Assembly (NCBI GenBank): GCA_022606425.2
Contig: JAHDVF020001222.1
Location: 1,054,001-1,118,000 of the forward strand
DNA length: 64,000 nt
Direction of reading: 5' to 3'
From: Lepidostoma basale
Lineage: Eukaryota; Arthropoda; Insecta; Trichoptera; Lepidostomatidae
The notes below the pieces were generated by a model. The model was not told where the DNA came from. It saw only the letters and a list, made by a program, of their open reading frames with translations, and searched no databases. The first letter of the stretch is position 1. Every line of letters begins with the position of its first letter. Position numbers and translations under genes: made by a program. Positions 1-64,000 of the stretch are shown here, piece by piece.

Positions 1-39
1 TATAATTATATCCTTAGCGACATAGCTTTTTAAATCTGG

Positions 40-150
40 TGTTTCTCACGCAATCTCTGAGTGACTTGACCGCTATCATCCTCAGTGTCTTAATCTCGAA
101 AGTCCATAGAACTTGTTTGATCCTGACTGTGTCTACCATTGATAGTAAGA
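40..150 (-). pseudogene. LINE C-terminal relic, family P
   Basis: On the minus strand this short stretch matches the better copy near 63.2 kb, which reads KTVRTIAGKTLRDRVRN-like: the region after the reverse transcriptase of a LINE endonuclease/RT polyprotein. Only the EMKTLR to RDRV part remains. Family assignment is by similarity between window copies and general knowledge of insect LINE C-termini. Confidence 0.55.
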
Positions 151-369
151 TGCCCATTTATAATACATGTCAATTATTTTAAAATCACGAAAGTGTACGT
201 AGGATAATGTCGTGATAGGCCACCCAAAAGATGGCGAGAGGCTGGTTTTTCGCATCGTAAGAGGAGACAAATTCTGAGAAAACAAATCACCCGATTTATA
301 TTTAAGAATGAAACGTACGTCTTTTAAAATATTTTATTTTTAGTCATTACTGCAAATAGAAATATATTG

Positions 370-845
370 ACTGAAGCAAAGATGGCAGTGCACAATTATG
401 TATGGAAGTGAAGCTTGGAGTTGGCAAAAGAAGGATGAAAGTAGAATAAATGCCGTAGAAATGAGGTCACTAAGAAAAATGTGCGAAAAAAAATGTATGA
501 TAGAGTACCTAATGATGAGGAAAGAAAGGAATGTAAGGCGGATGAATGCGTGATAAATAAAATTTATTAAAGGGTCACTAAGATGGTTTGGACGTATGGA
601 ACGAATGGATGAAGGAAGAATGGCTTAAAATATATATACAAGTAGTGTGAATGGGAAAAGAAGTCGAGGAAGGCCAAGAACGAAGACATGGCATGACCAA
701 ATTAACCAATTACTGAAAGGCGGCTAAGTTCTAAGAAGGAACAATTGGCGAGCGTGCATGTCACGATGTGTGAATTTAGAAGAGGCGCGAGAATTATGTC
801 AGGATAGAATAATATGGTTATCCATCGTCTCTTGGATGGTTGATT
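370..845 (+). pseudogene. RTE-like LINE C-terminal relic
   Basis: Plus-strand codons give MYGSEAW, then a tryptophan-rich WQKKDESRINAVEMRSLR block, then a LRWFGRMERMDE block, interrupted by indels. These are the post-RT segments of the RTE-like family seen intact at 8.3 kb. It is more diverged than the 2.2 and 8.3 kb copies and lacks the (GTTA)n end. The upstream junction near 345 continues slightly further 5' than those copies. Confidence 0.75.
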
Positions 846-1079
846 TATTTGATTTATTTTACATGTTATAATAATAATTTACCAAAAAAAGGTTATGGAC
901 TGTAGTTGTCATACTAGGCGTGGCCTGTATCGTGACAACTACATAAAATAGGATTTTAGTAGCATTGTTAGTAAAATGGCGGTTTGTTAGTAAAATGGCG
1001 GTTGTTAGTAATCTTATGCTAACATTGGTAATCACAATATGATGATAAGTGATGAAGGTTAGTTAAATCAGTTAACAGG

Positions 1080-1366
1080 CACAATATGATGGTTAGTTAG
1101 TTAGTTAGTTTTATTTTTTAACTTTATTTCATAGATAAAACATGATCACCATCAAATAAATAAATCATGATCAACATCAAATAAATCAAATATTGAATGT
1201 CGACCATGTGACGAGTCAGAGATATCGACGCGCGTGCATGACACGATGTATGAATGTTGAGGAAGCGAGAGAAATATGCCAGGAAATAAAAGTGTGGCAG
1301 TCCACTCTTTCTGCCTACCCATTCGGGGAGACGGCGTGATGGTTAGTTAGTTAGTTAGTTAGTTAA
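1080..1366 (+). mobile_element. RTE-like LINE 3' ends, (GTTA)n tails
   Basis: From about 1190 the sequence encodes the last ~50 residues of the RTE-like protein (RACMTRCMNVEEAREIC, then AYPFGETA-like) and runs through the UNCG hairpin and TGA into GTTA repeats. A second short GATGG(TTAG)n tract sits at 1080-1110. Both are severely 5'-truncated copies or one copy with a rearranged front. Confidence 0.8.
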
Positions 1367-2160
1367 AACATGATTTTTTATTATGTTAATTTGTTACATG
1401 GAAATGTCTATCATTTTATTTCTAGCAGTTATGATGGTCAAAGGATTGTGAGATAGTGTTTAGTAATAATTAGGGGGCTAGCAGTGAAAGACACGCCCAT
1501 CAAATCGATCGATGACTAAGGAATGATAGACATCTTATCACCACATCACATTGTATGTAAGATTGTACAGTTCACATTGTGGGCACCTACTTGCTATCTC
1601 ATTACATAAATTATAATTTTATTTTGTTGTGACGAACAAACTGGATAGCGTGCCCAGGAGGCGTTGATTAACTCCATGTTCCGCTCGAGTGGCAATCTTG
1701 TAAATTAAAGAAAAAAGTACCCTTCTCGGCTCCGGAGACCATCGGCGGACCTCTGTTTTATAAAGAGATTCCAAAGATGATAAATAATTCAAAACGAAAC
1801 AAATCGCGGGTTTCGCTTCATAATTTATAAACAATGTTGAATTGCTCATGCATATAAAAAGAGTCCGATGACATGTGTGCCTACAAAGAGTAATTTTGTA
1901 TAATGTGGGCAGATTTGATCAATAATTAAGAATATCTGAAGAGAGCTAACTGCAGCAAGGAATTGTTTCAATTTATTAATGTCCGTATTTGAAGGTAATT
2001 AATTTATAAAAGGAATGTAAACGTCCGTTATTTTTATTAGGGTGTTTTTTTCTTTAGGGGTATGCAATACATACTCGTATATAAAATGAAAAACTAAACA
2101 TATTAAAACAATGTTAATGTCTACGACTTTGGCTTTTTTTAATATATAATTTTATACCTA
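1367..2160. other. no recognised feature
   Basis: AT-rich sequence between two RTE copies. A 76-codon open frame on the minus strand at 1619-1849 resembles nothing I know and has no coding-like neighbours. Probably old decayed repeat or intergenic DNA. Confidence 0.5.
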
Positions 2161-2176
2161 AACAAAAACCTACTAA

Positions 2177-2715
2177 ACAAAAACCTATCCAAAAAAGCTA
2201 GAATGGCAGTGCACAATGGTGTTCTTCTACCGACCCTTATGTATGGAAGCGAAGCATGGAACTGGCAAAAAAAGGATGAAAGTAGAATAAATGCAGTAGA
2301 AATGAGATCTCTTAGACGAATGTGTGGATACTCTGTGTATGATAGAGTGTCGAATGAAAATATAAGAAGAGAATGCGGTGCGAATGATGGTGTCATGAAC
2401 AAAATAATGAAATGATCATTAAGATGGTTTGGACATATGGAAAGAATGAATGAAGAAAATATGGTAAAAAAATATATGTGAACGATGTAAATAGAACCAG
2501 AAATAGAGGAATACAGAGGAAAACGTGGCACGATAAAATAAATCAAACATTTAATGTCGGCCACGTGAGAAGTAAGAGAAATCGACGCGCATGCATGACA
2601 CGATGTATGAATGTTGAAGAAGCGAGAAAAATATGTCAGGGAAGAAAAGTGTGACAGTCCATTCTTTCTGCCTACCCCTTCGGGGAGACGGCGTGAAGGT
2701 TAGTTAGTTAGTTTT
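2177..2715 (+). mobile_element. RTE-like LINE, 5'-truncated copy with tail
   Basis: Starts at an NKNLSKKARMAVHNG-like segment and continues through LMYGSEAWNWQKKDESR, SLRRMCGYSVYDR, GRPRKTWHD-like blocks to AYPFGETA, TGA and (GTTA)3. A premature stop after NKIMK (2415) and small indels make it dead. It is very similar to 8258-8808 and has nearly the same 5' breakpoint. Its 5' junction carries a short direct repetition of an AAACAAAAACCTA motif. The RTE clade is defined by short tandem 3' tails and absence of poly(A). Confidence 0.85.
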
Positions 2716-3135
2716 CTTATTACTTATCGCGACTGTACATTGAAGGTTTTTTTGTGTATCGACAATAAATAAATAAATAACTGATTAAATAAATTACCCT
2801 TAATATACAAATAAATTACTTTTTCTAGCTGTTGAAATTAAAGGGATTCTACAGGTAAACATTTGCAACCACTGGCTCGAAACGTCACGATCATCGTATG
2901 AAAATAATGTATGGATGCACTCAAGTAGAAAGGTACTCTTAAACACGAAAGGAGCAACACAATTCAGGTATCATTAATTATTAAGTTTTTACAATAAATT
3001 TGCATGAAATCGTATACATTTACTGACACTCTTGAAATACTTGAATATGCCTTATTAAATATTTCCACATATGTATGTTAATAGGCTATTTTCAAAATTG
3101 TAATATGCTTGGAACACATACAAAATTAATACTTC
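2716..3135. other. no recognised feature
   Basis: AT-rich, with short simple (AAAT)n runs near 2765. I see no coding, RNA or repeat structure that can be supported. Confidence 0.5.
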
Positions 3136-3139
3136 TTTT

Positions 3140-3610
3140 ATCTCTCTCTCTGGTTTCAATCCTGGGATTGGTTTGCAGCAATTTCCTATCTTCTTCTCTT
3201 CCATTCTTCCCTGTCTTGTGCGGCTCTTTTGAAATCTGCATATGATGAGCAGCGCACATCCACCAACAGGTCCTCCAGGTACTCTCGGCGTGGGCGTCCC
3301 CTAGAGTTTGTCCCCTCGGTCATACCCTCCATTATGGCATTCAAGAGGCCTTCTTGACGTATTACATGGCCGATCCATCTTGCACGCCTTTCGGACAAGG
3401 TCTTGCTTGAGCAGGTGCCTTCCTCCTTCGATTCTTTGGAGAACCTCCTCATTTGTAATGTGGTCTCTCCAGGAAATTCCTAATAGTCTTCTATAGGACC
3501 ACATCTCAAAAGCCTCTAGTCTCCGTTTATCTCTTTCGGATAGGCGCCATGTCTCGCAGCCGTACATCAAGATACTCCATACATAGGTCTTGATGAGGAG
3601 TATTCTCAGT
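3140..3610 (-). pseudogene. LINE endonuclease/RT C-terminus, family Y
   Basis: Minus-strand frames at 3301-3570 and 3186-3452 give MMYGCETWRLSERDKRRLEA, FEMWSYRRLLGISWRDH, TNEEVLQRIE, then in another frame RRARWIGHVIRQEGLLN and RGRPRREYLEDL. This order (YGCETW, AFEMW-YRR, TNEEVL, RGRPR) is the classic tail of insect RTE-type polyproteins. A frameshift near 3440 separates the parts. Only this C-terminal piece is present. Confidence 0.85.
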
Positions 3611-3847
3611 TTTAGGTCTATATTATTCGAATATATTATTTTCGACCTTTTATTAAATACAAGCCTTGTCTGATGTATACGGTTGTCGACCTCGTTCTTA
3701 GACCGTCCGTACTTCCACCTTATTTTATATGTTCAGTTAAAATGCGATAATAATATAGTACATTTACATAATGAACTCCTTGTAAAATTTTATTGTTGTG
3801 GAAGGTACATGTAATTGATTTAATTGGACACGGAGGACCGTTTCTGT

Positions 3848-3935
3848 TTATCAAATCAAATCAGTTTATTTCATCAATAGACATTACAAAATAAAATTTT
3901 AAGGCATCTATCGAGAACAGGTAAAATAATATATT
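3848..3935. repeat. dispersed repeat, copy 1
   Basis: Begins with an AAATCAAATCAGTTTATTT-like stretch and continues to GAGAACAGGTAAAAT. The same ~85 bases recur at 11036-11120 with scattered differences. No coding capacity. Probably a LINE 3' UTR or short non-autonomous element. Confidence 0.65.
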
Positions 3936-4204
3936 GTGTATAGTAAACTACCAGAAACTCCTGACAGATGTTTCGACATGAGGAAGATAAGATACGCTCC
4001 AGAATTGAGTATTTGCCTTCAGAACGTACTTCAACTAATATGAAAGACGTTTATACTATTATGTTAAAACAATGTCGACATTGTAAATGCGCGATGAATT
4101 CACGAATGCATACATTCTATATAATACAGTGATTGCAGAAAAGGAAATAATGATATCAATCTAATAGATTTGGTGTATAAATAAACTAGGTAATGTACTT
4201 CTTC

Positions 4205-4740
4205 TCCGGTCTCAATCTAAAGATTGGTTTGCGGCAAGGCGATGCATTTTTTCTTCCACTCCGCTCGGTCCTATACAAATCTCTTCAACTACACATGGGA
4301 GGTGCAGCCCATATCTCGGCAAATCTGGTCTAGGTACTCCTGGCGAGGCCGTCATCTGCCAATCGATCCTTCGGTCATTTCCTCCAATATATCATGCAGG
4401 AAACATTCGTGTCGCAACACATTACCAATCCATCTCGCGCGCCTCTCCGCTATGGTGTTCAATGTGTGCCTGTTCTCTTCAACTCTGCTGAGAACCTCCT
4501 CATTTGTCGTGGTCCCCCCATAAAACATGGGCAATTCGTCGGTAGGTCCAAATCTCAAACGCCTTCGGCCTTTTGCGCTCTCTTTCGCTGAGGCACCAAG
4601 TCTTGCATCCGTATAGTAAGACAATCCACACCAATGTTTTTATTAGTTGTTTTCTGAGGTTAAGATTCATGTTATTGGACTCTATATATAATATTTTAGC
4701 TTTCATACAATTTATTATTTTCAGGCAATGTCCAACATTC
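4205..4740 (-). pseudogene. LINE C-terminus, family Y, second copy
   Basis: Minus-strand pieces LIKTLVWIVLLYGCKTWCLS, then EIWTYRRI, TNEEVLSRVEENRHTLN and RRARWIGNVLRHECFL occur in order across two frames (4500-4742 and 4352-4624). Same family as 3140-3610 and same orientation, but independently decayed. Confidence 0.8.
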
Positions 4741-4744
4741 AAAA

Positions 4745-5100
4745 ATGGTCATCTTTTTCTTTTTCTTAATGAAAGCCTCGTGGTCGGTTTTTGAAGAGGG
4801 ATTGGCCTCCTGCAAGGTTCATTCCCAGCTATCTATCCATCTCTTTGGTGGTTTGCCTCGGGGTAGTCTACCTTGGGGTTGGCCGTGCAACCCAATTAGA
4901 GGGAGTCTGGATGGATCCATTCTTCTCACGTGTGCATACCAAAATCATCTCCTTTGCCTCCGCCTAACCTAACCTAAATTAGCCTAACGACATCTCGACC
5001 TCGCATATTTTTCATATCTTTGAGTTCCTAATTCTATCGCGAAGTGTCTTACCAAATATGTTTCTGAGCGTCTACATTTCTGACTCTCTGAGCGCGTTCC
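4745..5100 (-). pseudogene. LINE C-terminal relic, family P
   Basis: Minus strand reads FGKTLRDRIRNSKI near 5040 and further 3' a run of LINE-like Arg/Pro-rich codons with several stops. GKTLRDRIRN is the block shared with family P copies at 57.5 and 63.3 kb. It abuts the family Y relic at 4205-4740. Confidence 0.65.
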
Positions 5101-5189
5101 TTGTTTTTATTGATTTTTATTATACACAAATGAGACGTAAACAAAAACATTTAACAACTTATTTGGACACAAAACAGTAAAAAAACACA

Positions 5190-5345
5190 TAGTCCATTGT
5201 TTTGGCCTAAACACTATGATACCTTAACATTTTAAACTATTAATGAATAAACTTTGTTTTTTGTATCACAATTGAATTTTATTTTTCGCGACAGCTGTTT
5301 CGCTAACCGATGTTAGCATCGTCAGGTCTTACAATTAAATAAATC
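5190..5345 (-). repeat. hammerhead-like palindromic element, family A, half copy
   Basis: Family A sequence (AGTCCATTGTTTTGGCC start) runs to the motif at 5283-5331. The facing half seen in other copies is absent. Compare 16096-16435, 38655-39015 and 55285-55560. Confidence 0.7.
5283..5331 (-). ncRNA. hammerhead-like motif A1
   Basis: On the minus strand: core CUGACGA (5325 to 5319), one extra U, helix II GCUAAC/GUUAGC with a four-base loop, GAAAC, palindromic ACAGCUGU, then C17 at 5290. Position 7 is C here and U in other family A copies, a position the hammerhead allows to vary. Helix II differs from the GUCAAC/GUUGAC of other copies but stays fully paired. Cleavage is untested. Confidence 0.65.
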
Positions 5346-5664
5346 AGAAAGACTTAGTTTATGTACTAAATTATTTGGAGGGGGGAAGAAACTACACATA
5401 ATATTGTAAATAATTATAATAAAGATGGGAAAAAACAGTAATAATTAGGTTCAAGAGTAACACAAATTCAATATTGACGTGTCAATAAAATTAAGAGATA
5501 TAAATAGTGAAGCAAATAACATCAATAGAAAAGGGGTTCGACAAGTGAAAGACATTTATAATAAAGGTGGAAAAATCCTTATTTAGATAATAACAGATGA
5601 TCATACATAATTGAGTGAGGCAGTACTCTTTGAATTCGTGGTGTTCGCCTTGCATTCGATCATA

Positions 5665-5945
5665 TATGTCATAATCGGTCGCACACAAGTCTTAGAGATC
5701 CATTTGTTAAATCTTCTGATGTCAGGGTTTGCCATATTGAATTTTTAAAACATCCTGTATGACTGTAGCCTTATTAACTTGACCCATCACTTTACATGGT
5801 AGATCCGTTTGACCACACAAGTCCACACCCAGATGTCTGAATACTTCAATCTGTTCCACTGAAACGCCTTCCACGGACACGCTATTTATCACCGGACTTC
5901 GAGAAATTACTCTTAGTCTTTGCCACTGATACAGTCATGTTATAT
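5665..5945 (-). pseudogene. LINE reverse transcriptase fragment
   Basis: An open minus-strand stretch reads SRSPVINSVSVEGVSVEQIE followed by VFRHLGVDL, then QVNKATVIQDVLKIQYGKP and a stop. This matches the connection between the RT palm and the C-terminal region in LINE polyproteins, where a V-[DE]-F-x-YLG-like motif is typical (here VFRHLG). It is not an exact relative of the RTE-like family next door. Confidence 0.7.
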
Positions 5946-5969
5946 TTTTTACTTCTGTGGAAACAAACA

Positions 5970-6775
5970 AACCATCACGCCGTTTCCCCGCAGGGGTAGG
6001 GAGAGAAAATGGACCGCCACACTACTCTTTCCTGGCAAACCTCTCTAGTTTCCTCCACATTCATACGAGTCATACACGCACGTCGATTCCTTTAAAATTT
6101 GATTAATTTGGTCATGCCATGTTTTCCTCGGTCTGCCTCGACTTCGTACCCCATTTACATAATTAACGTATACTTTCTTAACCATTCTTTCTCCATCCAT
6201 GCGTTCCATATGTCCGAACCAACGCAGCGATACTTTCATAATTTTGTTCATAATACCTTCTTCCGCTCTACATTTCTTTCTTATATCAGCATTTGAGGTT
6301 CTGTCGTATATCGTTCTACCACACATACGTCTTAGGGGCCTCATCTCTACCGCATTTATTCTCTCTCATCCTTCTTCTGCCAGTTCCATGCTTCGCTTCC
6401 ATACATTAGGGTTGGGACCATTAATCCATTGTGAACGGCCGTTTTCGCTTTCATCGATAATTTCTTGTTTCCAATAACTATTTTTAAAGCTCCATTCACT
6501 TTGTTACCCGCACCAACCCTTCTTTCGACGTCACTATCCGTTCGGCCATCTGCTGTGAACATGCTACCTAAATACACAAATTCCCTCACCTGTTCCAAGT
6601 TCTCTTCGTTCACACTTATATTACAAACTGTCATACTTCTGTGGAATGGGTTTAAAAGTGAATGCAGGTTCATGTTGTTGCAATAAATTGTTACATTAGT
6701 TAATTTTTCAGTCGCTTTCAAAAAGTTCTTCCAGCTGAGCTCTTCACTTTCACTTCTCGAGTCTGTGTCCAAACA
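5970..6775 (-). pseudogene. RTE-like LINE, subfamily B, 3' half
   Basis: Frames at 6356-6772 and 6045-6344 give EFVYLGSMFTADGR, RRVGAGNKVNGALK, MAVHNG-like, LMYGSEAWNWQKKDE, then after a frameshift RPLRRMCGRTIYDRTSNAD, LRWFGHMERMDGERM and RGRPRKTWHDQINQIL. The 3' end keeps CCCC-UGCG-GGG-like bases and CGGCGTGATGG but the tail is (GTTT)n, not (GTTA)n, which marks a second subfamily. This is the longest RTE piece 5' of the YLG motif in the window. Confidence 0.85.
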
Positions 6776-7099
6776 TTTGCAGGTCCTTCAAAACATCGTC
6801 CAACTAATGAAGCAGCGGTTTTCCCACGTTGCGTCTTCCCTCCGGTCTTCTCGTATATGTCAATAATGCAGGTGTTGACAGCTTCTCCATTCGCACCTAT
6901 GTCAAGCCCACCTATACCGCTGAAGTTTTATGAACTAGATGACGTCCGCTTGGTTCTGCAGTATAATTTAAATTATAATCTATCTTGTTAAAACTCCATC
7001 ACATACTTGATAAAACGCTTCCATGCCACAGGATTTAAATATTATAAAACTTGTATAAAGCGCACGTTTTCTTTTTAATTATGTTGATAGATTTCAAAA

Positions 7100-7250
7100 T
7101 AATAACTAACCATCACGTAGATAGAACTTATAAACCGCTATACTGATCCTTCTTGATGTACTTCTCTCGCTTCCTCAATATTCATACATTGTTTCATGTA
7201 CGCGCGTAGCTTTCCTCAACTTCTCGCGTGGCCGACAATAAATATTTTAT
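7100..7250 (-). pseudogene. RTE-like 3' fragment
   Basis: Minus strand starts after TAACTAACCATCACG and contains codons resembling the EEARE and RRACMTRC region with heavy decay. The UNCG hairpin part is rearranged. Confidence 0.55.
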
Positions 7251-7264
7251 TTGTCATATTCTTT

Positions 7265-7890
7265 TGTTAAAAAAAACATTCTAAATAGATCATATTTGTA
7301 AACAGTTTAATAATATTTTAAATATGTATATTAAATGAGATATAATTTTATAACTAAGACGAATGTGTGGATACTCTGTGTATGATAGAGTGTCGAATGA
7401 AAATATAAGAAGTGAATGCGGTGCGAATGATGGTGTCATGAACAAAATAATGAAAGGATCATTAAGATGGTTTGGACATATGTAAAAAATGGATGAAGAA
7501 AGAATGGTAAAAAAATTATACGTTAATGATATAAATGGAACCAGAAATAGAGGAAGACCGAGGAAAACGTGGCACGATCAAATAAATCAAATATGGAATG
7601 TCGGCCATGTGAGGAGTCAGAGAAAAGGACGCGCGTGTATGACACGATGTATGAATGTTGAGGAAGCGAGAGAAATATGTCAGGAAAGAAAAGTGTGGCA
7701 GTCCATTCTTTCTGCCTAACCCTGTGATGGTTAGTTAGTTTATATTTATAATATGTATCACTGAAGAAGAACTGGTTTTCCGAAACATGTCTGATATGTA
7801 ATTTTAATAGTATTGTATATACAAAGTATTTAAAAAGACAAATAAAACATCTACAACACAAAGTATGGCGAACATAGAAGAAAAATAAAT
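7265..7890 (+). repeat. hammerhead-like element, family I, split by an RTE
   Basis: Sequence before 7345 (CATATTTGTAAACAG-like) and after 7735 (ATATGTATCACTGAAGA, ending near GGCGAACATAGAAGAA) together match the continuous family I copy at 23640-23870. The RTE 3' fragment 7352-7735 sits between them. The motif at 7761 has CUGAAGA, an extra A, a mismatched GAAC/UUCC helix II, GAAAC and AUGUC. Confidence 0.65.
7352..7735 (+). mobile_element. RTE-like LINE 3' fragment nested in family I repeat
   Basis: Begins at RRMCGYSVYDR codons and runs through an open stretch with KLYVNDINGTRNRGRPRKTW, ACMTRCMNVEEAREICQERK and WQSILSA to TGATGGTTAGTTAGTT. The UNCG hairpin is lost by a deletion just before the tail. 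Nesting in family I dates this insertion after that element. Confidence 0.8.
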
Positions 7891-8004
7891 ATTTTATTGA
7901 TTTTATCCGTCTTATTCTATTTCTTCAGTTTATATCGTGAACAAATACTTTTTTTACATTTTTTCTTCGTTCAATAATCCTTTAATTATTTCTATCATAA
8001 CAAT

Positions 8005-8190
8005 TTAATTTACACCGCATTCGCTTATTTAATTTGCATTCGAAACTTTATCATACTCGTATATAGATTTACCACACATTCATTTAAAATATCAAATTTC
8101 TACTGCATTCATTGTACTTTCATCCTTCTTTTGCTGGTTCAATGCTTCACTTTTGTACATAAGGGTCGGTACAAGAACACCATTGATAAA
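8005..8190 (-). pseudogene. RTE-like fragment, opposite orientation
   Basis: The complement carries decayed VLVPTLMY-, EAWNQQKKDE- and SLRRMCG-like codons. It lies head to head with the plus-strand copy at 8258. Confidence 0.6.
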
Positions 8191-8257
8191 TTTATATTTA
8201 TACAAATAGTTGTTGTATGTGTTAAAATATATTATGTATATATGTATATTGAAAAAA

Positions 8258-8808
8258 CAAAAACCTATCCAAAAAAGCTAGAATGGCAGTGCACAATGGT
8301 GTTCTTCTACCGACCCTTATGTATGGAAGCGAAGCATGGAACTGGCAAAGGAAGGATGAAAGTAGAATAAATGCAGTAGAAATGAGATCTCTTAGACGAA
8401 TGTGTGGATACTCTGTGTATGATAGAGTGTCGAATGAAAATATAAGAAGTGAATGCGGTGCGAATGATGGTGTCATGAACAAAATAATGAAAGGATCATT
8501 AAGATGGTTTGGACATATGGAAAGAATGAATGAAGAAAGAATGGTAAAAAAAATTATATGTTAATGATGTAAATGGAACCAGAAATAGAGGAAGACCGAG
8601 GAAAACGTGGCACGATCAAATAAATCAAATATTGAATGTCGGCCATGTGAGGAGTCAGAGAAATCGACGCGCGTGCATGACACGATGTATGAATGTTGAG
8701 GAAGCGAGAGAAACATGTCAGGAAAGAAAGGTGTGGCAGTCCATTCTTTCTGCCTACCCCTTCGGGGAGACGGCGTGATGGTTAGTTAGTTAGTTAGTTA
8801 GTTAGTAT
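8258..8808 (+). mobile_element. RTE-like LINE, best-preserved 3' end
   Basis: Reads NKNLSKKARMAVHNG, LMYGSEAWNWQRKDESRINA, SLRRMCGYSVYDRVSNENI, GSLRWFGHMERMNEERMVKK, one frameshift, then GRPRKTWHDQINQILNVGHV, RRACMTRCMNVEEARE, WQSILSAYPFGETA and TGA at 8777. The stop lies only four bases before (GTTA)n, so there is almost no 3' UTR. Codons for AYPFGE form a CCC-UUCG-GGG hairpin at 8757-8767. It is 5'-truncated like most LINE copies. Confidence 0.9.
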
Positions 8809-9296
8809 ATTGAAATTATGATTTATAACCAGTTATAGATGAACACTAACGAACCATTAAAAATAATAACGAAATATAATTTTCGTGAGCATTGATTTAT
8901 ATACAAACGCTTAGAACTATTTTCATCTTGTGTGAGAAATATCAATAAGATATGTGCTTCCGGTGATTATTTGACTTTTACTGTTACTAGATTTTCGTAT
9001 TTCTCGACTCGAGCGGCAAAGCAAATCAACGAACAAAGGTCCCCGGATTTTGGCTGGGAGCATTTTGAGAAAAGAGACAAATAGAGCCATCTATCAGAAC
9101 GTGGATAAGTCGGGAAAGGTGGAACTACTTCTTTACTAACCGCAGCCTGTTTCAAACTAGTTTCCAAATTACTAGGCAACACCTTAATTGGAATTTATAA
9201 AAAAAAAGCGAACCGATACTGTATTAAACGGAGTAAGATTGTGACGCAAGACGAAATATTCGTCTATTAGTAAGAAGCGCGTTTTATTTAAAATTC

Positions 9297-9531
9297 GGCG
9301 ACCTCCATGGGAGCGTGGTAAGAGCTCTGTCTGCCACACCAAAGGTCCCGGGTTCGATTCCCGGCGATGACAATGTGATTGTTACACTGTTTTTTGGTCT
9401 GATGTAGAATTCAAGTGACAATAAAATGGCAATAGGTTAGCTACCTATCACATATCACGAGAATCAATATAAGAGTTAAAAATAAATTGTATAAAGTAAT
9501 TGGTTTCAAACGACCTGTTGTATGCAAAAAA
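9297..9531 (+). mobile_element. tRNA-derived SINE, family S1
   Basis: The tRNA-like head has an A-box-like TGGGAGCGTGG at 9308 and an exact B box GGTTCGATTCC at 9351. The body continues GTGATTGTTACACTG, TTTGGTCTGATG, AATGGCAATAG, CACATATCACGAGAATCAAT and ends CGACCTGTTGTATGC plus an A-run. Five copies exist here, at 9.3, 27.6, 35.8, 52.2 and 54.6 kb. The split pol III promoter plus a conserved non-tRNA body identifies a SINE rather than a tRNA gene. Confidence 0.85.
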
Positions 9532-9539
9532 ATACGTCG

Positions 9540-9620
9540 TATATGTACCGCATTAATTCTGTCCTCATCCTTCTTCTGATAGTTCCATGCTTCACTTTCA
9601 TACTATGTTAATACTGACCA
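9540..9620 (-). pseudogene. RTE-like fragment
   Basis: About 80 bases whose complement gives SESMELSEEG- and INAVHI-like codons, the MYGSEAW...INAVEM block of the RTE family. Very short. Confidence 0.5.
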
Positions 9621-9689
9621 CATTAATGGCGAACATAGAAGAACATATGTTGAAACTGGCTACATTCATGAAAACTTTGTTTAAATATT

Positions 9690-9870
9690 TATTTTGTATA
9701 CACAAAAACTTATTTTGTATAAAATAAAAAACAGAGATGAAGGGCTTCTGTGTCCGAAACATGTTTGTATTTTAATTTCCATATTTAATAAAGTTAGTGT
9801 TGTTTTCAAAGTTTAAAATGTAAAAAACATTGTTCAATGAATCCGCAACATAAAGTATAGGTATAAAGGC
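9690..9870 (+). repeat. hammerhead-like element, family I, decayed
   Basis: AGATGAAGGGCTTCTG, then GTCCGAAACATGT at 9745-9766 aligns with the family I motif. The start of the core is lost. The tail ATAAAGTATAGG...GGCGAATACAGAA matches the 3' part of the other family I copies. A weaker relative with CCGAAACAT lies at 10480-10515. Confidence 0.5.
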
Positions 9871-9879
9871 GAATACAGA

Positions 9880-11030
9880 ATTTTTTTAATGTCAGAAAAT
9901 AACTAATTTATTCAAAACGTTTTATATCTCCTACAATAATTATATCAATTTAAAATGTGATGTTAATATGTATTTAACTAAATAATAATAATACCATTGA
10001 TAACAACCGCATTGGTTGGGAGAGTACTCGGCAATCTAGCTGTCAATAGGGAACGTTATTATGTAGGCACAAGTACGAACGTTTTCTAGATCACGGGTAA
10101 AGCATTATGTAGGTAGCTTTTTGCTTCCCCTTGTATGAATACTTAATTCAACCGAAGTTCTGTTGTCCACGGCGAGCCAACTAAGTAGAACCTGTCTCGA
10201 GGCATTATGCAGTTGATAGAAAGCTATCAATCTAATGGTTATGGTCAGTTTATTCAACTTACACGTTACGGACAACAGTTTAAATGTACGTTTTTCTCAA
10301 GAACCGCCTTCATTATCATAAAATTACCCTGGCCTAGCGCGAAATTCTTCTAGTGGCCTTAACAAGGTAGCGTGGAAGGTCGGGTTTGTGACCGTCTTCC
10401 ACGTCTAGCTCCATTTTGTTGCAAGAAATATCTTCATTTAGTTTCATATGAATAAACATGTGTATTTGATATTTTTTTCTCACTAAGGAAGGTCTGCGAT
10501 CCGAAACATAATATAATATATTTGTGAAAAGTTAAGTGATTTTGAAAAAAATTCGACAATCGGTTTTGTTACTATTATTATTTTTACCGACGTCAAGTCA
10601 TTTAATGTATTGATCGCCCTTAAAATGTATAGAATCGCGGTAAAATACAGCGAAATAAAAATCAATTGAAACAAAAAAACATACAAAACAAAATATAATT
10701 ATAAGGTTTGATGAAATACAATTTTTCTAAGTAAATGCTTATCTTATAAAGGTGGTACTCAATTACAAATACCCTTAGTCGTTGTTATAATGGCAAGCTA
10801 GTTTTGCAGGGATAGTCCTTAAATATACCATATCTCTCTTATTCCCCTGCCATTGTGCTGAAATGTTTGGCCACGTTTGCGTCGTTTTCAGGGGCGCCGG
10901 GTTTTATATTAATACTACACGTAGAGGTTCATTCCTTGCCCTAGTTTTATAAATAAATAAAAAACCATTCCATTTTAGGTTCTTTTCAAATAGGTCATAA
11001 TAAATCGCTTTGTTTGTTATCGTGATAAAT
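9880..11030. other. no recognised gene
   Basis: The stretch 10000-10420 is less AT-rich and looks unique within the window, but no frame is convincing. 10780-10940 also has a GC-richer patch (GGGGCGCCGGG). A 67-codon minus frame at 10483-10686 is low complexity. I can assign nothing. Confidence 0.4.
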
Positions 11031-11035
11031 TAAAT

Positions 11036-11120
11036 CAAATCAGTTTATTTTCCCAAAAGATATTACAAACAACAATAGTTAAAGACATCTATTGAGAACA
11101 GGTAAAATATTATTTTTAAC
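11036..11120. repeat. dispersed repeat, copy 2
   Basis: Matches 3848-3935 from AAATCAAATCAGTTTATTT to ATTGAGAACAGGTAAAAT with small differences. Confidence 0.65.
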
Positions 11121-11289
11121 ATAATAAACATAGAACATTTAAATATTAATCAAATATAAGAAATAATTCTGTTTCATAAGTATCGAATTTGCTGTTATTT
11201 AATCTGATTTAATAAAACCTTTCAATACATTAGATTAAGTTTAAGGATATAATATAGAAAAACAAGTATATGAGAACTGACAGTAAGGT

Positions 11290-11665
11290 CAGAATATAAA
11301 AAACCTGCGTAAGGCCTATACTGACATATAGCATTGAGACCAAAGCAAAGGATGCTGAGGATGATAGCAGAAAGGACTATTCGAGATAGGGTGAGGAACA
11401 CGGCCATCCGCGAGATCTGCAAGGTGCAGGATGTCGTGAGATGGGGCAGACAACGCAGAAGATATTGGAATGCGCACGTGCAGAGGATGGATCCCACCAG
11501 AAACCCACACGCTGTGGCGCATCAGATTCCTGCCAGCTGTCGTCCCCCCGGAAGACCACTGAAGAGATGGAGAGATAGTTTGGAGTCAATCTCTCAAGAG
11601 AGGCCAGATTGATTTCAGGAACAGACCAAAGGTCTATAAGGAGAAGAAGAAGAAGAAGAAGAAGA
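11290..11665 (+). pseudogene. LINE C-terminus, family P, with (GAA)n tail
   Basis: The frame at 11334-11612 reads RMLRMIAERTIRDRVRNTAI, EICKVQDVVRWGRQRRRYW, NAHVQRMD and GRPLKRWRDSLESISQE, then a stop and (GAA)n at 11641-11663. IRDRVRN, then RWGRQRR-YW, then GRP-KRW is the standard end of this insect LINE group. The (GAA)n tail recurs in families P, W and Y here. Confidence 0.85.
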
Positions 11666-11699
11666 GTAAGTAATGGATTAAGTTTTTAAGCCGCTTGGG

Positions 11700-12130
11700 G
11701 ACAAAACGGTCGTGAAATATATTCGATTTTCTTTTAATGATGATAACCAATGATAATAATAGTTTTATACCAAATAAGATAAATGGATTAATTGAAGGGT
11801 CCTCAAACATATCAATCAGTTTTGACGTGTATCCCTCATTAAGGGTATTGAAGCTTTTAGGACGCGATTGGTCGATTACATACGTCTCAACAGATATCGG
11901 AATGTTTATAAAACTGGCCCTGAACGTCCCGGCGTGTGTTTGTACAGCGGACCCGTAAATAGTGCTATCGAGCACCAAATTATAAGGTCCGTTGATGGAA
12001 TGGCCACCGCTCTGACCGTAATCAGCGGGTACGGCCTGGACCAATTAGGTCTGCTCGGTGTAGGAAGATACAGTCCACGCATGCGTAGATGCCGTGCCTA
12101 CTTGAGAGGAGGAAATATCGAAGAACCACG
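11700..12130 (-). CDS. unidentified open frame (possible exon or decayed repeat)
   Basis: The minus frame starting at 12044 stays open for about 110 codons before entering the antisense of the (GAA)n tail. It contains YGSAVQTHAGTFRASFINIP and LIDMFEDPSINPFILFGIK-like stretches with balanced composition. The plus frame 11868-12179 is also open, so at most one is real. The DNA at 11930-12110 is GC-richer than its surroundings and has no second copy in the window. I do not recognise either product. Confidence 0.2.
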
Positions 12131-12297
12131 TACATTAAATCTAATCCTTAACCTAAACTTTTATAATTATTTATATTAAACTTTAACATATTTATTGTTT
12201 CTTGGACAATGCCGATTTAATAATCGCATCAATTAAGATTAAAGCGCTGCGATGTTTTATTTTAAGTTTCAATCCTAGGATAGATTAGATAAGTTTA

Positions 12298-12550
12298 GAC
12301 ACATGGAAAGAAAGAATGAAGAAGGAATGGTAAAATAAAGTATATGTAAACGATGTGAATGGAACTAAAAATAGAGGAAGACTGAAGGAAACGTGGCACT
12401 CGGCCACGTGAGGAGTCGGAGAAATCGACGCGCGTGCTTGACACAATAAATGAATGTTGTAGAAGCGTGAGAATTATAATATGACAGGAATGTGTGGCAT
12501 TCATTATTTCTGCCTACCCCTTCGAAGACACGGCGTGATGTGTAGTTAGT
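12298..12550 (+). pseudogene. RTE-like 3' end, decayed
   Basis: Starts at HMERKNEEG-like codons, loses the GRPRKTW segment partly to a deletion, and ends in ACCCCTTCGAAGACACGGCGTGATG followed by a broken GTTA tail. The UNCG hairpin is disrupted (GGGG to GAAG). Confidence 0.7.
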
Positions 12551-12664
12551 TATCCTAGGGATTGGTTTTTTCCTGGTTCTTGGTACGCTACTTGGGTCTT
12601 TAATGTGGTAGTTTCCCGTTCCACATTTTTGTGTACAATGGGTTATTTAAACCAAATAACGGGC

Positions 12665-12715
12665 TATTTTTATTGATATTGATTCTCTTGACATGCGATA
12701 GGTAGCTTGTCTATT
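12665..12715 (-). mobile_element. SINE S1 fragment
   Basis: About 45 bases on the minus strand match the S1 body around ATGGCGATAG...CTATCACATGTCA...GAATCAAT. Both ends are missing. Confidence 0.5.
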
Positions 12716-12739
12716 ACCAAATGCGATATTTCAGATCGA

Positions 12740-13330
12740 ATTTATAATAATTATAACATACTGAAATACATTTGTTTTTATTTTAACGTAGCAGGCTTAC
12801 AAATATGGTTGAAGAATCCTAAAGAGGTGAATAGTATACTTTTTGCGACATTGTTCGTATAAATAATCATATAATTTTGGAAACTTTACTGTGAACTATG
12901 TAACTATGAATTCATTCGTCTATTGATTATTTTTGAAGTATATAAATTGGCTTATTCAATCAAATCTACGTAATTGCGTTTATATATGTTACACAAACGC
13001 GTTTTTTTTAGTTTAAAACCACTTTTCAATAAAGTAGATCTTTTACGCAGTTGCATAAGAAATAACTTGCTTAAAAATCTGCATAATATAATTTGGAGCA
13101 GTTGGTCAAGTGAAAAAAACCCACTTTCGCATTAATTTGCAGTTGGTCAACTCTGCTATACGCCGGAGATCAATTTACATAACTATCTATTTTTAATGTG
13201 TTGAAAACGATTTTTTTTTATTCTAAACACATCTTTTACTCCGAATCTAATAGACATATAATGAGAAAAAAAGTAATTATCTAGTGGTCAATACAGGAAA
13301 CTGTTCGCAGCATCAATTACCAGTGGCGGG
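12740..13330. other. no recognised feature
   Basis: AT-rich, nothing supported. A short local repetition of an AGTTGGTCAA motif occurs at 13100 and 13140. Confidence 0.45.
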
Positions 13331-13497
13331 TTGTTGTATCGTTAATTATATAACAATATATTACACAAAATAATGAAAACTTTGAATAAATAAACATCTC
13401 CATATCTTATTTGAAAGATTAAAAAAAAAATAGAAAAATTATAATCTGTAGCTGTAGTATACATTTTTACTTCTGAGTTTATTAACAACATATTTAA

Positions 13498-13760
13498 AAT
13501 GTAAATAAAACACTTGTTTTTCACCACTTGAGTATTATATTTTACACGACTAGTTTTGGAAGCTACAGATGCTTCCCCATCTACAGGTTTAAATATAAAC
13601 TGAGTTTTTATTTAAACCTGTAGATGGAAGCAACTGTAGTTTCTCGTGCAACTGTAGTCAATCGTGTAAAATATAATACTCAAGTGGTGAAAAACAAGTG
13701 TTTTATTTACAATTTAATCTCGTCCTACCACAAAGTGAATGCCGAAACAATAAATAACAT
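13498..13760. repeat. hammerhead-like palindromic element, family F, copy 1
   Basis: Arms 13498-13590 and 13609-13710 are inverted (TTTCACCACTTGAGTATTAT against its complement). The minus-strand motif has CUGUAGA (13586 to 13580), extra U, helix II GGAAGC/GCUUCC, AAAAC (one change from GAAAC) and UAGUC. The facing plus motif is damaged by rearrangement around 13630-13660. The 3' flank (CTACCACAAAGTGAATGCC) matches the 49.3 kb copy, so the element extends to about 13760. Confidence 0.7.
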
Positions 13761-13799
13761 AACATCATATATCATCATCTGATATAAAATTTGAGTAAT

Positions 13800-14260
13800 T
13801 TTATTCAAGCTGAGCTTAGCTTGGAGTTCGGATGAGTAGTAGGGATACGATGGAGTATGCTTTGCTGGAAAGTATGCTCCTAAAATATCGTAATGCGCCA
13901 TGCTGCAATAACATCAGCAACACTACTACCAAGTCCAACTCTTTAGTGTCCTCAAGTGGTCTTTCGGGTACCGCGAACCCCGGGCAATGTGAACAATGTC
14001 ATAGCAGATAGAGAGAGAGAGCGAATAGCGAGTTTCTAGCGCTATTTAACTGGATACGCCCAGCCAAGGGAAGAAAACCCTGGCATAAAATCCTCCAGAG
14101 ACGGCAAAGGGAAATGACTCTGGGCAAACTCACCAGAACATCACTATGAACCTTCTGGCACTGGACAGAGAGCCCTACGTTAGGGTGATAGCTGACATCA
14201 GGGGGACCTGACATGGCACTCCAAAAAGCAGAAGATTTAAGCTGTAGAATTTCATTGCTA
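13800..14260 (+). pseudogene. possible LINE relic
   Basis: The stretch is GC-richer. Near 14145 one plus frame reads MNLLALDREPYVRVIADIRG, similar in style to the DR-x-(F/Y)-x-x-(L/V)-(V/I)-A-x-(V/I)-RG ending of LINE polyproteins. Frames elsewhere are broken and there is no tail. Tentative. Confidence 0.35.
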
Positions 14261-14489
14261 ATTAAGAATAAAATAAAGATTACTCTGTGTAAAAACACAT
14301 TTTTTTGTGTTTATAAAAGAATGGTTATGCATACTGTTAAACATTCTTTATAAGTTATATTTGAGTAAATAATTATTACATACCAAACCTACCCCAATGA
14401 ATTAAATATAAGTTTGTCAGTTAATTATTTAAATATTGCATTTATACGATTATCTATTAAAATTATTTATTTGTGTTACGATTTTTTCA

Positions 14490-14700
14490 AATAAAATGAG
14501 TACACTCACAATTCACCTATTTCTCTCAACGAGGCCAAAGCATCCCACTACCATTGGCACTCTCATCCATCAACGTTCTGCAATCCTTACAATGTCATCG
14601 GTCCAACGAGCAGAAGGACTCCAGGATCCGTCTTCTCCAATGATTGTCGGTTCACCGATAAATATGACCAGTTCTCCGCCACTTCAACCCGCCTAATCTC
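14490..14700 (-). pseudogene. LINE C-terminal relic
   Basis: The complement reads ILEDGSWSPSARWTDDIVRI, then AERWWMRVPM. The RWTDDI-x-(R/K)-x-A-x-x-WM segment is a common ending block of insect LINE endonuclease/RT proteins. No flanking domains remain. Confidence 0.55.
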
Positions 14701-14849
14701 AGAGCCACATCAGTCACATTGCTTCGTTGTCGATTAAATTAATTTCTAATTTTGTCCTCAAAAGTTATTACAAAGATGGATCTCTTTATGGCGCACTGGG
14801 CATCCTACAACTAATACACTTGACCTCTTGTCAGTGTCTATATATAGGT

Positions 14850-16095
14850 ATATTTTTTTTTCTACGGCGCTCCAACCCTTGGCGGGTCTCAGCCTCCTCC
14901 AAAAAACGAATTTTTTGAAGGGTTTGTAACGTTGGTTGTTTTATGAACTTAGGTTGTTGGCCCAACCCCCTGGCTAGGAAGAGTGTCTATATTTACGTAT
15001 TTTTATTTTATTTAAACAACACGAATCTGTTAAATAAGACCATATTAACATACCCCGTTTATGAAATGTAATAGTACAAGAGGCGCCACTGAACGTAAGT
15101 TTATCTTTTGAGGCGAAAGTCAAGAATATATTGGTGTAATAAATTGATCGTAGCATATATGCAGCGGCTTCTGGGCTTATAGAAACAGAATGACAGCGGT
15201 AATAGATAATACCCGAGAAAAATGACCAAATTCCTAAGCTAAGATATGAGCACTTTATCACACTTGAATAGCCATTTGATTTACTTTTTATAGTAGCCGG
15301 CAATATGCATGTAAATTTCAAATGCTAAACGTTGTGTATAGAGAATCGATAAATTTGTACAGCCGTATCTCATGTATTCCAGTGATTTAGTATTATCGAA
15401 TTCTAAAATTGCAAATCGTATGTGGGTAGACAATGGATGGTCTTTGTACAAATGTAGATGTTCAGAAATAATATCCAACCCAATGGAATTTGTAAGAATG
15501 TTATTTTTTTAAATGCCGTGAGAAATTACTAATACTCATGCATCTACGAGTACATCGACAAATATTTACACGTATTCACACATTACACTAAATAAATATT
15601 CGTACGAATAAGTGGTTGAAAGTTAATTTAAAAATTGTTTTTGTTTGGTCTGTTGTTGTGATTATAACGGTAAACTACCTTCAAAAAATTTAAATGTCTT
15701 AGCTTTTGTTTTAAATTAAACAATTTAAGAAATCATCGTAAAGTTAATATATATAAATATATAGTTTTAGATTACAATTTATATAGTATACCTGAATATT
15801 CTGATAGTAATTGCGAAGTCTTGAGTAACTCTCCACACCGCGAAAGCTTTTTGAGGCTTTTATTGGCGTCGTCGGTGTCACTGAAATATAAAAATAGGAG
15901 TTATTTAACAATTATTTGTTATAAATTTCATTATTTATAATGTAGTTGTAATAATTAAGATATTTAAAACCATATGAACAAATGTTTTATATAGGTAATG
16001 ATTTTTTTTAAATACAGTTCTTTTTATGGATATGTATTATAAAAGGGATTTGTTTTTTTGTTGTAACATAGATTTTTTTTATAATTAATATGTAA
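14850..16095. other. mostly unassigned; short dispersed fragment at its start
   Basis: 14860-14980 (CTACGGCGCTCCAACCCTTG, then GGCCCAACCCCC) has the look of a LINE fragment but no frame I can place. A 115-codon minus frame at 14974-15321 has no recognisable motif, and its KRGMLIWSYLTDSC and YYTNIFLTFAS stretches are not diagnostic. The rest is AT-rich. Confidence 0.35.
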
Positions 16096-16435
16096 AAATA
16101 GTATCCATTGTTTTGGCCAGAATACTATGATACTTTAACATTATTCACTGTTAAAATTTATAATACTGTTATGGTATCACAATTTGTATTATTCACTTTT
16201 TGAGTGTTGCGACAGCTGTTTCGCTAACCGATTTGGCATCACCAAGTGTTACAAACAACAGTTGTTTGTTTATAACACCCAAAATTTACCTGATGATGTC
16301 AACATAGGTTGACGAAACAGCTGTCGCGAAAAATGTAAATACAAGTGTGATACATAAAACAAAGTTTTTTTAATTTAACAGTTTATAATGTTAAAGTATC
16401 ATAGTGTTTCGGCCAAAACAATGGATTATATGTAT
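16096..16435. repeat. hammerhead-like palindromic element, family A, paired copy
   Basis: Inverted arms run from AGTATCCATTGTTTTGGCC-like (16099) to GGCCAAAACAATGGATTAT (ends ~16430). The left motif (minus, 16205-16255) is decayed in core and helix II. The right motif (plus) is intact and listed separately. The centre holds AACAACAGTTGTTTGTT. Confidence 0.75.
16278..16334 (+). ncRNA. hammerhead-like motif A2
   Basis: Plus strand: core CUGAUGA at 16290-16296, extra U at 16297, helix II GUCAAC/GUUGAC (16298-16303 with 16308-16313, loop AUAG), GAAAC 16314-16318, palindromic ACAGCUGU, C17 at 16325. Helix I AUUUAC with GCGAAA pairs at most positions. Every conserved core base is present. The departure from the textbook core is the inserted U between A9 and helix II. 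Confidence 0.7.
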
Positions 16436-16883
16436 TTCCAAATAGCTATCAATAATAATCGTTTAAAATAGTGCACTGAAAAATATAAAGTACTACATTG
16501 GCTGCATGTGTACTGCTCTCCTTATTAAAGGTAATTTAGTCTCAACGGGATGTGTTTTTAATATGAATATTTTCGTAATAAAGAATTTCATATTGTAATC
16601 ACCGAGGAACTCGGATAATTTTGTTCAATACGTTTGAGATTCCGCACCAACTAATTACATAATGGAAGAGACTCGAGTGGTCGGGGAAGAACAAAACCCG
16701 AATGAAAATTGTTTCCCGGGAACCACGAGCGAAAAATTCTTGACGCAATAAAAAGGTGTGCGGCATCCTTTAAAACAGGGGTCTCCAAACTTTCCAGCCT
16801 TGGGGCCACACTTATTACTCCAGTAGGTTCCAAGGGCAAGTGGAAAATCACAATTACATAAATCTCATTAGTATTTTATTTAC

Positions 16884-17035
16884 AACTAACTAACCATCAC
16901 GCCGTCTCCCCGAAAGGGTAGGCAGAAAGAATGGACTGTCACACTTTAACCGATGCGGTATTTCATCCTTCTTTTTTCACCCCCGCGAGAGAGGGGTGTG
17001 ATGGGTTGCGAACCTCATCACCACCAATAGGCATT
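16884..17035 (-). mobile_element. RTE-tailed SINE, family S3, copy 1
   Basis: The last ~50 bases on the minus strand (CATTCTTTCTGCCTACCC, hairpin, CGGCGTGATGGTTAGTTAG) equal the RTE-like 3' end. Upstream is unrelated to the RTE: it has a B-box-like GGTTCGCAACC (complement of 17004-17014) and GAAAGG/GGATG-type spacer. A matching copy lies at 24513-24700. Sharing only the LINE 3' end is the hallmark of a SINE mobilised by that LINE. Confidence 0.75.
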
Positions 17036-17099
17036 TTTATATGTATATTTATATGTTACAATGTTTATAAAAAGAAGAATTTAACTAAGCTGGGGGTGA

Positions 17100-17405
17100 A
17101 TGGAGCCTGGAAAGAGCCATGTTAGTAATAAGCCTAAGAGTCAGAAACGATACGGTGAGATAAAAACAAAGGTCACTGACATCATCCACCGGGTGGCGAC
17201 TCTAAAATGCCAATGGGCCGGTCACGTAGCCAGAAGCTCAGATGAAAAATGGACAAGAAGACTGCTGACTTGCTAGGAGAAGTGCAGACACGTCGGAATA
17301 ACCTGGATGCAGTCTGTACAAGACAGAGTGACATGGAAGCGAATGGAGGAGGCTTTTGTCCAGGAGTGGAAGGGAATAGGCTGAGGAAGAAGAAGAAGAA
17401 GAATA
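17100..17405 (+). pseudogene. LINE C-terminus, family W, with (GAA)n tail
   Basis: Plus frames give DIIHRVATLKCQWAGHVARS, SDEKWTRRLL, then RVTWKRMEEAFVQEWKGIG and GAAGAAGAA. The WAGHVAR and FVQEWKG blocks match copies at 31.2, 36.5 and 59 kb. Broken by stops. Confidence 0.8.
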
Positions 17406-17409
17406 ATAA

Positions 17410-17625
17410 TGTTTATGTATGTTTATAATGATAGTTAGATTCATTCCAATTATTTGTTCGTTACTGTTCTTAAGTTAAATTTTCTGCATATTATACTTGT
17501 CATTAGCCTTTACCTAGCAAATAAATAAAGCCGAGGTTCTATCGTTCTGTGTTTTTTATCCAAATTGTTATTTAATAATCCGTTTTATTGAATAATTAGC
17601 TGATAATTAAATAAAAATAGTTTTT
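17410..17625. other. no recognised feature
   Basis: Short AT-rich spacer between the family W tail and the family C palindrome. Confidence 0.5.
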
Positions 17626-17629
17626 TTTA

Positions 17630-17765
17630 TAACTACTTCCACATTTGTCTTTATTTCGACAGCGACCGGTTTCGCCAGGTTCGCAGTTACGACAGACTGG
17701 TGGACAGACCAGCCTGTCGAAGCCAGCCAACTTCCATCAAGAAATTTCAGTTGAATCATTTGATG
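17630..17765 (-). repeat. palindromic element, family C, copy 1
   Basis: Contains TTTATTTCGACAGCGACCGG and TTTCGCCAGG. On the minus strand this is CCTGGC-GAAAC-CGGUC-GCUGUCG: GAAAC followed by palindromic ACCGGU and C, as in the hammerhead-like families, but the CUGANGA core is not intact (CUGCGAA at best). Central bases CAGACTGGTGGACAGACCAG add a second hairpin. The flank at 17765-17890 (GGGCCGGATTAGGCCCG) is GC-rich and unassigned. Confidence 0.5.
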
Positions 17766-18224
17766 ATCTTAAAAAAATAATTAGTTGTCACGGGCCTGAT
17801 TGATGACACTGGTCATTAGCTGACGCAGGCCGGATTGATGACACCGGCGGGCCGGATTAGGCCCGCGAGTTTTGGTTTAGAGACCCCTGCTTTAAAATAT
17901 TAAATAACAGTGTCTGACAATTTATTTGCCACAATAATTTGCAGACTGTCATTACTTTACAATCATTGTTAAATATGACAAACACAGGTATTTGGAATTT
18001 CTTCCACTTAAGCGGCATGTAATTTCTTCTTTACAATTTTTTATTATTATTGATACATAATAATAATATGATACATTTTTTCATAAAAACAGTATGAATA
18101 ATTATTTAGATTATTACAGCGCAAACCAAATCAATGGTAAAAATGGATAAAAACAACATCAAAAGTAATATTAATATTATCGATTAAGTTAAATTACGAC
18201 AATTTTTAAAATGTTAAATCAATT

Positions 18225-18410
18225 TTTTTTTCCACTTTTGACTTTATTTTTCTTTACACGTTTTGAAAGATTAACACCTTCAATATCGGGAGAACGATAT
18301 AAACTGTTTATATTGTTCTTTTGACGATGAAGGTGTAAAGCATTCGAAACATATCAAGTTAATTAAACTCAAAAGTGATAAAAACAGTGTTTTAATTCAC
18401 AAATTATTCC
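18225..18410. repeat. hammerhead-like palindromic element, family B, copy 1
   Basis: Inverted arms around a central GAACGATATAAAC/GTTTATATTGTTC. The plus motif at 18316-18360 has UUGACGA, extra U, helix II GAAGG/CAUUC, GAAAC and AUAUC. The minus motif is more decayed. Compare the best copy at 52225-52503. Confidence 0.65.
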
Positions 18411-18484
18411 TCATAATCATAAAAAATATATGATAATATACACAAAGATATAATAATATGACATCACATATATTTGTATTATAT

Positions 18485-18590
18485 ATGTTGAAGAAACGAA
18501 AGAAGTATGTCAGGAAAGAACAGTGTGTGGTCCATTTTTTCTGTTTATCCGTTCAGGGAAATGGCGTGATGGTTAGTTAGTTAGTTTTTT
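18485..18590 (+). mobile_element. RTE-like extreme 3' end
   Basis: About 80 bases of C-terminal codons (MLKKRKKYVRKEQ-like), a damaged hairpin (CCGTTCAGGG) and GGCGTGATGGTTAGTTAGTTAG. One of the shortest RTE insertions here. Confidence 0.75.
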
Positions 18591-18764
18591 ATTTTATATA
18601 TTAACTTAATTTAAAAGTAAGCGTGTACTTTTAACAAATTTTTGCGACCTAATAAAAATTGGTTTTGTCCATAATTGAAATATTGTTTTATTATATTGAA
18701 TGCATTTATAAGAAGCGATATGTATGCTGAACAATTTTCCCGCATTTAATTAGTTTTGGGGAAT

Positions 18765-18910
18765 AACATAAAGCGATCGCTTAACCCAACCAATGACAGG
18801 TCATAAGTCCTGTAAACGCCTTTACTACCATATTTTGTTTCCAAAAACAACAATTTACATCTTCGTCTCTATTGAGATACAAGTAATCCTTAAAAATTAG
18901 TTTTAGTAAC
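18765..18910 (+). repeat. dispersed repeat with CCATATT unit, copy 1
   Basis: AACATAAAGCGATCGCTTAA, then ACAGGTCATAAGTCCTGTAA, then ACTACCATATT, then TTTACATCTTCGTCTCTATT. The same order occurs at 44285-44480. The 43652-43985 element carries the end part on both sides of a minisatellite. No coding content. Confidence 0.65.
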
Positions 18911-19640
18911 TAGAAATAAGTATTTCTATATTTTAATATACTTATTTATCAACACCAAAGAATTTTTCCAATAAAACAATTATAACTTTTTAATAGTGTT
19001 CATTGTAAATATTAGTATCGTTTCTAAAAGCAAATAGTTGATTAAAGGGCCGTATCAAAGCACGCAATGTTCCAACGACATCGTAAATCCTAAGAAAAAA
19101 GTTACTCACTATATGTTTTAGTTATCAGCTCCTGTTCTCAAAATAAGTAATGTACGAGATAGATTATTAATCGACGTACTGCTAGTCGAGCTGTCAAAAA
19201 CCGGTTTACAGACTCAAAATAAAACCGATACCTTGAAGATTTGAGAGACAAATTCATCAATGTTCCGAATGACAGAAAAGTTAAGATCCAGTAAATTGGT
19301 TTTTCTGAACGATTTTATTTCGAAATATTAGTTTCTTGTTTAATGCCTCGACTTTCTAAGTTTTCTGGGTGGTCGTTTGGAGGTTATTTCTCCAATTTGA
19401 TAATGCTCATAGTCTTGTCTCCCATATCTCTCCAGCCACCGATCTATCATTGTAAATTATTTTGTGGCCGCTGGATTTGGTAATGGACAGATTGTCGGAT
19501 AACCCGTTATTATTTCCGAAGAGATTTTTTTCATCAGATAGATATTTTACTTTGCTCTCAATTCCACAGAACCACATAATACATTTCAAATGGTGATTAA
19601 TTTTATCTGAAACATTATGATATAAGAGTCAAAACCGTTA
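18911..19640. other. no recognised feature
   Basis: Unassigned AT-rich DNA. A 60-codon minus frame at 19407-19589 is not convincing. Confidence 0.45.
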
Positions 19641-20356
19641 AACATTCAACCGATAATTGTGGTAGATGTAAAACGTGCAATTGAACGTGAAAAATATATG
19701 CTTGCTATTTGCGAAAACTCTTGAATTATAAGACAATGTTGAATATAATTAATTCCTCTAAGAAAGTACACTGAATTTTATTAAATGCACATTATCTCTT
19801 TCTTTTTTTGCAACACGTTATATTTTACAGCTGAGTTCAATTAATAATCTTGTATTTTTATATGTAACGTTTATAAAATATATAAACCCAAAATTATTGA
19901 GAAAAAAAAAAATATTGCATTATCACACCAAAAGATTAACAAACTATAAATATTAAATATTGTATGAAAAAATATATACAAATAAAAACTAACAGAATTA
20001 TAATACCATGAAAACATCTGCTTTCTAGAAGTTTTATTATAATTTATGGAAAGGAGGTGTTCGCCTTTCTAAGATACGAGTATTACCTTAATGTTGATAA
20101 TGCCTTAATTTTGCCAAACATTTCACAATGCCTTAGAAAGGCGAAAGATGCCATTCCCATAAATTTTATTAAAACTTCTAGAAAATATACAGTGTTGTAT
20201 TCATTATTAAAATGGAGTTTCATGTCATCGTTCAAGAAACAATATTATGTATCATTTTATTAATGCTAATTTATAATATTGATTCTGTAATTTATCACAA
20301 ATAGAAACATGCTTTATTAGAAAATATAAGTATTTATTAATTTTCTATCAGATCAT
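19641..20356 (+). repeat. near-tandem duplication, unit 1
   Basis: Starts AACATTCAAC, ends TTCTATCAGATCAT. It aligns along its whole length with 20369-21107, with scattered substitutions and indels. It includes a family H palindrome at about 20010-20190, where TTTATGG, GCCTTTCTAAG and CTTAGAAAGGC are visible. Confidence 0.8.
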
Positions 20357-20368
20357 AATTCATTCATC

Positions 20369-21107
20369 AACATTCAACTGATAATTGTGGTAGATGTAAA
20401 ACGTGCAGTTGAACGTTAACATTTTATGTTATTGCTATTTGCGAAGGCTCTTAAATGATAAGACACTGTTGAAAATATATTTTTTCCTTTAAGAAACTAG
20501 ACTGAATTTTATTTAAATGCACATTGTATCTTTCTTTTTTGTAACACGTTACATTTTACGGCTGAGTTCAATTAATAATCTTATATTTTTGTATGTAACT
20601 TTTATAAAATATATAAACCAAAAATATTATTGAGAAAAAAAAATTATATTGCATTATCACACCAAAAGGTTAACAAACTATAAATATTAAATATTGTCTA
20701 AAAAAATTATACAAATAAAAACTAACTGAATTATAATACCTATGAGAAGGTCTGTTTTCTAGAAGTTTTATTATAATTTATGGAAATGACGTATTCGCCT
20801 TTCTAAGATATTATCAAATGTTGATAATGCCTTAATTTTGATAAATATTTATAATGTTAAACATTTCACAATGCCTTAAAAAGACGAAAGATGTCATTCC
20901 CATAATTTTTATTAAAACTTCTAACAAACATACAGTGCCATTCGTATTAATTATTTAAAATGGAGTTTTACATCATCGTTCAAGAAACAATAATATGTAT
21001 CATTTTATTAATGCTAATTTATAATATCGATACTGTAATTTATCACAAATAGAAACATACTTTATTAGATAATAATAATAGTATTTATTAATTTTCTATC
21101 AGATCAT
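20369..21107 (+). repeat. near-tandem duplication, unit 2
   Basis: Second unit, separated from unit 1 by 12 bases. Shared landmarks include GATAATTGTGGTAGATGTAA, AACACGTTA, GCATTATCACACCAAAAG, CTAGAAGTTTTATTATAA and TCTATCAGATCAT. Divergence between the units means the duplication is old. It includes a decayed family H palindrome at 20745-20945. Confidence 0.8.
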
Positions 21108-21574
21108 TCTTGCATTCCCACCATTTCGATCTAAACCTTATTGTAAGCATGTCTCAAATGGCTCCCATAACTAATTCAACTTAATACGGTATTATCCGTC
21201 CGTTCTTCAGTTCTTACAACACAATACTTTCAGCTCGCCCCCCACTGGTAACAAATTGGTCTGATTCTAGTATTAAATACTGATCAGAAATTTCATATTT
21301 GATATATACAACTTAATCAATTATCTATAACTGTGATTTTATTATCTCAAACGATACACGACTGTATTAAGATTTATTGATATAATTGTTTCATTGATTG
21401 CGCTATTAGTTTGAAATTTGAATAACGATCATAGATTTGCATTATTTATTTATTTTACGAACTTTTAATGCAAATCTGTAGGTGAATAAGATTATAACGA
21501 ACACATTGAAAATGATTAGGGCATTACCTTCTGGTGCGTCAAATGTTATATTTTGATACATATCTAAACAAAGT
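21108..21574. other. no recognised feature
   Basis: Unassigned. The patch around 21200-21260 (CAGCTCGCCCCCCACTGG) is GC-richer but has no open frame. Confidence 0.45.
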
Positions 21575-21993
21575 GAGGGCACGACATGGAAAATTACCCT
21601 CTAAATACCCTCTAAGGGTCGTCCATAATCAATGTAAAAAAGCGCAACAACCAGCCAATTTCTAGAGAAAAAAAACTTTTAAATGTTCCACCATTACTTA
21701 TATATAATATTAGAAAATTCACCACTAGTTTCAACTTTTATGTGGCTGAGCGGATAACGTATCTTCCTTCTCTATTCCGCTGGCCGGTTGGGTCTCCCGG
21801 TTCAAATCCCGCCTCATGCTCTTGTTTAATTTTTAAATTTTTTGTTTATTTCTAATATATAAGCAATGGTGAAAATTTTGAAAGCTTTTTCTAGAAATTG
21901 GTTAACTATTGCGCTTTCTTACTTTGACTATAAACAACTCTTAACAATCCTGCAATATTCGATCCAGAAGTCAATTTTCTATGTCGTGCCCTC
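21575..21993. mobile_element. foldback element with tRNA-like core
   Basis: Terminal inverted repeats begin GAGGGCACGACAT(G/A)GAAAA on both ends and continue, with indels, through GCGCAATAGTTAACCAATTT/AAGCGCAACAACCAGCCAAT to about 21720 and 21846. Between the arms lies a tRNA-like block with A box TGGCTGAGCGG (21743-21753) and B box GGTTCAAATCC (21799-21809). The sequence is 419 bases long. A MITE or foldback element that captured, or was built around, a tRNA or SINE head is the simplest reading. No transposase is encoded. Confidence 0.7.
21740..21813 (+). ncRNA. tRNA-like sequence inside foldback element
   Basis: A and B boxes are good and the T arm CCCGG-TTCAAAT-CCCGCC almost pairs. Spacing between boxes (about 45 bases) fits a long variable arm as in Ser or Leu tRNAs, but I cannot fold a proper acceptor stem. 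Likely a pol III promoter relic, not a functional tRNA. Confidence 0.45.
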
Positions 21994-22429
21994 CTTTGGA
22001 AGTCTAAATTAAGCGCGGGGGGTTAAACGTGTTTAATAGTATAAATCTGATATATTATATGTAAATTATGAGAAAATATTAATAAATTGTGCTGCAATTA
22101 ACGTAATTACCGAGGTAAAATTAGCGGAAAACGAAGTGCAGGAAAAATAAAAATAACCCGGCTAGAAAACCAATGTTCAACCTCTGATTAGAGAGAAACT
22201 AGAGTAGAAAGAAGAAATCTGATTAAAAAGATGAAAAATGTTATTCTCGAGCTAGGACATCTGGGGTCTTCCCACACCGCGCCTACCCTTGATCTTCCCT
22301 TTTATGATGAGGTGCAGCAGATTTCTCATTGCCGAGAATGTATCCCAAATATGCCATCTTTCTAGACTTCACATCAAACAACAATTCTCTTCCTACTTTG
22401 GCTCTATGTAACACTTCATGATTGGTGAC
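21994..22429. other. no recognised feature
   Basis: Unassigned. 22250-22330 (CTGGGGTCTTCCCACACCGC) is GC-richer and may be a LINE scrap. Confidence 0.4.
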
Positions 22430-22565
22430 CATATTAGTCCATCCTATATCTAAGGGATATCATCTCTTCAGCATTTATTCTGCTCTCATCCTTCTTCTAC
22501 CAATTCCATGCACTGCTTTCATATATAATGGTTGGAATCAGAACTATAATATTGGGACTTTATTA
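22430..22565 (-). pseudogene. RTE-like fragment
   Basis: The complement reads VLIPTIIYESSAWNW-like, EEGESRINAEEM- and SLRYR-like codons: the MYGSEAW to INAVEMRSLR block. No 3' end. Confidence 0.65.
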
Positions 22566-22869
22566 CGTCTAACTTACTATATATTACATTTTATTTTATA
22601 TTGAAAACATACTTAATAATATATCCAGTTTGTAAACCAGAGAAAATATAATATACCGCATTGAGATGAAGACATATTTCAAATGACGATGTTTCATTAA
22701 TTCTGAATGAAATTACAGATTTGTATTACTTTCTTATATACCAGGTATTAATTCAGGATAATTATATATTGTGAATGTATGGTTGATTGATGATAAATAA
22801 GGTATATAAAAAGTTTTTACGTTTTCTGTACCCCGATGATAACTTTATTACTTATGGCCAATCTATGCT

Positions 22870-23150
22870 CGGCGTGAGTCTTTGAGATAAAATACGAAGT
22901 GAAGAAGACGCTGAACCAAAGATGCCGAAATCATGGATTGTACAGCTAAATTGAAGTGGCAATGGGCTGGACATATCATCAGACAGGTTAGTATAATAAT
23001 ACTCCAATGGAGGCCTTGCACAAATAAAAGTAGTTTCGAGAAACAAGACAAAATATGGACTCATGACATTGCCTGAATAGCTAGAACGACCTGAATGCGG
23101 AAGGGATAAGACAAGGACGAGTGGAGACAAGTGGAAGAAGCATAAGAAGA
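22870..23150 (+). pseudogene. LINE C-terminus, family W-like
   Basis: Contains codons for LKWQWAGHIIRQ, then RPEWGRDKTRTSGDKWKKH in shifting frames, matching the WAGH...WK order of family W. Tail decayed. Confidence 0.6.
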
Positions 23151-23159
23151 CTAAACCAT

Positions 23160-23639
23160 ACTAATTTCTTACTTGGTATACCATACTTGTCTACCGACAG
23201 CTAGAAATGGACTCACTTTTTATTTTCGTGATCATTTATTTTCTGCTGATTTATTGGTAGAATATATATTATAACTCAATTGTTTTGAGTAATATAATTG
23301 TATTTGTCTTACAAACTGACGTCGTCATCACAAGAAGTCTCTCTAATAATGACTTTTCTGAATTTCCAAACAATCCATTTGAAGAGAGCATTCATTTAAT
23401 AAAGATAATGGCGTTGAAATTCTGCATGTTAATATTAGAAATATAACTTTAAACAATTAAAAATTTTTAGGAATAAAAATAAAGCAAAATATTATAAATA
23501 ATAAAAAAAAATTAAAATCCAATCTTTGATTCATTTCCTTTATTGTAAGTTAATATCTGAACCCCAAAAAGAAATTTAAATTGTTATTTTAAATATATCA
23601 ATAAAATTTGTTATAACAAAAGCATAAACGTTCCAAAAT
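23160..23639. other. no recognised feature
   Basis: AT-rich spacer with nothing supported. Confidence 0.45.
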
Positions 23640-23870
23640 AAATCATTATAACATCTGTCAAAACTGACCATATTTGTAAACAATCTTGTAATATTTTAAA
23701 TATTTATATATATTATCACTGATGAAGGGCTGGTTAGTCCGGAACATTTTTGGTAATTAATTTTAATTTTTTTAAATAAATGTGAGTGTTGTATACAAAA
23801 TATACAAAAAAGAAACATCAATTTTAACAGTTTAAATATTTAATGTATGATGTAGGAATAAACGATTTGG
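23640..23870 (+). repeat. hammerhead-like element, family I, continuous copy
   Basis: CATATTTGTAAACAATCTTG, then the motif at 23710-23755, then GTGAGTGTTGTATACAAA and a trailing GAAACATCAATT. The motif: CUGAUGA at 23719-23725, an extra A, helix II GGGCU/AGUCC with loop GGUU (23727-23740), then GGAAC instead of GAAAC. One core substitution suggests it is inactive. Confidence 0.65.
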
Positions 23871-24429
23871 GTACTATAATTTGTATATTTTTAAAATAAA
23901 CAAAATTCAATTTGAAATTAATTTTTTTTTGTTGTGATACATTAATCATATTTCCCTTACTTGCTCTAATGTAAGCGTATTATGTAATTAATATACCTTT
24001 GATTTATGGTTGTTAAAATTTGCCGGATAATTGGAGTGGTAATGTAAGTGTATAAATTTGGGGCCTGTCAATGGAGATTTGGTCTCTGATGGATATGTTT
24101 TTAAATTGTCGATAAACAAACTTAATGTATGAGCCAATGAATATGTTGAATATTTAAAAATGAAAAAAAAAAAATTGTCCTTATAAATACACAAACAAAG
24201 ATTACTCATTATGAATATGAGTAGAATATTAAACACAGAATAATCCACGTTGTTTAAAAAATATTTCATTATGTCTTTAATAACATCCGATTAAGGTAGA
24301 GAATTTCTATTGTTTGGATTTATTTGCAGTGAGTCACCGGACAAGGGGATTTTTGTTTACACTAGTAGCCTCTCAGTCATTCGAAAACTATTTAGTATTT
24401 TTTTTAAAATTATTCTTATTATTTTGTTG
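23871..24429. other. no recognised feature
   Basis: AT-rich. The minus frame 23988-24269 is hydrophobic and AT-driven, not a supported gene. Confidence 0.45.
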
Positions 24430-24512
24430 AAAAAACTCCTTACATTATTACAGCGCGAGCCAAATCGATGTAAGGGTGAAAAAAAAAGAATGTCAAAGGA
24501 AATATTCATAGA
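24430..24512 (+). repeat. short dispersed repeat (GCGCGAGCCAAAT)
   Basis: TTACAGCGCGAGCCAAATCG, then AAGGGTGAAAAAAA and TCAAAGGAAATAT recur at 27365-27450. The first part also occurs, inverted, near 35960 and, diverged, near 18115. It directly precedes the S3 SINE here. Confidence 0.6.
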
Positions 24513-24700
24513 ACTAACTAACTAACTAACTAACTAACCATCACGCCGTCTCCCCGAAAGGGTAGGCAGAAAGAATGGACTGCCACACTTTAATCGATGC
24601 GGAACTCCATCCTTCTCTTTTCGCCATCGCGAGAGACGCGGTGTGATGGGTTGCGAACCTCATCGCCACCAAAAGGCATCTCCCGCGCACACTTCGATCG
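24513..24700 (-). mobile_element. RTE-tailed SINE, family S3, copy 2
   Basis: Six GTTA units (as CTAA... from 24513) lead into the RTE-type 3' end, then a non-RTE body with a B-box-like GGTTCGCAACC (complement of 24649-24659) and a CGCGATGGCG stretch. Better preserved than copy 1. The pyrimidine-rich loop reads UUUCG, keeping the UUCG core of the hairpin. Confidence 0.8.
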
Positions 24701-24904
24701 TTCAACGTCTAAATAATAAATCTAAAACAAATTATCTGAAATACAATGATATAAAATAAAATAACAAAGAAAAATAATTTAACACATAATGTTCTTTTAG
24801 ATGGAGCACTTGTCGTCAGCTGGACGATCCGGACATTTGTGTTTATTTAATTTTTATTCCACGTTATCCACTGTTTTTACATAGAACCTTATGAATAAGA
24901 ATAT

Positions 24905-25250
24905 GCCAGTTATTTCCTTGCTACCCTTATCGTTAGGGTATTTACAAATTCGCCATAATTGGATCCAAAGAGATCTATCTCTTTTGCAACCTCATTTAAA
25001 AGACAAATCGCTTTCAATACAGGAGAACTTCGAAGGGTCTCTGTGCGGCAATTTGGGGCATAAAATAATATATGCCCCCTTGCTCTACTATCACTATGGG
25101 GAACGTATAGATTTAGTTCTCTCAGTATTCCTGGATTGTAAATACCTCCGGATAACAGTTTAAAAAAATGCTTGCCTAGAAAGATCATTCGACGAGTTTC
25201 AAGAGTGTTGAAATCCAACATTCCTGTGAGAAATAGTGATGGGTACAAAA
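24905..25250 (-). pseudogene. LINE C-terminal domain, family J (jockey/CR1-like)
   Basis: The minus frame reads YPSLFLTGMLDFNTLETRRM, then FKLLSGGIYNPGILREL, NLYVPHSDSRARG and AICLLNEVAKEIDLF. The order SLExRR, FLHKLL-x-G-like, PxLL, PxRxxR and LFN is the post-RT segment of jockey, R1 and CR1-type LINEs. Open over 112 codons but without RT or tail. Confidence 0.75.
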
Positions 25251-25295
25251 AAGGATAATAGAGAGTATGAAGGACTTTTCAGAGTTGTTATTCCG

Positions 25296-25620
25296 AGCCC
25301 CGAAAATGGAAAATCGAAAAGTGTATATTCGTTATGTGATACTTTGGGAATTTAAACAAGACACAAGAAAAATATATGCAATGTATACGATGAAAGCCTT
25401 ATCACCGATCGGATTGTTAGAAATTGGTTTGTGAATTTTCAAATTTCAATGGGGGGTCGCCCTTCCGACTTTGATGACGATATTTTAAATGCGACATTTC
25501 AATTAAATCCACGTCAAACGACAAGGGAGTTCACAGAGAGACTCAATACATTACAACAATTTATCGCATTGCACAAAATAAATGTATTATCCACAACATG
25601 TTGTGACCTTTCGGTATGAT
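25296..25620 (+). pseudogene. mariner transposase N-terminus, decayed
   Basis: Translating across frames gives MENRKVYIRYVILWEFKQ, then DRIVRNWFVNFQ, GRPSDFDDDILNATFQLNP and RQTTREFTERLN. This is the paired HTH region of a mariner-family transposase: the first helix block, the W(F)xKF motif, and GRPS followed by the second HTH. The catalytic domain is absent. It belongs to a different mariner lineage from the 55.6 kb element. Confidence 0.8.
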
Positions 25621-25624
25621 AAAT

Positions 25625-26125
25625 TGAATACGATTCATACAATTAATTAGTCTTACTAGGGAAATTACAAAGACTTCAATTTATTTAAATGTTGTATGTG
25701 AATAAACATATAAGTGTGGTGAAATGTTGTAAGTTAATTCACAAGAAAATTACTCTAGTAGAAGTACATTTTCTCACCATAGATCATACATGGAGATAAG
25801 ATATACAATCCGACCAATGCGTTATTAATTATGGATATTCCAGGGTACTTACGTGAGTAATGAGAGTTATATTAGAATAATTAACTCTTTCAGACCATAC
25901 GAGGACCTAATTTATTTTAAATTAGCAAGAGTTATTAATGATAAACTAAATTGATCAATTATAAATATTAATCACATAATAAGTGAAAATCTCTATAACT
26001 CGAAGGCATTTTGATTTATTCCTTGTTTCAATCTCATCTATATCGAATATTGATGAGAACGTCTCTTTTTCGATTAAACGTGACACTCCCATAAAACATT
26101 ATACGACCTCTAGAAAACAGGTATA
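25625..26125. other. no recognised feature
   Basis: AT-rich. A local imperfect palindrome near 25690-25790 is not characterised. Confidence 0.4.
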
Positions 26126-26129
26126 TCCT

Positions 26130-26395
26130 TCATCTTCTTCTTCTTTTAGACATTTATTATGTTCCTGAATTCAGGCTGGTCTTTCTTGGGAGGTTGACTC
26201 CAAGCTATCTCTCCATCTCTTTGTCGGTCTTCCGGGGGGACGGTAGCCAACAGGAATCTGAATCAGTGGGATTCTGAAGGGATCCATCCTCTGCACGTGC
26301 GTATTCCAGTATTTTTTGCGTTGTCTGTCCCATCTTACGATATCTTCCACCTTGCAAATTTCGCGGATAGCCGTGTTCCTCACCCTATCTCAATC
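26130..26395 (-). pseudogene. LINE C-terminus, family P
   Basis: The minus strand reads MRNTAIREICKVEDIVRWDR, QRKKYWNTHVQRMDPFR and GRPTKRWRDSLESTSQERPA, then a stop and a (GAAGAA) tail at 26130-26145. Close relative of 11290-11665. Confidence 0.85.
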
Positions 26396-26404
26396 ATATA
26401 TATT

Positions 26405-26600
26405 TATTAAAGCATAGCATGACCAAATGAATCAAATACTGAAAGGTGGCCAAATTCAAAGTCAGAAAAATTAACGAGCGTGCATATTACGATGTATGAG
26501 TGTGGAGGTATCTAGATGTCAGGACATAACGGTAAGGCGGTCCGTCCTCTCTGCCTACCCCTCCGGGGAAAAGGCGTGAAGGTTAGTTAGTTAGTTATAA
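26405..26600 (+). mobile_element. RTE-like 3' end with UCCG loop
   Basis: HDQMNQILKGGQIQSQKN-like codons lead to SAYPSGEKA-like codons, the hairpin CCC-CUCCG-GGG and GAAGGTTAGTTAGTTAG. The loop UCCG is still of UNCG type although the primary sequence changed. Confidence 0.75.
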
Positions 26601-26924
26601 GTTTAGTATTAGTAGTAAGTACACAAGGTGTACTAACTCCATTGCGTATGACTCCAAATTTTACTTAACAAAATGACTTAGTAAGTTAATATGATAATTA
26701 TAGCCAACTTTAAGATATGGATCTCTTTGGTAATTTATTTGATCTGTTGACTTGAAAACATTTTATCTGTTGACAGAATTTCGAATTTAAAATATAAAAA
26801 GAGTTTGATTGTTAGTATGATCCCTCATGTACTCTATATTCTTTATATATGAACAAAAAACAATTCACCGGCTCATTTGGATTCAAAGCGGTTTAACAAA
26901 AATACAATAACGATATAAAAATTA

Positions 26925-27270
26925 GAAATAACATTTCTCAGATATATCCCAAATATACCGACAATAAAATGTCATAACCCGAGGCAATTGAATTCAACGT
27001 CCGAATTGGTATTTCGCTGGCATCACCAACGCATGTTGGTTCTGCGTGACAGAGTGAAGAACAACGGAATTGCCGCATAAACCATTCCCTCCTCAGTTTA
27101 AGGGATTTACACTCTAGCATACCCAAGAGAAATGCCGCTGTATATAGCCAAGGATATACTCCGTAAACTCTCAGGTAGAGGGTTCTCAAAAATTTCTTTA
27201 GAACCCTCTTCAACATAAGAGAATATTGAACCTCATGATGACTACATATCAAGGCACCTCCCTCGAGCCT
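26925..27270 (-). pseudogene. LINE C-terminal domain, family J, second copy
   Basis: The minus strand reads LKKFLRTLYLRVYGVYPWLY, then AAFLLGMLECKSLKLRREWF. The FLLGML--(N/K)SL-x-x-RR block matches 24905-25250. The remainder is frameshifted. Confidence 0.65.
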
Positions 27271-27474
27271 ACTTTTGACTAAAGAATTGTATAGGGGTGA
27301 AACTTGAAGGTGTCAAAATATGAATGATATTTAAATACATATAGCCAGAAATCCATTCACAATTAACTCTTTACATCATAACAGCGCGAGCCAAATTGAT
27401 ATTAAGGGTGAAAAAAACGAACATCAAAGGAAATATGCGTAGAAAATGTGAAAATAAATATGATAGTTTTTATT

Positions 27475-27965
27475 TCTTGGTCTTATCGTTAGAGTATTCA
27501 TAAATTCACCATAACTGCATTTAAAAAGGTCCACCTCAGATGTCATCCCGTTTAAAAGACGAATTGAAAGTCGACCTTGGTGGCTGAGTGGTAAGAGCTC
27601 TTAAATCCATACCGAAGGTCCCGGGTTCGATTCCTGGCGATGGCAGTGTGATTGTCACACTGTCTTTGGTCTGGTGTAGAATTCACGTGACAGTAAAATG
27701 GCGACAGATTGGCTTCTTATCACGTGTCAAGAGAATCTATATAATAGCCAAAATAAATTGTGTACAGTAATTGGTTTCAAATGACCTGTTGTATAAAAAA
27801 AAATGCCTTCATTACAGGAGAACTTCAAAGCGCCTCTGTGTAGCAATTTGGGATATAAAATAGATATAACCCCTTCATTTACTATATTTAAAGGGAACGT
27901 AATTAGTTATATCAGTATTATTTATTGTTTCTTGAACAATGGTGTAAAACTCATTATTGAATTAA
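27475..27965 (-). pseudogene. LINE family J relic split by a SINE
   Basis: 27475-27571 and 27804-27965 align with neighbouring parts of 24905-25100 (CTTATCGTTAGAGTATTCA, AAAAGACGAATTG, then TTACAGGAGAACTTCAAAGC). SINE S1 (27572-27803) lies between them. Confidence 0.7.
27572..27803 (+). mobile_element. tRNA-derived SINE S1, best copy
   Basis: A box TGGCTGAGTGG at 27581-27591 and B box GGTTCGATTCC at 27624-27634 are both exact. The full body ends GACCTGTTGTATAAAAAAAA. Inserted in a LINE J relic, so S1 was active after that LINE died. Confidence 0.9.
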
Positions 27966-27999
27966 TAATATGTAAGAAAAAAAGATAGTTTTCAATGAG

Positions 28000-28190
28000 T
28001 TTTATTATTATATTTATGTATACCATGTTAGCCCTTCTAAGGCATTATCAAATGTATACACTCTGACATTTGATAATGCTTTAGAAGGGCGAAACATGTC
28101 ATACATAAATATTATAAGAAAATTCCCTGAAAACTCTCGTTTTTTCATACATATTAATAATATATCAGTATTGCCGGATTGAAACTGCCC
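28000..28190. repeat. hammerhead-like palindromic element, family H
   Basis: Two facing motifs lie about 20 bases apart. Left, minus: UUGAUAA (28051 to 28045), extra U, GCCUU/AGGGC, UAAC in place of GAAAC. Right, plus: UUGAUAA 28070-28076, U, helix II GCUUU/AAGGGC, GAAAC 28091-28095, AUGUC to 28100. Arms continue with TATTTATGTATAC and its complement. Confidence 0.7.
28060..28112 (+). ncRNA. hammerhead-like motif H
   Basis: The core reads UUGAUAA: relative to CUGANGA, C3 is U and G8 is A. C3 and G8 form a Watson-Crick pair in the hammerhead fold, so the double change keeps the pair. Helix II, GAAAC and palindromic ACAUGU plus C17 are present. Helix I is weak here (two pairs next to the core, then mismatches). 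Confidence 0.55.
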
Positions 28191-28194
28191 AGTC

Positions 28195-28795
28195 ATAAAT
28201 TTAATATACGTATTAAATTATTTACACGTGGCTCGATCTGATTGGCTTAAACATGCGCCTGCGTATTCGAGTTCATGAGACAGATATGGCCGGAGGAACT
28301 CAGACCAAATAGTAATGTATGCATGTGTACTTAATTAACGCACTCACTGCTGTAATCTGTATCTCCGTACCGCGCCGATCGCTATCTCAGTGGGCTCGGA
28401 ATGAGATGGCACACCTCGGATGGCTGTTGCCAACTATAACTGGCGATGCGTGTACTCATTCACACCTGTCCAATCTAGCACACACCTTGGTCATCTTGAA
28501 ATCCTGGATGTAACGTCAATAAGTTAAATATAAAACATGAATATTTCAATTTGAATAATTGTATTTCACAGAGTTGTGTAATTATTTTGAAGTATTTCTA
28601 AAATATCACTTTTTTTCTCTGCAGCATAAGCATAGCAAAACAAAATATTATAAAATAGAACTGGATCGTTACTTTTTGCAGATAGATAGTTTTACGTTTT
28701 CGATAATAGCTAACGCAATTTTAATAGTTTAATTAATTGATAATCAGGGTACACAAACAACAAACATGTAGGATCAAATTACATATAACAATAAA
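28195..28795. other. no recognised feature; GC-richer patch
   Basis: 28200-28510 is richer in GC and unique in the window (for example CTCCGTACCGCGCCGATCGC). The 64-codon plus frame at 28319-28513 has no recognisable motif. Could be an exon, an old LINE or single-copy intergenic DNA. Confidence 0.35.
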
Positions 28796-28799
28796 TAAA

Positions 28800-28990
28800 C
28801 ATTTAAATATGTAGTCCATTGTTTTGGCCGAAACACTATTATACCTTAACATTTTAAACTGTTAAATTAAATATCTTTGTTTTTCGTGTCACAATTGTAT
28901 TTTATTTTACGCGACAGCTGTTTCATCAACCTATGTTGACATCATCACGTGTTACAAAAATATTTCAAATGTCAAATTTTCGTAATTTTT
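28800..28990 (-). repeat. hammerhead-like element, family A, half copy
   Basis: TAGTCCATTGTTTTGGCC start as in other family A copies. The motif on the minus strand at 28909-28957 has GUGAUGA (C3 to G), extra U, GUCAAC paired with GUUGAU, GAAAC and ACAGCUGUC. The C3 change should inactivate it. Confidence 0.7.
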
Positions 28991-30155
28991 CGAATCTTCG
29001 ATTACTCTAAGATTCGAATATGTGTACAATATTTGTAAATTATCATATTTCATATCTAGCATTTTGGAACATCAATGATTTATTTGTCAGAAGAGTCAAA
29101 TGAAATTTTATAACACTTTTACTGTTCATGGTATTAATAATTAAATAATATTTTGAAAATAAACCATATTTTTAATATGCATTTCATTTATTCCATTTTA
29201 GTTTTCACGGGTTTTAGCGTCTTGTTGCCATCTTCTGGAGGAAGACTCTGGCACCATAAGATGACAGCGAAATTAATAAACAAGTGGAATATACTGTCGT
29301 CGGCCACCAAATAGATGGAGAGAGATCTATACGTCTTCATCATAGAACTAGATTTGATATCTTATCCTATTGTTCAATATAAATGTAATAAATTAAAATG
29401 TCTTACGGCATGGTGAGTGCTTCATATGAAAATGTATAATATTGCACCATGCTCACCGTTTATTTCTTCAGGTCAATGGAAAGTTCTTTTCTTCTATTTC
29501 TGATGCCATTGCGGTAGAAAGTTTGATTGATTTTTGCTGATTCAAAGAGAGTGTTATGAACACCGCACGTGGAGACACCTTCTTTATCACTCAGTCCCTT
29601 TTTTATTCTATAATCTAGAGGTAAAATGAACAGTATTACTAACGCACAATACCACGTATAATATAAGTTTTAAAAGATTAACAAGAGATGGCGTTAAAGT
29701 ATGAAATCACATCGGACCATACTGTAACCACCTTCATGTTATATTGTCAACATGTTTTAAGTGAGTGTCGTTTTGGCGAATTAGATAGTTTTTTTTTAAA
29801 TTTTATATATGTTTCTAAACTCCCAATATGTTTATTATCTAATCTGAAGATTCCTAGAAGAATTGATCAAGCCACTATGTATGTATTAAATCGTATTTTA
29901 TATTTCTAAATTTGTATTAGACTTATTTTTCTATTAACATTCCTTTATTTCACCACAGGTTGAAATTTTTCTACAATCATAATCAAATAACATTTGCCTG
30001 TGATTGATTTTTTTCACTAGCTTAAATTTTTTGATCTGATTCGTCATTATATTTATGTTATATATTGTACAGTAAATATTATGTTCTTCTATTAATATAT
30101 TAAATAACTGTCGAGTGATATTAATGACATGACATTTATCCGAGTACATACATAT
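28991..30155. other. no recognised feature
   Basis: 29210-29330 (GCGTCTTGTTGCCATCTTCT) is GC-richer and single copy. A 73-codon plus frame at 29688-29909 is AT-driven. Nothing supported. Confidence 0.4.
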
Positions 30156-30159
30156 TCAG

Positions 30160-30350
30160 CTAAGCATGGAAATAGCAAAGGGAGGATGAAAGCAGATTAA
30201 AATTCAGTAGAGATATAATGTGAAATGAAAATATAAGAAGCGAATGCGGTGGGAATGATAGTGTTAGGAACAAAATAATGAAAGGATAATTATGATGGTT
30301 TGGACCCATGGAAAGAATGAATTAAGTAAGAATGGTAAAAAATCTGTCTA
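30160..30350 (+). pseudogene. RTE-like fragment
   Basis: SAKHGNSKGRMKAD-like, then NENIRSECGGNDSVRNKIMK and FGPMERMN-like codons, with several stops. It meets an inverted RTE fragment at about 30345. Confidence 0.65.
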
Positions 30351-30558
30351 TCCCTAGTTCTATTTACATCGTTTACATATATGTACAGTCTTTATCATTA
30401 TATCTTCATTCATTCTTTCAATGTGTCCTTTCATTATTTTGTTTATAACATTTTCATTCGCACTGCATTCACTTATATTTTCATTTGACAATCTAACATA
30501 CCCAGATTTTCCATGCATTCATCTAAGAACTCTAATTTCTACTGCATTTATTATTTTT
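30340..30558 (-). pseudogene. RTE-like fragment, inverted relative to its neighbour
   Basis: The complement covers INAVEIRVLR-, GYVRLSNENISECSA- and FKGHIERMNEDI-like codons, i.e. the same segment as 30160-30350, giving an inverted pair with no spacer. Both copies are old. Confidence 0.6.
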
Positions 30559-30559
30559 T

Positions 30560-31170
30560 GCCAGATATAAGTAAATAATTAAAACCAATTGGAATAAAAC
30601 TAAATACATAAAATAAAATTATATTATTATTAATATCATTTATAATAATTTTGGATTCAATGTTTCAAGGAAACGTCAATTCAAGGAATGTGTTAATGTT
30701 TCGAGGTGTGTTCTGCGATCAACTTTTGCGAGTTGTTTATTTTCAAGGTAATTGTTTTGTTTTGCTGGTGAGTCATTGCGTGCGTGAATATTGGTCAGTG
30801 CGTGAATATAATTACGTGAAAATGATGTTTGCAATAATCTTCAAAATGCATACGTTCAATATACATTTAAATTTATTATATTGGACTTACTTGAGTTGCA
30901 GGAAAATACATAAACATTTTACAAAAAATTGTGAAGGCAGTATTTTATTTACTTTTTATTTCTCTTTGAGATATTTGTAATAGTCACCGGTTTTGTAAAT
31001 GTTGACAATAAGTTCACAGTGCAAGTGTCAATGAAGTACGCGGAAAGCATTTTATTTTATTACTCAAAGAAAAAAATCCCACCGAATTTTTTCTTTAATT
31101 ATTGTAAACTGTAGGTAGAATATTGAAATATGATTATTTCATTTAAAAGGTTATATAAACATATAGAGAA
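30560..31170. other. no recognised feature
   Basis: The plus frame 30651-30980 (109 codons) has no recognisable motif and is probably chance. Confidence 0.35.
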
Positions 31171-31174
31171 TGAC

Positions 31175-31298
31175 CTGAACAGACATGTCAGAATAACCTG
31201 GATGCAGTATGCACAAGACAGAGTGACGTGGAAGCAAATGGAGGAGACCTTTGTGCAGGAGTGGAAGGGAATAGGCTGAAGAAGAAGAAGAAGAAATG
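31175..31298 (+). pseudogene. LINE family W extreme 3' end
   Basis: NDLNRHVRITWMQYAQDRVT, then WKQMEETFVQEWKGIG, a stop and (GAAGAA). Matches the end of 17100-17405. It is followed within ~60 bases by a family C palindrome, as at 17.4-17.7 kb. Confidence 0.8.
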
Positions 31299-31359
31299 TT
31301 TTTATTTTGAAACAGTGTTACAAGTATCACAATTTATTTTTATGAAAATAATTAAATAA

Positions 31360-31490
31360 AACGTTTTTTTTTAACTACCTCCACTTTTATCTTTATTTCG
31401 ACAGCGACCGGTTTCGCCAGGCTCGCTGTCGAAATAAAGACAAAAGTAGAAGTAGTTAAAAAACATCGTTTTTATTTAATTATTATTTAA
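31360..31490. repeat. palindromic element, family C, copy 2
   Basis: Near-perfect hairpin: CTTTATTTCGACAGCGA and its complement are separated by about 12 bases, with TTTTAACTACCTCCACTTTT-like arms outside. The minus strand carries CCUGGC-GAAAC-CGGUC with GCUGUCG pairing to CGACAGC as a strong helix I, but CUGANGA is deleted. Likely a collapsed hammerhead-like unit. Confidence 0.55.
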
Positions 31491-32083
31491 AATGAACTTC
31501 CATCAACAGATTTCAGTAAAATCATTTGATTATTTTTATGAGATTGTCACTACATATCTATGACTAATAATCACACTAATGAGTGTTTTTAAGACTTCTT
31601 CTATATTTTGTATCGTTTTTATCATTCACAACTTTTTTGTAAAAAACTTTTGAAGATGTATTTGACGATACGCATAGTATAAATATATTAATTAACGTAG
31701 CCTGGTTATCACATACTTGTAAACAACGTCCTCCAATCAGATAAATTAATCTGGGAAAAGAAGTTTGTGATAATTACGTAGTAAATCGACATCTGACATT
31801 CGGTAGCTAAAGACACGAATTCCGATATATTTATTTATGTAAAAAAATTCATCTCATTTACATTTTATCTTTATGGCAGGTGCGGGATTTATACTGAGAG
31901 TGTGATGGCGTAATTTAAAATAGTTAATCTGAAAACAGTTTTTGTTATAGTGAATCGGGCGTGTCAGAACATTTGTGGAAGAAATAATTTCATACAAACA
32001 TTGCAATCTTATTTAATAATAAATTAAGTTATTTCGTTGTTTTGTGTTCATAACATATTTCATTTCTCATTTCCTTTTTTATA
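31491..32083. other. no recognised feature
   Basis: AT-rich spacer, nothing supported. Confidence 0.45.
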
Positions 32084-32420
32084 TACTTTGTATAAACAAC
32101 ACTTATATTAAAAAAATAAAATTACATAGACATGTTTCGGACAAACAGTCCTTCTTCAGTAAAGGTACATTTAAAAAAATATTATAAAATTGTTTACATT
32201 GTCTGAGAGACGGTATCTTTCTAAAATCTTTATAACATCTGGTCAGATCGTGTAAACAATTTTATAATATTTAAAAAAATGTATCTTTACTGAAGGACTG
32301 TTTGTCCAAAACATGTCTATGTATTTTTTTTTTAAATGTAAGTGTTGTATATACAATACGTATACAAAGTATATTAAAAAAAAGATAAATAAACTACCAT
32401 AACAGCATAAAGTATGGTGT
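32084..32420. repeat. hammerhead-like palindromic element, family I, paired copy
   Basis: Inverted arms TATACTTTGTATA...ACACTTATATTAAAAAAATA and the complement enclose two facing motifs. The left motif is intact (listed separately). The right motif, at 32290-32317, has lost three core bases (CUGA directly followed by AGGAC) and has AAAAC for GAAAC. Confidence 0.75.
32125..32166 (-). ncRNA. hammerhead-like motif I, intact core
   Basis: Minus strand: CUGAAGA (32159 to 32153, N7 = A), one extra A, helix II GGAC/GUCC with loop UGUUU, GAAAC (32138 to 32134), AUGUC with C17 at 32129. Helix I has two pairs next to the core, then mismatches and wobbles. The extra base is A here where families A, E, F and H have U. 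Confidence 0.65.
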
Positions 32421-32529
32421 ATACAGAAGAAATAATATATTTAATTTTGTAACATCATTTAATCGTTTTCGTATCCATATATACTGTATAGTATGTACGA
32501 GTTTTAAAAATTTACATAGATTGAAAAAA

Positions 32530-32790
32530 AACAGTCCATTGAAACACTGTGATAAAAAATTTAAGTGTTATATTTACTATACTGTTAAAATATTTTTATT
32601 TTTTATTTTACAATTTTTTATATATATCGCGACAGCTGTTTCACAAATCATGTTGGCATCATCAAGTGTCACAAAAACAACAGTTGTTTGTAACTCCTGA
32701 TGATGTCAACATCGGTTAGTGAAACAGCTGTCACGACATTATCAAAAAGTGTATAATTAATAAATGTGACATTATAACAGTGTTGTAAAA
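32530..32790. repeat. hammerhead-like palindromic element, family A, paired copy
   Basis: CAGTCCATTG start, left minus motif decayed (32628-32675), centre CAACAGTTGTTTGTAAC, and right plus motif with CUGAUGA 32697-32703, U, GUCAAC/GUUAGU, GAAAC 32721-32725, AGCUGUC to 32732. Helix II is weakened by one mismatch and two wobbles. Confidence 0.75.
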
Positions 32791-32884
32791 TTAACAGCTA
32801 ATAATGAAATAAAAACCTTATCATTTTCATGCATTATTGCATAACGATGTAAAACTCCATATTTATTGTATAATATTTAAGGTA

Positions 32885-33240
32885 CACAAACAAATCATCA
32901 TGCCGTTTCCAGCAAAAGAGAATGGAGCGCCATACTACTCTAGCCTGACACACCTCCATGGCTTCCTTTACATTCATACAGAGAGTACACGCACGTCGAT
33001 TCTTACGTCGATTTAAGGTATATATTGAATTATACGAGTAGATATTATTTGTTTTTTCGTTCATTATTTTAAAAGTTCATTATTTTTTAGTATTTTAAAA
33101 GTTTGTACTGATATTGGCATTCTTAGAATTCTCGTTTTTGATTTCGTGTCGAGAAACGTGGGCGACATTCAATATTTGATTTATTTGATCATGCAACGTT
33201 TGCCTCGGTGATCATCTATTTCTAGTTCCGTTATTTATTT
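32885..33240 (-). pseudogene. RTE-like subfamily B 3' end and fragment
   Basis: The minus strand from 33000 gives RRACTLCMNVKEAMEVCQAR, VVWRSILFC and a (GTTTG) tail. 33140-33240 matches the GRPRQTLHDQINQILNVAHV region after a ~110-base interruption. Two pieces of one decayed copy. Confidence 0.65.
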
Positions 33241-33445
33241 ATATTGATAATAATAATAATAATTATAACAATAATAATAATAATTGGATAATTTATAGAG
33301 CGCCATTATTATGAATAACTCATCTCAAGGGCGCTGAAGAAAATGCTCAGTTTTATGAACTAGTTAATAAAAAACATATTTAGTATGAGGGCTGCACCTG
33401 ACGTAGTCGGCCAACCCTTTTTATCAGGGTAATACCACAATATAT
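33240..33445 (-). repeat. CR1/L2-like LINE 3' UTR with (TAA)n tail
   Basis: (ATA)n at 33240-33290 followed by TTTATAGAGCGCCATTATTA and CATCTCAAGGGCGC. On the minus strand this matches the 3' end after the WNNLP protein relic at 42668-43010 (GCGCCCTTGAGGTGATTACA, GCGCTATAAA, (TTA)n). Confidence 0.65.
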
Positions 33446-34069
33446 TACAATACAATTTTTTCATTTACTCAATATTTTAAATAGTATAATAAACGCGATA
33501 ATAATGCTTATAGAAAATTAAATTCAAAATAAGAAAGAAGAAAAAATATATAATACATAAATATAATTTTTAATTAGCGAGAACAATATTTGATAATATA
33601 TGGTACTTGCAATGCGAAACATCTGGCTGACATATAACGTTAAAAAATATAGAAAACTGACGTTCACATCAATATTAACCGTATTTATTTTGCCTTATAA
33701 GTATATGTTGTATTTACCATTGAATATGTAACGTTACATATTTATGTATGAACGTGCACTTCCTTTATTAATAAGTGACCCGCGGGGATAGAACCAGTAG
33801 CCTGAGATTCTTCTTGAAATGATAATACAGAACAGCTCAGCTTCTCACCACCGATATGAGTTATTCAAGGATGTGCTGTGGAAACTCAACTTTTTCAGTT
33901 TATTAAAATGGGATTTGAGCGTTTGGGCGATAAAGTAAATTGGAATGTTCTGGACTTCGAAATCGTTTATTTTCTTCTTTAAATACGAGAAAGTTTATAA
34001 ATCATCCAAAAATAAGATTACTTATGATTATTACCTTGATGAATTATTTAAGAATTAAAATACTGGTTT
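33446..34069. other. no recognised feature
   Basis: Unassigned AT-rich DNA. 33775-33850 (GACCCGCGGGGATAGAACC) resembles a B-box-containing tRNA or SINE scrap but cannot be supported. Confidence 0.35.
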
Positions 34070-34260
34070 TCCATTTTTGGGTATATTTTTCCTGACATAT
34101 TTCGAACCCTTTATACCTTCATTACCGGAAAAATGATATAAACAGTTAATAATGTTCTCCCGATGATGAAGATGTAAAACCTTTGCAACATGTGGATAAA
34201 AATAAGCCCTTAAGTGTAAAAAGCAGTGTTATAATTCATAAATAATTCGTCATTACGGAA
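34070..34260. repeat. hammerhead-like palindromic element, family B, copy 2
   Basis: CCTGACATATTTCGAA on the left and CTCCCGATGATGAAG to GCAACATGTGG on the right. The right motif keeps helix I UUCUC, CCGAUGA (34160-34166) and U, but helix II and GAAAC (now GCAAC) are mutated. Decayed. Confidence 0.6.
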
Positions 34261-34779
34261 TCCCAAAGTGTAAACGCTTTATGATTATCTAAAATGGGTT
34301 ATTACTGTGCCCATAATTATTGAAATAAAGCTCCGAAAGCTGTGTTTGCAATTTCAATACAATAGAGTAATTGATTTCAATATATATTTATAACCATGTT
34401 TTTCTAACGTTGTTAATACGCTAGATTCTAATTATCAAATTTAAACATTTAATACGATTAATTGTGAAAATATGACTTGTAGACTTTGAACATGTTTTGA
34501 TTGAAATGTTGCCTAAGTACGATGTAATAAATGACCGCATTTGCATACGGAATCTCCGTCCGTTTCATCAGAGTAATGAGAAGAACTAATAGATTAACTA
34601 CAGAAGTAAGTATCCCTGTTAATGTGTAATGTGCAGTACTTACAGAGGAAACTTGAATTGAATACGCGCATAACTCCTGTGCAAATCTATTACGCGTGAA
34701 AATATATGATGTAATCAACAGGGACGTTAATCAAATTATAGGGCACCCTAACCTTACAAAACGATTGCTACCTTTTTTT
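34261..34779. other. no recognised feature
   Basis: An 86-codon minus frame at 34458-34718 lacks recognisable motifs. Confidence 0.4.
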
Positions 34780-34905
34780 TTAAATCGCTCTTTATATTGG
34801 TACAACCAACAGGTTTCGCTCCACCGGTGTTTCGTCAGGGTTACAAAAGACACTTTAGTAACGGGAGCGAAATCGGTTGGTTGTGCCAAAATAAAGTGGT
34901 ATTTA
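34780..34905. repeat. hammerhead-like palindromic element, family G
   Basis: Arms TTTATATTGGTACAACC and GGTTGTGCCAAAATAAAG. The left half carries an intact core and strong helix I (listed separately). The right half keeps GGAGC-GAAAU-CGGUU-GGUUGU but has lost the core. Confidence 0.65.
34802..34844 (-). ncRNA. hammerhead-like motif G
   Basis: Minus strand: helix I GUAACC (34844 to 34839) pairs at all six positions with GGUUGU (34807 to 34802), two as wobbles. The core CUGACGA is exact (34838 to 34832). GAAAC is at 34817 to 34813, followed by CUGUU, so the cleavage triplet would be GUU, also permitted. Helix II is atypical: the interval is AACACC-GGUGGAGC, a palindrome with little loop. Confidence 0.6.
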
Positions 34906-34999
34906 ACAAATTACAAGCGTATTATTATTATATTTAATAATGACACTCCAGATATTGTGTGCTTCATACAAAATCATTATTGTCTTCATAAAAATAATT

Positions 35000-35170
35000 A
35001 ATACGAATGATAACGCCTGTGTTCTAGAAGTTATTTTATATTCTATGTGAATGACATGTTTCGTTTGTCTTATGCATAAGATATTTGATATTGCCTTAGA
35101 CAGGTGAAATATGTCATTCACATTGAATATAATAAAACTTTTAGAAAACACGTTTTAATTCGTATTTATT
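35000..35170. repeat. hammerhead-like palindromic element, family H
   Basis: TGAATGACATGTTTCGTTTG on the left, and UUGAUAU, U, GCCUU/AGGU, GAAAU, AUGUC on the right (35085-35115). Arms CTAGAAGTTATTTTATATTC and AATATAATAAAACTTTTAG. Core and GAAAC are mutated. Confidence 0.65.
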
Positions 35171-35765
35171 ATCTTCATAATAAATCTGCATTCTTCATCT
35201 TGTAATAAACTTGGATTCAAGTTAAACGATCTGGTTTTAACTATCTTAGTAAAACCACGTGATTTCTAACGTATAGACAATTTCCTGATAATCAAATTCA
35301 TTTTGGATGTTTTATTCATGGACCTTTGCTGGAAGGAATTCCCTAAGTACCGTATTTCGCATACTTGCATAACAAATCTCCTTAGTGGAATTATTCCTGT
35401 TGTATTCCACAATATCGCCTACCGTCTTTTTTATAAATTTACATATCTAAATTCTGAAGTTGGAAACTTGAATAAAATGTATCGTGCATTGTGCAGTGAG
35501 TGAATTTAAATAACGCAAAATGGCAATAACCTTACAGGTATAAGTAAGCCAATAATTATAAAATTTCATATGTTTTTTTTCTTCTTCTATGGAATCACGT
35601 TGATTTACCCGCTTATAACTTGTGGGTTATCAATGATTGATACCATTAATAAATGTATTAATATTATTTAATAAGACGTTTGCTTCTAATATACATAAAG
35701 TGTTAATATGTAAAGTTAAATATATGTAATTATGTAAAGTTCATGAAAAATATTGTAAACTTTAT
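35171..35765. other. no recognised feature
   Basis: Unassigned. A 66-codon plus frame at 35303-35503 has no recognisable motif. Confidence 0.4.
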
Positions 35766-35769
35766 AATG

Positions 35770-35952
35770 ACGACCTTTGTGACCGAATAGTAAGTGTTTG
35801 ACTGCCATTTCGAAGGTCTCGGGTTCGATTCCCGACGATGGCAGTATGTTTGTCACGCCGCCTAGGTCTGGTGCAGAATTCTCGTGACAATAAAATGGCG
35901 ATTGATAAGGTACCTATCACATGTCACGAGAAACAATATGAGAGCTATGTCC
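35770..35952 (+). mobile_element. tRNA-derived SINE S1, 3'-truncated
   Basis: The head is diverged in the A box (TGACCGAATAG) but keeps B box GGTTCGATTCC at 35821 and the body to CACATGTCACGAGAAACAAT. The end is replaced at ~35955 by an inverted copy of the GCGCGAGCCAAAT repeat. Confidence 0.8.
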
Positions 35953-36154
35953 TTTACATCGATTTGGCTCGCGCTGTATTGGTTAAGATCGATTCAACAA
36001 AATAATAATAACAATAATAATAAATATTTTATTTTATAAGATTGAAATGTTTCATTTGAAAAAGCCTTGGCTAGGCGAGAAATATGATATCTTTTGGAAA
36101 ACAAAACTTATCATTAAAAATTGTAATTAATACGAATGAAAACTTCCGTGTTCC

Positions 36155-36335
36155 TAATGCATGGAAGCGAAGCATGGAGCTCGCAAAATAATGATGAAAG
36201 TATAATAAATGCAGTAGAAATGAGATCTACTAGACGAATGTGTGGATACTCTGTGTATGATAGAGTGTCGAATGAAAATATGAGAAGTGAATGCGGTGCG
36301 AATGATGGTGTTATGAACAAAATAATGAAGGGATC
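36155..36335 (+). pseudogene. RTE-like fragment
   Basis: LMHGSEAWSSQNNDESIINA, then TRRMCGYSVYDRVSNENMRS and NKIMKGSF. Open for over 55 codons and close to the 8.3 kb copy, then cut at 36335. Confidence 0.75.
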
Positions 36336-36374
36336 ATTTATTATATATCATTTATTATATTTTATAGGAACTAC

Positions 36375-36700
36375 GTGCTTCGCCCTCTTCTTCTTCCTCA
36401 GCCTATTCCCGTCCTCTCCTGGACAAAGGCCTCCTACATTCGCTTCCATGTCACTCTGTCTTGGCAGACTGCATCCAGGTTATTCCGACGTGTCTGTTCA
36501 GATTGTCCTTCCACCGTAGTTGCGGTCACCCTACACTTCTCTTTTCCGACCACGGTCTCCATGTCAGCAGTATTCTTGTTCATTTTTCATCTGAGCTTCT
36601 GGCTACGTGACCTGCCCATTGCCATCGGTAGAGTCGTCACCCGGTGGATAATGTCAGTGACCTTTATTTTTTCTCTCTTGTTTCGCCTAGTCAGGGGAAA
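36375..36700 (-). pseudogene. LINE C-terminus, family W
   Basis: The minus strand from 36700 reads KGH-II-RVTTLPMAMGRSR-like codons, then TWKRM/EWKR-like codons ending at a GAAGAAGAAG tail (36386-36395). Frames are shifted relative to 17100-17405. Confidence 0.7.
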
Positions 36701-36750
36701 TATGTCATTCCCATAAAAATAATAAAACTTCTAGTAACGTACGTTTTAAT

Positions 36751-37200
36751 TCGTATTAATTCATAAATGTACTAAGTCAACAATTTTCTATTGGCAGTGA
36801 TGACTTTGAGTGAACCGTTTTTTTAATATGTTTAAAATAACTCTTTTACGATACCAACGGATTGCGTGCAATTTTGTATTTAATGTTTATTTGTTTGGAA
36901 TCTGTGCCTCGTAAACAAGGGGTAAGTGGGTTCTGGCGAAACCAGTTCCGTAATTACTCGCGGACTGTAATCTGCTAAATGTGAGCATTAATACGATAAC
37001 ATAATACGGAGCTGCGGTACGGTATTTTCACATTTCATGATCAATGACATCCGGAGAGCTTTTGATCAACACTGTTACCCCGGAACCAAACGCGGTAACC
37101 CCCAACTAATGAAAACTCTGTAAAATATAGTAAAATTTTAGAAAAAGAAAGAGTTTTAGAAAAAAAAATCCATTAAAAATAAATTAAAAACTAAACACTT
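36751..37200. other. no recognised feature; GC-richer patch
   Basis: 36900-37120 (GGGGTAAGTGGGTTCTGGCG, ACGCGGTAACCCCC) is single copy here. No frame supported. Confidence 0.4.
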
Positions 37201-37204
37201 CTTC

Positions 37205-37660
37205 TTCTTCAAGTGTCCTGTCGAGTCCCCGCAACGTTGGCGATCACCTAGGCGAACCTGTCCCTATCCTGCGCCGCTTGCGCTCCTACATACTTCGGAT
37301 GCCAGTCCACTCTCTTATGTTTCGCAGCCAGGACATTTATCTCCTGCCGGGCCCTCGGCGTCCCTCAATTTTTCCCTTCAATATCAATTAATGTGGTATT
37401 TTTCCCCACGCAGTACATGACCTAGATGTGAGGTATTCGAAACATTGATAGTTGCCCCCTGTCAATTCTAGATCGCCTCAGGACTTCGGTATTGGTAACC
37501 ATGTCTGTCCAGGGAATTTCGAGCATTCGGTGATTGAGTCACATTTCAAATGCTTCCAGTCTGTTAATTGATTTGACTTTTAAGGTTCACGTTTCACATC
37601 CATACAATAAAACAGACCACACAAAGCATTTGATCATTCTCTGGCGGTGTTTTAAATTTA
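37205..37660 (-). pseudogene. LINE C-terminus, family Y, with (GAA)n tail
   Basis: The complement contains VWSVLLYGCETWTLKVKSIN-like and LEAFEM-like codons near 37560-37620, MLEIPWTD, TEVLRRSRIDRG, and ends VIANVAGTRQDT-like then GAAGAAGAAG. The same order as 59800-60530 on the plus strand. Confidence 0.7.
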
Positions 37661-37969
37661 AAAACTTCTAAATAAATTTAACTTCAATTCCCAGTCTTTA
37701 TATGTATGATGCAATTTTAAACTGTTTTATTAACATTTGTTGACCTAAAATTGATGAAAACCATCCGAAAAATGTCTACGAAGAATATAATAAGGAGTTG
37801 TAAAAATCCAATGTCAACATATTTTTTTATTGTTTCTTGAATAATGATGTATAACTCCATATTTAAAAATAATTCATACAAATCAAAACAATAATGTTTT
37901 TAATTGAAATTTCATCGTTAATAATATATCAAAAATATAATAAAATCAATCTTTACATTGATTATTTAG
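37661..37969. other. no recognised feature
   Basis: AT-rich. ATTGTTTCTTGAATAATGAT near 37838 is a flank motif that accompanies family H copies. Confidence 0.4.
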
Positions 37970-38100
37970 TTTTATTCCACTTGATTGTTAGCTTCGACCA
38001 GTTTCGGGAGCTTTCTGCCAGACTAGAAGATGTGAGTGAGATGCCGAACCCGGTCGAAGCTTAAAATCAAGTGAAATAAAAAGAAATATTTATAAAACGT
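37970..38100. repeat. palindromic element, family D
   Basis: CCACTTGATTGTTAGCTTCG and its near complement CGAAGCTTAAAATCAAGTG face each other. The minus strand has CCC-GAAAC-UGGUC-GAAGCUAACA and the plus strand GAACC-CGGUC-GAAGCU: the same GAAAC-palindrome-GUC-helix order as the hammerhead-like families. No clean CUGANGA is left. Confidence 0.45.
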
Positions 38101-38194
38101 ATAAAATAATTTAGTTTCAATATTTTCTTCTTTTCATTATTTACGGATGAAAATGTATGTTTTATATAAACTTTCATTATATTTAATGGGAATG

Positions 38195-38260
38195 TCATTC
38201 CCATAAAATATTTATAATAAAACTTCTAAAAAACGAACGTTTTCATTTGTACCAATTAAT
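38195..38260 (+). repeat. family H right-arm remnant
   Basis: GGGAATGTCATTCCCATAAA followed by TAATAAAACTTCTA: the outer arms of family H joined by an internal deletion that removed both motifs. Confidence 0.5.
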
Positions 38261-38594
38261 TCAAAAGCTTAATTAGTATGATGTCTGATTCATTTTAGGC
38301 GTTTACTGAAATAAAATGTTTGCATTTGTCCATTTAAACAAATATTTTTCTCGACATTTTCGAGATATTTTAACTTCATGATCTATAGAATGATGGGAAT
38401 TTATATAAACTGACAGAGGCAAGAAATGTACCTCTTCGTGTGACACTACTATAACCGTAACAACAGGCGCCCCTGTAAAGGACACCAAGTCGGCCAAACG
38501 TTCCACCACAATGGTAAGAGAAAATAAGAGATTTGCCTATTATCCTACAAAACTTGTTTACCATTGACTTGATGAATATAGAGAACTGACAGTT

Positions 38595-38650
38595 GTATAT
38601 ATCGTCTACAGATGATGAAGGTAAACTATCTTCGAAACATATTTATATTA
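38595..38650 (+). ncRNA. hammerhead-like motif J
   Basis: CAGAUGA at 38609-38615 (U4 to A), extra U, helix II GAAGGU/AUCUUC with loop AAACU (six pairs, one wobble), GAAAC 38634-38638, AUAUU. Resembles family B in helix II but has different flanks. One core change and AUAUU for NNGUC suggest it is dead. Confidence 0.45.
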
Positions 38651-38654
38651 AATA

Positions 38655-39015
38655 GTCCATTGTTTTGGCCAAAACACTATGATACCTTAACATTTTAAAC
38701 TGTTAAAATAAATAACTTTATTTTATGTATCACAATTGTATTTTATTTTACGCGACTGCTGTTTCGTCAACCTATGTTGACATCATCAGGTGTTACAATA
38801 ATAGTATCAAATGTCAAATTTTCGTGATTTTTCGAAACTTTATGCGTGTTTGTTCCTATGTCAATTTGAATAATGTCTTAATAATTTAAAAAATTACGAC
38901 ATTTTGACATTTGATATATTATTGTAACACCTGATTATGTCAACATAGGTTGACAAAACAGCTGTCGCGTAAAATAAAATACAATTGTGGTACATAAAAT
39001 AAAGTTTTTTATTTT
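38655..39015. repeat. hammerhead-like palindromic element, family A, largest paired copy
   Basis: Outer arms AAATAACTTTATTTTATGTA.../...ACATAAAATAAAG. Left motif intact on minus. Right motif (38931-38966, plus) has CUGAUUA (G8 to U) and AAAAC. Inner arms carry TGTCAAATTTTCG and its relatives. The pair is separated by about 140 bases. Confidence 0.8.
38749..38797 (-). ncRNA. hammerhead-like motif A (38.7 kb)
   Basis: Minus: CUGAUGA (38789 to 38783), U, GUCAAC/GUUGAC with loop AUAG, GAAAC (38765 to 38761), AGCAGUC. Same as motif A2 except one base in helix III (GCA for GCU), which breaks the palindrome. Helix I AACAC with GCGUA is mostly paired. Confidence 0.65.
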
Positions 39016-39410
39016 AACAGTTTTCATATTTATTTTATTAAATAATATTCAACAGTTTTATTACTATCATTACCGATTGTGTTAACGTCGCTGACATCAA
39101 ATGACGTTTATTAAAATGTCGTGAAATTTGTAACTGATTGCGTAGATTATCATGGTTGGTAACAATACCTTTTTTTATTCGTGTAATCTCGACCAAAGTT
39201 TTGGAGCTCGTTGTAGTCTCCATTTTTAGGGTAGTTATGCTATAACTATCTAGTACATACTACCTAGTATATGCTAAACAAGAAAGACAAGTTACACGGA
39301 TATACCAAAAAAACTTTTTTGTTATTTATTGAAAAGTAATGTCAAATATGAATAAAATAATGACTATTCAAAATATTATTAAACGTCAAGTTTAAGTACT
39401 CAATTGGTGC
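39016..39410. other. no recognised feature
   Basis: A 61-codon minus frame at 39038-39223 has no recognisable motif. Confidence 0.4.
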
Positions 39411-39413
39411 ATC

Positions 39414-39568
39414 GGGTGGTGGTCTAGGGGTTAGAATGCTTGGCTCCTGATCCAGGGGAATTGGGTTCAAGCCTGGACACGACCAGATTCCTTCTTCATA
39501 ATAATGAGTTTTTTTCTGCTCACATTGAAGATTGTAATAATAAATTCTAATATCATTGATTTAAATCC
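39414..39568 (+). mobile_element. tRNA-derived SINE, family S2, copy 1
   Basis: Head GGTGGTCTAGGGGTTAGAA with A-box-like GGTCTAGGGG and B box GGTTCAAGCC at 39464-39473. Body CAGATTCCTTCTTCATAATA, then GCTCACATTGAAGATTGT, ends near AATATCATTGATTTAAATCC. A second good copy lies at 51988. Confidence 0.8.
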
Positions 39569-39569
39569 T

Positions 39570-40500
39570 TGGTATTAGTCTTTTAAAAAAAAAATTGTAA
39601 ATGAATTTAAAAAAATGGTCCTGACTTTCGTTAAAAAAGTTTATTCAAATTTATGATTGGGTTCAACAGAAACCGAAAGTAGTTTTGCAGTGAGATTTGA
39701 AGATTAGTATCTATCATTTTAAAACATGATTTTGATTTTGTTTTTACAGTATTTATGAATATTTAAATGTTTTAAAAAAATATTATTAAAATTGACGGTT
39801 ATTGCACATTACTTTTCATAACATATCACTAATGGAAATATCGCAGTAATTACTAGCTAGCTTTTGATTGTGTAGGGGTGGGTATTGTCAATACTTCACG
39901 TGTCACATACATTTCTCATTCCAAGTATTCTACTATGTTATTAATTTATGAAAAAACTCACTCGAGCGAGTTGAGGTTTGTAACAGTGCTTCAAAATAAA
40001 ACTATTCAAATAACAAAAAAATAAAACTATTCAAACTGTTTTGTTTTAGGTATTTAATAATTCTATTATTATAATACTATTTTATTAACTTACTAACTAT
40101 CACGCCATCTCCTCAAGCGTTGTTTAGAAGAGTCTTTCTTATTCGCAACACGTTTAATATAATCTTGTTTCAAAAACATAAGCCATTATGAGCTTCATAT
40201 TTGTTACTGCAAAATATTAATTTACTATAAAAACTAATCATTCTTCTATACAGAGCCTGTAGATTAATCATTGGATTGTTATATTCCAACGTACCTCTCT
40301 GATTCTTTTACATTCATACCTTGTGACACACATTCACATGAATTATCATGACTTCAAAAATACCACGTTCTGCGCTCTATTATTTATATGCCATGTTTAT
40401 ATAATATTTAACTACATTTTCTTGTATTTCTATATGTATGCGAATTTTTAAATTAATTTATTTAATGTATTTTAAACCTTCACTGACTTAAGATAAAACT
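39570..40500. other. no recognised feature apart from an RTE scrap
   Basis: 40085-40135 (ACTAACTATCACGCCATCTCC) is a short RTE 3' end on the minus strand, and 40275-40400 may be more of it. The rest is unassigned. Confidence 0.45.
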
Positions 40501-40504
40501 ATCT

Positions 40505-41005
40505 AAATAACTAACCATCACGCTGTCTCTACGAAGGGGTAGCCAGAAAGAATGGAGCACTACACTGCTCTTTCCTGACGTATCTTGATTCCCCAACAAT
40601 CATACATCGTGTCCAGCACGCACATCGATATATCCGACTCCTTACATGGTTGACTTTTGATATTTGACTGATTTGATCATGCCACGTTTTCCTCGATCTT
40701 CTTCTATTTCTTGTTCCCTTTACATTGTTAAAATATACCTTCTTTTTAATTTTTTATTCATTAATTCGTATCGTTTATCGAAATCATCTTAATGATACTT
40801 TTTTATTTTGTTCATAACACTTTGATTCACTTCGCACTGTTTTCACCTCTTGTATTATCATTTGTCACTCTACCATATATACCTGTAGGTTTAACACATA
40901 TTCGTCTAAAATATCTCATTTATTCTACTTTCATCTTTATTTTGCCAGTTCCATGTTACACTTCCATACATACAAGGGTCGGTTCGAGAACACCGTATAC
41001 AGTTT
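40505..41005 (-). pseudogene. RTE-like LINE 3' part
   Basis: From ACTAACCATCACGC at 40510 the complement shows YPFVET-like, RKEQCSAPF-, DTMYDCWGIKIRQ-like, QEIEEDRGKRGMIKS-like, and at the far end EPTLVCMEV-like codons near 40985. Full span of the usual truncated copy but many frameshifts. Confidence 0.7.
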
Positions 41006-41264
41006 TATTATAAATAAATATCAGAATTTTAATATTAATATGAGATTACATATAGCGCCACGCATTATGTCAAATAACAAAACAATAAAAACACACTTTT
41101 ATATTATTAACGTTAAAAATATTTTTTTAAATATACATTTTTATTGTAATTGTTTCTTGAGCAACCATTGCTACATGGAGTTTATAATATACGAGTACAT
41201 CATCATGTAAAACATGGAGTTTATAATATAAAAAAAATAACAAGGAACTTGGACTTAAAAATGA

Positions 41265-41890
41265 ATCCATCCATCCTTACAAACCTCTCTACCTTCTTCC
41301 ACAATCACAGAGCAAGTCACACATGCACGTCGTTTTTTACAATTTCTTACATGGCCGACTTTTGAAATGTCATTAATTTGGTCATGCCATATTTTCTTCT
41401 CTTCTTCCTCGACTCCGTATTTGATTCACACCGTTAAAGTATACTTAATAATCATTATGCTATCAATACTTATTTACCAATTGTTGATTCATCCATGCGT
41501 TCTATATGTCCAAACCAATTCAATGATCCTTTCATAATCTCTACATTCTTTGCTGATGCATTTGAAATTTTATCATAAATCGTTTTAACCACATTTTCGT
41601 TTAAGGGATCTTAAATCTGCGCAAATAATCTGCCCTCATCCTTCTTCTGTCAGTTCCATGTTTTATTTCTATATATAAATATTGAAACCTGAATTTCATT
41701 GAGAACTGCATATATGCACGTATTTTTAATATAATTTAATACATTCCAATTAAAATATTGTCATAAATCGTTGTAACATACATTTGTCTAAGGGATTTCA
41801 TCTCTGTCACGTGTATTCTTCACTCATCCTTCTTCCGACAGTTTCATGATTTACTTCTATGCATAAGGAATGGAACCGAAACTTTATTGT
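41265..41890 (-). pseudogene. RTE-like relics, two or more pieces
   Basis: The complement of 41275-41690 covers VEEGREV, RSRGRREEKIWHDQIND, NWFGHIERMDESTI and LSEEGEQIICADLRSLK-like codons. 41755-41890 repeats the middle segment (GTAATCATTTGTCTAAGGGA-like), so at least two copies overlap here. Confidence 0.6.
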
Positions 41891-41939
41891 AAACGGCATA
41901 TAACATATGCATGTTTTTTTTTAAATAACGTTCAATAAA

Positions 41940-42100
41940 CAATTAATTCGAATGAAAACGTCTATGTCCTATAGGTTTTATAATACTTTATGGGTATGAC
42001 ATGTTTCAAATATTTGATAATGCCTTAGAAAGGCGAAACAGCTCATTCCCATGAAATATTACGAAATATCTAGAAAACAGACGTTTTCATTAATATTAAT
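41940..42100. repeat. hammerhead-like palindromic element, family H
   Basis: The left arm AATTCGAATGAAAACGTCTA...TATGGGTATGACATGTTTC is truncated inside the motif. The right motif is nearly complete: UUGAUAA 42014-42020, U, GCCUU/AAGGC with loop AGA (five perfect pairs), GAAAC 42035-42039, then AGCUC. Outer arm CTAGAAAACAGACGTTTTCA. Confidence 0.7.
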
Positions 42101-42111
42101 TATTGAACAAC

Positions 42112-42667
42112 AACAACAAACCATCACGCCGTTTCCCCGCAGAGGTACGCAGAGAGAATGAATCGTCAGACTACTCTATCCTTAAATACCTCTCTAGCTT
42201 CCTCCACATTCATACAGCGAGTCATACACTCGGCTCTTCTAACATGACCAACCTTTAAAATTAGTTTATTTTGGTCATACCATGTTTTCCTCGGTCTACT
42301 TCGGCTCCGTACCCCATTTACATCGTCAACGTATACGTTTTTAACCATTCTTTCTTCACCAATGCGCTCCATATGTCCGAACCAACGCAGCGATCCTTTC
42401 ATAATTTTGTTCATAATACCTTCTTTCGCTTTACATTCCTTTCTAAAATCAGCATTTGAGATTCTGTCGTACATCATTCTACCACACATACGTCTTAGGG
42501 ACCTCATCTCTACCGCATTTATTCTGCTCTCATCTTTCTTCTGCCAGTTCCATGCTTCGCTTCCGTACATAATGGTTGGGACCAAAACTCCATTGTGAAC
42601 GGCCATTTTCGCTTTCATTGATAAATTCTTGTTTCCAATAACTATTTTTAAAGCTCCATTCACTTTT
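42112..42667 (-). pseudogene. RTE-like LINE, subfamily B, longest open copy
   Basis: Open from about 42667 to 42166 on the minus strand: NGALKIVIGNKNLSMKAKMA, LVPTIMYGSEAWNWQKKDE, SLRRMCGRMMYDRISNADFR, GIMNKIMKGSLRWFGHMERI, GVRSRSRPRKTWYDQNKLIL, then ECMTRCMNVEEAREVFKDR. The end carries CCC-UCUGCG-GGG-like bases and a (GTT)n tail. The 5' truncation at 42667 abuts another LINE in opposite orientation, so the first ~33 codons of the longer open frame are antisense to that LINE and not part of this protein. Confidence 0.85.
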
Positions 42668-43015
42668 AGGAAGATTAGTTGAGCCGAAGCGTTGCCCCAG
42701 TATAAATTTCGGGGATCTAGCGTTCGCGGTAGCTTGTCCACCAGCTTGGAACAATCTCCCTTCACACCTCAGATGCATAAATGATCCGACAGATTTCAGA
42801 TCTAAATTGAAAACCCATTTTTTCATATTTCATGCCCAATTTAAACGTTTATACTTTGTTTTACTATACTTTTTAACCGATCGCGAAAATCAGATGCAGC
42901 GTTCACATTTAGATTTTTAGATTAAAAAACACGTCTTAATGCGCCCTTGAGGTGATTACATCATAAAAACTGCGCTATAAAAGTTAGCATATTATTATTA
43001 TTATTATTATTATTT
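42668..43015 (+). pseudogene. CR1/L2-like LINE C-terminus and 3' UTR
   Basis: Plus frame: KFGDLAFAVACPPAWNNLPS, then HLRCINDPTDFRSKLKTHFF. The WNNLPxxLR...FRSKLKTxxF pattern is the standard end of CR1, L2 and Rex-type LINE proteins. It is followed by GCGCCCTTGAGGTGATTACA, GCGCTATAAA and (TTA)n at 42986-43013. Two copies of the UTR exist (see 33240-33445). Confidence 0.8.
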
Positions 43016-43650
43016 GTTACTCATTATTTCATATGGAGTTTTATATCATTGTTCAAGAAACAATAAATATTATGTATTAAATTGAATGGATTAAAAAATG
43101 TCTTATGTATTCTTGATAGTCTGTTTTGTATATCGTGATGATATTGTCAGAATTATAATGACTTGATCTCTCGCCGCAAATGCTGCCGCCAACGCAGCCG
43201 AGTATAATGATACAACTTTGTAAGTAATAGAAATCTTTAAAACATTTTGCAGATTACCTGTCTATAAGGACAGGCGAGTAGGCCCCTGTCCTGTAATATG
43301 CTAACTATATACTCTATTTACATACATCTGATCACATCGACTGTAGATACCTAATATTGTATATATGTGTGCAGTATTATATGAACGATCCCTTAAACGT
43401 CTATGTAGTAAAACTATGTACGATAGAATTTCAAATGCTTAGGAAGGAATCTAGGAATGTCATGCCATTAACTTTGTAAAGAAAGCTCACATTAAAATTC
43501 AATTAAACATATCTGATAATTAATGGGAATAAAAACGTTCTATTATTAACGTTTTATTTTATCTTATATATGATAAGGCATTGTAAAACGTGTAATTTTT
43601 AAAATTAATGTTTAATGAGGGCGCTTTGGTTTTTCTTAAATATTGATTTA
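43016..43650. other. no recognised gene
   Basis: 43035-43065 carries TCATTGTTCAAGAAACAATA, a flank of family H. 43240-43320 (TATAAGGACAGGCGAGTAGG, CCCCTGTCCTG) is a small GC-rich palindromic patch of unknown origin. Confidence 0.4.
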
Positions 43651-43651
43651 T

Positions 43652-43985
43652 TTTTAAGGATTAATTGTATCTCAATAGAGACGAAGATGTAAATTGTTTT
43701 TTTTTTTGGCCACCATATTCTCGGCCACCATATTCACCATACTCGGCCACCATATTCACCATACTCGGCCACCATATTCACCATACTCGGCCACCATATT
43801 CACCATACTCGGCCACCATATTCACCATACTCGGCCACCATATTCACCATACTCGGCCACCATATTCACCATACTCGGCCACCATATTCTGTTTCCAAAA
43901 AAAAACAATTTACTTCTTCATTTCTATTGAGATACAATTAATACTTAAAAATGGTTAATCTGCAATGGGTAAAAATCCAGTATTT
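43652..43985. repeat. inverted repeat with internal 22-bp minisatellite
   Basis: Arms TTAATTGTATCTCAATAGAG...GATGTAAATTG and CAATTTACTTCTTCATTTCT...GATACAATTAAT face each other. Between them, 43708-43890, GGCCACCATATTC recurs nine times, mostly at exact 22-base spacing (unit ACTCGGCCACCATATTCACC AT). Only the last unit is followed by TGTTTCC, as in the single-copy relatives. Two overlapping open frames here are simply the repeat read in different phases. Confidence 0.85.
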
Positions 43986-44284
43986 TTCTACAAGTATTTG
44001 TATACATTCAAAAAACAAATTGCATAAAAACTGATCCAAGTTAAAAGCATAAAAATTGGAGATTGGATCTCCAGACGTTGTCTAGCAATGTATGATAGTT
44101 GCGAAGCCTTTCACATTGCATTAATAAAGATTTATAATTTATATTAATGCTTACATTTATTCTTAATAGATGGAGCTAGTGTAGATTGACCTAAAAATGT
44201 GAAGTGTGTCTCATCATAGTTGCTTATATACATCTTTTAAAAATTTCTCAGACGTGGTGGTCGTAAGAAGGGCGGAATGGGGAA

Positions 44285-44480
44285 TGTTGTTAACATAAAG
44301 CGATCGTTTAACCCAAATAATGACAGGTCATAAGTCCTGTAAACGCCTCGGCCACCATATTCTGTTTAAAAAAAAAGATTTACATCTTTGTCTCTATTGA
44401 GATACAATTAATCCTTAAAAATGATTAGTCCGCAATGGGTAAAAATCCAGTATTTGCCTACAAGTACAAAAATCAAATTG
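44285..44480 (+). repeat. dispersed repeat with single CCATATT unit, copy 2
   Basis: AACATAAAGCGATCGTTTAA, ACAGGTCATAAGTCCTGTAA, then one CTCGGCCACCATATTCTG, then TTTACATCTTTGTCTCTATT and TAAAAATCCAGTATTTG. The pre-expansion form of the 43.7 kb element. Confidence 0.7.
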
Positions 44481-44614
44481 ATTTATTTATATATAAATCA
44501 ATGTAAAACCCAAAAACAAATGCGCTTTCATTCATGCATTAATTTTATAATGGAGTTTTACCAAATTAAAACCGCAACCATCAATAAGCGTAAATTTTGA
44601 ATGACCATTTGATA

Positions 44615-44995
44615 ATGGAGTATTAGTTCCAACCATTATGATTGTAAGTGAAACATGGAACTGGTAGAAGAAGGATGAGAGCAGAATAATTGTGATAGAG
44701 ATGAGATTCTTTAAATATATGTGTAACACATGTACCACAGAATTTCAAATGCTGGCGCAAGGAAGGAATGTAGACCGGAAGACAGTTTTATGAACGAAAT
44801 TATGAAAGGATTACTGCGTTGGTTTGGTAAAAACGCATGGATGAAGAAATCATGGTTAAGAAAGTATATCTTTATAATTTGAATAGAGAATGGAGTTGAG
44901 GAAGATCGAGGATAACACAGCATAACCAAATTATTTAAATCTTTGATGTCGGCCACGTTAAAAATCGAAAGAATCAACGTGCATGTAAGTGTTTT
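44615..44995 (+). pseudogene. RTE-like relic
   Basis: VLVPTIMIVSETWNW-like, EGESRIIVIEMRFFKYMCN-like, NERNYERITALVW-like and GVEEDRG-like codons, heavily mutated, ending KNRKNQRACK at 44990 where the family E palindrome begins. Confidence 0.7.
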
Positions 44996-45163
44996 GTGCC
45001 TATTTGCTTTTTTAAAAATGTTTTCTTTATATATTTAACTATTATGTCTTAAAAACGTCATATATGTACTAGTTGTAAGAAATATGTATTTTTTTATAAC
45101 TAAATAAATACACTTAAGAAATTGAAAATAGCTTTGTTTATTATCCTCAAAATATTAAAAAAA

Positions 45164-45202
45164 CAGGACACGTTTCGGAGGATACCTCCATCTTTAGGTG
45201 TA
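45164..45202 (-). ncRNA. hammerhead-like motif E, left
   Basis: Minus: CUAAAGA (45197 to 45191; G5 to A, N7 = A), U, helix II GGAGG/CCUCC with loop UAU, GAAAC (45176 to 45172), GUGUC with C17 at 45167. The G5 change is shared by both family E motifs, so it is ancestral to this copy and may reduce or abolish activity. Confidence 0.55.
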
Positions 45203-45218
45203 AATATAAAATATTTAT

Positions 45219-45262
45219 TTACACCTAAAGATGGAGGTATCCTCCGAAACATGGCGTGTTTT
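45219..45262 (+). ncRNA. hammerhead-like motif E, right
   Basis: Plus: helix I ACAC (45221-45224) pairs perfectly with GUGU (45256-45259). CUAAAGA 45225-45231, U, GGAGG/CCUCC with loop UAU, GAAAC 45246-45250, AUGGC (left motif has GUGUC). U16.1 replaced by G would block cleavage here. Confidence 0.55.
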
Positions 45263-45427
45263 TTTTAATATTCTGTGGATAATAAACAAAGATATTTTCA
45301 ATTTCCTTAGTGTATTTATTTATAATAGATATAAAAAAATTACATATTTCTTACAACAAGTGTACGACATTTTTAATACATAATAGTTAAATATATAATG
45401 AAAACATTAAAAAAAGCAAATAGGCAC

Positions 45428-45679
45428 CAACATTCAAATAAGAAATTAAACAAAAAAAAAGATTAATAATTAAAAAAAATAAAACACTAAACATGGGTTG
45501 TGGAATTTGTGAACATTATCTGAGTCCTTCATGACTTGCGGCAAGCTATTAAATGCTTTCAAACCCCTGTAAAAAAATCTGTTTTCTGAACCCCTTGATA
45601 ATTTTCTAATTTGATTAATGTTCTTTTTTTATAAACTTAAGGCGCGAACACAAATAGTCTTTAAATTTAACGCCTGGCT
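45428..45679. other. no recognised feature
   Basis: AT-rich. 45500-45600 may be a LINE scrap (LPQVMKDSDNVHKFHNP-like on the minus strand), too short to support. Confidence 0.35.
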
Positions 45680-45800
45680 ATTGCTTCAATGTGCTTGGTT
45701 ACAAGCCTGAACGTGACTCGGATCCTCCTTCATAATAATAAGCAACTTTTTCTCATATCGAAGATTGTATAATAAATTCGTATACCATTGTTTGAAATCA
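45680..45800 (+). mobile_element. tRNA-derived SINE S2, decayed copy
   Basis: GGTTACAAGCCTGAACGTG in place of the B box region, then CCTTCATAATAATAAGCAAC, CTCATATCGAAGATTGTATA and ATAAATTCGTATACCATTG, matching the S2 body with many changes. Confidence 0.6.
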
Positions 45801-46079
45801 TCTTTTATTTATATAATATAAAAAGGCCTTTCTAAATATGGAAAAAATATGATTTCTCTTATTTTATCCATGACCTAAGGACTCCTTAAATCTGTATGAA
45901 ATAAAAGTGGAGATAATGATGAAGTGGAAGGAAATCTCTGATAAAAATATATAAAGTAAATTAAAAATTTTAAAATCAGAATTATATGATAGACAACAGC
46001 AAACAAACTAATTTTAACAAAATTAGATATGAAGAAACATGTTTTATAATAATGATTTATATATGAAATAAAAAGCTTT

Positions 46080-46330
46080 TATATCCACTAATGGGAAACA
46101 CATATTTTTCTCGACATGTTTCGAATTTATTAAATCTCGAACTTAATAAACTAACTAAAATAAACTTAAACAGCTTTCAAAGGGCAGAAATTTACAAAAG
46201 AAAAAATGGTTTTATGAATATTTAAAATATTTATATGGGTTGAGATTATTCTTTAAAATATTTATATGAGATAAGATTATTCTTTAGATACATGTCGAGA
46301 AAAATATACTATTCCAAGGAAATAATGGTG
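46080..46330. repeat. family B palindrome, motif-deleted
   Basis: ATTTTTCTCGACATGTTTCG on the left and ATACATGTCGAGAAAAATAT on the right. The central sequence no longer contains helix II or the core. Outer arms resemble other family B copies. Confidence 0.5.
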
Positions 46331-47215
46331 TTTTATTTCATTATTAAAGTCCATGCTTTAAATTTCTAAGTATTCAAATATTTTATGATATTATAACACT
46401 TAAAAAATATATATAATATAAAGAAAATATATTAAAAGAAGAAAGAGTAGCCTGAAGGAGGTCTAGATATATATATTATATTATTATCTCAATAATATAA
46501 TATAACTTAAGTAAATAAATAACTATAATGTATAATCTCAGTAGATTTCGATCACGGAAGAAACACTTTATAAAATAAGAGTTTTTTTATCCTACGATAA
46601 CTTTAGATATTATGTTTCGCCATGTAAGTGCATTGCTTTGCTTATATGAACAGAATAGCGTTCTTCGTTCAACGTACTCACCTATTCGTTTATGAATTCA
46701 TTTTAATCTGCATAATAACATGCACGTACGTAAACTAGGCAGGCACCTATTGCAGAGAGCAATTTATTTAATTGCGCTCCAGTCTAATATGGTATATTTT
46801 TTTTTAGTTCGGCAAGTCCCCGCCCACGCTAACTTCGAGCCTTCGATGAAATATTTGAAATAAGAATGAATACTTACGATAAACTTTAGATATTTAAAGG
46901 TTGGGCCGAACTGCAAAAGTGCCTACTTTGCATCAATTATAGAAGTGTTTTAATTTTCATACTATACAAATAAACACATTTTTAATAGGAGTTTTAAAAT
47001 ATTACTACTTTAAATCATAGTTTAGTTATTATCCCTGTAGGATTCCACCATTTACCATTTTGTTAGCGTTTTCATTTTAAATACACGTATGTGTTTTCAT
47101 TTTATTGGATATTTAAGTGCTGTGGAATTCCATTGTTATTTGGAATTGAAATAATAACACAGTTAAATCTACTTTCAAAAATAAATTAAACTGGATTAAA
47201 AAGTGTTGTTAATTA
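46331..47215. other. no recognised gene
   Basis: 46797-46917 is bounded by TTTTTAGTTCGGC and GCCGAACTGCAAAA, a possible small inverted-repeat element of about 120 bases. Otherwise unassigned. Confidence 0.35.
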
Positions 47216-47219
47216 TATT

Positions 47220-47695
47220 CCAAATAAATCGTATGTACCGACGTGAAGCTTGAAGCTGAAAAAAAAGGATAAAAACAGGATAAATGTCGTAGAATTGAGA
47301 TCAATGAGAAGAATGTGCGGTAAAACGATATATGATAGAATACCGACGACGAAATAAGGAAGAAATGTAAGGCAGAAGATTGCATCATAAGTAAAATTAA
47401 AAAAGGATCTCTCAGAGAGGTTGGAGATATGGAACCAATGGACGAGAGAAGAATTTTTAAAATGTTATATACAAGCAGTGTGAGTGGAAAGAGAAGTTGT
47501 AGAAGACCAAGGAAAGCATGGCATGACCAAATTAATCAATTATTGAAAGGCGGTCACATTCGAAGTCGGAAAAATCAAGGAACGTGCATGTGACGATGTA
47601 TGATTGTGGAGGAATCAAGGTATGGCGATCCATCCTCTCTACCTACCCCTTCGGGGAACCGGCGTGATGTTTAGTGAGTTAGTCAGTTAGATATG
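47220..47695 (+). pseudogene. RTE-like LINE 3' part
   Basis: YRREAxSxKKRIKTG-like, RRMCGKTIYDRIPTTK-like, RGWRYGTNGREK-like, GRPRKAWHDQINQLLKGG, then ACCCCTTCGGGGAACCGGCG, TGATGTTTAGTGAGTTAG. The UUCG hairpin is perfect here even though the frame is broken. This is the subfamily that also occurs at 370-845. Confidence 0.75.
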
Positions 47696-47769
47696 TTTTG
47701 AATTTAGTACACATCATCGGAAGAAAATATATCAAATTTGACTCTAATTTGATATTTTTAACATGCTTC

Positions 47770-48000
47770 TTAGTCACTTCTTCTTCTGCCAACTCCAAGC
47801 TTCACTTCCATAAATAATGGTCGGGACTAGAACTCCATTGTGCACTGCCATCTTTGCTTCAGTTGATATATTTCTATTTGCGGTAATGACTTTGAGTGCA
47901 CCATTTATTTTGTTTCCAGCTCCAACCCTTCTTCCGATATTTCTCCATTCTACCATCTCTTGTAAACATGCTTCCCAGATAAACAAATTTTGAATATTCT
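47770..48000 (-). pseudogene. RTE-like fragment 5' of the usual truncation point
   Basis: The minus strand reads EEVGAGNKINGALKVITANRN-like codons, then ISTEAKMAVHNGVLVPTIIY, GSEAWSWQKKK. It covers the segment just 5' of the 47220 copy, in opposite orientation, so the two are parts of the same subfamily arranged tail to tail. Confidence 0.75.
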
Positions 48001-48655
48001 ATGATATATTCACATTTCAAAGGCAATCAGCTTTTAGGTGTTACTCAAAGTTCAAGGTCCATTTTTCTATACCGTAGAACAAGACGGTTGGCACGTTATA
48101 TCGAACTATTATCATTCTCAATTGGATAGGTTGATCTCTGCTGCATAGCACAAGTTGAAGAATTGAACTCATTTTGAAGAAGCTGGCTTCTTCATTCAAA
48201 TTAAATAAGATGAATTAGAAGAAAAAAAAATTCTAACGATCACAATGAAAAATTATAATTTATGGTAAAATTTTGACAGCTCTCATTTGAATGTAATAAA
48301 GGAGACGATTAATCTGTTTGATTTGAATTAGTATGGAGGCTTATCGATTCGTTTCAGTCACTTTCCCGAATCCGGTCGTTGACAAAATAGTCCGGCTAGT
48401 TGCAAAAAATCGCGGATAGGAATGCTGGCCAAACGGCCGCCTGCTATAATACGGTAAGGCCTGATAATTCTATGCAAATGAACCGGTCAGCACTCTATCT
48501 GCCATCGCATCATATAACAGTCCATCGCTGATGTATTCCGGACAGACTAGACGGATTGGTACATCTGAGTCCGCTAAGAGATTCCGAAGATTGCGGATAG
48601 CAAAAATGATTTTAATATTTTCTTAATTGAGCACTCTTGGCCTCACGTGCAGACT
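48001..48655. other. no recognised feature; GC-richer patch
   Basis: 48370-48600 (GCCAAACGGCCGCCTGCTAT, GTCCGCTAAGAGATTCCGAA) is GC-richer and single copy in the window. No frame is convincing. Confidence 0.4.
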
Positions 48656-48659
48656 ATTA

Positions 48660-48930
48660 ATATGTATCATTTTTATTAATACGAATGAAAATGTCTATTT
48701 TCTACAAGTTTTATTGTATTATATGAAGATGAAATATTTTTATATAAGACATTATCAAATACATTGCATGCGTCTGTTTCTAGAAGTTTTCATATATTTA
48801 ATGAGAATGAAATGTTTTACCTTCTAATGCATTCACAAATTTTGATAAAGCCTTAGGAAGTACAATATGTCATTTTCATATAAAATATTATATAAAAACT
48901 TCTAGAAAATAGTTTTTATTCGTATTAATC
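48660..48930. repeat. family H palindromes, decayed
   Basis: TTAATACGAATGAAAATGTC opens a left arm. UUGAUAA at 48842-48848 with GCCUU follows, then a mutated GAAAC (ACAAU), AUGUC and the arm AAAACTTCTAGAAAATAG. An additional partial copy is superimposed at 48770-48830. Confidence 0.6.
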
Positions 48931-49129
48931 ATTCAATATAGAGTTTTACCTCATTGTCAAAAACAAAATATATCTATCATTTTATTAATACTGACATTTT
49001 AGAAATACTTGAATTGATGTTTGGCAATTTGTATAAATATAATATAATACATAAAAAAAATATTAAATCATCCATTTACTACAATTAAATTGTAAATGAA
49101 ACACTTGTTTTTCACCACTTGAGTATTAT

Positions 49130-49184
49130 ATTTTACACGACTAGTTTCGGAAGCTACAGATGCTTCCATCTACAGGTTTAAATA
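49130..49184 (-). ncRNA. hammerhead-like motif F, left
   Basis: Minus: CUGUAGA (49175 to 49169), U, helix II GGAAGC/GCUUCC (six perfect pairs, loop AUCUGUA), GAAAC (49148 to 49144), UAGUC with C17 at 49139; helix III is the palindrome ACUAGU. The core has U at position 6 where A is expected. Confidence 0.6.
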
Positions 49185-49234
49185 TAAACTTTTATATTTT
49201 AGTTATAAACTATAAACTTTTATATTTTAGTTTA

Positions 49235-49290
49235 TATTTAAACCTGTAGATGGAAGCATCTGTAGCTTCCGAAACTAGTCGTGTAAAATA
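49235..49290 (+). ncRNA. hammerhead-like motif F, right
   Basis: Plus: same as the left motif, CUGUAGA 49244-49250, U, helix II 49252-49257 with 49265-49270, GAAAC 49271-49275, UAGUC to 49280. Helix I UUUAAAC (49237-49243) pairs with GUGUAAA (49281-49287) at six of seven positions. Confidence 0.6.
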
Positions 49291-49412
49291 TAATACTCAA
49301 GTGGTGAAAAACAAGTGTTTTATTTACAATTTAATCATGTCCTACCACAAAGTGAATGCCGAAACAATAAATAATACATTTACTAGAAGTTTATGTTTAT
49401 TTAAACAAACTG

Positions 49413-49755
49413 ACACGTCGAAGCAAGGGTATACACGATAAGGACCAAACAAGTTTTGAGGACTTCCGAAATGAAGACACTAAGAGATCGTGTGCGGAAC
49501 ACCAGAATAAGAGAGATATGTAAGGTTCAGGATATTATAAGATAGAGCAGGCAACGAAAAAGGGGCTGGTACGGTCATGTTCAAAGAATGGACACCACCA
49601 GACTCCCCTATATTGCATTGCATAATCAGCCTCATGGGACTGGTCCTCGTGGAAGACCTCCTAAAAGATTGAAGGACAGTTGGGAATCTACCTCACAGGA
49701 GGAGCAACACTCTGAAGAACAAACCACATAGGTCTACAACAAGGATGAAGAAGAA
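49413..49755 (+). pseudogene. LINE C-terminus, family P
   Basis: Codons in three frames: GPNKFxGLPKxRH-like (NKQVLRTSEMKT in sister copies), LRDRVRNTRIREICKVQDII, WYGHVQRMD, GRPPKRLKDSWESTSQEEQ, then a (GAAGAAGAA) tail. Broken by frameshifts. It follows family F directly. Confidence 0.75.
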
Positions 49756-50150
49756 GACATGTTGGGCATTATGAAATGTGTTTAACAGATATTTGATACT
49801 GTTTCACTAATAAGAAATATGACGTTCTCAAAATATATACTTTCTCTTTCATTCTTTTTAGCAAATTTTACTCCACTGCCTCTTCTAAATTCTTCTAACA
49901 TTCTCTATCTTGGGTTATCTGTTGCCACTTACGACCCGCAAGTTGCATAACATCATCCGTCCACCCTTTTGTAGTCTTCCTATTCCTCTTCTGTTGTTCC
50001 AATGCCTCCGTTTCAGGAGTCTAAGTGACCACTTGAGCTCATCTTGTTTCGCAGAAATGTCAGTAAAACATATAATCATCTTTTATATTATAAATATTTC
50101 TTCGATACAGTTATAAACCACTGTTCAAGAAATAATAAATAATTTTTCCT
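49756..50150. other. no recognised feature
   Basis: Unassigned. A 68-codon plus frame at 49910-50116 has no recognisable motif. Confidence 0.4.
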
Positions 50151-50154
50151 AACT

Positions 50155-50565
50155 TAGAACAGGCGGCCCCCGACTTTCGAAATTTGACTTTCGCACAATT
50201 CGCTTTTTCGCACATTTTTCGACCGTCGTTTTTTGTTCGACATACGATTGCTCACTTATTTCTCACGTGCAGTTGCTATCATCTCCGTTTATACGTTTGA
50301 AACAAGTTCAGTCTTGCTTTGCAGTACGGATTGACACTACGCGTTATGCCGGTTTATCTGTTTATATACAGTATATATGTGTTCATATTTTGCCCTTACA
50401 TAAGATTAAATGATCCGCGATCATCTAAACCCTGAAGAATATCAGGAAACTATCACCATTGAAATAGTTTTAATGATGAATGAATTAAACTTGGAAGTCA
50501 TGAACCAAGATTTTGATGTATTAATCGAATTGCATTCAGAGCCTTTGTCGAATACGCCGAGCCTT
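50155..50565 (+). pseudogene. pogo/Tigger-like DNA transposon, internally deleted
   Basis: Starts with GCGGCCCCCGACTTTCGAAA and TTCGCACAATTCG, typical of the terminal region of pogo/Tigger elements. Then a frame reads IVLMMNELNLEVMNQDFDVL, IELHSEPLSN, resembling the LxLEVxxxDVxELLxxHxxELTxEDL ending of Tigger-type transposases. The DDE domain is missing between them, so this is a deletion derivative, cut at ~50570 by a family H fragment. Confidence 0.6.
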
Positions 50566-50584
50566 TGTACAACAAGAAATATTC

Positions 50585-50665
50585 CATTTTATAGAAGTTT
50601 TATTATATAATATATGTGAATGATATGCGTCACCTTGGTAATATATTATCAAATGTTTTTTAGTT
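50585..50665 (-). repeat. family H left half
   Basis: TATAGAAGTTTTATTATATA, then GAATGATATGCGTCACCTTG, then ATTATCAAATG: the minus-strand motif with UUGAUAA (50652 to 50646), degenerate helix II and GACGC for GAAAC. Right half replaced by the RTE at 50668. Confidence 0.55.
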
Positions 50666-50667
50666 TA

Positions 50668-51035
50668 AATTGATAACAACTACAACAAACCAATGGATCG
50701 CCACACTACTCTATCCTGATATACCTCTCTAGCTTCCTCCACATTCATACAACGAGTCATACTCGCACGTCGATTCTTCCGGCTTCTAACAAGACAAACC
50801 TTTAAAAGTTGATTAATTTGGTCATGCCATGTTTTCTTCGATCTAACTCGACTCCGTACTCCATTTTCATCGTTAACGAATACTTTTTTAACCATTCTAT
50901 ATTTATCCGTGGGCTCCATATGTCCGAACCAACGGAGCGATCCTTTCATAATTGTTCATAATACCTTATTTCGCTCTACATTCGTTTCCAATATCAGCAT
51001 TTGAGATTCTGTCGTACATCGTTCTACCACACTGT
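50668..51035 (-). pseudogene. RTE-like LINE, subfamily B
   Basis: MKGSLRWFGHMEPTDKYRMV, KKVFVNDENGVRSRVRSKKT, HDQINQLLKV, RASMTRCMNVEEAREVYQDR, VVWRSIGL, then a (GTTGTAGTT) tail; 5' of it TMYDRISNADIGNECRAK-like. All long subfamily B copies in the window lie on the minus strand. Confidence 0.8.
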
Positions 51036-51980
51036 CTGTATTCGGATGAGTAAGATGCTGCTATGCTCAAAGAATCGGATAAGCAAAGACGATGGGGAGC
51101 TAAATTGCCTAATACGCTTTACGCCGAGTTATAAAACTGGCAGGATTAAGTGAAATCATAAGATATTCGTTTAGGCACATTGGTTATAATTTATTTTGTG
51201 TATTTTGACTTGGCGTTTAATATCAGGAAATAAATTTCAAGTGCTTTTGGTAAAGCCGGGCCCTTATTCTTTAGCCATTCGTTGATGAAACCGCTCACGA
51301 ATTGCTCACTTTATCTATGGAACTTCACATAAAATAAAATAAATCAGACCATCACAATAAATATTGTAGTATATGAACAATGTTTGGAACTTCTATTCTA
51401 GAAAGCAAGATAATTATTATACGTCTTCCAAGTTTACAATGATCTATAGTCAATCTATTTTTAACTGCAGTCGACTTAATTCCATTCTGTTCAATTACAT
51501 TCAGACACAAAAAAAATCTTCTACAAATGGATTCCACGAAAGCGTTAAAATGATAGATTTGGTCGATTATGTACCGACATGTAGAATTGATTTTTTTAAG
51601 TGCTTACTCAAGAGAATAATCAATTACTTGGATATTTGAAGATAATCACAACGTGCCAAGTGCAGAGTATCTTCATCAGTACGTGATTATTATTCCGGGC
51701 ATTTTTTCAACGAGATTTGGGCAGGAAGTGATTTTTATTTCAAGCGTATTCTGCCATTGAGATTATAACTAATCTGAGAGTTAATTCGTCATAATTATCG
51801 TTTCTCGCTTTTAATGTAGAACTGGAAGTGGTAACATAACGCCTATATGTTTTGTATATAATAATATTTAATAAGTAATAATTATGATAATAATTAATTA
51901 CAATATTCTGTTTGCGGCTTCTAAGAATAACGTAAATAATATCTAAAAAAAGGTTCAATTAAGAAGTCATTTAGTATTTT
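51036..51980. other. no recognised gene
   Basis: 51015-51310 is GC-richer (GAATCGGATAAGCAAAGACG, TTAGCCATTCGTTGATGAAA) and unassigned. An 88-codon plus frame (51373-51639) and a 61-codon minus frame overlap and neither has motifs. Confidence 0.4.
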
Positions 51981-51987
51981 TTTACAA

Positions 51988-52150
51988 TGATGGTGGTCTA
52001 GGGGATAGAACGCTTGGCTCTTGATCCAGGGGACTTGGGTTCAAGCCTGGACACGACCAGATTCCTTCTTCATAATAATGAGCTATTTTCTGCTCACATT
52101 GAAGATTGTAAAATAAATTCTAATATCATTAATTAAAATCCATGGAATTA
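51988..52150 (+). mobile_element. tRNA-derived SINE S2, copy 2
   Basis: GGTGGTCTAGGGGATAGAAC, B box GGTTCAAGCC at 52029-52040, body to AATATCATTAATTAAAATCC. Near-identical to 39414-39568, with another SINE (S1) immediately downstream. Confidence 0.8.
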
Positions 52151-52303
52151 GTATTTTTTTAAATAAAAAAACTATGACTGCTACACCGAAGGTCCCGGGT
52201 TCAATTCTCGGCGTTGGCAGTTTGAAAAAAAAAACAAATTAAACAAAACTAATTTCACGAATTTTTATGAATTAAAACACAGATTTTTTTCGCTTTTGAG
52301 TTT

Positions 52304-52356
52304 ATTTTTCTCGACATGTTTCGAAGGTTTACCCCCCTTATCATCAGGAGAACGAT
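52304..52356 (-). ncRNA. hammerhead-like motif B, left
   Basis: Minus: helix I UUCUC pairs perfectly with GAGAA (five pairs). CUGAUGA exact (52347 to 52341), then UAAGG paired with CCUUC except the first position, GAAAC (52322 to 52318), AUGUC with palindromic ACAUGU. The extra base of other copies is absent here because of a one-base loss. Best overall match to a hammerhead in the window. Confidence 0.7.
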
Positions 52357-52365
52357 AGTTTATAT

Positions 52366-52415
52366 CGTTCTCCCGATGATGAAGGTGTAAGCCTTCGAAA
52401 CGTATCGAGTAAAAT
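52366..52415 (+). ncRNA. hammerhead-like motif B, right
   Basis: Plus: helix I UUCUC 52368-52372 with GAGUA, CCGAUGA 52373-52379 (U4 to C), extra U, helix II GAAGG/CCUUC 52381-52385 with 52392-52396, GAAAC 52397-52401, GUAUC. The U4 change probably inactivates it. Confidence 0.6.
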
Positions 52416-52630
52416 AAACTTGAAAGTGGAAAAAACAGTGTTTTAAATCATAAAAATTCGTAAATATGGAATTCCACAGCTTTAAGTTTATCTAAAAAAC
52501 TTATTTGGTCTGGTAGAACTCACGTGACAATACAAATGCTGCCTACCTGATATATGTCATAAGAATCAATGAATCAATAGCAAAAAAAATGTATACTGTA
52601 ATTGAACTCATATAACCTGATGTGTACAAA

Positions 52631-53110
52631 ATAAAAACGATAGTAAGATTACTATTATTGATTTAATTCAAGCACTATTTTAATGTTTTATTAAAAAAAT
52701 TTCAGTAAAGTGAACTTTCAGGAAGCTTACGTGGAAAAGTTCCTAACCACAAGTTATGCAACTTTTCCTTATAAACTTCAGCGAGTTCATTTTATTGCAC
52801 CACCTCCTGCTAGTCAATAAGCAGAGTTTGCAGCAAGTTGTGCGAGTTAAAATATCCTATATCAGGTACGTTGGTGGTTGAAAATTGAAATGAACTTGCG
52901 TAAGTCCTATGAAAATAAACAAATATATATGTTTTAAACACTTGTGTTTGAAGTATAGCAAATATATGTGTATGTGTTTTCTATAATGAACATACAAAAA
53001 TAGATAAATATTTATCAATTCAAATAAATACTTTTTCAGTGTAAAATTGCATGAAAGTTTACGTTAAAACATATATTTTAAATGGAGTTTGATATCATAA
53101 AACTGTTTAC
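52631..53110. other. no recognised feature
   Basis: AT-rich, unassigned. Confidence 0.45.
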
Positions 53111-53114
53111 TTTG

Positions 53115-53335
53115 TTAAGCTACTGAGTGTATATATTAAACGAAATTATTAAGCTGCTCAAGTGTGAGTTTGTGTCGATTAAATTTATTGACACTAGAGT
53201 GTGTGTATTTACCAAAATTATTAACCATTTTAAGCTACTAGAGTGTGTGTTCTTACCTAAAATAGTTTCTGTATTAAACTAGACCAGTGTGTGTAACTAA
53301 CCGAATTTATTTACTGTGTTAAGCTATTACTGTTA
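53115..53335 (+). repeat. degenerate ~40-bp tandem repeat
   Basis: TTAAGCTACTGAGTG-like openings recur at 53115, 53150, 53192 (partial), 53231, 53274 and 53320, each followed by GTGTG-rich then AT-rich sequence with ACC(A/G)AAATT. Spacing drifts from 35 to 46 bases, so units have diverged in length and sequence. Confidence 0.65.
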
Positions 53336-53339
53336 GCGC

Positions 53340-54030
53340 GTGAATTAACCGCTTGTTCGTGGAGTTATTAAATAAAACTATGATATTTTCGAATTTTATG
53401 CCTATCATGCAAATAATATTTTTTCTAGCCATTAAATGTGCAACAATAATATTATTTTCTTAATGATTAAGTTTAATTTCGCTGTACTTTATGGTTAGGC
53501 AATTACTCGGCGAAAACAGTTATTTTTGAATAAATGATTGGTTTATTGGAATAGTAATTATTGTTCCTACTGCATATTGTTACGGATATTAACTTTTATG
53601 GCACTATTACTGAATATTCATAAATAATTTCACACATAACCTACATGCATACGTACCCAGACGTTTTCAAACAAACAACCAATTAATTTATGGTTGTATC
53701 GTTATGGTATATTCCAGAGGTCGGCAAACTGCGAACGATTATTTTTAACTGGCTCACGATCTAACAAATGTTTTTGATAAACTTAAGGCGTTAACACTGG
53801 AACTCCAAAATTACATTTTTATATAAATTGAAACCACCATGAAAAAAATGCAAAACTAGAAAAAACTGTATTTTAAATCATAAAAAATTCATCAAAGTAA
53901 AGTTTCTTTTAAAAACACTAAAATATACATGTATGTAAATGTTATTCTACCATCATATTGAAGTTTAAATATTTTTTCTTAAAAATACAATTTTTCTTAA
54001 TAAATCACACCTAAATCTCTACAAACAATT
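53340..54030. other. no recognised feature
   Basis: AT-rich, unassigned. Confidence 0.45.
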
Positions 54031-54032
54031 AT

Positions 54033-54640
54033 AAACTAACTAACCATCACGCCGTCTCCCCGAAGGGGTAGGCAGAAATAATGCACTGCCACGCTTTTCT
54101 TTCCTGACATATTTCTCTCGCTTCGTCTTCCTTCTTAGACATGCATGATATTAAATCATTCATTAAAGTTATGAAGAATTTGCGCTTCGATGGTTATGAT
54201 TTTCTTCCCATCTTCTTCTCTAATGGCTGCTTTGAGCTGTTAATATATCCGCTCTATGTTTTTATTTAACCGATCGTTAAGTACAAATACTTTCCCTGGT
54301 CTTTATAAAATTTCCAGAATCTTTATAAAACTTCCTCTACATTCATACATCGTACCATGCACGCACGTCGATTATTCCGACTTCATTAATTTGGTCATGC
54401 CATATTTTCCTCGGTCGTCCTCGGCTTCTTTTTCCACTTATGCTGCTTGTGTAAAATTTTTTAACCATTCTACTCTCATCTATTCGTTCCATATGTCCAA
54501 ACCATCACAGGGATCCTTTTTAATTTTATTCATGATGCAGTCATCTGCCTTACATTTTTTTTCTTATTTCATCGTTCGGTATTCTATCATAAAACGTTTT
54601 CCCGCACATTTTTCTTAGTTATCTCATTTCAAGAACATGA
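54033..54640 (-). pseudogene. RTE-like LINE, two blocks with a foreign interval
   Basis: 54033-54132 is a good (GTTA)n end with CGGGGAGACGGCG and YVRKEKRGSAL-like codons. 54325-54640 continues 5' with CMVRCMNVEEVL-like, GRPRKIWHDQIN, WFGHMERIDESRMVKK and IIEYRTMK-like codons. The interval 54133-54324 does not match the RTE and may be an insertion. Confidence 0.7.
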
Positions 54641-54878
54641 CGACCTTCGTGGCAGAGTGGTAAGAGCTCTAATTCCCATTCCGAAGGTTCTGGGTTCGAT
54701 TCCTGGCGATGGCAGTGTGATTGTCACACTGTCTTTGGTCTGGCGTAGTATTCTCGTGACAATAAAATGGCGATAGATTGGCTATCTGTCACATGTCACG
54801 AGAATCAATATATCAGCTTAAAAAAAATGTATACTGTAATTGGGTTCAAGCGACCTGTTGCATACGTAATAAAAAATT
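54639..54878 (+). mobile_element. tRNA-derived SINE S1
   Basis: A box TGGCAGAGTGG 54650-54660, B box GGTTCGATTCC 54693-54703, full body to CGACCTGTTGCATACGTAAT and an A-run. Almost identical in structure to 27572-27803. Confidence 0.9.
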
Positions 54879-54879
54879 C

Positions 54880-55284
54880 AAGAACAGTATCAACAATCAA
54901 AAAACGAAGATAAATTAAACTGGTTTTCATGTGTCAACAATCACTAGATAATGTCAACACTCATGGCAGAACATGTACAATATACATATCACGGGTCATC
55001 ATTTTAGAAAGGGCGTAACGAAGTGTTCGTCTAACGCACAAACTGTTATCTGTAATCACCTGATTTAGCCGAGTCATCCCTCTCTGATTTGGAGATGACT
55101 CTGAGGCATTGTTATACCGGTAAAACAATGGATGTCGATGTACGATCATAACCAGGCAATTAAACGGATACCAGGCTGTGTGAAATGTCTTGTCAGATTG
55201 CCAGGGGTCAAAATTTATAATGCAGAAAAAGTTCTTACTCGCTAATTTATAATAATGTATAAACGAGACGTGTATATATTTTAA
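54880..55284. other. no recognised feature
   Basis: The minus frame 54961-55287 (108 codons; includes SSPNQRGMTRLNQVITDNSL) is the only one of note and I do not recognise it. Confidence 0.35.
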
Positions 55285-55560
55285 CATTTTATAACTGTTA
55301 ATTCAAAAACTTTGTTTTATATCACAAATTGTATTTATTTTACTTAACGACAGCTGTTTCATCAACCAATGTTGACATCATCAGGTGTTATAAAAATATA
55401 TATCAAATGTCAAATTTTCGTAATTTTTGACATTTGACATTTGATATATATTTTTATAACACCTGATGATGTCACATTGGTTGATGAAACAGCTGTCGTA
55501 AAGTCAAATAAATACAATTTGTGATATAAAACAAAGTTTTTCAATTAACAGTTTTAAATA
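55285..55560. repeat. hammerhead-like palindromic element, family A, paired copy
   Basis: AACTTTGTTTTATATCACAA and TTGTGATATAAAACAAAGTT form outer arms. Left minus motif: CUGAUGA (55384 to 55378), U, GUCAAC/GUUGAU, GAAAC, ACAGCUGUC. Right plus motif: CUGAUGA 55463-55469, U, GUCAC/GUUGAU (one base lost), GAAAC 55486-55490, AGCUGUC to 55497. Inner arms TATCAAATGTCAAATTTTCG. The mariner begins at the right edge. Confidence 0.8.
55343..55395 (-). ncRNA. hammerhead-like motif A (55.4 kb, left)
   Basis: All core bases match CUGANGA and GAAAC; helix II has six pairs with one G-U; helix III is the palindrome ACAGCUGU. Helix I UAACAC against GUUAAG is weak. Good core, weak helix I. Confidence 0.6.
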
Positions 55561-56820
55561 TTAGGTCCTTACATATGAAATTGGCGTTTTGTATGGGAGG
55601 AACATAAAGTTGATTTTTTTTTAAATATAATATATTTATTTAATCAAAGTATGTACCATTGCTATCTATGCACTTTTGCCATCTCATAGGTAATTCATCG
55701 ATCCCTTTACTAAAAAAAACATTCGGACGGGAATCAATAAAATCTTTGAAGTCGGTTTGGACTGCCCCATCGGAGTTGAATTTTTTCCCTTGCAAGAAGT
55801 TATCCAAATTTCGAAAAAATAGTAATCTGTTGGGGCAAGGTCCGGAGAGTACGGTGGATGTCTTAGACATTCCAATTGAAGCTCTTTTAATTTGGTAGCC
55901 GTCTGTTGTGCAGTGTGTGGTCTAGCGTTATCATGAAGCAGCAGTGGCCTAGAGCGATTAACCAGCCTCGGTTGTTTAGCAGCTAGCTTTTCTATCATGG
56001 TTTGCAGTTGCTGACAATAGACATCTGCCGTAATCGTCTGGCCAGATTTAAGAAACCTGTAGTGAACGACACCAGCACTAGTCCACCAAACGCTCACAAG
56101 TAACTTTTTTGGAGTCAATTTTCGCTTGGAGCATGGTTTGGCTGGTTCGGCAGGGTTCAGCCATTGTGATGAGCGCTTCCGATTATCATACAGGATCCAC
56201 TTTTTATCACAGGTAATTCGATTCAAAATCCCTTCATTATTGTGCCGGTTGAGTAATGCAACGCAGCAGTCAACGCACGTTTGTTGATTTGCTTCACTCA
56301 AGCTTTTTCACCTTTCCAATTTGCTTCAAGTGGATTAAAACAGTTTTATCACTAACACCGCAGCCTGCAGCTAACTCGGACGTGGTTTGCGATGGATCCG
56401 CTTCCACAATAGCCTTCAATTTTTCATTATCAACTTTGGTCTCCGGCCGTCCACGGGGTTTGTTCTGCAGGTCGAAATTTTCAGAACGAAAACGTTGGAA
56501 CCAAAAACGCACTGTGTCTTCTTTTGCGGCACCGTCGCCATACACATCATTAATCCTTCGAGCCGTTTCTGCAGCACTGGTGTCACGGTGGAACTCGTAC
56601 TCGTAAATAACGCGATATTTCAAGTTTTCCATTTTGTAAACTGAGTGACGCAAAGAAAAAAAACAATTGAGGAAAAAACAAATAAATTATAATTTTCGAA
56701 ACACAAATACTTGAGTAAATAGCTGTATAAATTTGAATTTGGAATTCCTAACCCAGAGAAGATATTTGAGATCAAAGTTGCCAGTACGGCAAAACGCCAA
56801 TTTCATATGTAAGGATCTAA
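55561..56820 (-). mobile_element. mariner transposon, complete ends, 1,260 bp
   Basis: The ends TTAGGTCCTTACATATGAAA and (complement) TTAGATCCTTACATATGAAA are inverted repeats of about 31 bases with one mismatch. TA dinucleotides flank both sides (55559-55560, 56821-56822), the expected mariner target duplication. Length and single transposase on the minus strand are canonical. The transposase is broken, so the copy could move only in trans. Confidence 0.95.
55640..56653 (-). pseudogene. mariner transposase, cecropia-like, two disruptions
   Basis: Segments in order: MENLKYRVIYEYEFHRD, VRFWFQRFRSENFD, GRPETKVDNEKLKAIVEADP, HLKQIGKVKKL (HTH domains), then after a break SEANQQTCVDCC, ITCDKKWILYDN (first Asp), LLHDNARPHTAQ (second Asp), PYSPDLAPTDYYFF (third Asp, 34 residues on: DD34D), then after a frameshift NLDNFLQGKKF and RWQKCIDSNGTYFD-stop. 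The break at ~56297-56303 removes the conserved WVPHEL linker and shifts frame; the second, in an A-run at 55814-55819, is a one-base change. CDEKW reads CDKKW. The catalytic Asps survive. Similarity is closest to cecropia-type (SETMAR-like) mariners from memory of the family. Confidence 0.92.
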
Positions 56821-56940
56821 TATAATACATAATAAGTAATAAAAAAACAAAATTATATCAGATTAGATACTTCAATTAGATGTTTAAAAGTTCGTAATAC
56901 TGACACTGCAATTGCAATATGCACCATTTGCACCATTGCA
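56821..56940. other. spacer between mariner and its solo end
   Basis: AT-rich, with a small repeated CACCATTTGCACCATTGCA at its end. No mariner sequence. Confidence 0.5.
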
Positions 56941-57000
56941 GATATTTGAGATCAAAGTTGCCAGTACGGCAAAACGCCAATTTCATATGTAAGGACCTAA
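56941..57000 (-). mobile_element. solo mariner right end, 60 bp
   Basis: Identical to the last 60 bases of the 55561-56820 element (56761-56820) except C for T at 56996, and followed by TA. Nothing upstream of 56941 matches mariner. It is a deleted second insertion or a product of aberrant end repair. Confidence 0.9.
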
Positions 57001-57104
57001 TATATTCTATCATATTTATTTACATAATATGTAATATAAGGTCATCAGTATTAAAAAAAACATTTTTTTAAATATTTATGTAAAATAAAACTTCTCTTTA
57101 CTAG

Positions 57105-57355
57105 AAGCTTTCTTCTTCTTCTTCTTCTTCACTTTTGGTAGACTCAGGAGTCTGTTATTTCAGGCGGGTTCTCTTGAGACGCTGAATTCCAGCTTTCTCT
57201 CCGCCGTTTCAGGGGTCTTCCTGGTCGGCGTTGTCCGTTTGGCGTTCCATGGAGAGCTATGTGTGGTATCCTATTTGAGCTCATCCTTTCGACGTGTTGA
57301 TGCCAGTATCGTCGTCTTTGACATCCCCATCTGACCACATCTTCGACTTCCCAGT
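57105..57355 (-). pseudogene. LINE C-terminus, family P, (GAA)n tail
   Basis: MVRWGCQRRRYWHQHVERMS, SNRIPHIALHGTP, GRPLKRRRESWNSASQENPP, a stop and (GAAGAA)n at 57110-57130. Well preserved but very short. Confidence 0.8.
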
Positions 57356-57359
57356 TTTT

Positions 57360-57482
57360 TAAATATAATTAATGGAAATTATATGTTTTGCCTTAGAAAT
57401 TAATTATCAGAACTTAATTATTATGTTTGATATTGCCTTAGCAAGGTGCCACCGTGAAACATCTCATTAACATAAAATATTA
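57360..57482. repeat. family H palindrome between two LINE ends
   Basis: TGGAAATTATATGTTTTGCC, then UUGAUAU, GCCUU, an inserted CCACC, GUGAAAC, AUCUC, then ATTAACATAAAATATT. Separates two family P LINE ends. Confidence 0.6.
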
Positions 57483-57484
57483 TT

Positions 57485-57870
57485 TTCTTCTTCTTCTTCC
57501 TCTTAGTTTAGGTCATATGACCTGTTTGTGGCGGTGGGCTGTCCTGGGATGATGATGTCCAGCCATCTCTCCATCTCTTTGGCGACCTTTCTGGTAATCT
57601 CTTGCTGCTTGGGTTTTCATCTTTAACAATTTTTGCAATTCTTGTATTCTCCATGCGGTCCACGTGGTCTTTCCACAGCGCGTTCTGCTTCTTCCACATC
57701 TCACTATGTCCTCAACACCACAGACAGACCTTATCGTTTCATTTCTGATCTGATTTCTAAGGGTTTTGCCTGCGATGGAGAGTAGGGTTCGCGTTTCTGC
57801 TACTCTAAGTAGGTTCATAATTCTATTGGTATCGGCTCTGACCTCTATTCCATACGTCATGATGGGGCGA
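57485..57870 (-). pseudogene. LINE C-terminus, family P variant
   Basis: MTYGIEVRADTNRIMNLLRV, AETRTLLSIAGKTLRNQIRN, ETIRSVCGVEDIVRCGRSRT, then in another frame WKDHVDRMENTRIAKIVKDE and RSPKRWRDGWTSSSQDSPP, with a GAAGAAGAAG tail at 57486. Contains the TYG-E-RA(D/E)T block upstream of GKTLR. Frameshift near 57690. Confidence 0.85.
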
Positions 57871-58885
57871 TAAAATAAATATTTTTATTAATAATTCACG
57901 TTTTTTATTGAAATTTCTTGGTAGAAGTTCATTTTAAATAATGAAAAAAAAAAAAATTGATACAAAATTTCTTTATTATTATGTATTTAGTGTTCTTCCA
58001 AGTGTGTTCATGTTTATTAATAAGCGTCAGTTTTATTTAGCGAATTGAAAAAGGTGTTTAATATTTTTTCCGGTTCTTAATTTTAAAAATATAAATAATG
58101 AATTGATTATTATTATGAGAAAGCTTTGCCGCTCTACGCTTTGATCTAGTCAATTAATTACTATGATAGCGTCTGCATTATGAATGTGTAAATCGTTGTA
58201 TTTCAAGTCTATTTATATTTAATGTGACCTCCTGAAATATTTTAAAACAATTTCTCGTTCTTTTATTTCTTGACGCCTACTTATAAACATTTAATTAAAT
58301 TTTCTGTTCATCTCCATAGCGGTAAAGTTGAAATAATTAATATTATTTATTATTGAACATAGCTCACACTCATATTCATCATGCTGTGAGAATGTAAAAA
58401 AAAACACTTTACTAATATATCATATTTTAATTATATAATATAATAATTATATATAATACGTAATAATAATATTAAGTGACTCATTTTATAATGAGTACCT
58501 CTGTCTGCCTTGTAATGATGATAATAATAATTAAAAATAATCATTTTTAATTATTCAACAAAAATATTCATGTGATTTGCATACATAAATATTTAAATAG
58601 ATTTGTAATTATTTACTAAAAATATGTCAAAATATTACGATTTTATTTACGTTTGCCTAGAAATTGGTAAAAATTAAAAACAATTTTTTAAATAGTTTTA
58701 CACATATCATTTGGACATAGCACATTTCTATATGCTATTGTTTTATCGTAAGATAATGTCGTAGGAAGGAAAAATAATATCAAAAAATATGTATATGATA
58801 CAAAACTCTTGATACAATTTTTTTTAAACTATTGAGTAAATGTCTTTCTCTCAATCATATTTATGATCTTTAGGTATAATCCTAT
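57871..58885. other. no recognised feature
   Basis: AT-rich kilobase with poly(A) and (TAATA) runs. No open frame over 60 codons that can be supported. Two identical ~30-base scraps (AATTTCTTGGTAGAAGTTCAT, then AATGAAAAAAAAAA) occur at 57914 and again at 59700, and resemble the flanks of family C. Confidence 0.5.
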
Positions 58886-58889
58886 TTTT

Positions 58890-59265
58890 TGCAAGCTTAC
58901 ATCTTCCTTCTTCCTCAGCCTATTCCCATCCACTCCTGGACAAAAGCCTCCATTCGCTTCCATGTCACTCTGTCTTGTGCAGACTGCATTCAGGTTATTC
59001 CGACGTGTCTGTTCAGATCATCCTTCCACCGTAGTTGCGGTGGCCCTGCACTTCTCTTTGCCGTCCACAGTCTCCAAGTCAGCAGTCTTCTTGTTCATTA
59101 TTCATCTGAACTTCTGGCTACGCGACCTGCCCATTGCCATTTTAGAGTCGCCACCCGGTGGATGATGTCAGTGACCTTTGTTTTTTCTCTCACCGGATCG
59201 TTTCTGTCTCTTAGGTTGATTCTTAACACGGCTCTTTCCATGGCTCTTTGGGTCACTCATAGTTT
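58890..59265 (-). pseudogene. LINE C-terminus, family W
   Basis: The complement reads ESRAKNQSKRQKRSG-like codons, GHHPPGGDSKMAMGRSRSQK-like (WAGHVARS-equivalent), then TWKRMEAFVQEWMGIG-like ending at 58900 with a GAAGAAGGAAG tail. Matches 36375-36700. Confidence 0.7.
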
Positions 59266-59334
59266 CTCGGCACTTTGTTTGGACAATGTTATAGTTTCAA
59301 GACCATTAGTACCAACTGCCAGAACGCAGACTTC

Positions 59335-59690
59335 TAACTAACTAACAAACTATCACACCGTCTCTCCAGAAGGGTATGCAGAAAGAACGGAACGCTAAAC
59401 TCTTATACTCTGACACACTTTACTTGCTTTATCAACAATCATACATCGTGTCATGCAAGCGTGTCGGTTTTTCTGACTCCTCACGTGGCCGACATTCAAT
59501 ATTTAACTGATTTGATCGTATCACGTTATCTTCGACATTCTAGTTTCGTTTACATTGTTAAGAATATTTTCATTACCGTTCTTTCTTCATTCACTTTTTC
59601 CATGTGTCCAAACCATCTAAATGATCATTTCATTATTTTGTTCATAACACGTCTATTCGCATTGCACTGACTTCTTATTATTGATGTTGT
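59335..59690 (-). pseudogene. RTE-like LINE 3' part
   Basis: ACTAACTAACAAACTATCAC start, hairpin CCAGAAGGG damaged, then on the complement TRLHDTMYDC-like, QINQILNVGHVRSQKNRHAC, NDHLDGLDTWKK-like and MNKIMK-like codons. Interrupted at ~59690 by an AT-rich scrap. Confidence 0.65.
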
Positions 59691-59799
59691 TGATTGAAAT
59701 TTCTTGGTAGAAGTTCATTGTAAATAATGAAAAAAAAAAATCATTCGACATTCCCGCTGCACTGACTTCTTTTATATTCATTCGACATACCCGATCTTC

Positions 59800-60530
59800 A
59801 AGAACTCCTAAATAAAGTTGATATAGCAAGAGAGGATCTGGGCTTGAAAATCAACGAAAACTATTCCTCATCCTCTCTGCAACTGAATGGTGCGAATGTT
59901 GAAATGGTCGATCGATTTAAATACCTTGGCAACATTATCACCAAAGCGTTTGACCCGGACATTGAAATAAAATGCACAATTGAAGTTGCACAAGCTACAT
60001 TTGATAAAATGAGAACATTCATTTGCAACGTTCATTCGAACATTCATTAACTTGAAACTCCGGCAAAGAATGATTGAATATTACATGTGGTCTGTTCTAC
60101 TATATGGCTGCGAAACCTGGACTCTGAAAGTGAATGTAATGAACCGGTTAGAAGCGTTCGAGATGTGGATATACCGCAGAATGCTCCGTATACCGTGGAC
60201 CGATAGGATCAGTAATGCAGACGTACTACAGAGAGCCAGAGCCAATAGAGATCTGTTGTCGAGTGTGAAATTTTAAAGGTGTCATATTTGGGTCATGTGC
60301 TAAGGGGAGAAAAATACCACCTCCTTCGACTGATATTAATGGGTTAAGTGGAGGGATGTCGGGAAGTTGGTAGAAGGCTGTCCTGGCTGCGGAACATCAA
60401 AGAGTGGACAGGAATAACAAGAGTTCAGAACCTGTTACAAGTGACGCAGGATAGAGATGCCTTTGCTGCAGTGATCGCCAACGTCGGGGGGACCTGTCAC
60501 AGCCCCAAAAGAAGAAGAATTATATCATAC
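59800..60530 (+). pseudogene. LINE endonuclease/RT, family Y, longest copy
   Basis: Plus strand: REDLGLKINENYSSSSLQLN, VEMVDRFKYLGNIITKAFD (the YLG motif after the RT palm), then after a stop KLRQRMIEYYMWSVLLYGCE, WTLKVNVMNRLEAFEMWIYR, RMLRIPWTDRISNADVLQRA, RRLSWLRNIKEWTGITRVQN, LLQVTQDRDAFAAVIANVGG and a degenerate AAAAGAAGAAG tail. Three frames. The SWLRNI-x-EWTG block is diagnostic of this LINE group. Confidence 0.85.
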
Positions 60531-60739
60531 ACAGATTTTCCATACGATTTTTGTGCCACGTTTCCCTTGACCTTCCACTATTTCTTGTTCTAATATATAT
60601 TTTTTACTAATTTATAGTTGAAGTTGTATACTAAAGCATATGATCGCAACCTAGAACCAAAGTTTGGTGTGATGAATAAAAGCGCAGAGATGGAGAAGCT
60701 GTAGAAAAGAAGGTGGCGAAGGAGCTAGCTATCTTTCGG

Positions 60740-60960
60740 CAATCAATAATGACGTAGGAATGCAATTTTCAAGCAACGGTTTAAAATTTATAGCCGGAAT
60801 ACAATCACGAGCCGCCTTTGTAAGATTCGGGGGCAAACGGGCGAGTCATCGTCTGGTAATAAAAGTCGTGCCGTTTTATTTTACAGCGGGGCATGAACCG
60901 GTGGCGTCTCGGCCGGCTCGGTTCCGGTTACAGCGGCAGGAAGGGGGAGGCAAAAAAAAC
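60740..60960 (+). other. GC-rich island, possible exon or promoter
   Basis: Stands out from the AT-rich background: CGTGCCGTTTTATTTTACAG, then GCGGGGCATGAACCGGTGGC, CTCGGCCGGCTCGGTTCCGG. Several CpGs are retained. The pyrimidine run ending in TTTTACAG before 60894 could be a splice acceptor. An 84-codon frame (60760-61014) spans it but ends in poly-Lys codons and is unrecognised. Confidence 0.3.
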
Positions 60961-61179
60961 ATAAAACCTAATGTGTTAAGTTACGAACAAATTCCAAAAA
61001 AAAAAACAACCTGAATATTACTTCAAAACATTGCTTCCGTAATCTATAATCTAGTTAATATTTAACACAACGTTACAGAGCGCACAGAAAATTCTAGTTA
61101 AGATTGAATTCCCAATTTTAATATGTTTCTGATTTATAGTCTCCTATCAAAATTATGTATTTTAAAAACTAACTAATGT

Positions 61180-61845
61180 ATGAAAATAACCCTTATGTAT
61201 GATTGCGAAGCATGGAACTGGCATAATAAGGATGAAAGTAGAATAAATGCAGTAGAAATGAAATCTCTTAGACGAATGTGTGGATACTATGTGTATGTTG
61301 AGTGTCGAATGAAAATATCATGCGGTGCGAATGATAGTGTTTTGAACAAAGTAATTTATTTATTTATACATTATACACAAATGAGACATTACAAACGATA
61401 AAACATTTAGGCGACTCATTTGGACACAAAACGGTATTACAAAGATAAAATAAAACAAAACAACATGTGACCAAAAAAATTATACATATCAGAAGGAATC
61501 CAAATATGTCGACGTCAGTGAGGCAGTACTCTTTCCAGAATTTGCAATATTTTTTTATGAATACCCTCACTGACACTGAAAATGTCCAAATCCGAGATCA
61601 TCCATCTTAATTAAAGGATCATTAAGATGGTTTGGACATATGGAAAGAATGAATGAAGAAAGAATGTTAAAAAAATTATATGTTAACGATGTAAATGGAA
61701 CTAGAAATACAAGTGTACCGAGTAAAACGTGGCACGATGAAATAAATCAAATATTGAATGTCGGCCACGTGAGGAGTAAGGAAAGAAATGTGTGGCAGTC
61801 CATTATTTCTGCCTACCCCTTCGGGGAGACGGCGTGATGGTTATG
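61180..61845 (+). mobile_element. RTE-like LINE interrupted by a 260-bp insertion
   Basis: 61180-61350 gives MYDCEAWNWHNKDESRINAV, SLRRMCGYYVYV and RMKISCGANDSVLNKV. 61613-61845 resumes with GSLRWFGHMERMNEERM-like, TWHDEINQILNVGHVRS, WQSIISAYPFGETA, TGATGG. The tail is reduced to one GTTA. Confidence 0.85.
61351..61612. mobile_element. insertion nested in the RTE copy
   Basis: TTTATTTATACATTATACAC...GAGGCAGTACTCTTTCC...TTAATTAAAGG. Its two ends match 5119-5190 and 5595-5660. A TAATT-like direct repeat may flank it. No coding capacity, so a non-autonomous element. Confidence 0.65.
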
Positions 61846-61849
61846 TATT

Positions 61850-63225
61850 TTATATTTCATTAATATAATCATGCCATGTTCGTAGTCTGTACGTTGACGA
61901 GTGCTTGGGATACAATGTACAAAGGTAAAGAATGCTCGACAGTTCATACTATCTACCTTCTATAAGGTATGATGTAATGATGTAGTTTATATATTTATAT
62001 GGTTTCTTACAAATATATTATTTGATTAAATTCTTAAATAAATAACAATCACTTTGAAGGTATTTTACAGCTATTTTTTGAAGTAAACTGAGAGTCAATA
62101 TATTTTTTTATTACAAACTAATCAGAGTGGTTGACCCATTATTTAATAATGTTACATCGAGTTGTGGATTAATTGATTTACCCAACTTATTTTGGTCAGA
62201 CGTTTTCAACCAATGAAAAATTCACAGTTGCTTTATTTAGATTGCATATTGCTCAGTTATACACGAAGACCCAATTAAATTGTCTAATTATCATGTAAAT
62301 TATGTTCCTCGTTAACTCTTTGGATGCAACTATTTACGTCGTAAATTTAAATATAAAATAACATTTGGAATCATATATTTTTGGTAAAATAAATATGTAA
62401 TTGTATAATATTAAATAAATTTTAAAGCGAGTTAGTTCGTTAGGTTTATTTTGCATAATTTGTCTATTTTATTGTTGTAGATAATTTATTCACTTTTTTT
62501 ACGGGTTTTCTTCTTAGCTGTTCGTTGATGTCGCTATTGTACTAAATACTATAGCAACGATGATGATAAAAAAAAACGCTTGTTATTTTTCGAAATCGGC
62601 CGTTGTCAATTCTAAACAATATGAACACTTGAAATGTTGAGTTTTAACATCGTCAATAACACAACAACCACCCCAATTATCGACAAAACAAATGATGTAT
62701 ATATTTTCATTATTTCGTCATTTATGCCAGAACTTTTATTTGTAGCAAAAATATATGTAGTTGAATAGAATATTTAAGTGGAAATATACTCTTCGTGCTA
62801 TAATGTACATATATGAATAACTATATCTAATTTCTATAAGTTTTTTTACGAGTAATCTTTATGGAATTACGGGAACTCGTAAATATTTATGGGATTGACA
62901 CTTTTAACCATGCTTGTGCAATATTAATTGCCATTAAATATAATAGATTCCTATTAATTATTTAAAATGTAGGTTTACGTAACTGTTAAAGAAACAATAA
63001 ATAAGTGTTTGTTATTGTTAATCAAGCGTGTAAAAAAACAACATAGTGTTAATTTATTCTTAATTCGCCATACTAATTCTATCTCTTTGAAATTTGATAT
63101 ATTATTTCTTGAACAATGATACATACTCAATATTATGAAATTAATATGAATAAAACCGTATGTTCTTTGAACATGACCGTACCAGTCCCTTTTTCGCTGT
63201 CTGCTCTTTCTTATTATATATAATC
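61850..63225. other. no recognised feature
   Basis: AT-rich stretch of more than 1.3 kb without repeats I can match inside the window or frames over 60 codons, apart from a GAACAATGATACATACTC flank motif of family H near 63110. Confidence 0.5.
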
Positions 63226-63229
63226 CTCA

Positions 63230-63450
63230 ACCTCTCATATCTATCTTATTCTGGTGTTCCTCACGCGATCTCTCAGTGTCTTGCCTGCTATCGTCCTTAC
63301 TGTCTTCATTTCGGAGGTCCTCAAAACTTGTTTGGTCCCTACTGTGTCTACCCTTGCTTGGTCTTACGCATGCTTTATAGATTCTCATCTTACTCTTAAT
63401 GGCCATGTCTTTGTTTTTCAATATTGTGAATTTTAGAGCCCCATTTGTAT
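63230..63450 (-). pseudogene. LINE family P, segment around GKTLRDRVRN
   Basis: The complement gives NGALKFTILKNKDMAIKSKM, RIYKACVRP, then KGRVDTVGTKQVLRTSEMKT and VRTIAGKTLRDRVRNTRI in neighbouring frames. A deletion after ACVRP removed the LTYASET-like segment. It mirrors the fragment at 40-150. Confidence 0.8.
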
Positions 63451-64000
63451 TAATTATGTAAATCAGAAGTTGATACTAATAATCGATTTAAATGGCAACA
63501 CTCAACATAACTTAGTAATTTTTTTACTAACAGTCTCGTATTTCTAAGAGGATATTCAAAAGACCATAAAACACTTTTGTTTTGACTTACCTCTAGATTT
63601 TTCTTTATAAAATGTACGTATCACGCACACTTTACGTAAATTTGATATCCACAAACACAGATGATTTTTGCAGTTGGTTAGTGTTTTTTTGTGTGCTTAT
63701 TGTGACTTCATTTCCCATTTAAATTAATTGAATACTACTTTTTGTTATCTTTTATGTATTCGTACAAACTTATGAATATTTATTAAATCTATATTCATTT
63801 GTATATCTTGCACTAGATATAAAGGATTACCAGCTTTAGAAACTCAAATGGCCGTATAAACAATATATATTAAATTTAATACGACATATCATAAATCTTT
63901 ATGGGGATATATTCTTCAAAGTTGATTTGGTATTCAGATTTTTTTCTTCCCCTAGTCAGTGGCGCACATCTTATTATCTCCAATAAAATATGATAAATTA
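63451..64000. other. no recognised feature
   Basis: AT-rich to the window edge. Nothing supported. Confidence 0.5.

Follow-up and report, generated by a model that had tools for sequence, protein, structure and literature searches.

Hammerhead-like palindromes in Lepidostoma basale as predicted pseudo-LTR pairs of Penelope-like elements

It is an open question by what mechanism Penelope-like elements (PLEs) move and for what reason they have hammerheads. Cervera and de la Pena in 2014 and Lunse et al. in 2017 reportedly found minimal PLE hammerheads to be active as dimers. The PLEs of the rotifer Adineta vaga are described as having inverted pseudo-LTRs, an optional tail at one of them and target duplications of 8-10 bp, with the head-to-head layout and palindromic junctions ascribed to self-priming on an antisense RNA template (PMC3846280). 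For the Anolis Poseidon element PAc, PMC11167929 describes cutting and extension of both target strands, two reverse transcription start sites near the ORF start, and insertion in vitro that does not need ribozyme cleavage. Metazoan retrozymes are presented as non-coding repeats that bear type I hammerheads and may use the proteins of PLEs (PMC7229834). Hammerheads in PLEs, inverted pseudo-LTRs and optional tails were known before; new here are a counted pattern of one tailed and one untailed end and a set of core variants. We analyzed 64,000 nucleotides of Lepidostoma basale (contig JAHDVF020001222.1, positions 1,054,001 to 1,118,000), hereafter the window, and followed its palindromic elements through the genome.

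Hammerhead-like motifs and their core forms

Six families present in the window, plus a seventh followed across the genome, combine a CUGANGA-like core with a helix II particular to each family, GAAAC and helix III (Table 1). The original prediction had named at least nine families; seven were verified, and in the palindromes 34776-34910 and 37963-38088 inspection by eye showed nothing beyond GAAA-like pieces. Helix III in the verified families is short and self-complementary, and one extra base follows A9. Its forms are CATG, CTAG, CAGCTG and CCGG, usually followed by TC at the position of the NUH cleavage site; the frequency of palindromes is biased, as the scans and patterns favoured them.

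A descriptor scan of the window returned 11 motifs, 10 of them scoring at least 16, compared with 0.12 on average and at most 1 across 60 dinucleotide shuffles; these matches derive from few families and so are not independent. All three motifs originally given as examples (52304-52356, 16278-16334 and 32125-32166) were present. The unpaired base after A9, already pointed out from the sequence, occurred in 11/11 scan motifs (9 T, 1 A, 1 G) under a descriptor that permitted zero or one base there, and one base was also present in 35 of 52 chance matches from the shuffles. The match with G, at 13819, is probably a chance one. The wording of PMC11167929 suggests that PLE hammerheads may normally have this extra base.

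We then used a model of 10 arms from families A, C, G and H. Left-out family B was recovered at 52363 on the forward strand (E 1.9e-5) and 52303 on the reverse strand (E 0.009), whereas left-out family F stayed at background level (E 5-7). All six helix II sequences of the original prediction exist, and helix II is paired in 92% of cells. Its covariation score was 0.61 versus 0.21 when shuffled, with 0/500 shuffles as high; the numbers of covarying pairs and of pair types in helix II fell within the shuffles (165/500 and 166/500 as high). The claimed helix I partner strand was recovered weakly, with 55% of cells paired across two pairs: C-G adjoins the core in 7/10 rows, and the next pair forms in 4/10.

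Genome-wide, the patterns for families A, G and C matched 1766, 2056 and 473 times, and a CCGATGA-form pattern, whose listed places are mostly family B, matched 3092 times; all four reversed patterns gave 0 matches. The claimed CUGANGA-like core is canonical in A (CUGAUGA, all but 6 among about 100 matches listed) and in G (CUGAAGA, with all but 11 of the matches listed being CTGANGA), and looks so in the few copies of H seen. Main cores are non-canonical in B (CCGAUGA, 3092 versus 388 for the CTG form), C (CUGUAGA, with 4 exceptions among about 100 matches listed), the CCGG-type PLE (CUGUCGA) and F (UUGAUAA, 23 arms). As in minimal PLE hammerheads, the layout is type I, with a palindromic helix III too short to close, a form that reportedly acts as dimers; the consensus cores here differ in including U4C, A6U and a U3-A8 pair, and in having one extra base after A9. 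From sequence, the palindromic units are predicted PLE-type minimal hammerheads, several with non-canonical consensus cores. The consensus cores offer natural tests of whether selection keeps cleavage or RNA pairing.

Table 1. Hammerhead-bearing arms and palindromes in the window
Positions	Strand	Family	Description	Tail
5280..5335	-	A	hammerhead motif, helix II GCTAAC/GTTAGC, helix III CAGCTG	5189-5230
7751..7803	+	H	single arm	
13538..13596	-	C	left arm	
13608..13673	+	C	right arm	13722-13757, ATG lost in copy
16201..16255	-	A	inverted pair, left arm	16104-16141
16280..16335	+	A	right arm, CTGATGA-T-GTCAAC..GTTGAC-GAAA-CAGCTG-TC	16388-16425
17603..17687	-	CCGG-type PLE	pseudo-LTR fragment, degenerate hammerhead	PLE tail 17729-17771 (+)
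18226..18299	-	B	left arm	
18311..18397	+	B	right arm	
20118..20178	+	F	arm	20212-20249, opens MEFHVIVQETI
20754..20821	-	F	left arm	
20861..20921	+	F	right arm	20960-20997
27962..28055	-	F	left arm	27922-27952
28060..28110	+	F	right arm, TTGATAA-T-GCTTT..GAAA-CATG-TC	
28903..28958	-	A	single arm	28812-28852
31331..31499	.	CCGG-type PLE	palindrome	PLE tail 31492-31533 (+)
32118..32169	-	H	left arm, CTGAAGA-A-GGAC..GTCC-GAAA-CATG-TC	
32280..32328	+	H	right arm, damaged core	
32621..32675	-	A	diverged, left arm	
32687..32741	+	A	diverged, right arm	
34053..34106	-	B	left arm	
34154..34236	+	B	right arm	34257-34294
34997..35063	-	F	left arm	
35080..35171	+	F	right arm	
38744..38799	-	A	left arm, tailed	38652-38693
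38921..38976	+	A	right arm	untailed
41978..42007	-	F	left arm, short	
42012..42100	+	F	right arm	
45157..45207	-	G	left arm, GGAGG/CCTCC, CATG; main genome form CTGAAGA	
45215..45265	+	G	right arm	
49129..49185	-	C	left arm, core CTGTAGA, helix III CTAG	
49234..49290	+	C	right arm	49337-49377, encodes MSYHKVNAETINN
52303..52357	-	B	left arm, CTGATGA copy, one helix II base missing	
52363..52416	+	B	right arm, CCGATGA-T-GAAGG..CCTTC-GAAA	pieces 52465-52497
55339..55394	-	A	left arm	
55453..55507	+	A	right arm	

Relation to Penelope-like elements

Tails open at ATG in family A (MLKYHSVSAKTMD), C (MSYHKVNAETINN), F (MEFHVIVQETI), the PLE (MNFHQEISVKSF) and one B unit (MEFHSVNALSLSK). Because these tails resemble the N-terminal sequences of the nearest PLE proteins, which start MEFHQV.., MNFHQVTATSI and MDFHQVTAESI, the arms are, judged by sequence, PLE pseudo-LTRs with the first ORF codons. 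The motif [FYL]H.[VIL], picked after the tails were seen, occurs in the first 30 residues of 10/58 PLE proteins (those of at least 730 aa among 120 listed) and in 50/1419 background windows. A pseudo-LTR running into the ORF start, with an optional tail, was found for A, B, C, F and the CCGG-type PLE, whereas G and H yielded no demonstrated tail; the family B arm is about 100-150 nt.

The same hammerhead layout occurs at 16/30 GIY-YIG loci in the genome, where the CCGG-type motif lies about 465 nt (415-472) 3' of GIY-YIG. At one locus RT and GIY-YIG share one frame (L122; RVT_1 9.5e-14, GIY-YIG 7.2e-6), a finding confined to the CCGG family. Families A, B, C, F, G and H yielded no PLE body. 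A family thought to keep only the GAAAC half does so at the CCGG palindrome 31331-31499, where one arm begins near the hammerhead cleavage site and the other inside the helix II hairpin; it is a truncated PLE whose full motif occurs elsewhere in the genome. The proposed tie between hammerhead-derived retroelements and PLEs gained support from the PLE-like tails, the GIY-YIG loci with the same layout and the target duplications described below. The elements may be by-products of PLE insertion, not replicating non-autonomous families.

As described for A. vaga PLEs, GIY-YIG and RT occur together, pseudo-LTRs lie head-to-head and the pseudo-LTR holds the first ORF codons; unlike in that description, several families here are abundant as short ORF-less pseudo-LTR pairs, and the counted unequal ends go beyond it (PMC3846280). 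Two internal start sites, a tail and a hammerhead adjoining the ORF start are shared with Anolis PAc, whereas the PLE start codon here lies downstream of the hammerhead and not at stem II, PAc being compared by its description (PMC11167929).

Unequal ends and a model of insertion

An inverted partner arm was found at 54/72 family-B loci; 18/72 had none within 130 nt, and for L018 and L023 an opposite match lies at a greater distance. Among matches listed for the A, G, C and CCGATGA patterns, cores less than 150 nt apart were, by eye, head-to-head in 28 cases, direct in 1 and tail-to-tail in 0. One couple among the listed family-A matches (C62:284762+/284950-) stands tail-to-tail, about 154 nt apart. 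Metazoan retrozymes likewise are non-coding repeats with type I hammerheads, but they are described as direct tandem repeats giving circular RNAs (PMC7229834), and the 28 head-to-head versus 1 direct couples among the listed cores less than 150 nt apart place these inverted pairs outside that class.

The two outer ends of a pair usually differ. One tailed and one untailed end occurred in 31/37 resolved B pairs (18.3 expected, p=1.5e-5) and in 13/13 inverted PLE pairs. Within the window, tail BLAST matches and inspection by eye gave 8 one-tailed pairs, 1 two-tailed pair (family A at 16.2 kb) and 5 untailed pairs. Target duplications, variable in length at about 8 to 14 bp in family B and the CCGG-type PLE, were present in 16/43 B elements (1.9 expected), with no convincing one in the other 27/43; a score of at least 9 was reached by 9/13 PLE pairs versus 1/156 mismatched flanks. 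Centre fillers measured 0-32 nt across 27 full-length B pairs. PLE arms were truncated independently, at points differing per insertion, and the longer arm was independent of tail state (5 vs 5), which gives no order of events.

The way in which the arms are joined suggests that two RNAs are written into DNA back to back at each new site, and we consider it probable that a palindromic element is a head-to-head PLE pseudo-LTR pair made by copying two RNAs from both cut strands. Each arm holds a predicted minimal hammerhead whose helix III is palindromic and has no loop, with a single additional base following A9. An untailed 3' end lies at an internal site just ahead of the PLE start codon, and a tailed 3' end at a second site about 40 nt further, past the first ORF codons. 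The PLE RT/GIY-YIG protein would cut both target strands, and each of the two target 3' ends would start reverse transcription within the beginning of the ORF, on a separate RNA and at its own site. The cDNAs would reach the RNA 5' end or halt early, and their far ends would then be joined with filler. A start on the 5' pseudo-LTR of an mRNA would insert only the short pseudo-LTR, giving miniature palindromes. In most arms copying had run past the hammerhead cleavage site, so insertion does not depend on cleavage.

Helix III, being palindromic, could hold the two RNAs together. We tentatively extend this to PLEs in general, which might insert by paired target-primed reverse transcription, a dimeric enzyme opening both strands and reading two RNAs from adjacent start sites, one per site, with helix III being primarily an RNA-pairing device. 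If true, this role would account for a palindrome that persists while catalytic residues change (U4C, A6U). The unequal ends link tail, inverted layout and the pair of in vitro start sites to one event, a rule that any genome rich in PLEs, or the in vitro system already available, can put to the test.

Self-priming on one template, in which the RT turns at the element's 5' end and copies itself, accounts for the head-to-head layout and palindromic junctions in PMC3846280. It would fit the inverted flanks of more than 200 nt on each side of L017, the single tailed/tailed B pair, as expected from copying back through the flank, and the almost perfect symmetry of L121. Young PLE arms are also slightly more alike within pairs (98.8-99.8%) than between them (97.5-99.0%), while likeness of B arms (0.872 within, 0.861 between pairs, p=0.12) does not discriminate. 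However, snap-back copying predicts equal outer ends, contrary to most B pairs and every PLE pair; direct target duplications sit outside the unequal ends, and fillers and very unequal arm lengths are common. We regard it as improbable for these elements.

Less probable still is a palindromic RNA transcribed across the whole element, a SINE-like hairpin whose palindrome is inherited and not remade. Many B copies do have two full arms and the same sort of unequal ends, and some partner arms lack the outer portion, which is what a 5'-truncated RNA of this kind would leave. Yet centre fillers vary among copies (a single T recurs in 4/27), core-to-core gaps range from 8 to 76 nt in listed family-C pairs with identical cores, and PLE pair breakpoints differ. 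Arm tail state is unlinked to the CTG or CCG core state, and the B loci with no nearby partner arm also speak against an inherited palindrome. MITE-type DNA transposons, with hammerhead likeness a by-product of palindromic structure, would share the terminal inverted arms and fit Rfam matches on the palindromes that were hairpin families only, mostly microRNAs and all under gathering scores, but are scarcely credible given that helix II lies and covaries inside one arm, that the variable duplications and ends of B and PLE pairs contradict fixed-length duplications and fixed termini, that tails resemble PLE N-termini, and that PLE copies share the same layout.

Hammerhead motifs in the window and the genome

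A scan of the window combining a CUGANGA-like core with helix II, GAAA, a self-complementary helix III and UH identified 11 motifs, 10 of which scored at least 16, against a mean of 0.12 in 60 dinucleotide shuffles. The three motifs named in the original prediction are all present in the sequence, and the extra base noted between core A9 and helix II occurred in every match, though the scan also permitted zero; chance matches in the shuffles had one base there in 35 of 52. This base may already be described in the literature on hammerheads of Penelope-like elements (PLEs; 2014, 2017). A stricter scan, in which helix I had to span 3 bp and helix II had to abut GAAA directly, gave no matches in the window. 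Rfam found no hammerhead there at gathering thresholds or at E up to 10, the latter returning only families under gathering scores, except one tRNA. Helix II pairing across families, likewise noted, is supported by a covariation score; in the same test, two further measures did not exceed the shuffles. When families B and F were withheld from model building, the model recovered family B and not family F, whose assignment is based on copies of F itself.

At least nine families had been proposed; seven (A, B, C, F, G, H and CCGG) were verified; two palindromes were not accepted as hammerheads. In the 769-Mb assembly, where the window lies on contig C317, patterns for families A, G and C, with some core positions left open, matched 1766, 2056 and 473 places, and a CCGATGA-core pattern matched 3092, mostly family B among the matches listed. 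None of the four reversed patterns had a match. The CTG form of the CCGATGA pattern matched 388 places. Tallies from the A, G, C and CCGATGA matches were made by eye on about 100 places listed for each; among these, the main core was CUGAUGA in family A (6 exceptions), CUGAAGA in family G (14 exceptions, 3 being another CUGANGA) and CUGUAGA in family C (4 exceptions). In the CCGG family the core is CUGUCGA. The family F core was UUGAUAA in 13 of 23 arms, an arm being one PLE pseudo-LTR with its hammerhead. Since U3 (18/23) and A8 (22/23) are frequent there, the C3-G8 pair is replaced by U3-A8, a change that PMC3088659 describes as natural and active; the same paper describes a U4C variant as weak in vitro, yet sufficient in a viroid. 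Of two viral contig scans, one yielded a single match, by eye a bacterial RT motif, and the other none.

Link to Penelope-like elements

The proposed tie of the palindromic elements to Penelope was borne out: the arms are PLE pseudo-LTRs, and a CCGG-type hammerhead with identical layout and the extra U lies about 465 nt 3' of the GIY-YIG endonuclease in 16 of 30 loci, some of these 16 overlapping. The genome search for GIY-YIG gave at least 62 matches with 150 of 542 candidates scored. At the PLE locus L122, RT and GIY-YIG lie within one frame, and among its relatives are proteins from insects and metagenomes that have an RT domain and, in part of them, GIY-YIG as well. The young PLE body was seen in part only, and a body was found for one family of seven.

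The tails of families A, B, C, F and the PLE open with ATG and give M-x-[FY]-H or something similar, individual copies in the window being damaged. Among the closest full-length PLE proteins, several begin MEFHQV, MDFHQV or MNFHQV. Because the tails read like starts of PLE proteins, the arms represent pseudo-LTRs plus the ORF start of several PLE families. The first and third GIY-YIG matches (L090, G000:C102; L092, G000:C729) are, judging from their frames, what we take to be bacterial UvrC-like ORFs. The two ORFs lie in the insect assembly on contigs measuring 1.6 Mb and 0.25 Mb, respectively, and would belong to either a symbiont or a contaminant.

Unequal ends of inverted pairs and a possible mechanism

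We analyzed 13 PLE pairs, each of two head-to-head arms, from the 30 GIY-YIG loci and three fetched loci; L101, L106 and L109, where breakage or age prevented pairing, were not counted, and L102, L112 and L113 are single arms. All 13 had one untailed end, just before the start codon, and one tailed end, about 40 nt further on. Target duplications were found in nine (1 of 156 mismatched flanks scored as high), and were visible by eye in L110, L116 and L121 beyond these. Truncation points of the arms within a pair differ from insertion to insertion, and the longer arm was tailed in five pairs and untailed in five.

Among 121 fetched loci (L002-L122; L010 dropped as a duplicate of L006), 72 of B type were analyzed, 12 family-G loci were looked at briefly and L087-L089 were left out. 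The B loci were picked, from the roughly 100 places listed out of 388, via an intact CTGATGAT...CGAAACATGTC core later found to be a minority form. An inverted partner arm lay at most 130 nt away, 3' ends outward, in 54 of the 72. Among the 37 pairs with both ends resolved (17 of 54 left out), 31 had one tailed and one untailed end, five had no tail and one had two, by thresholds chosen after the data were seen. Target duplications were enriched (16 in the 43 of 54 pairs taken for the test, vs. 1.9 expected). Both arms share the inner end in 27 of 54 pairs, joined by fillers of 0-32 nt. The remaining 18 loci are single arms, eight of which (L021, L030, L038, L051, L053, L071, L018, L004) carry a common extra upstream stretch of about 70-120 nt, possibly the parent PLE 3' region or a longer transcript. 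At L022, a family-B unit seemingly lies within a family-F palindrome, by eye.

Inverted pairs in the window, assessed by tail BLAST matches and by eye, had a tail at one end in eight cases, at both in one and at neither in five; decay may conceal tails here. Family B shows a strong tendency towards the one-of-each rule, which held without exception only for the 13 examined PLE pairs.

These insertion structures fit dual-primed copying of two RNAs followed by joining, the RNA pairing being putative. Reverse transcription would be primed at both cut target ends, each priming event using its own start site and its own RNA, and the two copied ends would then be joined. Judging from arm ranges, about 40 of the 54 B partner arms cross the cleavage site (position 49/50), indicating that uncleaved RNA was copied, as with the Anolis element in vitro; a truncation spike at this site was absent in the 54 arms (none begin at 50, nine beyond it). 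Ribozyme catalysis by these motifs is putative. According to PMC11167929, the Anolis PLE enzyme cuts both target strands, extends each of them and initiates at two neighbouring sites, with the start site no different between strands; the one-of-each rule is thus not yet explained by that paper. It also places C3 and G8 before the start codon, with the ORF starting at stem II, which we read, from the paper's description alone, as A9-U-G, the same extra U.

Self-priming has been given as the source of the inverted layout in PMC3846280, which describes inverted pseudo-LTRs with an optional tail at one. Unequal ends are no prediction of self-priming. L017, the lone B pair with two tails, has inverted flanks and may be a case of it. 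Since an arm's tail state showed no link to its core state, the idea of an arm-specific master palindrome was abandoned, as was that of heterodimers of one CTG and one CCG arm once CCG proved the main form in an unbiased count.

Hammerheads in PLEs are already known, as are the inverted pseudo-LTRs and the tails, and we found no report of miniature head-to-head pairs of PLE pseudo-LTRs with hammerheads in Lepidoptera in open-licence literature and listings. The counted unequal-end pattern, the abundant miniature pairs and the consensus core variants are new.

Further features of the window

Hammerhead palindromes could be misannotated as microRNA genes. Of the named hits to a LINE fragment, moth proteins are the best. 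The tRNA-like sequences are probably the heads of a SINE recurring in the window and several fetched loci.

Hammerhead families and features of the window
Feature	Window position (strand)	Helix II	Helix III
Family A		GUCAAC	CAGCUG
Family B		GAAGG	CAUG
Family C		GGAAGC	CUAG
Family F		GCCUU	CAUG
Family G		GGAGG	CAUG
Family H		GGAC	CAUG
Palindromes not accepted as hammerheads	34776-34910, 37963-38088
Match to model R1 outside assigned families, E 0.0076	38599-38654 (+)
Palindromes resembling Rfam microRNA families, below gathering scores	55333-55513, 45166-45256, 49162-49258, 13559-13643
Mariner-type transposase fragment (Transposase_1, DDE_3)	55684-56301 (-)
tRNA-like sequence	35773-35843 (+)
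Weaker tRNA-like sequences	27574-27645, 54643-54714
Tandem array, 22-bp repeat	43695-43911
Repeat family, at least 9 copies, GTTAGTTAG runs in most	1303-1353, 2660-2710, 8742-8792, 26543-26593, 47631-47681, 61801-61851 and others
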